A stretch of 64,000 nt of DNA. It comes from Chrysomallon squamiferum. Lineage: Eukaryota; Mollusca; Gastropoda; Neomphalida; Peltospiridae. Below the pieces are notes generated by a model. The model worked only from the letters and a program-made list of their open reading frames with translations, had not been told where the DNA came from and made no database searches. This document shows positions 1 to 64,000 of the stretch, one piece after another. The translations under genes and the position numbers were made by a program. The stretch spans positions 19,858,150 to 19,922,149 of the forward strand of contig CM022665.1 in NCBI GenBank assembly GCA_012295275.1. The letters run 5' to 3'. How positions within the stretch are numbered: the first letter of the stretch is position 1; each line of letters opens with the position of its first letter.

Positions 1-264
1 GAATAGATTTTGAAAAATTGGCCTGATAATCTTTACTGAACTGAGACTAAAATATAAAAATAAATAAATAAATGAAATAAAATGTATATTAATAAAGATA
101 CACACAAAAAAGATAAAGTATTATGAGGAGGGAGTAGTATTAAATGAGATAACAGTACATCAAGGGTTTATCATGCAGACTGTTACAACAAACAACACTG
201 AGTGAGTCAATGTAAGTGAAAATAATACAAAGCTAAGTGAGTAGACTGTGAGCAGCTCACTTAC

Positions 265-7668
<7,404 letters not shown>

Positions 7669-8499
7669 TGGGCAGTGCCCGAAATAATTTGAGGAAATTA
7701 ACCCTCAAATATTCCAAAGCAATCATTACACTACCTTCCTTTTTAACATGAAATTGTTGAATAATTTATATATCTCTAAACCTGTTCACCACATTACATT
7801 TTTCGTTGTCTATCATTAGATAATATGTTTTCCTCAACAAATTTTATCACCAAGACCTTTTGTTGATTATAATGATGTAGTGACGCATGCGCACTGCGAA
7901 GTGTTTAATAGTTTCGTATAAAAAATAATAGTTTAATAAATTATAGTGTTAGACTATGTTTCAAACTCACTTTTAATATAATAAATAGTTTATCCATTAG
8001 TTAATTATTTTTCTTTATTATCACGTTTTGTGATTACTCATGCTCTCATATAAAAGGATCTCATACGAGTTTCAATGGGATAGCATTAATGCCATAAATA
8101 CTTATTTCTTCCAATTGAAAAATATATCCATACATGCATAAAAATTGTATGAATATATTCCATTACTGAAAAAGAAAGAAAACAAAGAGTCTTATATATT
8201 ATTTTATTAAATTTATTTCTAACTCCTCATTAGTGAGAGGGTGAAGAAATGAAAACAAATTAGTAATAGAATGCTTATTTTACGACATGGAATCAAGAAT
8301 ATTTTACCTAAATCAGTAAATGATATCTAAAAAATATGTTTAATAAATTATCTCTTCGTTATACCAAAGATAAGACTTAATGATAAAGTGTCGCAACAGA
8401 TGAAAATAGTAGTGTCATTTACTCGAAATTGGAAAATTGTTTTTGAATATATGTCAGGGAATTTGACTTTAATGGTCTTCCGTATTTCAGGAAGGCAAC
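7669..8499. promoter_or_regulatory. Shared divergent promoter region between the ZDHHC gene and TMEM242
   Basis: Only 831 bases separate the two start codons, which point away from each other, so both promoters must lie here or in unseen 5' exons. The most GC-rich patch, at 7880-7898, reads GTGACGCATGCGCACTGCG on the plus strand. It resembles the palindromic NRF1 element (core GCATGCGC). A tttcag at about 8490 just before the TMEM242 start could be a splice acceptor for a 5' UTR intron. Confidence 0.5.
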
Positions 8500-11064
8500 A
8501 TGCTCCCCGAAGGTGGAAGTGATTCCGTAAATGAAGATGAAAATAATTCTTCTTCTAAATTAGCAGGTTATTTGAAATATTCATCAAATTTATATTCTAA
8601 TCTTACAGCTATTCTTTTTTTGTTATGCAGTATTTGTCATATCATCGTTTATCGTGTAATTTTGTTAGTACAATTCGTCCCAAGATCATCATGTTACTAA
8701 CGAAATCAGCCCCCAATGATTGAAAGAAATATAGCTTATTTAGTTAATATCGATATAAAATATTGAAACATATTTATTTTTATATTTATATCTGATAATA
8801 TAACAGAAAAATAAATTAATTATATAAACTTTATCATATAAATTTTTCTTCCTATTTATATATATATATGATAACTTTATAAAGCACACTAAACAACAAC
8901 AAAAACAAAACAAAGAAAAAAAAAAAAAAAAAAAAAAAAAAAAACAAGAACAAAATATGGCTATTGAAATGTTACATAGAACAGTATGTAGTTATTGTCA
9001 GTAATTAACCACATTTCAGTATTTTGTAAGTTATTATCATAATGTACACAGTCTGATATTTCATTGCAACTTTGCATTATTATTACTGTATTTTTAATAT
9101 AATACAAATATTTATCTGTGATTTTTGCTGTCTATAACTTCTTTTTATTTATCTATTTTCTTGACTTTTGACTTTTAATTCCCCCCCCCCAGGTGGAATC
9201 TTCCTGGCTGTTGTTGCAGGTGTTTCAGTACTTGGAGGGTTTGGCATGACACTGGCCATGGCCAAGAAAAGAGATCCAAACATGTTTACCAGGGTTTGTC
9301 AGTTTTATTAAAAATTAACACATAAATTCATTATTATTATTGATGTTGTTACCATTATTTCAATATTTGTCAGTTTTATAAATGCATTATAAATATTTGT
9401 CACCCTCATATTAACATTTGTGAATGTAAATACAAATAATAATTGATATTTCATCAGTTTTATAATAACCCCTAACTGCTTCTGAAAATTTATAAATTAT
9501 TTTAAATATTAAAAATTAATACTGAATTCAGTTATTATTGTTGTTGTTATTAGTATTATTTCAGAGTTTGTTACTTTTATTAATACATTATAAATATTTG
9601 TCACTCTTATTTTAACATTTGTGAATGTAAATACAAATGATAACTGATATTTCATCACTGAACATTTTTATAACTTCTCACTGCTTCATAACGTATCAGA
9701 TTCTTAAAATTTATAAATGATTTTAATTATTAAAAATTAGCAACTGAATTTATTATTATTGTTGTTATTATTTTATTATTATTATTAGTTGTTATTATTG
9801 TTATTGTTATTATAATGTTATTATTATTATTATTATTACTTCAGGGTTTGGTTGCTAGCAGGGAGATACCAGACAGTGGGGCATCGCTTGCTCTCAGAGC
9901 TCTGGGGTGGGGCACAGTCTGGTCAGTTGGTGGAGTGAGTTTTCTCAGTCTGGTTGTGTGGAAATCACTCGGTGTTCACAGTGTAAGTAAAAAAAATTCA
10001 TTTGCAGATTGTTACTATTTTTACCTATCATCAAGTATAATGCACTATTAGTGATATTTCTAGTACACTAACTGACTTTAGTTTATCAAAATGTTACCTC
10101 TTTTTGTGAAGTACATCAGAAATATAACCAGTGCACAGAGTACAATTTCCTTAATTATGTCACATTACTGTTACTTCAAAATTGGCTGATTTCTAACTTA
10201 CTGTTTTATAATCATTCAAATTACTTACTATAACACATATGTGATTGCTCACTAGCATATTAAGATTTGAGAACAGTTTAATACCTGATTATTTTCATGA
10301 TGGAAATGGGTTTTAGTAACTTGGGGTACATTAAGGTCTGTAAGACTAGTAACAAATTAAAATGGATAAATGAATCTTATAGCAAAATTGTGCTATAGCA
10401 ACACTATACAAAGTATTGCAAGACAACCATAACCATCTGTTAGCTTGTCAACATTTCCCCCATGTAAAGCTGTTAATTCACTAAAGAAAAATTGTATTTT
10501 TGGCTTTTGATAAAATGATGTATGTATTTGCTTGTGAAAACTGAGTAAAATGTGAAAGAATAATTATAGAAAATAAACAAGTTAATTTTAATTACTGGAA
10601 ACATGACATGAGACAGCTCATAAACCTCTCTCACTCTGTACTAGTAAAGAAATTAGATACAACCCCAAACAAAAAAGCAGGGGAATAGCAACCCCCCTCA
10701 ATATTTATCTCTGCATGTTTGTTATATGGCTTGGTGCTTGTGGATAGCCGAGGAAAGTTCTGTAAAAAAAGAAAAGTTTTAGGGCTTTATTTAGATACAC
10801 CTGATGTGATACGGTTTGTGTGTTTATTTGTGTGTGCTTGTGTGTCAATGCATGTTACATATATATGGATGGTATTTAGATGTATATGTTGCAAGGTGTA
10901 TACAATCATTTTTGTTTGTTTGTTTTTATCAGATGAAGGAATTCAGAGAGAAGATGCAGAACTTGATGCCAAAAATTCCAAAGAAAGAACCACAGGGTCG
11001 GAGTGATTTTAAAACATTTCGTGAACTGTTTGAGTACATTTCTCAACAAGACAAGAAATCTTAG
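8500..11064 (+). CDS. TMEM242: TMEM242, mitochondrial ATP-synthase assembly membrane protein
   Basis: Exons 8500-8566, 9193-9293, 9845-9982 and 10933-11064 join in phase to give a 145-residue protein, close to the roughly 141 residues of the human protein. The Ser/Asn-rich N-terminus is variable. Residues about 24-41 (GGIFLAVVAGVSVLGGF) form the first membrane segment, followed by AMAKKRDPNMF. The signature SGASLALRALGWGTVW leads into a second membrane segment ending VVWKSLGVHS. The charged tail MKEFREKMQNLMPKIPKK is typical of the family. Human TMEM242 acts in the inner mitochondrial membrane with TMEM70 in assembling the c-ring of complex V, and that role is inferred here by homology. Exon 1 ends with a weak donor (GTTATT). 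The gene is divergent from the ZDHHC gene and convergent with RPGR. Confidence 0.95.
9294..9844 (+). repeat. TMEM242 intron 2 with a diverged ~240-base tandem duplication
   Basis: Two copies of about 240 bases start near 9310 and 9555 and share strings such as attataaatatttgtcac and catttgtgaatgtaaatac. The second copy begins with tttcagagtttgttac, which mimics the real exon 3 acceptor ttcagggtttggttgc. AAT and TTA runs precede the real site. Confidence 0.6.
9983..10932 (+). other. TMEM242 intron 3, no feature seen
   Basis: This is an ordinary AT-rich intron. It ends in a T-rich tract at about 10905-10930 before exon 4. I see no coding segment or transposon ends. Confidence 0.6.
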
Positions 11065-11068
11065 CATA

Positions 11069-11074
11069 AATAAA
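11069..11074 (+). terminator. Poly(A) signal of TMEM242
   Basis: AATAAA lies five bases after the TMEM242 stop and is followed by A-rich sequence. The short 3' UTR is plausible, though later signals could also be used. Confidence 0.55.
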
Positions 11075-11099
11075 ACATTTTTATTTTGAAAAAAAAAAA

Positions 11100-14000
11100 A
11101 AAAAAAAACTGGTATCACCTCACACATATCACATTTGGAAGTGTATACAGAAATGTTTGGAACTGTACATAGAATGAGCAACATGTCATGAGATTGGCAG
11201 TGTCTGTAGTGTGTTGTGTGTTGCTGTGTTCACTGGATGGAGAATACAGAGTGCAATGAGAAAAGAAACAGAAAAATCTCTAAAAATTACCTTTCATTTT
11301 TGTTAGTAAACCGATGTTAGACTTTCTGTGACTAAAAATAAACTTCTCTTTTTTTTATTTTATGTACACAAAGTAAAAAAAAAAAGGAATTGAAAAATCT
11401 CTTTATGATGATCTGTTTTCAAAATTAACTTTACGTGATGTAAAAAAAACCCCAGAGAAAATGGAAAATGACTTAAAATGAACTTCAGTTTTTATTTTAT
11501 GTACATATGTAAAAAAAGAAACGTAACAAATGATCTATTTTCAATTATTATTTTTTTAAATTGTAACTAAATAAGATATTTGACATTACAAAGGTAAAAA
11601 TCAGCTTAATTTTTTTATTTTGTGTACATAAGGGAAGAAAAAGAAACTGAAAAATCTCTTAAGATGATCTGTTTTCAAAAATAACTTGGTAACTAAACAG
11701 ATATCTGACTTTACAACTTTACAATTTTACAATACCATTATTGAGTTTTAATTTATGTACATAATATAAATTTTATTAAATCTGTTTTGAAATGTTTCAT
11801 GTCGAGTTATTGTAAGATATCTAGATGCCTTTATGTTGCAGTCACTTTTACAGATATTTAAGCAATTATCAAAACTGATTTAAACTGATTAAATGGATGA
11901 CAATCTTTTGATGTTTCTATGTAAATTTAGTTTTCTGCATTTAGGATTTAAACATATACTGAAACAGAATTAGTTAAATTTAGTAAAACTGGTTTAGGAT
12001 TTTTGTGTGAATGGAGCATTTGCTTGCAATATACTTGTCTTGTTTGCACTAAGTTGCTTCCTGGGTTAACTACAAATGTTAAAATTCAAACAACTTTCAT
12101 ATTGTTTAAAGATAATGGAAATTTTGTTGTTTATTATTCCATCAACTTATTTGTGAAAATACTCAAAATATGTAACATGCTGTAAAGTAAATCAGCATCT
12201 GTTAATAGATGTGTCTAAAACAATCACAACTCAGAAAAATGTGGTAAAATATTTTTTATTTGATAAAAAAGTTTTATTCTACTGGTGATACTTTCTGTTT
12301 AACAAATCACAAAGCACCAGTAACAAAATATTCCTCTTCAAGAACAGAGGTTAAACAAAACTTTAAATACATCTGACAGCGATTTATAAATAACAAAACT
12401 GTTTATGTTCATAACATCTGACAATAAATTATTAGTAACAAAGTTACTTTATACTGATAACATGTGACACTGAATTATAAATAACGGAACTTTAATTAGT
12501 TTATGTTTGTAATATCTGACAGTGAATTATAAATAAAAATTTAATTACTTTATGTAATAGTATATCATAGGAAAAAATGAGATAAAATTTAATTACTTTA
12601 TATTGATAATATCGGATAGTAAAATATAAATAAAAATTTAATTACTTTACACTGATAACATTTGACAGTAAATTATAAATAACAACACCGTATATAGATT
12701 TTATAAGCATTTTTATCAGTGGACATATATTTTTGAAATTTAATGTAACAAATGGTTTTATCTGTCAAAATTTAGTGAAAAATAAATATTTTTTTTAATT
12801 GCTGTTGACTAACAACTGCTATGTTAGATAACTATTACAATAATTACAGTGAAAAATTGAAGATTATCATATGTAATAAATAGCCATTATAAAAAATGTT
12901 TAATTTAATATATAGTTTGTTTTTATATATATAAAATCAAATAGTTTAGGAAACAAAACAGGATTGTCCAACATAACATTATTATTATTATCTGTTTATA
13001 ATTCACATTTTCTATTATTATTTTTTTTAATCATTACTTACAAGAAATGAACATTGAAACAGTTTTAAATGATGTTTAAGATTTGTCATTGTAGAAAATT
13101 TTGTCTTACAACAACTATGTAACAATTTTAGTATAATACTAACCTAAGTATACCAATTACATAAAATTAAGTATTATTTTAAGTTATATAAAAAAAACAC
13201 CTAATTTCTTAATAAATATGAAATTACTGAAAACCTACTATCTCTCATCAGTTACATTTAAAATAAAATACTTTAAATGTTTGTCTATATATGTTATTGC
13301 TTATTATAAATACAGTTGTATATAATATTGCATATTTCCAGTATACCTGTAATTTCTACTATTGTACTATATGTACTAGTATGGTACTACTTGATGTTCT
13401 TGTTAAAACTATGTTCTCTGTCAACTGATAAATGTTATGTTACTGTAAAACAAAATCTATTTATAACACACACTATTTAAATAAATATCACAGACTGAGT
13501 AGGAGACAAAACGCTCTGCACAACAGATGGACGGATAGATTTTTAACAGTTGAAAAAAACTGTTATTTGATTCATCAAAATGAGTTTTAGTTTGGATATC
13601 TGAAAATAAGACATCTGTTTTACAAACTGATTTTGACACACAGAGACAAGGTGAAATTCAAAACTTTTTGTCATCTTTAATTTACTGAATCAGAGGACCT
13701 ATGGAGAATTTGCAGCATTTCTTTGAGCTGCTGAGGTCCTTGAATGAGCATTCAATAAAGAAAGATCTCATGAAATAATTATCATCACTATTTAAATAAC
13801 ATCCCAGAAATTTAATAACTGCAAAACAAAATGCATATTTTGTATATTTCTGTATTACAGAAATTTTAATGATCCACACACTGATGTGAACATGTAAAGA
13901 AATAAATTAAAACTTAGATGTTCATGAAAATATTAGAATGTATTAAAACTAGACCAACTGCAAAAATAGTGAAAAAAAAATCTTAGTAAAATAATAAATC

Positions 14001-14676
14001 ATCTATTAAATACTAAAGGTGTGTTGCAAACAAACACATCTTGTAGATTAGTTTTATTCTACCAGCCTGAAGATTTGTTGCTTATTTTCACCCTCATCAG
14101 ATATCAAACATGAGATAGATATCTGAGTTAGAAACACCAGTTAGATATCTGAGTTAGAAACATCAGTTAGATACCCAAGTTACAAATACCAATTAGATAT
14201 CATACGAGCTACAAAAAACAGGTATCTCACCAGTTACAAACATTAGTGAGGTATCTCATGAATTCTGGCCAATAAAAAAGATATCTGAGTTACAAATACC
14301 AGTTAGATATCTTATGAGCTACAAAGAACAGATATTTTACCAGTTACAAACACCAGTGAGATATCTCATGAATAAAAAAGATATCAGAATCACACAGAGA
14401 GAGTAAATACTGGTGAAACTTTGACTGAACAATAAACAAATACAAGTGCTGACTAGCATGTGACTCTAACAGTATTCAGACAGACATGTGGTAGCACTAG
14501 AAGAAAAATTTGTGTAAACATTCTCTGATTACTTTTAATATATCATAACATTCAAAAATACATTCCAGATTATTACTAGCTATTTAGAAAAATGTGTCCG
14601 TAACTTAAAAAAACAAAACAAAAAATAAATAAATAAAAATATTACTGCATTCACATACTTTTGTCATACAGATAAA
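11100..14676. repeat. Convergent intergenic region between TMEM242 and RPGR, with tandem repeats
   Basis: I see no gene here. About 11260-11710 has four diverged copies of a roughly 110-base unit (gaaaaatctctt, gatctgttttcaaaa). About 12340-12690 has six or more copies of a roughly 60-base unit (tttaattactttatactgataa). About 14095-14390 has copies of gttagatatctgagttacaa. Open frames here are short and show no family resemblance. Confidence 0.6.
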
Positions 14677-14682
14677 TTTATT
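14677..14682 (-). terminator. Candidate poly(A) signal of RPGR
   Basis: AATAAA on the minus strand about 200 bases after the RPGR stop is the nearest canonical signal. Confidence 0.4.
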
Positions 14683-14879
14683 ATGCAGCAACATTGTTAA
14701 ATGATCACCATGGTGGAACGGATTGTACTTTGTAGATAATACTTCAACACATGTCTGTATATAGTCTACATAGAAAATCCAGAATACTGGTGATGCTGCT
14801 GTCTTCTGAGGTGGCAATGTACCATACTAACAACATTCCAAACTGTGTGGAAGAGTTTTACCTATTTCAGCTGATGTAA

Positions 14880-14903
14880 TCACAAGATGGTACAAAATCG
14901 AGA
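14880..14903 (-). CDS. RPGR: RPGR terminal exon encoding the SRFCTIL prenylation box
   Basis: This 24-base coding exon begins after tttttcag and encodes Ser-Arg-Phe-Cys-Thr-Ile-Leu and a TGA stop. CTIL is a CaaX box, and Leu at the last position favours geranylgeranylation. The upstream exon ends PPKKK, so the basic residues sit directly before the lipidated cysteine. Confidence 0.9.
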   Translation of the reverse strand, partial: SRFCTIL

Positions 14904-17900
14904 CTGAAAAAGAAAAAGAAATGATAAATTATGATGATGGCAATAATAGTAATAACAATAACAGTGACAATAATTGCAACAATAACAACAATATTAACAA
15001 CAATAATAATAGTAGTAATAAAAATAACAAAAACAATAACAATAAGAACAACAACAGCAACAACAATGATAATAGTAATAATAATAACTGAAATTATAAA
15101 TTGTAAAAGATTCAAGTATTTTTAACAAAAGCTACAACAAATATGTTACTGGAATCCACACTATAATCTATCATTATATCAAAAATTTGGAAAATCATGA
15201 TAAATGGTAAAAGAATACAGTTTGGTATTCTCAATTATTATATATATGTTTTTACCTTTTTCTTTGGTGGAGTGGTTTCTTTTTCTTTCACATCTTCTTT
15301 TTTATCTTCCTCCTCCTTCTCATCTTTGTTTTCACTTTTCTCTTCTTTGTCTTCGTTTTTGTCTTCTCTATTTTCATTTTTATCTTCCTCCTTGTCTTCA
15401 TCAGACTCATTTTCTTCTTTCTTCTTTGTCTTCGTCTTTTTGACCTTCCTTTTTGTCTTCTTACTTTTTGTTTCCTGTTTTTTATGATGAGATATGATAA
15501 TTAGACTGTCAACTTTAAAACAATTCCTATAAAACAGTGGGGTATTTTTTATTTTTTTTTATAGTCATTAAAAATTTACCATTATATTCTTTTCTTACAT
15601 TGACAAAAACATGCATACATTTTGTTTTTAAACTATTTTACCAAAAAAAGTATAAATGAGAACATCAGACAACTAATTTCATTCATATTTAGTTGTATTA
15701 TAATACCTCTGAATATGTAAATGTTAATGTTTTAAGATCTCACAAGCTGCAATGAACAGTTTAAACTGCTTTTACTCAAATAACAAATATCTGTTATGAA
15801 TGCAGAGAGAGAGAAACACTATTAACTTAAATAAATGAAGATAAGGCTCAAATTAAAGCAAGTATAAAGATTATTTTTAACACTGTCTCATCAGACATTT
15901 ACACAAACCTCTTCTTCTTTCTCTCTTGTTTCTTCTTCTTCTTCTTTTTTCTTCTCTTTTTTATCTTTCTTCTTTTTACCTATTACATAAATTAATAATT
16001 TGTTAACACTGAAATCTCAAGACCCCCCCCAAAACATAACAAATAATAATAATAATAACAAAATAAAATAAATAAAAACAGATATAAATAAGTAAATAGA
16101 TAAATATATAAAAATGCACAAATACATTATTTTACTTAAAAATTAACATAAAATTTTATTATGGAAAGCTGTGATTTGTTTTAACACCATAAATAATAAT
16201 AATAATAATAATAAAAAACAGTATTAGTTCATATTGATGAATTTTTTTTTCATATGTAAGCTTTCTTATTAAATACATCTGGATTTGTTTTTATCTCAGG
16301 TTTCTGTTATTAAAATAAATAACAAGACTTATACCTGTAATATTACACCACATTTTAAGAGAAAAGTTAAAATGTGTCACCTTTCTGTTTCTCTTCCTTC
16401 GCTAATCTTTCTTTCTCTTTTTCTTTCTCTTTTTCTTTCTTTTTCATTTCTTCTTTCTCTCTTTCTTCTTTCTCTCTTTTTGCTTTCAGTTTTTCTTCTT
16501 CATCATCTTCCTCCTCATCCTCATCCTCCTCATCTTCATCATCTGCCTCTTCTTCATCCTCATCATCACTTTTTTCATCTAGAACATTCTTCTTTCCAAA
16601 TATATTTGCTTTTGCTTTCTTTGGAGATTTCTGTTTGTCTGAAAGTTAGAACAAGAAACAAAATGTGATACACAAAGAGATTAATAATCAGATGTTAATA
16701 TGATTTAATTTAAGTCTTGGCAAATAAATACATTTACCTGTTTTTGTCTCCTTGGCTGTCTCCTCTCTGATTGTCTCCTCTCTAACTGTCTCTTCTTTCT
16801 GAATCTCCTGTTTTTCTGGCTCCTCATTCTCTGATTGGCTGTCTTTTTTACTCCTAGGAGATGCTTTAGGAGTTCCCATTTGTCTCACCTGTAAACAAAC
16901 ACGTTTTTCACACCTGTCTTCTTTATTAACAAGTTAGAACTTGTTTTTAACAACTGTTTATAACAGAATATTAATATATACAAGTTTTACATTTTTTGTT
17001 TTAACAAATTACTACTTAAGTATTATTGTAACTGTCATTTGTTATTCATAAAGTAATACGTAGCTGATTTTGTGTAAAAAGTAACTGCATTTTATGTCAT
17101 ATAAAAAGAATATAATTCCTTTTTTTCTTTTTCTTTCCCCCCCCACACTTACATCTCATATTCATTTACAACACAACTTCACATGGTAGACGTTGATATT
17201 AAAAATCATTACTATCAGTCAAAGATTTTTGTTTCATTTTGTGATAATGTAAAACACACAAACACTGTAAGTGCAAATACAGAAAAACACTAACACTGAG
17301 TGTGAATACATAGTAAAAACAAAAAATTGTGAATGCACAGCGAGTGAAACACAGTAAGATGTAAACATTGTGTGACACCAGAGTAAAACACAAAAACGTA
17401 TATATCAATTCTTTAAAAAATATTTTCATTAAGAATTGAAATCTTGTTTATTAGAACATAATAAAGTGCTGCCATGTTAATATTTAAAATAGTTTAAAGT
17501 CTTTTGTAGACAGAAAATAAAATAAAAGGTAGAACTACCACCACCACCACCACCACCACCACTACTACTAATACTACTACTAGTAATAATAACAATAATA
17601 ACACAACCATTACTACTACTACAGAAAGCAAAAGCAGTAACAACATGCTGTGAATAATATGCATTTTATTGTATATATATATATATACATATATGTATAT
17701 ACAGACACACACACACATACACACACAGTCAATACCTTCTTGGTAGCCACATACAAATGATGGTCAATCTAATTTTAAAGCGGCCAGTTCCCAGTGCACA
17801 AAACATCTATATTAAAGTATTCACATGAACATCCTGCTCCACATACTTTGTCAGTTCAAACAATTATCTCTGTTACTACTTCAAAACGAGTTAGTGGAAA

Positions 17901-20900
17901 GAGGCAATGGTTGGATGTAAACTCTGCTGACGACCAATTAAGATTGGTAACTACTTTGTGTTAGCTGAATGTAACAGCCAAATAACTATAACTAAAAAAT
18001 ATTTCTAATATTCTAATAATCTGTAACCTATGTTAAGCTGTGACTTTGGCTTACACCCATTAGTGGCTGCTAGAGGCAGATTTGACTGCATGTGTGTGAT
18101 ATCTATCTATCTGTCTATATCATTTCTTTTGTATCCTAACACAATTCAAACTAAACAAATGAATTTAAAAACAAATGTGTGAATATAATATATTTAATAC
18201 TGTATGCAATAAATTTATTGTTCAGTGTAATGTATTTATTATTCATTGTAAATATATTTATTATTAAATGTGATATATTAAATATATTTATTATCAAATG
18301 TAATATATTTAATATATTTATTATTAGATGTCATATAGTAAATATATTTATTATTAAATGTAATATAGTAAATATATTTAATATTAAACGTGATAATTAA
18401 ATATATTCATTATTAAATATATTATGTGATGTCTTACTTCAGACTCATCAATGTTTTCCTCCTCCTCAGATTCACTTTCTGACTTGTCAGAGTTTTTCCC
18501 CTCCGAGTCTAGATCCTGTAAACATACATGCCCCACATACTGCTTGTAACGTGAGTTATAAGTTATTACATCAGTTATCTATCAACAGTATATCAAACCC
18601 TGATTTCCCATACTGTTTGTAAAATATCTGCATAGAGTATACCAAAGAGTTTCACAAATAACAGTGATATCCCATACTACTTTAACATGTGGTATATAGC
18701 AACTTACTACATTATTTGTCTATCTACACTATACCAAATGCAACAACATTACAAGTATCATTTTTACATTATCATATATTAAACACCTTGCAAGCAAAGA
18801 TATTCCCAGTCATAATTCTACATCATATATTAAATATATTTTGGAAAAAAGCATGCTGGGTAATGCGATTAGTTAGTTAGTGCTTCTCTTGCCACTATCT
18901 AGCAAGCAACTTTGAGTTTTCTGATTTAACCCTTTTAAAGAAGAGGTTGGTAGCAAAACTCAAATTATCACCTGGTAACATTATTAAAACTTCCATTTGG
19001 TAAATGTATTTTTCTTTTTCTTTTTCAAAAACTGGCTGATAATTCATTTCCAAATATCAACTAGTAATAGCCTACTAGAATAATGTTTTGTTTTCACTGA
19101 TATGAACACAGCACAAAGTTACTCAAGTGAAATCTGTTAAGTGCTGCAATACAAAACTGCTGGTGCTTTTTTTCTCACAATATTTCTACACACAGTTCTT
19201 ATTAATGTCTGCACCATGTCAGCTTTTAACATAGCAGACTAAGAACAAACTTGTCTACCAGTTTCATTACAAATCATTTTATATATCAGTCATTAATTTA
19301 AAATAATCTAGTCAAAAGAAAAAAATACATCCTCTCACTTTTATAATTAAAATTAATTTATAATTTATTTTTAATTGGTTTTATTTACTTTAACAAAAAT
19401 AATAAAAAATTTGAAAATTAACAAGAGGTAACTCCACAGAATAAAAAAAAAAAAAAAAATTGAATTTATAAAATGCTTATATAAACCTAATCTGCAATGC
19501 TGATTATTATAAATATGCAGCATTATATTTTAACATGCAATTTATGATATATATATTTTAACATGCAATGCATTATGTATATTTTAACATGCTGTATATG
19601 ATAATTAATTTAACATGCAATCCATAATATTTATGTCAAAATGCATTAATAAGAAATTAATTTTATTTGTTTTACCAGTAAAGAACTGTTTAGTTTGTTA
19701 CAAAATAAAACTTACCTTTGTTACAGCTTTCTGTCTTGGCAGTGGTTTTGGCTTAATTTCTTTTGCCTGTAACAATCAACACAAATGTACACATCACAGC
19801 TGATAATTACATTATATAAAATCACAAACGTTGAAAACAATAATACAGACAACAGAAAGCTACAGCTATTAATGACACAGTTAATATGCTACTCTGGCAT
19901 GTGATCCACACATCATGAAACAACTTTGGCATGTGACCTACAACTTAAAGGGTAATCTACATCAAAAAAACACCCAACCCCCCAAAAAATAAAAAACATG
20001 CACGACATTTTTATAGAACAACAGTGTGACAGGAAAGGATAATTATATTCATTTAACAGGAAATGTCAATTTATAGGAGGTAGATAAAGTAATACAATAG
20101 CTTGGATCAGAAATGGATTAAATAGGAAGGTATTTAGCACTTTGCATTTGTTGTGGTGGTGAAATGAAGGAAGCTTGAAGAAAAGGGAAGATTTTTTCTT
20201 GCGTTTCTAGTAAATATTCGCTGAATTCATTATACAATCATTCAAATTTGTATGCTTTTTAGCCCTTGTTCCTACAAGTTATAAATAAATAAGAAAGGAT
20301 TTTTTTTTTCATTTATGCTGTGAAAAATAATAATAAAAAACCGAAATAAATAAAATAATAATTAAAATAAGCATGTAGATCACACACCAAAGTAAAATTT
20401 CCTTATGTAGATCACCCACCAAAGAGCACCGATAATACATACTAGACACTAATAACACAAAACTAGACATAGATAAAACAAAACTACAGACACAATAATA
20501 CAAAACTACAGACAGATAATACAAAACCACAGACACATAACACAATAGACACTAATAACACAAAACCACAGACACTTAACACAATAGACAGTAATAACAC
20601 AAAACTAGACACAGATAAAACAAAACTTAGACAGAAAATACAAAACTACAGACACAGATAATACAGTAGTGGACACTAATAACACAAAACTACAGACACA
20701 GAACACAAAACTAGAGACACTGATAATACAATACTAGACACTGATAATACAATACTAGACACTTATAATACAAAACTAGACACTGACAACACAAAACTAC
20801 TGACACTGAACAGATACTGAACAGAAACAAACCTGTTCATTCTCAGATTCGTCTTCTTCTGAATCAGAATCATCTTTAAATTTGGCTGAAATAAACCAAT

Positions 20901-23689
20901 GAAACATTAATATTTATTAATCCTTTGTGTCATTATTAGCTTTCTGAGTACTCAACATTAATTCATCTTTCTGAGGATCTACACTAGGCACCCTTATTTT
21001 ACTTATTTGTTAAATGTTTATCACCTTTTCTAGATTTATGCAGATCTATACAAGGCATCTTAATTTTCCTATACTGAATGTTTAATTGTCTTTTCTGACA
21101 CTAGATTTCTGCACATCTAAAGTAGGCACCATAATTTTACTTATTTATCAAATGTTTAATTACAATTTCTAGATTTCTGAAGATTTATACTAGGTACCAT
21201 TATTTTACTATACCAAATATTTAATCACCTTTCTGCACACTAGATTTCTGCAGATCTATACTAGGCATCATTGTTTTACTAATGTGATTGTCAACTGTCA
21301 CTGGCTCAGTAGTTTGCTCTGGGTATGTGGTGTGTAATGGCAGTGAACGGTTGTGCCCGAGGGATGGAAGATTTCTGTTACAAGTGTTTTTATTCTGAAA
21401 GTAAAAACATTCCTGAAACGTAATCATCACATCCAGTGATGCTGAGATACGGTTGCTGCAGCAAGAACAAAGGACACAAGGATTATTAATAATAATAATA
21501 ATAACAACAATAACAATAACAATAAAAATAATATAAAATGAGTGCATTAGGTGACTTTCATTTTCTTCCAGTGGGACCCATGTTAAGATATTTCAAACTA
21601 TCCATTTTTTTTTTTTTTCAGGCCTCATATTTGTGTTATTTGTAAGTAAACACAAACATTAGTCTTATTAAGGAAATCATCTCTTTAAGTGGTACACTGC
21701 GAGACACATGCTCATAGGCAATGGGTGCATGACACTGATTATAACACATAGACTATGGTTGAACTTACTATAAAAAATTCACAGAAAACCAACAAACATA
21801 ACAACTAAACATTCCATTCAGTTTTAAATAATTTTAAGTAAAATAATTTAATGAATTACCATATTCACAATCAATATTTTAAATAACTTAAAGTTAAATA
21901 ACCATTCAGTTAAATGTTTAAAAAAACAAATTAAACTTTTTATAAAAATTACAAAAGTATTTCGTCTTCTGACTCTTGCTGATAAACTGAGATCCATTAA
22001 GTTATCTCCCTTCATTGTATGCTCAAGTTGTGATCTCTCTTCTTCATATTCCTCACTGTCTTCTATATGACCATTCTGTTGCCGTGGATTTGCAGTCACT
22101 ATCATATGACAACCACCACATGCCACCTGGCAAACACAAACAAACACTGTTAAACACTAATGACAATTTACAAAAAAAAAAGACAAAAATTCAAAAATTG
22201 GAATTGCATAATTTTGTACAGTTTTTGGATTGTTTTGTATGCCCAAACTTATTTTATGCACAAAATTATAAAAAATATGTATAAAAACTCTGCAGACTAT
22301 TTGTTTAAGCTGCATATGAAATATAAATGGAATTTGTACATAGACCTAGATCCTATTCTTAGGCTATCCCCTTATTTTCCAGAATCTGAAACACTTCTGA
22401 TCCCAAGTATTTCAGAAAGAGAATATTTAACAGATTTACTTAAGTGGATCTTTGGGTTTCATTGTGTAGATTTAGTTTAAACAATGATATTTTACACTGC
22501 ACAGAATCAACTGACATTTTTAATGTTACAATGCTATATTAGATATTGTGAACCATGTTGGTGTATGTAATAATGGTGTAGATGTTGTAAACCCTGACAT
22601 TGTGAATTGTGCTGGTGCAGATGTTGTTAACACTGATGTTGTGAATTGTGATGGAATGATGGTGTGGATGTTGTTGTAAACACTCACTCTGTCAACAAAA
22701 CATCTCATCAGACAATCACACCTAGTTGGCTTGTACAGGTTGGTGAAACACTCTGTCCCTTGGGCTAGTTTACCATGGCGACCGTCACCAAATGTATACA
22801 AATATCCTCGCTCTACAACCAGTAACAACATTTTCTGTTAATATGCGATGCTCAGAATTAATGTTTTAACTCACCAGTATCTGTGTAATAATAATAGTAC
22901 ATGATCACAGACTTGGTAAAACTATTCAGTACAACAACAAAATACTGTTACTCATTCACTCTAGACACATTCTGAGGACTGAACCTATAATTTAAAAAAT
23001 AAAAATAAAAATAAAAATAAAAATAAAAATAAAAATAAAAATAATGTTACTCATTCCTTCTTTACAAACTTTTAGGGAGGATCAAAAATGAATGTTGGAA
23101 AACTGATTTGAAAAATTATTACAAAGAATGGAAAAATTTTAAAGTCTAGATTACCTGTAATGATAGCAGTAAAGTTTTCACCACAAATCACCTGTGTCAC
23201 TGTTGGGGTCATTTTGACCTGTTGAGGAGTGGCTGTCTCCATCACCATGGTTCCCAGACCTAGTTGTCCATTACTGCCATCTCCACATGTATAGACTGTA
23301 CCATTTTCTAAAATATATTATTGCAAATATATAGACAATAATTTTCTGAAATATATTATTATAATAAACATATAGAATATATAATTTTCTGAAATAAAGA
23401 TATTACTAATATCACAAATATACAGACTACCTTTTTCTGAAATATATTGGTATTAGAATAAGTAAACAGACATGACTATTTTCTACTGAGATATTATCAT
23501 CTCCATGTTATGAATGGTGATATTTTCTAAATTACTGAGCACTATGTGTTACAGAGTATCATACATTTATGTCTTTACATTTTATTTCTTTTTTACTTTA
23601 AAAAGTTTCTTTAAAAAAATCTTCTGTCAACAGTATCTTTAAAAATTCAGATATAAGAATTATTCCAAATTTAGCCCCTCCCCAAAAAA

Positions 23690-23734
<45 letters not shown>

Positions 23735-26700
23735 GAAAAGAAAAAACAGAAATAATAATAATAATAATAATAATAATAATCATAATAATAACAACAACAA
23801 CAGTAATAATACTGAATGTAATACGTGTGTTTACCTGTGAGAGCTGCAGTGTGTGATCCACCACAAGACACAGCTTTCACCTTCTCGGGTATGGAAGACA
23901 CCTGCTCGGGCTCATTAACGTTGTTTTTGTGACTCAGACCAAGTTTACCACTGTCATTTTCTCCAAATGTGTACAAGTCTCCTGCCTCTGTAAAGACAAA
24001 CTGAATTTTTTACATCTCATTACACATTAACAACCACACACATCTACAAATAACAAGTTTAAACATACAGACCTGCATAGTTCACTGTAACAAATTTGTA
24101 ATTATACCTGAATTACTAACAGTAACTGTACGATATGAAAGTTCTATTAGTGCATGAATACACTGTTTCAGTAGTAACTAGATGATGTCAAAATGTCTGA
24201 GATATTCAGTGAAAAGCAACAACAGATAAATATGGGACAGTAATCAGTTATTGTAAGTACAGGATGTGAAATTACTAACATTTATTCAGTGACAAAAATA
24301 ATTACTGGAATTTAACTATTTACAGTAACTGCTGATGTAAAATTTCTAAGATGTAGTAACCAGATGATATAAAATTTCTAAGATATCCAGTACAAATAAT
24401 AATAAATATTGGAATGTAACTATTGATAGTAACTACATGATACAAATTTTTTTCAGCAAAACGGATAACAATAAGTACTGGGATGTAACTATTAATAGTA
24501 ACTATATGATGTAAAATAGCTAAGAAATTCAGTGAAAACTAATAATACTCAGAGGTCTCACTACATGCTGTAAGAGATGGCAGGCCCACCATCCCTTATG
24601 GCTTACTATGAGTTTGCCCACCATTCCTCAGCAACGGCATCAGTATTAGTGTTTATTTAGTGAACTTCATTTTGTATAATAAATTAAACAGACACTTTGA
24701 TGTTATTTAATTGCTAGTACAATAAACTTGTTAATAGTTAATGCATTTGATGCAATTATTTAAAGGAGTATTTTTGACAAACAAGTAATTTGAACATTGT
24801 TCAGAGTACTTGTACCCTGAACATTTTCTGTACCATCCCTTTCTTTAACTTGCACCAGTTATACTGATTTCTGCCATCCCTTTCACAAATGCTGGGGAGA
24901 CCTTTGATACATAAATATTGGTATACAGCCAAATATAATAAGATATTCAGCAACAATAATAGATAAATATTGGAATGCAGGTACTAACAGTAACTGCATG
25001 ATGTGAAATTTCTAAGATATTCAGTGATAAATAATTCTAAATATTAAACCTGTAACAACTGCTGTGTGGTAGTAACCACATGCTATATAAATAATATTTT
25101 CATCAAATTCCAACTTTGTTGGGGTGGAACACCCTTCAGCTTCCCCGAGGCCAAGTTGTCCCTCTCCATTGCTGCCCCACACGAAAACCTGCCCATCCTC
25201 TGAAATGATAATTTTTTAAACTAAGTACATTTGTACTAAACCAAAAATACCTGATCATCCTCTGAAATCATAATCTTGTAAAGTAAATTTATTCTAAACA
25301 CACTCACATGCCCAGTCATACATACAAACACACGCACACCATACACACATACACACCAAACACTCCATCTGCACACATAGCGCACACACATACACTACAA
25401 ATACTATACACACACAGTATACAAAGAAAAATAAAATTATACACACACACAGTACACACATATACAGAACACACACACACGTACAGTATATACCTACACA
25501 TTACACAAAGAGAAATAAAGTACACACACACACACACACACACTAATGATGTCACCTGTTAAGGCCACACTGTGTTCTGCTCCAGCATCAAGCATCTTGT
25601 ATGACATTTCTGCTACATTTTCTACACACATAGGAACACTGCAGTCCTGAACATCCTCCACACCCAGTTGTCCCTCACTGTTTGATCCAAATGTATACAA
25701 TGTACCAGATTCTGTGTAAGTAAATATTGTTCATAAATATACTTTATTACTGCGACAATACACTAGTATAGTACTACATTGTGTGTGTTTGTATATATTC
25801 ATTTGAAATACACATACAAAGATAACATTTGACAGAATGGCATTCAAGATGGAGAGAGCTTACCAAACACACACACAGAGCTTATATATATACATATATG
25901 AGACACAGACACTAATAATCATCAGTAGACCCAATTGTTTTTCACGATCACAGTAAACAGATAGAATTTGCGGAATTCATGTTGTGGAACGGAAATCATA
26001 TTTTGAAATGGAATTTTAATTTTCAGCGAAGTCGAAAAACAATTACCATTTTACTTTTGTCACAGCCTATGAAACTGACGATTTGTCAATGTTGTCAAAG
26101 GTGTGATGTCTCATTTACAAGATATCTGCTTGCAGTCATGCTTGCATGGTTGCTATATTCCTGGTCATTAAATGGTTTTAGTGAAGTTTTGTTTTCTTTA
26201 CAGCCTGTCAGCCCTGATTCACTTTGAATAAAACACTGTCTGATCTTAGTTGCAAAATTATGTTTTATTACATTTAGTTGTTTTAATTGTGGTCTTTGAT
26301 CCTGATGTGACCTTTCACAACTAACGCATACTTTTCATATAGCGATGCAAATCTACGCCATGGTATCGCATTATCAATGTGACCAGTCTGTACGTAAATA
26401 ACGTAGTGACATCATTGATATAACTGGAATTGGTTGTATTTTAATTACAATTGTGTTAATATTTCACTAAATACTTTCTCAATAAATGCACAGTGTATTA
26501 GATTATATCAAAGGTTTTTTTCCTGCATGATTCCTTCAAGTGTATGTACTGCCGTTTTTGAGATAAATGTGAAGTGCATTCAGCGTAATGGAGACACTGA
26601 AGGTCATTTCAGTTAAATCTTGAATAAATACCATTTTCTCCTTTTTTAAATTATGTTAGTGTATTTGATACATTAGTTCTTAATTACATAATTTATTCGT

Positions 26701-27788
26701 GAAATGGATATGAAATGAAATTTACAAAATCATGAAATGAAAAACAGCAATTTTTTAAAACAGAAAACCACTGGGTTTACATTGGTGACAATAAATCTTT
26801 TAACACTGTTATTGTTTTTATTTTATAAACTGTAATTAGACAAACCTGTTGCTGCCACAGTGTGAGATCTTCCACAAGCAATAAGAGTAACCTTCTCACG
26901 TTTCAAACCTGAAAAACAAACAAAATCATTAGTTTAAGTGTATAGCTGCTGGGTATGGTGTTTATATAAATACATTTATTATTATTATTATTAGTAGTAG
27001 TACTGGTACCTGTACTATTACTATTATTACTACTACTATTATTAGTGATAGTATTATTATCCTTACTACTATTGCTACTACAAGTATTTAAAAAAAGATC
27101 TGATGTATGGGGCAATATATACATATATTATTACTACTATTACTACCACTATTTTTTAAATGCTTTAAAACTGCAAGTATTTAAAAAAGTACTAATATTA
27201 TTATTATTATTAAACTTTTTTTTTTAATTAACATTTTTTAAAAATACTACCAGAAAATGGAATTTTGAACTTATTTTTCAAACATTATTTTATTTCAATG
27301 TTGATTTATTTTACTAACATTTTATACAGTAGGGTTTGTTTGCTGTTTTAATCTGCTCCAGGCCAAGCTGACCCCAACTGTTTGAGCCAAACATGAAAAC
27401 ACGTCCACTCTCTGAAAACAAAAAGATAAAAACTAAATCTAACAAATCTCATTGTCAGTGAAAACAACACAACAATTACAGAATTCATAATAAATATATT
27501 CATTTCTTCATGAAAGATATGTTCAAGTAATCATTTAAAAATAATAATAATTAACTTTTAATCATAAACAAGATGACTTTGATTTTTAAAAATATGCTTG
27601 TTGGCTTTTGCATGGTTCTTTGTCCATATGTTTGATGGAACATAAACATTTTTCTACCAACACCAAAAAACCTTTAAAGCTAATAAGTTTATATCACAGT
27701 AGAAAAATTCCAGAAGCCAGATATTTTTAATGTACAGTTCTTTTTTTTTTTTTTTTTTTTATTAAGACTGGTCAGCAAAAACAAGTAA

Positions 27789-27848
<60 letters not shown>

Positions 27849-29612
27849 AAGAAGAAGAAGAACTCTTTTTCTTTTTTTATAAACAAGAATTTTACAAATG
27901 TTTCTATCACAAAAATTTTGTTACCTGCCACAAGAGCTGTGTGTTCATCGCCACAACTAATCTGTAACACTCTGTCATTTTTAACCCAAAATTTATTTGG
28001 AAGATTTTCAGCAAAACTGCTTTTTCCAAATGTAAACACAGCACCAGTTTCTGAAGGAAAATTACTTTATTATAATTATAATCTTAAAATATTTTTAGTG
28101 TTGCATATTTCTGATAAATGTTGTTATAATATTTATACATTTCCTACAAGACACCATATCAGAAAATTATCCAAAATTTCTTTCTCGACATATAGGATAG
28201 ACAGATAGATAAATAGATACAAATACAGATATACAGGGTGGCCCAAAAGTAGGTTTACAGTTATTACGTAGGCAATTTATTTTAAAATATAAGCATGTTT
28301 CAAGCATTACACAGAAACTGTTTAATCTCTCAGGTGCTCAAAATGTCCTCCTTCAACACTGTATTTTATGTTAATTGTACTTAGCAAGTGACTTCAAGCA
28401 TATAAATGATAGTTTAATAACTGTAAACCTACTTTTGGGCCACCCTGTATATTTGCACTCTGTTTCAAAACAACAATTATACAGACATTTTTATTCTTGA
28501 AATATTTATTAACTTAAAGTCACCTTCAAACTGACTTTGGTATTGTATTACAATAGTTAACATATAATGTTAACGTCTTGTTTTTGTGTTCCTTTACAAA
28601 ACAGTGTATCTTACTATGTGCTAACAGATGGAAGATAATTCAATAGGTAAAATAATCCACATTTAAATGCAGAGTACATGCTCAAGCAATATTCTGGTGA
28701 TGAACAGAAATGGCAGTAAACCAGGGGGTGCCTTAATACAGGATCACTGTGTGTGTGTGTGTGAGCCTGATCATAACTACTCTTTTTGAAGTGAGGCAAA
28801 AACATTTAATTGACACACAGAGTGTGGCAATAAATTTTGGCCAGATGCTCCGACTTGAACGTGGTTATCATTTCTAATGGAATAGAGATTTATATTTTTA
28901 CAATAAAATCTTTCTATAAAATAAAAATAATAGAAAAAAAACACCAAAAAACCCCGTCAATTTCGGTATGAAGCATTTATCTCACTTGCTTTAATGTAGT
29001 TATGGCCATGGCGGGCATGTGTGTGTGTACACTGTTTTTACAAATCAACAGAGATGTTTGTGTAAATGTTTAGAGGCTTTAAATAAACACAAGGACATCA
29101 CTTACACTCATGCACATATTTACCTAAAAACTAACAATGCGTTCAAAAATAATATTATGCTGATATCAATTTATATTCAGTAATATTTACGCGGTATCAG
29201 AGTTTTATAACAAATTTGACACTGGTCAGTGATACAAACAGAAACAAAAATTTAGCCTAAGGTGAAAGGCAAATACTTGAAATAGATAAACAATACAAAA
29301 ACAGAACATATCTACATTCACGTTCGCATGCAAGCACGCACACGCATACATTTTAGTTTTAAATGTTTCTGTCCTGGGGATTGTTTTGGGGTGTGTGTTT
29401 TTGGTTTGTTTTGGTTTGTTTTGTTTTGTTGTTTGTTTTGCTTTGGGGGTTTTAAGTAGTAATATATTTACTATGCTTTGAAGAGTTAAAAATGTAATAA
29501 TAACTCATTATAGCTTCATTTTGAAAATGCGATGAAAAGCATTTAGGTGAACTAACAGAAACTATATACTAATGCACTAACCTGGAATGTCAGTATCATC
29601 TACTAACGACAT
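14880..29612 (-). CDS. RPGR: RPGR (retinitis pigmentosa GTPase regulator), complete 19-exon gene
   Basis: RPGR is a ciliary protein whose propeller binds partners such as PDE6D and RPGRIP1. Exons on the minus strand are 29582-29612, 27925-28050, 27328-27411, 26846-26908, 25556-25711, 25050-25199, 23835-23987, 23155-23307, 22688-22812, 21953-22126, 21229-21394, 20833-20885, 19716-19766, 18438-18515, 16738-16888, 16381-16638, 15909-15979, 15256-15474 and 14880-14903. All phases match and give 761 residues. The RCC1-type propeller spans about residues 11-370. It starts [20 protein letters not shown], its blades carry YTFG, GQLGL and CGxxHTA motifs, and it ends [14 protein letters not shown] and [18 protein letters not shown] follows, as in vertebrate RPGR. 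Exons 12-18 encode an acidic then Glu/Lys-rich tail. The last exon adds SRFCTIL, a CaaX prenylation box shared with the vertebrate constitutive isoform. The RCC1 blades alone could suggest RCC1 or HERC, but the flanks and CTIL identify RPGR. Confidence 0.96.
15256..16888 (-). CDS. RPGR: RPGR Glu/Lys-rich tail exons 15-18
   Basis: Four exons encode low-complexity charged sequence. Exon 15 has [16 protein letters not shown] repeats. Exon 16 has an Asp/Glu run followed by [10 protein letters not shown]. Exon 17 is Lys/Glu-rich. Exon 18 alternates [19 protein letters not shown]. The coding strand is almost pure purine, so the plus strand reads as CT-rich. The region occupies the same place as the vertebrate ORF15 tail but is split by introns and is Lys/Glu- rather than Gly/Glu-rich. 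A role in tubulin-ligase-like glutamylation is not shown by the sequence. Confidence 0.85.
16889..18437 (-). other. RPGR intron 14 with simple repeats
   Basis: It contains ACC/ACT triplet runs (17538-17585), TA and CA runs (about 17670-17720) and, at about 18200-18415, TA-rich copies of aatatatttattattaaatg. I see no coding segment. An open frame over the triplets is low-complexity only. Confidence 0.6.
18516..19715 (-). other. RPGR intron 13, AT-rich, short repeats
   Basis: Copies of tttaacatgcaat lie at about 19505-19620, and poly(A) lies at 19443-19459. Nothing else is recognisable. Confidence 0.5.
20400..20832 (-). repeat. RPGR intron 12 tandem array (~20-base and ~40-base units)
   Basis: About twenty diverged copies of a unit built on acacaaaactagacactgat fill the intron beside the exon 12 donor. 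The array does not clearly include exon sequence. Confidence 0.75.
20935..21228 (-). repeat. Junction-derived tandem array after RPGR exon 11 (decoy donors)
   Basis: The last roughly 50 bases of exon 11, including GATGCCTAGTATAGATCTGC and AGAAATCTAG, plus the start of intron 11 (gtgattaaatattt) recur about four times with a period near 80 bases. At least one copy, near 21020, keeps an AAAAG|GTGATA donor-like site. Confidence 0.8.
22994..23044. repeat. (AAAAT)n microsatellite
   Basis: About ten copies of the pentamer AAAAT (ATAAA register) in RPGR intron 8. Confidence 0.9.
23308..23505 (-). repeat. Junction-derived tandem array before RPGR exon 8 (decoy acceptors)
   Basis: The real acceptor reads tattttag|AAAATGGTACAGTCTATAC. 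Four upstream copies on the minus strand resemble atttcag|AAAATTATTGTCTATAT, spaced 45-65 bases apart, and each includes the first 15-20 bases of the exon. Confidence 0.75.
23701..23795. repeat. (TA)n and (AAT)n microsatellites
   Basis: TA repeats fill 23701-23730 and AAT repeats fill about 23751-23790, in RPGR intron 7. Confidence 0.9.
24095..25049 (-). repeat. Tandem array after RPGR exon 6, interrupted by a TIR element
   Basis: Copies of a roughly 75-90 base unit contain catatagttactattaatag, attccaatatttat and actgaatatcttagaaattt. The copies resemble the exon 6 end GCAGTTGTTACAG plus the start of the intron. They surround an unrelated insertion at 24550-24906. Confidence 0.6.
24550..24906. 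mobile_element. TIR-bearing non-autonomous DNA element (unassigned)
   Basis: The left end reads CAGAGGTCTCACTACATGCT. The right end, reverse-complemented, reads CAAAGGTCTCCCCAGCATTT, and both inner ends share GATGGCAG. The element interrupts the RPGR intron 6 repeat array and has no coding capacity. A target duplication is not clear. Confidence 0.5.
25297..25545. repeat. CA-rich microsatellite region
   Basis: Interrupted CA/ACAC and TACA repeats fill RPGR intron 5. They produce spurious long frames on both strands. Confidence 0.85.
27755..27862. repeat. (AAT)n then (AAG)n triplet runs
   Basis: AAT triplets at 27790-27820 pass into AAG triplets at 27820-27862, in RPGR intron 2. A poly(T) run lies at 27740-27760. 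Confidence 0.9.
28232..28449. mobile_element. Mariner/Tc1-like MITE 1 in RPGR intron 1
   Basis: Perfect terminal inverted repeats of about 33 bases begin CAGGGTGGCCCAAAAGTAGG, with inner ends near 28266 and 28415. TA flanks both sides (28232-28233 and 28448-28449), as expected for a TA target duplication. The element is about 214 bases and has no coding capacity. Confidence 0.85.
28450..29581 (-). other. RPGR intron 1, rest, no gene seen
   Basis: AT-rich sequence with a short GT run at about 28747-28760 and TTTTG-rich repeats at 29395-29445. No conserved coding segment is visible. Confidence 0.5.
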
Positions 29613-31162
29613 GTTGGTAACCTAAACAACTTTTCAAAATGCCCGGATGTCAAGTGCGATACTTCCGGTATGTCAAATAAAATTAAAGCGCAATACAAAG
29701 CTTTAATAACAGCAAAATGAATGGACATACGTATTTTAGTAGGCCTACTATCCTTGATGACTGAGAATAGACTGTAATCATTCTCCAAGGCTTTTTATTT
29801 CTTTCTTTATTTTAAATACATTTCATATCAGACTTAGCACAAGAAATTACACAGTAGATCAACATGTAGGACTGAATCAGAACATTTTTCTTTAGACTAA
29901 TAATAATGAAATAGATACGCAGGTACCAAGAAAGCATAATAAAATGAAACACATCCAGTGGTCCTAAGATTAAAGATCATGATAAAAATTACGATAATTT
30001 ATGGCAGGATTAGATTATAATAATAATGACGTGTGTGTGTCAGACGAGATTGATAAAAAAATGTAAAAACCTGCTTTTGAATCTCTTTTGCCGTCACTTC
30101 AAAATAATAATAATGTAATTATAAACCTAGATGGAAAATAGGTGAAAAAATTGAGTACAGTTAAAATTAATTTTGTGTCGGTGAACAAGATTTCTTTTGC
30201 CTTGTAGCATAGCAAACAGGACAATTTTTGCCTGATGGGTTATTGATAAAGAAACAATCTCCAGCTTTTTATTTAAAAATAAATAAAATATATTCCTTGA
30301 AAAGTATTTCAAACATTTGCCTTCTAATGAATTGAAAAATAAATAAAAATTTCATAGTCACTTTAGCAGAGAAACATTTCAAATTGTTCTCTTAATAGAG
30401 GCCAGCTGAAACATTTTCAAATCTTAAGAGATTTCCTTTATATAACTTAAAAAATTTCACGTTTCGTTCAGGAAAATCAGTTTGCACGTGAAAATAACAC
30501 TATGTTGTGTAGATGAGCTAAGAATTCTGAAGAATTATAAACTTTCTCAGACCTAAACTAAAGAAAAAAAAATCACATTGCTATATCTCTAAAATTGGTA
30601 TAAACTATCCAGTACACAAAACAAAAACAGACTAACAGAGATACAATCTTTATTAGCAAACATCTAATTATTATGTACATTGAGTTGCCCACTAAGAAAC
30701 TACAAGTAAAAGAAATATAAAACTGATATCAGACAAAGACTAAGCTACGAAGACGTCACATTTCCAATCATTGCCCACCAGACAGACAGACAGACGGCAA
30801 GCGTGACCATACACACAGTTATTTACATCAGTTCAGCAGAGGTCAAACATGGAACACAACTTCATTCATTACAAACGTTTTGCACAAAATTCACCATTAA
30901 TTGTGTCTTTGGGCAAATGTCTTATTTTTTTTTTTTTTAAGATTGATCATGATACCTATGTTTAACAAACTGGCTCTGTTGAGATTAAAACCATGTCTGA
31001 AGAATACAGATTGATGGAGCAGATGTCATTACAGTTTCCTAGCAAATCCCAGCCAATGCCAGAACTTGTTTTTAATTCTTCAATAGTACAATTATGGTAT
31101 CCATGTGTCCTGAAATAATTCAGCCAAGCTGAATCCAGAGTTGACAACATATATTCCAAATC
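29613..31162. other. RPGR promoter side and spacer to akirin
   Basis: This spacer lies upstream of the RPGR start (29612) and downstream of the akirin 3' end. A slightly GC-richer patch at 29635-29665 (cccggatgtc, cttccggtatg) contains an ETS-like CTTCCGG core just upstream of the RPGR start. I see no further gene. Confidence 0.45.
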
Positions 31163-31168
31163 TTTATT
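31163..31168 (-). terminator. Candidate poly(A) signal of akirin
   Basis: AATAAA on the minus strand about 126 bases after the akirin stop. Another lies near 30649. Confidence 0.4.
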
Positions 31169-31293
31169 GAGAAAAAATAATTAATTAAAAAAAAAAAAAT
31201 AAAACAAATTAAAAAAAAACTGCACTGCATTGATTTTCCAGCAAAATGAAACCACAGATAGCTTGTTATTCTCCACCAGTAAATATTCTCACT

Positions 31294-34015
31294 TTATGAT
31301 ACATCTGAAAAATAAAATATATATTTATTAGATCATGACATTTTCAAAAAAAAAAAAAAAAAAAAAAAAACCCCTCCAAAAACCAACATTTTTAGCTTAA
31401 CCCTTCAAACAATTTCACTGTCACTGTTACTTATCTAAGTATGATCAAGGTATTTTCTGAAATAGTTTTTTAATGAATAAACAATGAAGATGAAATGTCA
31501 GCCTTTTATCTCCATATTACAGGATTAGTAAAATGTTATTTGTTTTACATTTGAATAAATTTACTTTTGTCAGTATACACTCAAAACATACAATCTGAAG
31601 TATGGTTAGGCAGTTACTATTAACATCCAAAATTATAATATATATTAGTTTTAAATGTGCTCGAAGATTAAAGTGATAAATTATCAGAAAGTACAAAAAC
31701 TAATTATGTTATCAATTTTATATCAATACAGTCTTAAGTATATTTACCACTGCTGATACCTGCCTGTAGCACATTAAGACAAGTCTATATTAAAATGTTT
31801 ATCATAATTTATTGCTGTAAGCAAATAATGAGTTGTTTTCTTTAAAAAAAATTTAAATGTACTCCAAATCTGCTGACTAACATTTATTATAATAAAAATA
31901 TTAAAGAAGATTGTTTAATGGATCAGATGAAAAGAAAAAAATTCCAGATGTGATTTTGACAATCATGAAAACAACTTACAACTCATTGGAGCATCTCCAA
32001 ATCTCTTGTGTAGCTGGTCATGATTGAACTTCAAAAATGCTTCATATTGCTCTGAAATAGAAAAAAAACACTGGTATGACACAAAAGTCACCGTAACTAC
32101 CCTTACCAACAAACATTTGAAAATATATACCATTAGCTGTTTTTCAATTAAAGGCTACATTTTACAGATTAGTCAAGTAATTATGTCTGTGGGTACTGAA
32201 AACATTTTTACTAGTCTAAAATACAGACAGTACAAATCAGTGATAATTTTACATGTCTTCAATTTGACACCCAAGTTGCAAGATTAACACATTTTACATT
32301 AGTAAAAATATTGCATGAACAAATCTGACAGACACTTGAATCACTTACGCTGGATATGCGAAATGAATGAAAAATGAATGGACATTAAATTGTTTTTCAT
32401 CTTATTGTCTTTGAAATTCTATCAAGCAACTGCAAATGTGCCAATTGTTATCTTCACTGCTTGAAACATGGTCAATTCAGTGTGTGACCACCAAAGTGTC
32501 ATAGTGGACTAAACTTTCTGTTTAATGACTTGTGTTTGAGGATGGATTATGTTCACTAATTCTTCTTTAATTACTTACTTCTTACACAAGAAGTCCCTAA
32601 TGTTTCTATTAGTATTCTTCATAACTGTCAAGTGTGTTGATTTAATTTTTTACAGGTCATTCAACCAAATTTTGCATTCCTTTTCATATCATAATTTGTT
32701 TTTGTTTTTCATTTTTGCTATGAAATATTTTTAAAATGTAGCATTTTCAGTCACAAATCTGTATTATCTTACATAATGTTTATTTGGTAGAAATTAAGCA
32801 CCTATTACAGGCTTTGAAATTACTGTTTCTTCCTTAATATTCAAAATATTCACTTTATTTTAAAGGGATTTCCAAGCTCTTTCCAGCTGGTTTGTCTTAA
32901 GATTTCTGGGGTATGAAAAAACTGTCCACATGCCTACTGCATTTATTCAGCTACCTGACTACATTACAAACTACAAGTTCTGTGTTCTATTAAAATGTTA
33001 CCCTATCTATTCAGCTACCTGACTACATTTTTAACTACAAGCTGTTCTATTTAGCTACTACTCCACATTTTTAACAGCAAATTCTATGTTCTGTTTAGAC
33101 TGTTACCATATTTATTCAACTACTTGCCTGCAATTTTATTTGTAAGTACTGTGTTGTATTCGCCACAAATTTCTTCCTCTCTCTCCTTGACGAGTCGCTC
33201 ACAAATCATGTTCACCTGTCTGAATGTGAAGAGTGGAACATCCTTTTTGCTTGGAGAGAGTGAATTCAAGAATGAGGTTGCAGAGCATTGAGCCAGATTG
33301 TCTGTATTACATGCTGAAGGTACTTCCATTGACGGTGGTGGGCTGCTACTTGATGGATATTGCAACTGACGTCTTCTCTGCATTTTCTTAATCTCCAAGC
33401 TGATACTTGCTGCAATACGTTCTGTGGAAAAAGGGAGAAAAAAATTAATTATAATTACACCAAGATGATAAAAGTGTACAAACAGCCAAGTCGAAGCAAC
33501 TAATGGTAACTATCACATTGCAAGTGGAACATGGTCAAGTTTACAAATAGTTATACAAAATAAAAATATCTTCACCTGTTTATTTATATTTTTCACATGA
33601 CCATACATTTTCAGATCGTAATTAAATTCATGGATAGAATAAATTCATTTATAGCTGTACCCATTTATTTTGTTCTTTGAAGTATTATTAAAATTTGAAT
33701 AGATTTCAAGTTTGTGATATCCAGTCTAGATAATTGTAATCTGGTCAGCTATTGAATTAACTATTTTATTAGTATAACATTTAAAACTGAGTTTCTAACA
33801 TTCTGAGATTATTAATAGTAATAAACCCTAGTCTCACCTTTGGAAAGATTTGGAACCACGTCTGCAAATGGATTTGTTTGGTGCGATTTTGTAGGTGGAG
33901 TCGATGGCGATAATGTCATTGGTATACATCTTCTTCGTTTTATTGGCGTTCCTTGATTAGGACTGTGAAGAGGATCGAATTCCAGACTTCTTTTAAGAGT
34001 TGCACCGCAAGCCAT
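31294..34015 (-). CDS. AKIRIN2: Akirin, nuclear regulatory protein
   Basis: Exons 33838-34015, 33128-33421, 31980-32051 and 31294-31304 join in phase to give 184 residues, close to vertebrate akirins (about 190-200). The N-terminus [19 protein letters not shown] and the nuclear localisation signal KRRRC are nearly invariant in the family. A Ser/Pro-rich middle follows. The conserved C-terminal half contains [39 protein letters not shown] and the terminal SYVS. Akirins bridge transcription factors and chromatin remodellers in innate-immune and developmental transcription. The C-terminal YVS of AKIRIN2 binds the 20S proteasome for nuclear import. Intron 2 uses a GC donor (CAG|GCAAGT). The final coding segment is only 11 bases. 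Invertebrates usually have one akirin, so the symbol denotes the family. Confidence 0.96.
32930..33127 (-). repeat. Junction-derived tandem copies after akirin exon 2
   Basis: The exon 2 end and donor read AAAATTGCAG|gcaagtagttgaataaat. Downstream on the minus strand two copies read aatgtagtcag|gtagctgaata, each followed by the same gtaaca and tagaacaca context. The copies carry GT where the real donor has GC. Confidence 0.7.
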
Positions 34016-34569
34016 CTTTAAAACCTAACAGGCCGATGGCTTGTTTAGTTTTACCTTAAAATACTATATACTGATGGCTGAACTTAAAATTGCTGTGGTC
34101 TAAAACTTATCTCAATCCTTTCTCTCGCAGTAAAACAAACAACTACGGCTGTTAAAATATTAGAAAACCAAAGATGATAATGGATAGTAATCAACTACTT
34201 CTACAATCTCAACTACAAAATGGCAGCCGTTTTTGATTGTTTAGCCTCGTTCTCGATTTGTAAACTTCAGCTGATATATATATATAAATTTGAACACAAT
34301 GAGTCAACTGAAAACGAATTTTAAAATTCTTTATTACTTCTTCTCTTAACATAAAACCTGTAAAAAATAAACCTAATATTTATTTTTGCTTTTGTTTTAT
34401 GAATTAAATCAGCATAATAAGCTATTAATTTGTTATCCTTTTAAACTTTTTTGTGGTTTCCTAGAAGTGCTTTTTCGTTTCTTTTTTCGAAGTAATTTTA
34501 TAAAAACTACATCTTACAAAAATTTGAAAGTAACATTATTTCTGATCGAACTTTCGACCTCCTTCATCC

Positions 34570-34814
34570 TTGTATATATAGCATGGACCAATGATTTAAA
34601 AAAAATTAAAATAGGAAACTCATTGTTTGCATACATAACAATACAGGTTTTAGAAGAAGAATGCTTTTTATTATTTGTTTTCAATTTTCTGTTCTAAAAT
34701 AGGCATCAAGCATTATAATGAATGTATCAAGGCAATCATTCATATGACACGTGATCAGTTTGCTTTTTACAGGTGCATATACCATCTCTAATATATTCAG
34801 AATTTAAATATTAT

Positions 34815-34858
<44 letters not shown>

Positions 34859-35230
34859 ATATTGGTTTCAAGTATTGTTTTACAACTACGTACTCAGAAC
34901 TGTCCGCTATGGAATTTTGGCAGTGTAACGTGTAACAATTATGGTACCTAATGAGAATAGTCGTTTCCATATTCACACGCTAGTGTCTGTGAAAATTATT
35001 AAATTTTTAATTTTTATTTATTTATTTATTTTTTTGCTGGCGAAGTAATATTTGAAAAAAATATAGCACGAAATGCGTTCGAGATGGTGTGATGTCAAAG
35101 TTACGCATCAGAGCCCAAGAGAAAATAATATTCAGGTGAAGTTTGTACCCAGTAAATCGGCGAAATCAGGAGGCATTTTTTCCGATAACGCAATTTTCGC
35201 TGTTACGAGTTATCGTTCCTGTTGGTCCAT

Positions 35231-35276
<46 letters not shown>

Positions 35277-36480
35277 GATTGCCTAACAAATGCATTGACA
35301 TTGCATTGTTTACTATAAACTTTATATCGATCCGGGGGAAATACGGGTTTCTGTTCATTGCATCGACCAATGATTTTTTTGATTTTTATGTTGTTTTTTT
35401 ATTCGAACAGGAAACTCGTTGTTTGCATACATAAACTTTAGGTTTTAGAGGATGAATGATTTTTATTTCAACGAAAAAGAATGAAAAATTAATTTTTAAC
35501 TTATCTTTTTATACCATCGGTTGACAGACCTTTAAAACTATTTTTAAATTTTCTGTCGAAAAACTGGTATCAAGCACTATAATGAATGTATCAGGGCAAT
35601 CATTCAAATAACACGTGATTAATTTGCTTTTTACATATAAATATGACTCTAATGCACTGAAAATGGAAATAAATATTATAAAAGAAAGAAATAATAATAA
35701 TAATAATAATAATAATTAAAATGGTTTCACGTATTGTTTTATAACAACGTACTCAGAACTGTCCGCTATAGAGTTTTGGCAGAGTAACGGGTCCACATTA
35801 TGGTACCTAATGAAAATAGTTATTTTGATATTCACGCGCCAATATCTGTGAAAATTATTATATATTTATTTATTTATTTATTTTGCTGGCAATAATGTTG
35901 GAATCGAAATATAGTAAGAAACGGGTACGAGATGGTATGACGTCAAAGTATTCAAAAAAAAAAAAAAAATTGTTTCGACCTTTGCAACAATTTCTATTCA
36001 ATAATGGACATCTATATATACGAGGCGCTGATTATATGATATAGTTTTTAAAAATCCATGTAAATTGATTGCATCATGAAGGAATATATGTTTAAAAGTT
36101 TGTAAATACTGACTGGCGTCGGACGCCGCCATTTGAATTTCGATCGGAAATTTCCGTGCATGCTCGGAAACCGTTACGTCGGGGGTTTTAAACTTCCAAA
36201 TTCAACAATTTACATCCATTGCTGAATTTGTATTTTATGATTTAAGGTAAGGATGATTATTCATATTACCAAACCACGATGTACAAATCCTTTCCTAAAT
36301 ACTTTTTCAACTTAATCAAACGTTTCAAATTGGCAATGTTCCCCATGTCAGAACTAATCGTAAAAGAACATTCAAGCCTAGTTTGTACCCATTAAAACAG
36401 GAGAAATCTGGAGCCATTTTTTTCAGCAGACGCAATTTGTGTCGTTACGAGTTATTGTTCCTGTTGGTTCGTGCTAGTAT
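34570..36480. repeat. Diverged tandem duplication of ~0.8 kb
   Basis: A segment starting near 34570 (accaatgattt, ggaaactcattgtttgcatac) is repeated from about 35360. Both copies share aatgaatgtatca and ggcaatcattca, actcagaactgtccgctat, cctaatga and cgagatggt. The end of unit A (gtttgtacccagtaaa, gttacgagttatcgttcctg) matches 36385-36475, so unit B appears interrupted by about 400 bases near 35950-36355. A poly(A) run lies at 34819-34856 and a (CT)n run at 35232-35272. No coding capacity is seen. Confidence 0.7.
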
Positions 36481-39400
36481 TTATGAATATAAAAAAGAAT
36501 AATGTTCTGTTGCTCTAAAGTGACAATAAATTATGATCCAAATCTAGTATTAATTATAAATGTTATGTATATTCCGATTATTACTACTGAAAAGTAAATA
36601 TGCTGGTAGAGAATTAATAATCCGCTATATACTTCTTGATAGAGATCCAAAATGTCAGCCTCTGTTTCGACCATGATTGTTTCCAAGGGTATCCTACAAA
36701 ATGAATATGAGAAAACGTTACGTATATCGAGATAACCGCATCCAGTTAAACAGGCTAAACATAATATTTTTAAACGGTAGTAAATAAAATCTGAAATTTG
36801 TTGTCATGGCAGTTACAATTCCAAATGCTAGAAGTATGATCACATCATTCTTCATACCTATTCGTAATTATACATATATTTTTATGAGACTTTTTTTTCA
36901 ATTCTATTGTTTGTTTTTTGAAGAAAAAAAAGCTCTCTTAATTTCTCATACGGATAAAAATGATTTTGTTTTTAAGAATGCTATGAAGGAATATATGAAC
37001 GTTTTTAATAGTTCAGAAAAGTCATGGTCGACACACATGCTCTAACATACCTATTTTTCATAGAATAAATTTGGCGCAATCATTTTATCGGCTCTTCAAT
37101 AATAATTAAAAAAAAAAAAGAGAGGAAAAAAGGAGGTCTCCGCAAGTTCTTTTTACAGACGGAAATACACCAGATTCACTTCTAAAAGAAAGAACTTGTT
37201 ACGCGCTACCTTTCTCGAAAACGTCACGATTTTCCAAATATGTTGTCACTGATGATGAGCGACGTATTACATATATATCATTATATCAGAAATTAAACGT
37301 GTTTAAGTGTACGTGACTGCACAAATCAATGCAACTATAACATGCCCACGCTTACATTAAAATATAAAATATATGTTTGTGCTCTTCTTCTTTTTCTTTC
37401 TTTTACATGAAATCTGCTGTTAATCACGCATGTTAAAAAGAGGTAATGTGTAACGATTTTTTTAATTTTTTTTTGGCTTTTTCTAAAATAAATAAAAGTG
37501 GAACCTAATTTTTCTGAAGCACAGGAAAGTAACTGTGTAGGAAACCGGGGATTTTAGAAATAATTACGTTATTTGTAAACCTTTATCCATAACAATATCG
37601 ATAACCACGACAAAAAGAGCTGATTTACTCTATAGTTAAAGAGTTAGTTTATTCTGCACTGTTTAGTTAGTCTGTAATTTCAGTATCAGTTAACTAAATA
37701 TAGAATAAGCTGTAATTTAATACAGGATATTTGTAAATTCTTTTAGTTAGTATTACTTTTTAAATTTTTATTGTTTTTTATTTATCTTTATCCTGTGTAA
37801 TCTCGGGTCTACTCGACAGTTACTGCTCCATTCGGTTAGTATCAAATGAGCACGAGTGATTAATAGAACGTTTCCAACAATTGTGTGAGATAAATCACCA
37901 CTGTGGTAATAGTCTGAATAACTACTTTGTTGCCTAAACATTCCTCATTTCTTTCAAGCGCATTGGCGTAGCTAGAGGGGGAGCAAGGGCGCGATCGCTC
38001 CACATGAACATATTTTTAAAAACTGGCGCCTTTTCAACAATAATTAAGCTTTAGTTCATTTATGCAGTAAAAGTCGAATCTTCTTATTTTTTATTTCTTC
38101 TTCTTATTTATTTATTTATTTATTAATAACACTCTTTGCTTTTATTATGCTTTTTTTTTCTTCTTCTTCTTCTTCTTTTTTTTTTTTTTTTTTAAATTGT
38201 GTTTTAATTTTAAATACATAATAAAAATGTACAATACGTTTCTTGGCGCCTTTTTTATGTTCTCTCTCCTCTTAACTTTAAAAGTCGGCTATGTTCCTCT
38301 TCGTGCGGGACTTCTCCCCTATCCCGTTTTAACTGAATTGGGTTTGTTCTCATTTTGTGCACGATTATTAATTTTATGAGTTATACATTTTTTATTTTAT
38401 CTGTGAAAATGAAGGATGATAAAGAAGTTTCTAACAAATGAAATGAAAAATTCCAAAATAAATAATCAACATCCAGTGTCAAGCACAAAATAATAGTTTT
38501 GATGACACATTTATTTAAGTAGATAAACTGTAGTTCTTTGGGTAGATGTGTAGTATTTTAATTAAATGCTTGGGTGAATGGTACTGGGGGTTATTCCTAT
38601 TCCAAAAACTTCTAACTATTTTAGGATATAAGCATATTTATTCTGATCAGTTATGAAATGTTTTTAACAACCAGTGCAAACATTCTGAAAATTAAAGGGT
38701 GTTATTTTGAAAATATGGTCTTATCGAAATGCTGTGAATGTGCTAAATTGCAGCATGAACACACTTTCTTCAGGGTAATGTAAATATTCCAAGCAAATTA
38801 CTGTGCGTTTCAATTAGCAATGTAACTCAATATTTCTGAAGTGACGTCCAAATTAGTTTTAAACAATAAACACATAGTGCATGTGTAAATTGTTTCAAAC
38901 ATTTTAATCTTGTGTAAATATAAGTGATAGGCTGAAAGGCATCCAGGTTTTTTTAAGCTTCAGATGACGTAATCAAATCTTCAGTCAAGTAATGTGGCAT
39001 CGATCATTATTTTCTTGTCCTAGTACATTTTAGTAAGATCATTATACACATCCTTTTTAAAACGCTTGACAAGCATCTTTATTATACGGCTCTGCAACAC
39101 AACAGAACAAAGATGGCACTATCGATGATCGACTCTCAGACGATTAAAAGTGATATAAAGCTTCCTTCGGGTATAATCGGAAATCGATATTTTTTTACCA
39201 TTATTACTACCGTTGTTGTTATCTATTTTTCTCAGTTTTATGTCTAATTATTTGACTGCTTTAAGTTTCTTAAACTATCGAAAATATTGATAGTGAATGA
39301 AACTATCGCCATTTTATTTTTCGTTAGATATATTGCTTTCGAATCCTTAACAGTCGCACTTCATCGACAGTTGGATGTTACACCCTTACAAAAGACAAAA

Positions 39401-40370
39401 TAAAGCGTGGCATAGGATCTCACCGACAATTGGAGGAAATTCAAACCACAGAAATGTAAGAGTGGATAATTCAGTATTTGTTTTTATTAATAGAATAATA
39501 CTGAACAGAATGAAAAGTTTAGACATTTCAAGCACACCATTTTTATATACGTTTTATTGTTTTATTGTATATATATGCATAAAACTGTTTGATCACCGTG
39601 GCACCGCAGGTAAACATCATTTGCAAAGACGAGCATAAATATTATTATTATTATCATAAAATAATAAAATAATATTAATAACAAAATAAAATGATTTTTT
39701 TATTGGATTAACTTACCTTGATTCCCATTGATGATGATGATGATGACTGTTATTGTTATTATTGTTGTTACAAATGGGAGAAAATTCTGAACAGTGAATG
39801 TCTGTGTGTCGCTGTGAGTGTGTGTGTATGTGTGAGAACAAACCATCAGTTGTTTATAATCATTCAGTCAAACTACAGTGCATTATGGACTTTGTTGGAA
39901 AAATGTGATTCATTAATTCAATTATATGACTTGAATTAAATTAAAAACTATTTATTATTATTATTATAGTTTTGTTTCATTACTTTATTAGCTGTTGGTA
40001 CTATTATACTATATTAACTATTTTGTTAGTTTTACACTAAGTGTATGACTGTACATGTTCATCAAACAGGACATTTATATTTGGCAACTTGAAAACAAGT
40101 CTTCATTTTTGTATGATATAATGGCAAATGTTATGCAATGGCAAGACTTGTATACAGTGGTGTATCTTCAGGAAATAGGGCCTATGTCTGAAACTGTACT
40201 CCTGTCCAAACATCTGACACCCGTCTTTCAGATAACTTTCCCATAAAAACAGGAAAAAATACCAGTCAAATTTATACAAAGTGTTGAGTGTTACAGACTT
40301 TAAGTGACATGATACTTGCCATACCTTAGGCAAACCAGTGAATGTATACCCCAGAACCATAACCCTGTAT
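36480..40370. other. Intergenic region upstream of SHPRH
   Basis: I see no convincing coding exon. T-rich runs lie at 38150-38195. A GC-richer patch at 37965-38010 (cattggcgtagctagaggggg) resembles transposon ends. A SHPRH 5' UTR exon or promoter could lie around 39050-39450 but is not identifiable by eye. Confidence 0.4.
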
Positions 40371-40373
40371 ATA

Positions 40374-40435
40374 TTATTTATTTTATTTTATTTTATTTTA
40401 TTTTATTTTATTTTATTTTATTTTATTTTATTTTT
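40374..40435. repeat. (TTTTA)n microsatellite
   Basis: About twelve copies of the pentamer TTTTA, just upstream of the SHPRH start exon. Confidence 0.95.
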
Positions 40436-40510
40436 TTCCCTTAATTAACTGTTACCAACATAACACTATTAACAGTAAAATGTGGTGACTATTTTTCAGT
40501 TTGATGCATC

Positions 40511-43500
40511 ATGGGTAAAAGGAAGTCGTCTGCTCCTCAGAAAGTAAGTGAAGAGAAACGACAGTTCATGACATGGGACATGGCAGACTGCTCATCAGGT
40601 TCTCTTTCTGTCATCAAAGATGATGATCCAGAGTTCCTGAGTGAACAACAGACATCAGAGACAAACAAAACAACTAAAAATAACCACAACAACTCATCAT
40701 CAGATCTAAATGATATTTTTTCTCTGTATCTAGAGAATTGTGTGTACTGTATCACAGTTCTAAAGAAACTCACAGTGAAGAATGGTGAGTGGTATTGTCA
40801 GGTAGGAAGTTTCAAAGTTCAGTTACTCTCAAACCCCAGTCTGGCAGCTCCACCCTCAGATAGCTTGCCCCATAGTGATCAGTTCTGGTTGTATGTGGCC
40901 AGAGAGGATGGGGTCAGCATGTTGTACTTTGAACTACAGGACAACAACAAGAAGAAGAAAACTCTAAATAATAAATCTGATAATCACACACTGTCTGTCT
41001 TCTGGAGTGTCGACATTCAGCTGCCCTTCTTGTGTTTGGAAGGTCTCCAGTTCAAATCTTTTCAGGTAAACTCAACTGTTTTTCTCATTTTAAAGAATTT
41101 CAGTCTAAAAAATTGTACTTGTTTGATATTCACATTTTAGCTCGGTAACTTTTTATTTAATAAATTTTTCACAATAGGTTGAATTTTATCATGTATTAAA
41201 AGGAGGAAAATACAGTATAAAATTTGTAATAATAAATCAGTGTTTGATATGTAGGTATATTGTAGTTATATAGGTGTATTATTATACAGGTGTTAAAAAG
41301 GTATTTTGTTTTTCTTTGTTAAGTATATGTGTTGTTGTATAAGTGTATTTGTCATGTAAGTGTATTACTGTTATTAAGTAGGTGTAGTTTTGTTCTTACG
41401 AAGTAAATGTTTGTTACAGAGGTAAATTTATTTTTGTTATGTGGGTGTATTTTTGTTGCTATGGAGGTATGTTTCTGTTATGTAGGTGTATTGTTGTTTT
41501 GTAGGTATATTATTGTTAATATGTAGGTATATTATTGTCAATATGTAGGTGTACTGTTGTTATGTAGGTCTATTTTGTTATGTAGGTTAACAGATATACT
41601 ACTGTTGTTAAGTAGGAGTATTTTTATTGTTAAGTAGGTGTGTTATTATTCTGAAGTGAATCACTGTTATTATATCGGTGTATTTTTGTTATTATGTATG
41701 TGCATTTTTGTGAATATTTTTATGAAGGAGCAATTTTCTTGTCATGTAGGTATATTTTTGTTATGCAGGTTTATTTTTATTATGCAGGTGTCGTTTTTGT
41801 TGTTATGTAGGTGTATATTGTTATTAAGTAGGTTTATTTTTGTTGTTATTTAGGTGGTTAAAGGAGATTACCATGGTGACACACACACTCTGGATCTGAC
41901 AATTTACATACGTGAGTCTCTCCTCTCACAACCCAAGTTTCCCAGTGAACCTGTGAGAATAAAGAAATCTAATCTGACTCTACAGCAGCTGATGAAACAT
42001 TTCTATGGAATATCTGCTCAATTTAGTAAGTAAAGTATCTGCTCAATTTAGTAAGTTAAATATCTACTCAGTTTATTAACAGAAATATCTTTTCAGTGTA
42101 TTAAGTGAAATATCTTCTCAATTTAATAGAGAAATATCATCTTAGTGTAGTAAGTGAAATATCTTCTTAGCGTAGTAATGAAATATCTTCGTATTGTTGT
42201 AAGTGAAATATCATCTTAGTGTAGTAAGTGATATATCTTTTCAGTGTAGAAGTGAAATGTCTTCTTAATTTAGTAAGAGAAATATCTTCTTAATTTAGTA
42301 AGAGAAATATCTTCTTAGTGTTGTAAGTGGAACATCCCTTCAGTTTATTTAGTAAAACTTGTCTTTGTAGTAAGTGAAATATTTGCTCAGTTTAGTAAGT
42401 GACATTCAGCCATGATCTCTTAATACATTTAATTATAACATTCCGATTATAAAGACTCACAAATACAGTCAAATATTTCCATTTTCAGAATGGGTCAATA
42501 CATTTGTTTTAAACTATGAATGCATAAAATACACTGGTTCTTTATTAAACAGGATTATGTCTACAGTGATATTTTCAGACAATCAACATTTACAACATTC
42601 ATATTACTGGACTAAGACATTTTTTTAAATTTTTTTCTTCAGATTATGAAGGCTTGACTTCAACTAAGAAACATGACATTGAGGCACTTTACAGTCATGT
42701 TATGGAAAGACAACTCCAGCATAATATTGATGTCAGTGTTGAAGTCCAGCATCCTAATTTGAAACCATTACTGCGACCATATCAGTGTGCCTCAGTTTGC
42801 TGGATGTTACATCAGGAAAGATACAAAAGAGACACAGAAGAGAAAAAATCTGATCGTATATACTTCTATATGTTACTAAAGATGTTTCTTTATTTCAAGT
42901 TGTAATATAAATATTGATACTTTAAAATTATTATTAAGAATATATCAATTTTCCATTCATTATTTAAAGTTGTAATAAAAATAAAAAAGTATTTTACCCT
43001 GATATTTAAAATTGTAAGAAAAACTTAGGAATATTTCACATTGATGAATTAAAGTTATAATTAATAATGCAAAAATTTTACATTGATAATTTAAAATTTG
43101 TAATAAAAATGTAAAACAGCATTTTACATTGATAATTTAAAGTTTGTAATAAAAATAAACAGTATTACATTGATAATTTAAAGTTATAATTAATAATGCA
43201 AAATTTTTACATTGATAATTTAAAATTTGTAATAAAAATGTAAAACAGTATTTTACATTGATAATTTAAAGCTGTAATATCTAACATTGATGTTTTAAAT
43301 TTTCCTACATATAGCACAATGGAAACTATTTACATATAGATTTTGTGTATCTTATCATAAAATATCAAACTGTTGTAAAGAATGGATATTTTATTTTCAA
43401 ATTTATATATGAAATTGATCATAAAAATCCCTTGATAAAGAGTTTTGTTTTAAAATAATAAAAAGCAATGTTTAAACTGTGTTATACTCATAGATAATGA

Positions 43501-46500
43501 TTATTTACATGTATGTGAAAGTGCATATTTGTAAGTTTGTGTTTGCATTTGTGTATATCTCTGTGTCAGTACGTCTATGCGTAATGTGTGTATTTGAGAG
43601 TGTATTGTTTTGTGTGTATCTGTGTATGCATAATTGCAGGTGTACATATAATGTGTGTGTTTCTATATATGTTTAATTATTTTGATTATTTTGTATTACA
43701 GGTTTACATCCACTATATGAAGAAGTGACAATGAAAGATGGTAGAACATTGTATTACAATAAACACTGCGGAATGTAAGTTTATTTACAAACTAATTCTT
43801 TGTGTAAAATTATCCAATAATGTTTTGTATTTCATTACAATAATGTCTGTTGAATCTTTTGTATAGAGACAACACTGGACATGCTGTTAATCTTCATTTG
43901 TATGACTTAAATATGGCAATACTAAGTTTTAAAGATGAAATATGTACATTTAGTTTGTAGAAACTGTCACATAATGATAATGATGATAATAATAATAATA
44001 ATTGTAAAACTCTTATATGTAAGCATATATATGTATATGTGTGTATGTGTATATGTGTTTATATGTATGTATGTATGTGTGTGTGTGTGTGTATATATAT
44101 ATACACACACATATATATATATTTACACAGACATACAAACACACACACACATACACATTATTTTACTAAACAGTTTGGTTGCTACGAGACCAGTGATCAC
44201 AGAGTGGCCACCAGGGGGCATCCTGGCTGATGAAATGGGGCTGGGTAAAACGGTGGAGGTGTTGTGTTGTATCATGTTACACCCACGAAAATACATCCCT
44301 CTCCCAGAATGTCTGCCCACACTGCAAGACGAAGAGGTATACTTTGATCTTATTAATACTTTACTTTATTATTATTATTATTAATACTTATCATTATTAT
44401 TACTTTATTTATTTTTCTTCTTCTTCTTCTTCTTCTTATTACCTTATTTGTTATTACTACTTAATTTTTTAATTATCTCAGACTTTAATTGTAATTATTA
44501 TTACTTAACTTTTCATTTATTTATGATAATGTTAATGATCATTATTAATTAAATTTTTATTTATAGCATTTATTCTAGCATATCTTATTGTCAGTATTTG
44601 TTTTTATTTAATAAATATTTAAATTTTTTCATTTATTCTTTGGCATTATTATCATCATCATCATTGTCACTGTCATCATCATTATCATTCTTTGTTGTCT
44701 TCTTAGTATTATCAACATTATTAGTAGTAGTAATACTTCGTACAATTTCTATCTGTTATGTTATTAAATTTAAATAACAAATTTTTAAACTATTTTTATT
44801 TTGTTTGTAGAAGTTTGATCGTGAAGAGGAAGAAGAGAAAGATGATAACTGTGATGATCAGTCTAACACTTGTATTCATCCATCTGATATTAGTGATCAT
44901 CTCGCTGACAATGGTGATTATCCATCTGACAGTTGTGATGGAAGCAGACATCAGACAATATTAGATACTGATAACATAGATGATACATTAAAAATTACTT
45001 TATCTGATGTTCAGATGGGATCAAACACAGACAGATGCACAAATGATACCATACCAGACAAAGACAGATATACAAAAGATACTATTTCAGACACAGACAG
45101 TTACATAAAAGATACCAAATCAGACAAACATACAGATGGATGTGTGGACACTATAATGAAGGATGAAAGAGAAAACACCTGTGTTGAAGCAGAGATACAA
45201 AAGATTTTTGTAGAAATAAGACAGGAAGACTGTATGAGTAATGAAGAACCTATTCAGATTATTATAATAGAGGAAGACTGTGATACTCAGACATTCAAAG
45301 ATGGACAGAAGTTAGCAGAAGAGTCAGGTGTAGATAAAACTGAGTTTTATCAAGATACTGACACTGTTACAGAAATCTCAATTCTAGATAAAACTGAGTT
45401 AACAGCTGTGTATGAAGTTACTGAAATTGATAGACAGGAGTCCAATGTCCAGATTGTTATTATAGAAGAGGTAGAAGAACAAACAGAAGAATCTGCTGTT
45501 ATTGAGGAGTGGAAGTCAGAGAACTCTGATATTACAGCTACAGGGAGAGAGGAAACTGATAGAGGTATTGATACTGAACAAGGAAATTCTTTAACATCAG
45601 CAGCAGAGCAAACCAATCATGTTCAGTTAGTAGATGGAAGTGGAAAGAGTACACATGTATCAGCTAAAATAACTAAAAATTCAGTTGTAGCAGACAGCTG
45701 TTTTTCAGTAAACAAACCTGTATGTGGTGGTTATACAGTTACCAGCCAGAATCATTTAGAATGTTCTTTCCATATCACAGGAAATAGTGAGACAGCTGTT
45801 AGTTCACACAATGAAACAAGAAACTCAAGTGACTTTCTTAATAACTCATACACAGAACATTCAGATAATTTCTGTGTAGACCATTCATCTCACAGTTCTG
45901 AATCATCTCACAGTGATAAAACATCTCACAGTGATAAAACATCACACAGTTCTGAAATATCATACAGTTCTGAAACATCTGACAGAGATCAAAAACATTT
46001 ACATCAAACATTTAACAACAGTCAATCAAATTCTCACCATTACTGCACTAAAAATGGCGACAGCTGTGATACTGAACCAATATCAGACCTTGATAAAAAT
46101 GATATACGAACAGAAGATGATGAAGGAAGTAAAGGTGATGCAGAGAGATCTCAGACAGCAATTAATACAGAGAAATGTAAGAACAGTTTTTTCAGCAGTA
46201 AAGCAGTGAGCCAGAAATCTTTCTTTGAGTGTATTTGTGGTTCCATGGATGAAGAAGATGAAGAACTGATCAAAGTTCAGTGTGTGGTGTGTAGTTTGTG
46301 GCAGCATGCCGCCTGCATGAAATACAACCTCAAGAACCCACACAGAGGTCCATACAAGTGTCCTCACTGCCATGTGATATCTGTAAGTGTTCTTACTGTC
46401 ATGTGCTATTTATAAGTAATAGTGATCTTACTATCATGCTTATCTGTAAGTAACAAGAGTTCTTACTGTCATGTCATAGCTATAAGTAAGAAGTATTCTT

Positions 46501-49500
46501 ACTGTCATGTGATATCTGTAAGTTACAAGTGTTGTCACTGACATGTCATATCTGTAAGTAACTGAAGTTTTACTATCATGATATTATATACAGGGTGGCC
46601 CAGATGTAACCAAACCTGAATTGTTATGAAAAGTTACAGTTAAATGAAACAAATTTTATTTCATATAGTTACAGCAAATGTTCAAAAGGCAAACCATTAT
46701 TTGTAATACAGTGATGACATTGTTCAATGGTTGAATCAGTTACTTCGGTATTTCGTGAAGCAGACTTGAAATCGATTGAGCTTTCAGGTTCGGTTACATC
46801 TGGGCCACCCTGTATATACTCAACCTCATTGTTATATAATTGTTTTTCAGGAAAATATTTTAATTTATTATTGATTTCTATTATTTTTATTTATTTATTT
46901 TTTTAAGTTAATATTCTGATTCTGTTTTATGTTCTTTAAAGTCATCTTGAAATATTGTTTTATATTTATACAAAATTTTATTTGTTTCAGTCTCCAATTC
47001 CTTCTGGGGCCACACTCATCATCTCACCTGTGTCCATCAGTGACCAGTGGATGGATGAGATCTCAAAACACATCACACAAAAATCTCTCAGTGTCTTTGT
47101 AAGTAGCTTTTATCTGTGTACTTACCTTTTTTAAGATATTTCTTTCTGCTTATTAATTTTTGTAAAGTATTTTATATTTTTCATTTACTTTTTATCTATC
47201 TGTCTATTGCTAGATATTTTATAACTTTCTACCCACCTTCTATTTGTAACATATTTTATATCTTTTTTTTTGTTTTTCATCTACCTTTTATAAGATAGTT
47301 TTATGTATTTCTTATCTTTTTATCTGTCTGTCTTTGGGTAAGATATTTTTTGTCTTTTTATCTACCTTTTGCAAGATTGTTTATATCTTCCTACCTTCTT
47401 AGATTTTAAAAATATTTTATATTTATGGGTGTACTTTTCTACTTACATTCCTGCTTAACTACCTATTCTTCTTCTATTTATATCTCTCTGTCTATCTCTC
47501 ATTCTAACTGTTTGTCTATCTGTTTCTGTATCTTTCTCTCTGTTTGTCTGTATATCTATATATGTATCTGTCTTCATGACAGCCTGTCTACTACATCTGT
47601 CTGTCTGTATCCTATCTGTCCATTTACCTATCTATACATATATATATATTTTATTTTTTCTGTCTATGTATCTGTCTGTCTAGCTGTTGATCAAGGTGTC
47701 TGTAGTGTGTGTCTGTATTTCTATAATATTTTACAGGTGTACAGTGGTGTGAACAAACTTGGCTACATTCAGCCACAGACACTCGCCAGCTACAACATCG
47801 TCATCACAACGTATGAGACTCTGAGAAAAGAGATAGACTACGTCGACCTTCCACACAGCAACAGTAAGATAAAACAAAATCATTTTTATATCGCTTGATA
47901 CTTTATTTCATTTATTGTGTGCAAATAGTAATTTACATATTATATAGAAAATAATAAACATTTTATTTGTAAATGCAGAAATTATGCTAAGTACCGAAAA
48001 TAATTTACATGTTGTATGTAAATGTACAAATTATCTTGTACAGGAAATATATTGTATATGTTATATATAAATAAGTAAATTATTTAATAATTCTTATCTT
48101 TATTTGGTGTGAGTAATTTATTTTGATTTATTTATTTATTTATTTTTTTTTTAATCTGTCTGATTAATCAATGTAAATTAACTGGATGTGGTTTTTATAT
48201 ATTCAGGTGATATGGGTCGACGTTTTCGACATCCAAAACGGTTTATGGCAATTCCAAGTCCAATCATTTCTGTAGAATGGTGGAGAGTAAGAATCTTTTT
48301 TGTTTTTTAATATTCTGTTTATTTTACTTGACATTTATTTATTTATTTATTTATTACTATTATTTTTATTCTTCTTCTTATTATTATTACTATTTTTATC
48401 GTTATTATTATTATTATTGTTGCTGTTATTATTATTATTATTGTTATTATTAATATTATTATTATAACTATTATTATTATTATTATTATTTCTTTTTCTT
48501 TTCTAAAACTTAACAGGATAGTTGTGTTAAAATGTATCTGATTCCTAATTTTGATCATTTATCTTTTTCTTCACATATGTTATTTAACTCTGCTTTAACT
48601 CTTCAGGGCTTGCTCTGTTTTTCAAACAGGAATAATTGCACCAGGTTTTTTTTATTATTTTATTTTATTTTATTTTTTTTATTTATATGAGTTGTTTATT
48701 TGAAAATATTTGTTATTATTATTACTGTTAATATGATTATTATTATTATTATTATTATTATTATTTTTCAGATTTGTCTAGATGAGGCTCAGATGGTTGA
48801 GTGTACAACAACAAAAGTGAATTTTTGAAAATGTCTCAGTTTGAAACTTGTTGTCTGTTAACATATTTATTGTGTTAAATATAAACTGTTAGTTAAAATA
48901 TAGTAAATTCTCTTAGTTTATAAGCAAGTATTTTCTGTTTACAAATTAATTTAATAAATATGAATTAGTTTCACTAAGAAATGATTAATTATAATATAGT
49001 AAATCTTTTTTTGTTTACAGACAAATAGTTCTCTGTTATGATAAATATAAACTAGTTTCACTGAAACGATTAAGTGAAATTGTTATTTTTTTATTATACA
49101 AACAAGTAGTTGTCTATTATAAATACGAATAGGTATCACTATAAAATTATCAGTTACAGTAGAGTAAATCTGTGTACAGATAAAAAGATGTTGTTTAGGT
49201 AAATATAAACTAGTTTCACTATGAAATAATTAACTAAAATGTTATAAATCCTGTTTGTGTACAGATAAAAAGACATTGTTGTGTAGGTAAAGTTCTATGT
49301 TTTCAGACTGCTGAAATGGCACTGAGATTGTCAGCTGTAAACAGATGGTGTGTAACTGGGACTCCAGTACAGAAAAGTGTTGAAGGTAGATAACTCTGTT
49401 TACAAGTTTAATATGTAAAAATCAGAAAAATATCTATATTTCTGTCTGTTTCTCTGTCAACCTCTCTATCTCTTTATTTTTAAATTGATCTATCTCCTAT

Positions 49501-52500
49501 CTACCAGTCTATCCATCTTATCTATCTATATATGTACCTGTGTTGTATACTATTTTATATTACATATTAGTACTATTAATAATAAGTTATGTTAAATATA
49601 TCTATACTATTAATATGTCATATTACATATTTGTACATACTGTTAATAATATGTTACATTACAGATTTGTATGGTCTGGTGTTGTTTCTGGGTATTGACC
49701 CATATTGGGTTCAGCAGTGGTGGAAGATGTTGCTGTATGAACCGTTTTGTTACGGTGTTGAGTCACCCATATATGATGTGCTCAGTCAGGTGTTGTGGAG
49801 AACATCAAAGAAAGACGTGTTAGATCAGGTACACACTGAGTTAATTAAATGAGAGTTTTTTATATGATGTGAAACATGTAGTTTATTCCATACTAAAGAT
49901 ATGTTTTTTTACAGATAGAGTTATACTGACTTTATTGTATGGGTGGAAATATAAAGTTTAATTTATACTGTAGATAGATGAGATAGATAGATAGACAGAT
50001 AGATAGATATTATTTACAAATAGTTACCAGGATTGTATTGTATGAGTTGATATACAATGTTTAATTCATACTGTAGAGAGATAGATAGACAAATAGACAT
50101 TATTTATAGATAGAATTGTCTCGATATTATTGTATGAGTTGAGATATGAAGTTTAATTCATACTGAAGATATATAATATTCACTACAGATAGAATTACCC
50201 AGTCAGGTAGAAGAAGTTCACTGGCTGACATTTTCACCCGTTGAAGAACATTTCTATCGTAGACAATTCCACGATTGTGTGAAGATTTCCATGCAGGTAG
50301 CCAATGTTTTAATTGTTTAATTTATTTAAAATATTTTTATATGGTTTTCTATATAAATACATTTACACAGAGGTAGCTATTTGTTTCAAACTATGATGAA
50401 AATAACATATACAGTATCTACATAAATACATTTACAAACTTAGACATTTTATTAAATGTCTTCATAAATAACATATGTATTAAATACAATTAAGCTTTTT
50501 ACAAAACTTCTGTGTAAAGTATTTATGAAGCATATATTTTAGAAAAATTCAGTAAAAAGTTAAATAGTTCCATGTAAAATATTTAACTAATATTTATTTC
50601 ACGAAATCTAAGTAAATGATAAAATAGTTCTGTGTAAAATATTTAAGTAAAATTTATTTCACAGAATCTAAGTAAATGATAAAATAGTTCTGTGTAAAAT
50701 ATTTAATTAAAATTTATTTCACAGAATCTAAGTAAATGATAAAATAGTTCTGTGTAAAATATTTAAGTAAAATTTATTTCACAGAATCTAAGTAAGTGGT
50801 CTGATAGTTCTGTGAAGCTGAGTAGTTTGGATCGACACACAATGACTCAGGTGAGCTTTGAACCCACATACCTCAGAGTTTGTTAGTTTAACATTTCACA
50901 GTACTTTCCTTTCCTATTTTGATATTTCATTGTCTGTAAGCAGTAGATTAAGTGAGTAAATTTTATTTGTATTAAACTATGTTTGAGTTTATTTTATGCT
51001 ATATTCACTAATATGATACAAGTGACTTGTTTCAGTTACTGTGAAAATATTTTAACATTTAAAACATTTAACTTCATGCTTCAGTGGTTTTACAAGTTGA
51101 AAGGTTCATAAAATTTTATAACATTTTATAAGTGAATGGCAATGATAGATTGATTTAAAAATAAATTCAGATTGCATTATAAAAATCAAATATGATTGTG
51201 TTCTAAAAATCGATTGATTGTATTTTATGGTTTATTTAGTGCGTTTTATTAAAAATCAAATACTGAAATAGTAATTGTTATATAAATCAAATAGTGATTG
51301 TTATTAAAATGAAACAGTGATTGTTTTATGAAAATCAAATAGTGATTGTATTATGAAAGTAAAATAATTATTATAAAAATCAAAATTGTCTTTCAGCTGT
51401 TGAATCCTCTGCTGAAACTGAGACAAGCTTGTTGTCACCCCCAGGCAGTGAGGGGGGAATTTCTACCTTTACAGAAGAGGTGAAATTATTTCTTTTAAAA
51501 AATATTCTTATCTGTGTTGCTATGTTAAACTGGTAATCAGATGTTAAAGTGATCAGCAATATTATTTTGATTTCCTGATTTCAGTGAAAGTTAAGTTAGA
51601 ACAAACAAATTGTTTTAAACAGATCACAATTTCATAATGTCAGATCCAGTTTTGTTTTTGGTCATATCTGAAATATTGACTCACTTCATGTTATTTTCTT
51701 GATGTGTGCAGAATTACTCAACAATATTTTTTATAGGTATGTAAATATGTATGTACCAAGTGTTGTATATAAACATGTATGTAACAAGAGTTGTATATAA
51801 ATGTGTATCACACAGTACACTAACTATGGAAGAGTTGCTGCAGTCGCTGATTAAGAAAGTCAAGTTGGAGTGTGAAGAGGCTCATAGACAACTTGTAGCA
51901 GCTCTCAATGGCCTGGCAGCTATAGACATCATAAAGGAAGAGGTATGTGATAAATATATAAATTTATATGTTAGGAAAACACATCACAATGAAAGAGCTA
52001 TGTATTAAATATGTAAATTTATAACATCATAAAGAAAGAGGCATAAAAACTGTGATATTCAAGCTGTTACAAAGTACAGATATGAAATTTCAGTATGTTC
52101 ATAACGTACAGGGAAGTGTTGATACACAATTTCAGCATGTTGATGCTGTATGGGGAAGTGTTGATGTATAATTAAAGTATGTTGATGGTGTACAGAGGTA
52201 TAGGGAAGTGTTGATGTATAATTTCAGTATGTTGATGCTGTACAGAAGTACAGGGAAGTGTTGATGTCAGTGGAGGAACACAAGAATGAGCTGAGAACTG
52301 ATGACTTACAACAGCTACATGCGATGCACAACCTCCGAGAGTTGTTGACGATGAAGCCAGCAGGAGTCCACCCAACACTGAGAGATGACCTCCTCCAACA
52401 GCAGGTTTTATCAATTGTTTTATTTTAGTAACCTTGATTTACACATTTCTAATTTTAACTTTTTTTTTTTGATTACCTTGATTTACACATTTCTAATTTT

Positions 52501-54920
52501 AACATTTTGTTATTAATCTTTATTTACAAGATTTTATTTTTAACTCTTTATTTTTTATTTTAACATTGTTATTAATCTTGATTTACAAAATTTAAAAAAA
52601 ATATTAATCATTTGTTATTTAGCTGAATGTACATATTTAATTTATTATTAATTTACATGGTGATTGCTTGGTTAATCAGTTATTTGTTTTAGTCATGGAA
52701 TGTTTTTTTTGTAATGTTACTTTGTAAAGTAAATGTTTGTTTTTTTGTGTGTATTTTAAGACACAAGATCTGAGAGAGAAGTACATGTTAAAAGTAGCAG
52801 GGAAAGTACAGAATGCCATGGAGAGCTTACTTCCTGTCCAGTCCAGCATCCGAGAACTGCAAAAACAGGTTACAGTCATCATCATCCAGTCTCATGATTA
52901 GAAAAACTCTAAATATGATAATGATAATGATAATAAAAATAATAATAATAACAATAATAATAACAATAACAATAATAAAGTAAAAAACAAACCAAATAAA
53001 TCATTTATGAGAGTTTACATGTAGATTTACTGGACATCAGATCATCAATTTTGAGAAAAATCATTGTGTGCTTCGAGGCCCCAAAGGGGTCTTGTACCAC
53101 CTCGCAAAATTTCTCTTGGAGGCCCTGAACAGGATTTCAGTGTTTGTTAGTTTTGTAGTAGACGTAGCATAATAATTTATTTTGTGATTTTTTATCTTAG
53201 TTTTCTGAAGAAAGTGACTGATAATCTATACTAGACACAGTTTATTAGACATAGTTTATAGTAATTTTCAGACTCTATGATGTACATATGTGATTTTTAA
53301 TTCTAGCTTTTTTGAAGAAAGTGACTGGTATTCTGTACTAGTTTAAGTTTAAAGTAATCATTTTCACTCTGTGTGTACGTAGGTTTCTAATTGTTGTTTT
53401 CTGACGGAAGTAAGAGGTAGTCAACACTAGACTTGGTTTATAGTAATAATTTAGACTAATGATACACACAGATGTGATTTCCAATTGTAGTTTTCTAAAG
53501 GAAATGAAAAGTATTCTATACTACACTTAGTTTAGATTAATAATCTGGACTACATTTTAAACATAATTGTGATTTTTAATTGTAGTTTTCCAAAGGAAGT
53601 GACTGGTGGAGTGGCTTTCTGGACTGGGTGAACAGTCACAACTTGCAGGATGTTCTGATTGAGAGAATTCGTGAAGATTTGTCTGAAAGTCATGAAATAA
53701 ACAGTCTGATATACAGGTGAAACTTTTTAATGTACAAAATATAAATAAATACATTCATCGCTGTTTAAATGTGTGCAAAAAAAAAAAAAAAATATATATA
53801 TATATGTAGATAAACAGATAAAATTTAAGATACAGACATGTTTAATATTACTGAGACATACAGTTTTAAATATTTAAAATAAAGATGTTCAAAATATCAG
53901 ACATGATTATGGAAATAAACTGCTTATGGCTGTATTTAAATATTGATCTATTTAGCTACTGATATATTTTGGAATAGATATATTTTGATAATCATATATT
54001 TAGATATTGATATATTTAGATATTCATATACTTAAATACTGATATATTTTGATATTTATATATTTAGATACTGATATATTTAGATATTGATATATCTGGA
54101 TACTGATATATTTAGATATTATATATTTACGTATTGATATATATATATATAGATATTTATATATTTAGATATTGATATATTTGGATATTGATGTTTTTAG
54201 ATACTGATGTATTTAGGTATTGATATATTTAGATACTAATATATTTAGATTTTAATATATTTACATATTGATGTATTTAGATATTGATATATTTAGATAT
54301 TGATGTATTTAGTTATTGATATATTTAGATATTGATGCATTTAGTTATTGATATATTCAGATATTGTTATTTTTAAATAATGATATATCTGGAAATTGAT
54401 GTATTTAGATACTGATATATTTAGATATTGATACATGTAGATGTTGATATATTTAAATACTGGTATATTTACATATTGCAATATATATTTACAGGATGGC
54501 AATAAAGTCACTATGCAGTTACTTACAATAACAATTAAGACAAAAAAAATTAATCAAATTTATTATTAAAATGGTTCTGGTTATTTCTGGTTAATAACAA
54601 TAAAATGATACATGGTAAACAATAGTAAATTAATTACCGATACTGTTTGAACTACATTCCTTTGCTTTGTTATTATAAGTAACTGTATAGTGACTTTATT
54701 GCCACCCTATATATTTTTGTTACAGGTTCAGAGATCTGAGAGGGTTGCAGTATGTAGTGTACACTCAACTCAACATGTTGGAATCCAGTCACTCAAAACT
54801 CACCTCTGAAGTCTTACAAATTAGTGACAGACCTTCACAACAAACAGTAAACAAAACAGTCGAATGTTGTCTGAGACCCGAAAAAAACATACTCAAAATG
54901 TGAATATGTTTATTTATTTA

Positions 54921-54958
<38 letters not shown>

Positions 54959-57900
54959 TGAACTGTCTGAAAAAATCACACTCAAAATGTGAATATGTTT
55001 ATTTATTCTGTGTGTGTGTGTGTGTGTGTGTCTGAACACAAAAACAACATACTCAAAATGTCAATATGTTTATTTAATAATTATGTCTATGTGTGTGTCT
55101 ACAAATTTCATATCAGACTGTAATCCAGTCAGATGAAATTTGTCGAAGACTAAAATTTAATAATCACTCTAAATATTCAGTTAACCTCTATGTAAATATG
55201 CATTAAGAAGTTTGTATGTGTGTGTACATCAATCTGTCTATCAACTTTGTATCTATCTAGCTATCTATCTATCTATCTATCTACTATGTATGTATGTATG
55301 TATCTATCTACGTATCTATATCTATCTACTATGTATGTATGTATGTATCTATCTACGTATCTATATCTATCTATCTGTGTGTCTTCTATCTATTATCTGT
55401 CTCTCTGTCTGTCTATCTATACTTCTCAGTGCATTAAACTTTGTTTTTGTTGCACAAACTAAAGAACATGTGCTTACATTTCAGTTGTCCTTTCTGTCAA
55501 GTAGATGAACTCTTTAATGAATATGAGAGCAAATTGTTTTCATTTGTAGAAAAGTAAGTTAAAATATAACTTCTGTAATTAATATTAATTACTATGCAAC
55601 AGTTAAAAGTTGGAACTGTTGTTTAAGTGATATGTAATTAATGTCAAATATTTGTATTTTTTATATGACTTGTAACTATATTAATTCTTCATAATTGTTG
55701 TTCCCCATACTGTCTGTTAAGAATCATTCTCATGTATTCTAATGTACCAGAGTCTGCTTGGTAATCCTTTAATGAAAAAATGTACACTGTCATTATCTCT
55801 AAGTCATAATAATATTATAACTCATATATACTGGATTTTTTTTTGTTTTGAAAAGGGGTGTGTCTACTCTGGGGGTCGAGGATGACCTTCAGTACCAGGT
55901 ACACACAAAACGACAGGGGACATGGGCTGACAGTGAGCTGGAGAGAATTATTAAATGTATTTATAATTTTGCCAGAATACACAGACGTAAGTATTTTTTT
56001 TATTTTATTATTTTTTGTTTTCTTAACCATTCAGGGCTGGCACTGTTTTTCATTCTTGAATAATTGCACTGGATTTCATACAACCATTTTTGTTTTTATT
56101 GTTATATATTTTTAATGTATGTGAGCTCTTTGTTGTAAATAAAAATAAGAGGTATTACAGAACATTTATTATTATTAAAGAATAGTAAATTCCAATGTCA
56201 CCACACAATTCTTTCAGTAAGAAACTTAAAGATAAAATGTGCAAGGATCTGTCAGAACCAGCAGAAGCCCCGAAGGGTTAAATAAAATAAACACAATTTA
56301 CATTTTAAATGAACTAATGAATAAACTAAATAACATTAGTATTTTTATATTCATTGTCTTTGCATATGTTTATATAAAAATTATTTTACAAATCATGTCA
56401 GTGTTTTACTTGTATATCTGTAATGTGAGATAGTTTCAGTCACTCTGTGTCTGATTGTTTGAGTGTATGTATGTGTACTTGTTTATTTCAGTGCCAGCAA
56501 ACTATAAGGAAATGTTGGAGTTTGGAAATTCACACATAAAATTGTTTGATCTGCTTAAGAAAGAATTTAAGGTGAGTGTGCATATCTGTAATCAAAAGTT
56601 TACTTGTAATTAAAATTTACCTGTGATTATTAGTTTACCTCTAATAAAATTTTACCTCAAATTATTATTTTGGCTGTAATAAATATTTATATATAATTAT
56701 TAGTTTAGCTATAATAAAAATTTATCTTTAATAAAAGAATTCATCTTTAATTGAAAATTACCTGTAATTATTAGTTTACCTATAATAAAAATGTACATGT
56801 AATCAGTAGTTCATCAGTAAAAAATATGTATTTCTCTTATTATTGTACACAGAATCTACGTTATGTTTGGCTGGCAGCTAGAGAGCAGGTTTCTTCTCTA
56901 GATGAGCTGGACATGGCAACAACAAGGCTGAGAGTGAGGTTTCAGGATGAACCAGTATCTGAAATACATCAACCTCATGTGTTAGAGAGAGGCCAGGTCA
57001 GTCCTGTTTAAGTTTTCTTAGCAAGTAAAACATCTTTTTAACTTCATGTGTTGGACAGGTTAGTCCTGTTTAAGTTTTCTAACAAGTAAAACATCTTTTT
57101 ATCTTGATGTGTTAGACAGGTTAGTTCTATTTAAGTTTTCTAACAAGTAAAACATCTTTTTAACTTCAAGTGTTAGACATGCCAGTTCTGTTAAAGTTTT
57201 CAAACAAGTAAAGCATCTTTTTAATTTGATGTGTTAGATAGGTCAGTTCTGTTTTAGTTTTCTAATAAGTAAAACATTTCAGATCAATCATGTAATGTTA
57301 AATGACATTTTGGTTATACACATTTTTACTTCAGATCAAAGAAACTAGCTGTAATGATATAGTGTTTGTGTGTGTTACACTGAATTCCATGTTTAAAAAA
57401 TATTAAGGTGTTGTCTGATTAACTGACTTGTAATGATAAATCATGCTTAACATAAACATATCACAAAATGAATGAATCACAATTACTTTACTTAACATGT
57501 TAATGACAGTTTGTTCATCAGAATATTTTAATGATTGTTAAATAACAAGTTAATGAAGGAAATAGCAAGAGAATATAGCTAGCACATCTCATAAATAGTG
57601 ATCTTCTGCATTAAATACAGATTAATAGATCACACTGTGATCATCTCTGATTGGTTACTTTGTTTTTTCAGGTGGACCTGCAGCGAATGAAACTGCTTGG
57701 TGACAAGGCCACAGGAAGTAATGATCTGAGAAAGAGGCTAGGCCAACTTTACTATCTAAATAATCTTGCAAAGGTTTCTCTATAAAACTTTACTTATTTT
57801 TATTTTTTTTATTTTTATTTTTTAATCATCGACATTTTTAGAAACTTTTATATTTTAATTATTATTATTATTATAGCTATTGGTTAGGTAATTTTTCAGT

Positions 57901-60771
57901 TTAGCATGATATTATTAATATGTAATATCAGCTGCACAATACAGAGAATAATATAACATATATAACATTTGTCAAAGTATATTTGATACATAACTATTGT
58001 CCTAAAATAATATTGTGTTTCAGTATGTAATATATGAAATGTCCAACATTGTTTTAAACACCACTGTAAAATGTATTACATGAGATATTTAATATTATTT
58101 GAAACATGATTGTAATATGTAATACGTGAGATATTTAATATTATTTAAAACATAAATGTAATATGTAATACACTAAATTTTTCACATTGTTTTACAGACA
58201 CAACTAGACACTGAAGGTGACCAGTTGAACCCTGACCCCTGTCCTATCTGTCAGAGAGAACTTGGAGCAGAAGTATGAATATTTTACATCTGAATTAAGT
58301 ATTCAAAAATAATTTGAAATTATTATTATTGTTACTGTCGTTATTATTCTTTCTTTCTTTTTTTTTTGGAATGACAGAAATTATTATCAAAGCCTTTAGA
58401 AATGTCTACATTGTACATTATTATCTGATAAATATATCAGAAGGTATAATTCTAATTGCAAATACTTTATTTATACACACACATACATACAAACATATGC
58501 ACATGCACATACATTTGTTTAATGTAGTGTTTTTTATTTCAGTGGAGTGTGTTACAGTGTGGTCACTGTTTCTGTTTGGACTGTGTTCGCATCATGGTTG
58601 ACAACTTCAGTGTTGGAGGACGTCACAGGTCAGTGAAGTGTGCCCTGTGTCGAGAGAGAACTCACCATGGAGAAATTTCCTATGTGAGCACCAAGAAAAG
58701 TCAACACACTGAGGAGCAGTTCTCTGTGAAGGTTTGAAGTTAATTTATTATATATGCACATACATATATAACATACATACATACATACATACATACATAC
58801 ATACATACACATACACTAGTGTTATTTTACAGGACAGTCACTAATCAGCATTATTTTAAAGGGCAGTCACTAATCAGTGTTATTTTAAAGGGCAGTCACT
58901 AATCACTAGTGTTTATTTTACAGGGCAGTCACCCATCATTAGTGTTATTTTACAGGAAAGTCACGCATCATTAGTGTTATTTTACAGGAAAGTCACTAAT
59001 CACTAGTGTTATTTTACAGGGCAGTCACTCTACAAAAGTTGAAGCTGTAGTGAGATGTATTTTACAAATACGTAAAACTGATCAAAAAGCCAAAGCTCTC
59101 ATTTTCTCTTCAGTAAGTAAATTATTTCTTCACTTTTACCTTAACACAGTTTATAAACATTGTGTTCTTCATTTTTTGAAAACTGTTTGTATTGTCAAAT
59201 ATTATATTGTATTTTACAGACTAAAATATATACAATTTGAATATAGCTGATAAACTATATTATATCTGTCAGATATTGTGCTCTGCTTTTTAGACTGAAA
59301 TATATACAATTTGAATATGACTAATAAACCTCATTATAACTGTTAGATAGTGTACTGTACTTTGCAGTCTAAAATATATACAATTTGAATATGACTGATG
59401 AACTGCATTATTATTATTAGTTGTTGTTGTTGATGTTGTTATTGTTTCATAATTATCATTATTGTTTTCATCATTATCATTATTACTACTACTATTACTA
59501 CCAGTATTACTACTACCACCATCACCAGCACTATTACTATCATTATTATTGTTATTAATATATTTAGTAACATAATTTCTGCATTTTATTTTTTTTAAAC
59601 TTTACTGTTTTTTTTATAGTATTTGAGTACACAGTGTGTGTGTGTGTATATATATGTTTTTTTTTCTAATGTTGTTAAATAGGATATATTTGAATTCTTG
59701 CTTGTTTGTTTATTTAGTGGCAGGATGTTCTGGGAATCATTGAGCAGGCACTTAGAGAAAATGACATCTCCTGTCTGTCACTACACACTCCAGGTAAATT
59801 CCAGGTATGTATGCCTTGTTTATTTAACTACTAGTTTTTCTGTTTTTAATTTTCCGTAACCAAATTTGTTTATTTTCAAACATCTGTTTGTTTTTAAAAA
59901 TATAGAAAAACCTGACATCATTCAAAGAAGATGATGTCACAGCACTGTTGTTGCCAATCCACTCTGGTTCTAATGGTTTGAATCTGATAGAAGCAACTCA
60001 TGTACTGTTGGTGGAGCCAATTCTCAACCCCGCCCAGGAGCTACAGGCTGTAGGGAGGGTCCACAGGATTGGACAGACCAGGTCAGCTGAAATCTTCTAT
60101 TTTTATATTTTTTTATATTAACATATCATTTTTAATAATTACATGATATTAGCATATATCAGTTTTAATAATTATATGATGTTAACATACCAGTTTTAAT
60201 AATTACATATTACCATGCTAATTGTAATAATTGCATGATTTACTGTATCAGTTTTAATAATTATATTTAATAATCCTCATTATTGTTTGCTGTTTCAGTA
60301 TTTCTGAAAGTTAAGATAATAAAAAGTATTTAATTTATCAACATAGATGTTAACTGGATCAAAGACAATGTTTTGATATTTTTATTTTCTAAATATTTAA
60401 TGTATTTAACTGTACTTTTATTGTATTTGACTTTATTTTTAATGTATTATTTGTGTTTTAAATGCGGTAAACTATTTTTAATATATGTAACTGTATTTTT
60501 AGTGTATTTAACTGTATTTGTGATGTATTTACTGTATCTTTAATGTATTTGACTGTAGTTTTAATTTATTTTACTGTGTCTCAGGCCTACCACAGTTCAT
60601 CATTTTCTTGTTCGAGGCACAATCGAGGAAAGAATCAACACAATGGTGAGATCAATAGCAAAGTCTGCCGATGTACACGATGCCAATGAGGTCGCTTTAA
60701 CAATTGGACAATTGACATCTCTGTTTCAGGAAAATGATGACTCCAGCGAGGACCAATCTTCAAATAGATAA
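40511..60771 (+). CDS. SHPRH: SHPRH, SNF2-family helicase and E3 ubiquitin ligase (complete, 31 coding exons)
   Basis: SHPRH polyubiquitinates PCNA at stalled forks and remodels nucleosomes in the nucleus. Exons: 40511-41065, 41854-42025, 42643-42855, 43702-43774, 44174-44336, 44811-46382, 46991-47098, 47737-47863, 48207-48286, 48772-48816, 49307-49385, 49665-49828, 50189-50296, 50785-50850, 51397-51479, 51816-51942, 52246-52404, 52761-52868, 53586-53716, 54726-54899, 55485-55553, 55856-55986, 56492-56571, 56853-56996, 57672-57773, 58198-58272, 58543-58731, 59020-59112, 59718-59804, 59906-60081, 60585-60771. All phases match, giving 1879 residues (human about 1683). The Walker A DEMGLGKT is at about 357-364, PHD finger at about 866-912, DEAQ box at 1025-1028, RING at about 1626-1680 and helicase motif VI (VGRVHRIGQT) near 1808. 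The PHD sits between Walker A and the DEAQ box, and the RING before the C-lobe, the SHPRH layout. The start follows a possible 5' UTR acceptor (tttttcag) 17 bases upstream. Confidence 0.97.
41250..41853 (+). repeat. Junction-derived tandem array before SHPRH exon 2 (decoy acceptors)
   Basis: The real acceptor reads ttgttatttag|GTGGTTAAAG. About twenty upstream copies of ttgttatgtag|gtgtattt, spaced 18-35 bases apart, repeat the pyrimidine tract, the TAG and the first GTG-like bases. Confidence 0.7.
42026..42405 (+). repeat. Junction-derived tandem array after SHPRH exon 2 (decoy donors)
   Basis: The exon 2 end and donor read AATATCTGCTCAATTTA|gtaagtaaa. About thirteen copies follow with a 25-30 base period, such as tatctgctcaatttagtaag and tcttcttaatttagtaagag. 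Many keep a GTAAG-like donor. Confidence 0.85.
42905..43290 (+). repeat. Tandem repeats in SHPRH intron 3
   Basis: Eight or more copies of a 30-60 base unit with acattgataatttaaagt and tgtaataaaaat. They do not include exon sequence. Confidence 0.75.
44811..46382 (+). CDS. SHPRH: SHPRH exon 6: large acidic/Ser-Thr-rich insert plus PHD finger
   Basis: This 1572-base exon encodes 524 residues inserted in the N-terminal ATPase lobe. Most of it is Asp/Glu/Ser/Thr-rich, with internal repeats such as SDTDSYIKDTKSD and SSHSDKTSHSDKTSHSSE. The last 50 residues form a PHD finger (ECICG, CVVCSLWQHAACMKY, YKCPHC). I do not see the globular linker-histone (H15) domain that human SHPRH carries in this interval. 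The frame is open throughout and both phases fit the neighbouring exons. Confidence 0.9.
46383..46588 (+). repeat. Junction-derived tandem array after SHPRH exon 6 (decoy donors)
   Basis: The exon end and donor read TCACTGCCATGTGATATCT|gtaag. About six copies follow with a 30-40 base period, such as tcttactgtcatgtgatatc followed by tgtaag. Three of them (near 46447, 46517 and 46556) keep an intact TCT|GTAAG donor. Confidence 0.9.
46589..46814. mobile_element. Mariner/Tc1-like MITE 2 in SHPRH intron 6
   Basis: The terminal inverted repeats begin CAGGGTGGCCCAGATGTAAC and extend about 29 bases with one mismatch. TA flanks both sides. The core is 222 bases with no coding capacity. The first 12 bases are identical to MITE 1. 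Confidence 0.85.
48595..48655. mobile_element. Fragment related to the piggyBac-like MITE
   Basis: ttaactcttcagggct and tctgtttttca, then gaataattgcacc, closely match the left end of the element at 56023. A matching right end is not seen nearby, so this is a partial copy in SHPRH intron 9. Confidence 0.5.
49895..50188 (+). repeat. Junction-derived tandem copies before SHPRH exon 13 (decoy acceptors)
   Basis: The real acceptor reads cactacag|ATAGAATTACCCAG. Upstream copies read ttttacag|atagagttatact and tttatag|atagaattgtctcg, and each is followed by attgtatgagttga and tttaattcatact. GATA repeats lie between them. Confidence 0.7.
50530..50784 (+). repeat. Exact 60-base tandem array before SHPRH exon 14 (decoy acceptors)
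   Basis: The real site at 50784 reads tttcacag|AATCTAAGTAAGTGG. Copies at exactly 60-base spacing put cacag|aatctaagtaaatga at 50724 and 50664, and a degraded one at 50604. Each copy also repeats the exon bases TAGTTCTGTG. In frame, the copies hit TGA at codon 5. Confidence 0.95.
52080..52245 (+). repeat. Junction-derived tandem array before SHPRH exon 17 (decoy acceptors)
   Basis: The real acceptor reads gctgtacag|AAGTACAGGGAAGTG. Three or four upstream copies carry gggaagtgttgatgtataat and atgttgatg. The nearest, at 52195, keeps gtgtacag|aggtatagggaagtg. Confidence 0.9.
53179..53585 (+). repeat. Junction-derived tandem array before SHPRH exon 19 (decoy acceptors)
   Basis: The real site reads tttttaattgtag|TTTTCCAAAGGAAGTGAC. 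Four copies about 95-110 bases apart read like atcttag|ttttctgaagaaagtgac and ccaattgtag|ttttctaaaggaaatga. Each carries about 25 bases of exon-like sequence. Confidence 0.9.
53935..54489. repeat. AT-rich satellite, unit tatatttagatattga
   Basis: More than thirty copies of a 12-16 base unit (atatttagatattgat) form a 0.55-kb array in SHPRH intron 19. MITE 3 abuts it on the right. Confidence 0.9.
54490..54711. mobile_element. Mariner/Tc1-like MITE 3 in SHPRH intron 19
   Basis: Terminal inverted repeats of about 43 bases begin CAGGATGGCAATAAAGTCAC on the left and, reverse-complemented, TAGGGTGGCAATAAAGTCAC on the right. They have a few mismatches and are flanked by TA. The core is 218 bases. 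The GGxTGGC head is shared with MITEs 1 and 2. Its right end lies 14 bases before the exon 20 acceptor. Confidence 0.85.
54900..55075 (+). repeat. Junction-derived tandem copies after SHPRH exon 20 (decoy donors), with GT runs
   Basis: The exon end and donor read ACATACTCAAAAT|gtgaat. Copies at about 54961-55007 (tcacactcaaaat|gtgaat) and 55031-55073 (acatactcaaaat|gtcaat) repeat both sides of the junction and are separated by GT microsatellites. Confidence 0.9.
55250..55410. repeat. (CTAT)n/(GTAT)n tetranucleotide region
   Basis: CTAT and GTAT repeats with a duplicated block of about 47 bases, in SHPRH intron 20. Confidence 0.9.
56023..56281. mobile_element. PiggyBac-like MITE in SHPRH intron 22
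   Basis: The element is bounded by TTAA on both sides, the piggyBac target. The left end TTAACCATTCAGGGCTGGC and the right end, reverse-complemented TTAACCCTTCGGGGCTTC, form imperfect inverted repeats. It is 259 bases with no coding capacity, and a related fragment lies at 48595. Confidence 0.65.
56997..57275 (+). repeat. Junction-derived tandem array after SHPRH exon 24 (decoy donors)
   Basis: The exon end and donor read CATGTGTTAGAGAGAGGCCAG split before gtcagtcctgtttaag. Four copies with a period near 62 bases follow, such as catgtgttggacag|gttag and gatgtgttagacag|gttag. Two keep CAG|GT. Confidence 0.9.
57275..57671 (+). other. Rest of SHPRH intron 24, no feature seen
   Basis: Ordinary AT-rich intron sequence up to the exon 25 acceptor. 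Confidence 0.5.
58772..58808. repeat. (ATAC)n microsatellite
   Basis: About nine copies of ATAC in SHPRH intron 27. Confidence 0.95.
58823..59019 (+). repeat. Junction-derived tandem array before SHPRH exon 28 (decoy acceptors)
   Basis: The real site reads ttattttacag|GGCAGTCACTC. Six copies 30-37 bases apart precede it, such as ttattttacag|ggcagtcaccc and ttacag|gaaagtcacta. Four keep an intact CAG. Reading on from the decoys meets TAG in frame. Confidence 0.95.
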
Positions 60772-60921
60772 TGCTAAATTATTTTTAGTATTCAAGTATT
60801 AACCTGTTTCCAGAGACTGTTTTATGATGGAAGATGCTGTTATAGTTGATGTTAACATCATTTGCTGCTACAGTTTGCTCTGAAAGAATTACTAAATGTC
60901 TGACATAAATTAAGTTAATAG

Positions 60922-60927
60922 AATAAA
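60922..60927 (+). terminator. Candidate poly(A) signal of SHPRH
   Basis: AATAAA about 150 bases after the SHPRH stop. Confidence 0.45.
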
Positions 60928-60929
60928 AT

Positions 60930-62348
60930 ATTTATCATATGTACAGTTCTGTCATTCATGTGTGACAATTACAAGATGTTTGATATTAATTAAATTATCA
61001 GTTAAAATAAAATTACAAGTGATTTTGTATAAAACAACTGATTTGCTACGTTTGATTTTCAATTTTACAGTTGTAATTTGTATATATACATTTTTTTTTA
61101 ACTTGAAATATTTGCATTTTTATGTAACTGTTAAATATAATTATGAACAGTATTATTATTTATTGTTATTTAAACAAGACCAGTTTTTCTTTGTTTTTAA
61201 CTTGCATTCTTGTGAACAGTTTTAATACAGAAAGCATTGTTTGGTCAATGTATTTTAACTTTCTGTAATTTTTCTAACTTTGATATAATTTCTAAATATC
61301 TTTCATCTGAAAATATCTCAGCTTCTATGGAGTAACACTAAAATTATGGATTAAAAATAACAATAACAAAAATTATTGTTAAAAAATGAATATACATTAT
61401 ATATTATAATGTGTATTCATACTCAGTTTATTGTTTTGTGAAATAAATATTATATATTTGTTAAACAGTGTTTGTTCTCTTATCACTGAATTGTATTAAC
61501 AATATCTGTGTGAAATTGAAACCATGATATCTTGTATCTCTTATCTCAAGTAAATTTTACTTTCTTTGGTAAATTTGGATATACTAATATATACATTTTT
61601 AAAATTATCTTTAGATTTGTACAATTAATTTCACAATTAGCACCTTCTTTTTTCTTCTTTCTGCAATGTGTTTCCTGTTTGATATACCTGTGTCCATATG
61701 TGTGTGTATATGTTAATGCTTCTTATTTTTATACTTAAATTATATTTTCTATCATTTATTTTAAAAATGTTTTCTTTTCATCTTCATTTTAACATACTAC
61801 TTACAATGCTTATTCTTCATATTCATCTTAAATTTACATATAAAACGTATGTATATGGTTCACTATTAATTTATTATTATATATAATATACTACTACTAC
61901 TACTACTACTATTATTAGTACTGTAATTATTCTTATTATTACTAATTATTATTACTATTATTATTATTATTATTAATTAATTCATTTATTATTATATATT
62001 TATTTATTTTATTATTATATTTTTACTTTAAGATAGCAGAATTTTATTCTAAAACATTTCCTTTATCTGGATGAACCCACTGCCACCCTACACAGTGCTT
62101 TAAAAATAAAAAATAAAAAAATAAAATAAACACTCTTTAGTCACGAGATTGTACTAATCTTCTACTGTATGCAGTAGAACTGCTGTTATGTGCCTACGTC
62201 ATAAATAAATTATATTATTCTTGGGATAATATTTTCATTCACTCTGACAAATTTGAAACACTGCTAATATGTGTTTCAACTTGATTTCACTTGCCAGACT
62301 TTTTTTCTTTCTCTTTAACGTTCATGCATGGAGATGTCTTCATATAGG
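60930..62348. other. Intergenic, AT-rich, no gene seen
   Basis: TTA/TAC triplet-rich sequence lies at about 61880-62030. I see no conserved coding segment. Confidence 0.5.
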
Positions 62349-62753
62349 CACTACCGGATTTATCGTGTTAGTCGCCCATAGGCTACAGAAATTTTACTGC
62401 CCCCTCTTCCAGCCCACTTTGTTTATTATGTAATATGAAATATATGATTTTTTATATCTTATGGAAAAGCGCAGAAATTCTTACTGAAAAAGCGCACACC
62501 TCAAAAAATACCAGTATTTTTACGAAGTTTCTATCCAATATGTATTTATTCTTAGACATAAAAATTTAATTGAATTAGGTCAAAAGAGCCCAAATTTTAA
62601 CAAAGCGCACAACTCGATAATTTAGCGCACATTCTAATAAAAAAGCGCACAGTTGGCAACACTGTCCAGTAACAATTTTCATAAACTGCCGCCCCTATCA
62701 TCCTGCCGCCCTGGGCTCTAGCCTAGAAAGCCTATGTGGGAAATCCGGCCCTG
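62349..62753. mobile_element. hAT-like non-autonomous element
   Basis: The left end CACTACCGGATTTATCG and the right end, reverse-complemented CAGGGCCGGATTTCCC, are imperfect inverted repeats that both reach CATAGGC. They are flanked by catatagg and gatattgg, a likely decayed 8-base target duplication (6 of 8 match). The element is 405 bases with no coding capacity. Confidence 0.6.
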
Positions 62754-63099
62754 GATATTGGTAGTTGACAAATTTGTTAGACTGATTATTTTACTAAATC
62801 ACTAGAAAGAGCAAAACATTCATATTAAAATGACACCAAGGTCGCTTTGATAGCAGAGACGAAAAAGGTTGCGAATTTTTATCGGAATAAAATTTGCGGG
62901 ATGTTTCCTTCATAATCTACTGAGAAAGTGTGATCCGTTTCTTTCATTTTGCTGCGTAATCGGTGAATATCTCATGCAGGTTCAATCCACTATATATGTA
63001 TTATATATCAAAATGAATCTTTTTATGAATTCTAAACCTGTACTGTATTTTTAAAAAAGGTGCTAATACTCATGAATTTTAATTAATTAATTAATCGAA

Positions 63100-63933
63100 C
63101 TAATTAGCTGAAATTTACCGCCAATTTTGTCAACACCGGTCTGACCCAATCAGAAACCGCCGTCGACGTCACGTGACCTGAACTGACTTGTCATTATCGA
63201 TCCTTGGAAGCGCGTGCTTTGCGTCCGCATTGCTAATGCAATTTTTCGCAATCATACAGTTTATTGAAATTAAGCGCAATAGTAGTTAATAAGCATATCT
63301 ATACGGGGAACATATTTTGATTGCTGGACTCATCCAAGATTTGTCTAATGATCGATGACTTTGCTGACGTTTTCAGAAAGATCTTTTCATCAAAGATTTG
63401 ATAAGCTTCTCGTTGATCAGTATTCAGAAATCGAAAGCAAGGTTGTAGCAAGATATGTATACTACGTCATCAAACTAAGTTTCTTTAAAATTATTTTTCA
63501 AATGGACCGACAGAAGGGAATTTTTGGAAACTGCACTTTGCTGACGCTGTGCACTGTGGCACTCGCCCAGCAAGGATCGTCTAGAAATCTAGCGAGAGCG
63601 AAATGGGTTATTTGCACATACCAACTTAATAGACTGCATAATAATATTTCTTATTTAGAAGCATAAACCAAACTTACGGATGACGTAATTGTTTCTCAAG
63701 GAAAGCTGTAGTTTATTTCCAGATGAGAGTTATAAATTTACAAAGACATTTTCGTATGATTAACGAGTCGCTAATTTCTTCAAACTATTGTCGGGTTTGT
63801 TTTTCTCGCGGACTACATTGATTAGTGGCGCGGATGAGCTGTTGGTCACGTGCTGGCTTTATCAGACGACAATACGAGATCCGTCTGCGTCAATTTATTT
63901 CTATTGATTGAATTATCGCCCTTTGTCAGTGAA
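63100..63933 (+). promoter_or_regulatory. GC-richer promoter-like region upstream of the right-edge gene
   Basis: CpG-containing sequence (for example gccgtcgacgtcacgtgacc at about 63159, with CACGTG and a CRE-like half) contrasts with the AT-rich surroundings. It precedes a plausible start codon at 63934. An open frame at 63355-63666 shows no recognisable domain. Confidence 0.4.
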
Positions 63934-63976
63934 ATGAGCGAAAACGCGGAAGAAAGTGATCTCTATGGAGACAGTG
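63934..63976 (+). CDS. Probable first coding exon of an unidentified gene (runs off right edge)
   Basis: ATG in the context gtgaaATGA opens MSENAEESDLYGDS, followed by G and a GTTAGT donor-like site. The short acidic start ending in DLYGD faintly recalls nuclear RNA-processing proteins such as CPSF6/7, but 14 residues are not enough to assign it. Confidence 0.4.
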
Positions 63977-64000
63977 GTTAGTGTATTTTCAAATCAAAAG

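Follow-up and report, generated by a model that had tools for sequence, protein, structure and literature searches.

The window analysed here is a stretch of 64,000 nucleotides from the gastropod Chrysomallon squamiferum (contig CM022665.1, positions 19,858,150 to 19,922,149), contained in an assembly of 404.6 Mb in 22 contigs. In a preliminary description of this DNA, about fifteen splice junctions of three genes, SHPRH, RPGR and akirin, were reported to be copied into tandem arrays in the flanking intron. The locus raises the question of whether splice junctions are themselves favoured by a duplication process, or whether tandem duplications that ignore gene structure simply reach some exon edges and are tolerated there.

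Gene models and exon edges copied into their own introns

The junctions of the three genes were taken from models whose final exon lists were chosen by eye, with the human proteins as the guide; the models of the first automatic gene finder were dropped because of over-prediction. The models used were:

40511-60771 (plus strand), SHPRH model, 31 exons in a single open frame
28050-18438 (minus strand), RPGR model, 13 exons, partial
34015-31980 (minus strand), akirin model, 3 exons, partial

The proteins of the window are closest to those of molluscs. Among the 120 matches listed for SHPRH, Bulinus ranked first by score and the highest identity (64%, over 71% of the query) was to Haliotis; akirin was closest to Haliotis (75%). 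The 30 SHPRH junctions were checked in an alignment with 13 chosen homologues, with an indel of more than 3 residues as the criterion. At 29 of the 30 junctions such an indel was present in at most 3 of the 13 homologues; the exception, the junction between exons 5 and 6, had one in 11 of 13 and adjoins a variable insert at exon 6, and several other junctions lay in alignment of low local identity (0.20-0.37). This agreement with the homologues indicates that the true SHPRH splice sites are well supported. At copied junctions the true site is the copy nearest the exon, and the open frames and homologues fit the predicted use of this exon-proximal site. Exon 2 of akirin apparently ends in a GC donor (GCAAGT, minus strand, 33122-33127), that is, in a GC-AG intron.

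In a strict test of the 88 junctions of SHPRH, RPGR and akirin, each edge (8 intron nt and at most 40 exon nt) was aligned to the rest of its own intron, with each intron end searched separately. The flanks of all other introns served as controls, and a match counted only if it extended to the edge and included 8 or more exon nt. At twelve of the 88 junctions the adjoining intron contained a copy of the junction's own edge, including 9-40 nt of exon, that scored above every other intron (23-71 compared to 18-26 for the best cross-intron match), and both sides were affected (5 donors and 7 acceptors). In the inverted-orientation control, the control set of which also included the other end of the same intron, no match was obtained (0/88). 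These data demonstrate that exon-edge copying is real. The counted copies differed from the edge by 3-36%, copies below 62% identity being left uncounted, and the unit lengths of the junction arrays ranged from about 20 to 139 bp in Tandem Repeats Finder (TRF). A dispersed, introner-like element was rejected as the source, because no sequence family was common to the introns and all 12 edges matched their own intron best.

Of the fifteen junctions in the preliminary description, eleven passed the strict test. These were the acceptors of SHPRH exons 13 (weakly, 23 versus 20), 14, 17, 19 and 28 and of RPGR exons 6 and 8, and the donors of SHPRH exons 2, 6 and 20 and of RPGR exon 11, where the RPGR exons carry the earlier numbers, taken as the model numbers used here plus one. 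Four failed, three of them with weaker support. The acceptor of SHPRH exon 2 shares only about 4 nt of exon with its copies, but has 24 near-copies, 17 of them with AG; the copies of the SHPRH exon 24 donor are gapped, but form a 61-nt array; and the akirin exon 2 donor, which failed the strict rule, is overlapped over its last 11 nt by a TRF array of period 105 and gave a match in one of the five window settings described below. For the donor of RPGR exon 6 (earlier number) there was no support for copying, while the donor of SHPRH exon 16 was an extra strict match absent from the earlier list. The individual sites are:

41225..41856 (plus strand), SHPRH exon 2 acceptor: units of about 20-22 nt with TATGTAG/GTGTA (slash at the junction), about 4 nt of exon; TRF array, strict test failed
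42006..42405 (plus strand), SHPRH exon 2 donor: 25-nt unit (17 nt of exon end plus GTAAGTAA) repeated in 16 further copies; TRF array, strict match
46356..46584 (plus strand), SHPRH exon 6 donor, at the end of the PHD finger: units of about 36 nt, 27-30 nt of exon; strict match
49918..50197 (plus strand), SHPRH exon 13 acceptor: one weak copy that includes 9 exon nt; weakest of the strict matches
50500..50814 (plus strand), SHPRH exon 14 acceptor: 60-nt units that include 30 nt of exon, young in appearance (93% TRF matches); strict match
51921..52041 (plus strand), SHPRH exon 16 donor: 22 nt from the exon end recur 78 nt inside the intron; strict match, no match in the pooled test described below
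52086..52267 (plus strand), SHPRH exon 17 acceptor: 42-50-nt units, 38-40 nt of exon; TRF array, strict score 71 versus a best control of 26
53243..53607 (plus strand), SHPRH exon 19 acceptor: 94-nt units, 17-22 nt of exon; TRF array, strict match
54865..55068 (plus strand), SHPRH exon 20 donor: edge copied twice, about 50 and about 125 nt downstream, with 30-35 nt of exon; strict match
56970..57277 (plus strand), SHPRH exon 24 donor: 61-nt units with a degraded exon part (about 24 nt, gapped); TRF array, strict test failed
58814..59029 (plus strand), SHPRH exon 28 acceptor: 32-nt units, 9-11 nt of exon, AG kept in 6/6; TRF array, strict match
20931..21283 (minus strand), RPGR model exon 10 donor (earlier number 11): units of about 71/139 nt, about 38-45 nt of exon; TRF array, strict match
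23284..23500 (minus strand), RPGR model exon 7 acceptor (earlier number 8): units of about 43 nt, about 18-24 nt of exon, AG kept in 4/4; TRF array, strict match
25182..25268 (minus strand), RPGR model exon 5 acceptor (earlier number 6): one copy about 60 nt upstream, 16-18 nt of exon; strict match

Junction copying and the density of intron arrays

Minisatellite arrays, taken as merged TRF loci of period 15-200 with a best score of at least 100 and with low-complexity loci included, covered 46% of the intron DNA of SHPRH, 17% of that of RPGR and 12% of that of akirin. The rate at junctions was compared with the rate at which random intron positions fall within the end unit of an array, which is a fair background because only the end unit can span a junction without leaving copies in the exon. 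Across five window settings, 11-16 of the 88 junctions were matched, compared to 9.3-11.4 expected (odds ratio 1.16-1.68, p 0.09-0.63). A pooled test was performed on 240 junctions, 152 of which were gene-finder predictions from 28 other stretches (20 sampled and 8 with RCC1 genes); with the setting used here, this gene finder recovered 40 of 47 exons of its training window exactly, and copied donors were among its errors. In the exon-only setting 19 of the 240 junctions (7.9%) were matched versus 6.9% of 3019 intron windows, a ratio of 1.15 (95% interval 0.67-1.69), and in the junction-centred setting 22 of 240 were matched, a ratio of 1.33 (0.82-1.97). Separated by set, the junction-centred ratio was 1.31 in the window, 1.79 at the RCC1 loci and 0.68 at the sampled loci. 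In the first run on predicted exons, the junction-centred odds ratio for all other loci was 2.07 (p = 0.046) and that for the RCC1 loci 4.0 (p = 0.001), and the exon-only odds ratio was 1.47 (p = 0.27) and 1.59 (p = 0.33), respectively. In a rerun with a further 15 kb of sequence, with controls taken from intron flanks and with background windows lying closer, the two junction-centred values fell to 1.31 (0.54-2.40) and 1.79 (0.63-3.43). When the end-unit correction was omitted, exon edges were copied less often (6/43 donors and 3/43 acceptors) than intron windows (118 and 125 of 490), as is expected when only the first or last unit of an array can span a junction.

Within error, therefore, the overlap of arrays with exon edges does not exceed what intronic repeat density predicts (pooled ratio 1.15), the outcome that the preliminary description had named as a refutation, and the idea that the junctions are special was not supported. 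Because junctions are included at the rate of intron array ends, no junction-specific process is needed, and boundary-blind duplication together with selection on exons suffices. Junction-specific enrichment was rejected on the p values of the five window settings and on a pooled interval that includes 1; however, the estimates above 1 in the window and at the RCC1 loci, with the single RCC1 odds ratio of 4.0, mean that there may be a modest excess at junctions of up to about 2-fold.

Exon-edge copies are also found in genes elsewhere in the genome. At the threshold of the pooled test, chance alone lets through about one window in 41, and several of the 7-9 matches outside the window are accordingly noise. 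Five edge copies on other contigs were plain to the eye, namely two acceptors in locus L003 (copies at L003:464 and L003:2834), one donor in L023 and two donors in L032, and one such copy was alike at 37 of 38 nt and lay 126 nt upstream of an acceptor. The plain copies in these three loci indicate that the phenomenon is not confined to the genes of the window. Tandem copies were also seen within the window in two genes outside the junction test, which appear to be a ZDHHC14/18-like gene (2700-7700, minus strand) and a TMEM242-like gene (9200-11100, plus strand). When array density was measured in windows, introns differed little from other DNA at the sampled loci (170/960 versus 875/6268) and more at the RCC1 loci (187/1152 versus 48/729). 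Confinement of arrays to gene bodies, although clear in the window, was rejected as a general rule on the values for the sampled loci.

Tolerance of the copies and their splice signals

Copies on the exon side of the junction were nearly absent, with 0-2 of the 88 junctions affected in each window setting. Of the five arrays that lie wholly inside exons (TRF score of at least 50), four have periods divisible by 3, and all four are in SHPRH exon 6; the fifth, of period 23 in exon 1, is among the two weakest. Among intron arrays (TRF score of at least 100), 8 of 22 periods are divisible by 3. These data support the earlier proposal of a local tandem duplication that is tolerated only outside the exon. 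The in-exon repeats and an intergenic region used for contrast are:

44843..46037 (plus strand), repeats within SHPRH exon 6: tandem periods 21/42, 33, 27 and 18/36/54, all divisible by 3; TRF
34100..40400 (no strand), intergenic contrast region: without a minisatellite array at a TRF score of at least 100; CpG o/e 1.04

SHPRH exon 6 (44811-46382) opens with a long acidic stretch that consists partly of in-frame tandem repeats, and 11 of the 13 homologues have a deletion at its start. At 11 junctions, with exon parts and periods read by eye, the exon share of the unit was evenly spread (mean 0.50; KS test against uniform, p = 0.70), as is expected when unit ends ignore the junction.

Altogether, the arrays are likely to be minisatellites of the "mirage" type known from amphioxus, that is, local tandem duplications of about 20-140 bp that are blind to gene structure and some of which span an exon edge. 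This reading is based on the copies themselves, on a junction rate that matches that of array ends, on there being almost no copies on the exon side, on the bias towards in-frame periods within exons (in few arrays) and on the lack of a net loss of GT and AG from the copies. A break or slippage event would duplicate a segment without regard to gene structure, the copies would presumably misalign and expand into an array, and the array copies would decay like neutral intron DNA. Where the first unit spans a junction, new copies would fall on the intron side and be spliced out, so that the event is tolerated, while copies inside coding sequence would survive mostly if in frame. Splicing would go on using the exon-proximal copy, as the only one tied to the reading frame, and decoys would be ignored or their products destroyed. 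The duplication chemistry may involve, among other options, staggered breaks that are filled in and end-joined. In mouse ES cells, polymerase alpha-primase fills in 3' overhangs, and the end joining that follows gives tandem duplications of tens of bp (PMC8355091).

The splice signals carried by the copies were scored at 13 copied junctions, which were the 12 strict junctions without the SHPRH exon 13 acceptor and with the exon 2 acceptor and exon 24 donor of the same gene. A decoy within 300 nt scored at least as high as the true site at 10 of these 13 junctions versus 15 of the 75 others (Fisher p = 1e-4), which bears out the near-perfect competing splice sites reported previously, although the true sites at copied junctions also scored slightly lower on average (donors 2.00 versus 2.17, acceptors 3.10 versus 3.89). 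At 12 chosen junctions, GT or AG was retained in 52 of 76 copies compared to 45.0 expected from neighbouring dinucleotides (p = 0.13). Donor GT was retained in 18 of 31 copies versus 17.4 expected, and acceptor AG in 34 of 45 versus 27.5 (p = 0.048), a slight excess that rests largely on one array, since without SHPRH exon 2 the count was 17 of 21 (p = 0.25). There is thus no clear sign that decoy GT and AG are either purged or preserved, and no net loss of them. An in-frame stop was found 4-66 nt into the intron at all six copied donors tested, and a stop so soon after the exon would cause products mis-spliced at a downstream donor decoy to be removed as faulty messages. The preliminary description offered two alternatives, dominance of the true site through selection or a role of the arrays in splicing; with no clear selection for or against the decoys, neither is required by the sequence.

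Three other explanations were weighed against these data. Splice junctions could be hot spots of duplication, through RNA-DNA hybrids, bound splicing factors or the step in GC content at the exon edge, as the pooled junction-centred ratio of 1.33 and the first-run odds ratios of 4.0 (one RCC1 run) and 2.07 would suggest; however, the pooled 95% intervals include 1 in both settings, the exon-only ratio is 1.15, the p values of the five window settings are 0.09-0.63, and unit ends have no fixed place relative to the junction, and we consider hot spots improbable. That the decoys function in splicing, as redundant sites selected for back-up, for pacing or for poisoning some transcripts, is very unlikely: decoys are often as strong as the true site and acceptor AG is in slight excess, but this excess is not significant without the SHPRH exon 2 acceptor, donor GT is retained as expected, an in-frame stop follows each of the six copied donors, and in amphioxus RT-PCR suggested normal splicing (PMC3087553). 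An artefact of assembly or gene models could be entertained because the analysis rests on one assembled sequence, but it is scarcely credible; the divergence of the copies argues against an assembly artefact, the SHPRH junctions agree with homologues, and loci of other contigs have a like anatomy.

CpG depletion and relation to known systems

Array density is very uneven between genes, which plain blind duplication leaves unexplained. In SHPRH and RPGR, exons and introns alike have a CpG o/e of 0.21-0.25, versus 1.04 in the intergenic region at 34100-40400, and in 2-kb bins the SHPRH borders (40511-60771 versus 34100-40400) coincide with a step from about 1.0 to 0.2, which suggests mosaic gene-body methylation. 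CpG depletion is expected from germline gene-body methylation, a pattern that has been shown in oyster (PMC4378273). The arrays of the window end close to the gene borders. Outside the modelled genes, no array with a TRF score of at least 100 was found in 13.4 kb of the window, in three stretches, one of which probably holds the first exon of RPGR and the 3' end of akirin. In 20 loci sampled at fixed steps from contigs 1-3, array cover was 13.0% in the 74 bins with a CpG o/e below 0.5 versus 3.7% in the 117 others, a density ratio of 3.5 (1.6-6.8, resampling loci), and the trend in the window was stronger; shuffled DNA of all 26 loci had 1% array cover. Microsatellites showed the opposite CpG trend.

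These observations bring in a further explanation, in which arrays prefer germline-methylated gene bodies and junction copying is a by-product. Minisatellite birth would be tied to germline gene-body methylation, or to the accompanying transcription; repair of deaminated 5-methylcytosine would leave paired, closely spaced nicks, fill-in and joining at these would duplicate 20-140 bp, and the resulting arrays would fill introns and take in exon edges together with their splice sites. The contrast between the array cover of SHPRH and RPGR introns and the array-free 13.4 kb, the 3.5-fold ratio among sampled loci and the opposite behaviour of microsatellites all favour it. However, the locus-level correlation had p = 0.064 for the 20 loci (p = 0.03 with six RCC1-gene loci added), and a different density measure showed no rank correlation with CpG o/e (rho -0.08). 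Akirin introns run against the trend, being CpG-poor (0.15) with only 12% array cover, as do five CpG-poor loci with only 1-6% cover (L011, L016, L029, L030 and L034), and GC content is weakly correlated with both CpG o/e and array cover. It should also be noted that CpG o/e stands in for methylation here, and that methylation, transcription and a lack of transposons are inseparable in these data. We regard a link to methylation as a tentative and rather doubtful reading, although the CpG correlate is the part most worth following. If true, methylation-linked array birth would be a cause common to amphioxus too. An association of minisatellites with CpG-depleted gene bodies, if it holds, would mean that DNA methylation bears on how tandem repeats arise and on how introns grow.

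Mirage-type duplication, the reading preferred here, has its precedent in amphioxus, where mirages are tandem repeats with units of 10-160 bp that span exon-intron boundaries on either side, in the genes Adh3, the globins BflGb6 and BflGb9, TnC (troponin C) and, by likeness, PGBD5, and where Adh3 data and globin RT-PCR suggest normal splicing (PMC3087553, PMC3902484). Variation of copy number between alleles also belongs to the amphioxus definition. The arrays described here are like these in anatomy: the unit spans the exon-intron boundary (12/88 strict, 0/88 inverted), donor and acceptor sides are both affected (5 and 7), units measure about 20 to 139 bp, AG or GT is retained in a good part of the copies (52/76) although not in every one, and the copies are imperfect, as they are in PGBD5. 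They differ in that the host is a mollusc, that 12 of 88 junctions of three genes, and other genes besides, are involved, and that the copying was tested against intron array density, all of this being known from DNA sequence. No report of mirages in molluscs was found in the literature searched, which included mollusc and oyster work and lay mostly outside subscription papers. The mirage kind is thus already known from amphioxus, while the mollusc host, the scale, the density test and the CpG correlate are new.

In the human gene IFI6/G1P3, a 12-bp minisatellite gives multiple splice donors; the likeness is a donor embedded in a tandem array, and the difference is that this is a single human gene, in which more than one of the donors is reported to be used. 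Tandem genomic duplication as a route to intron gain, in the Rogers model (cited in PMC3087553) and in a case from potato (PMC4974935), likewise involves a duplicated segment that includes splice-site-like sequence. In such gain both ends of the intron would come from one duplicated AGGT segment; the introns here receive copies of one of their own ends. Ordinary intronic minisatellites have the same unit sizes and divergence, and the present arrays are set apart from them solely by a first or last unit that extends into the exon, as some arrays are expected to do by chance. A curiosity of a handful of amphioxus genes is thereby extended to a mollusc and to many junctions at once; strong decoys beside true sites, many per gene, make splice-site choice testable in natural arrays, and the comparison with the array-end rate is a way to test mirage formation.

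Apart from its arrays, SHPRH intron 6 contains at 46588-46820 a short element with inverted ends (ACAGGGTGGCCCAGATGTAACC ... GGTTACATCTGGGCCACCCTGT), which looks like a small mariner-type element, and a similar end lies near 28240.
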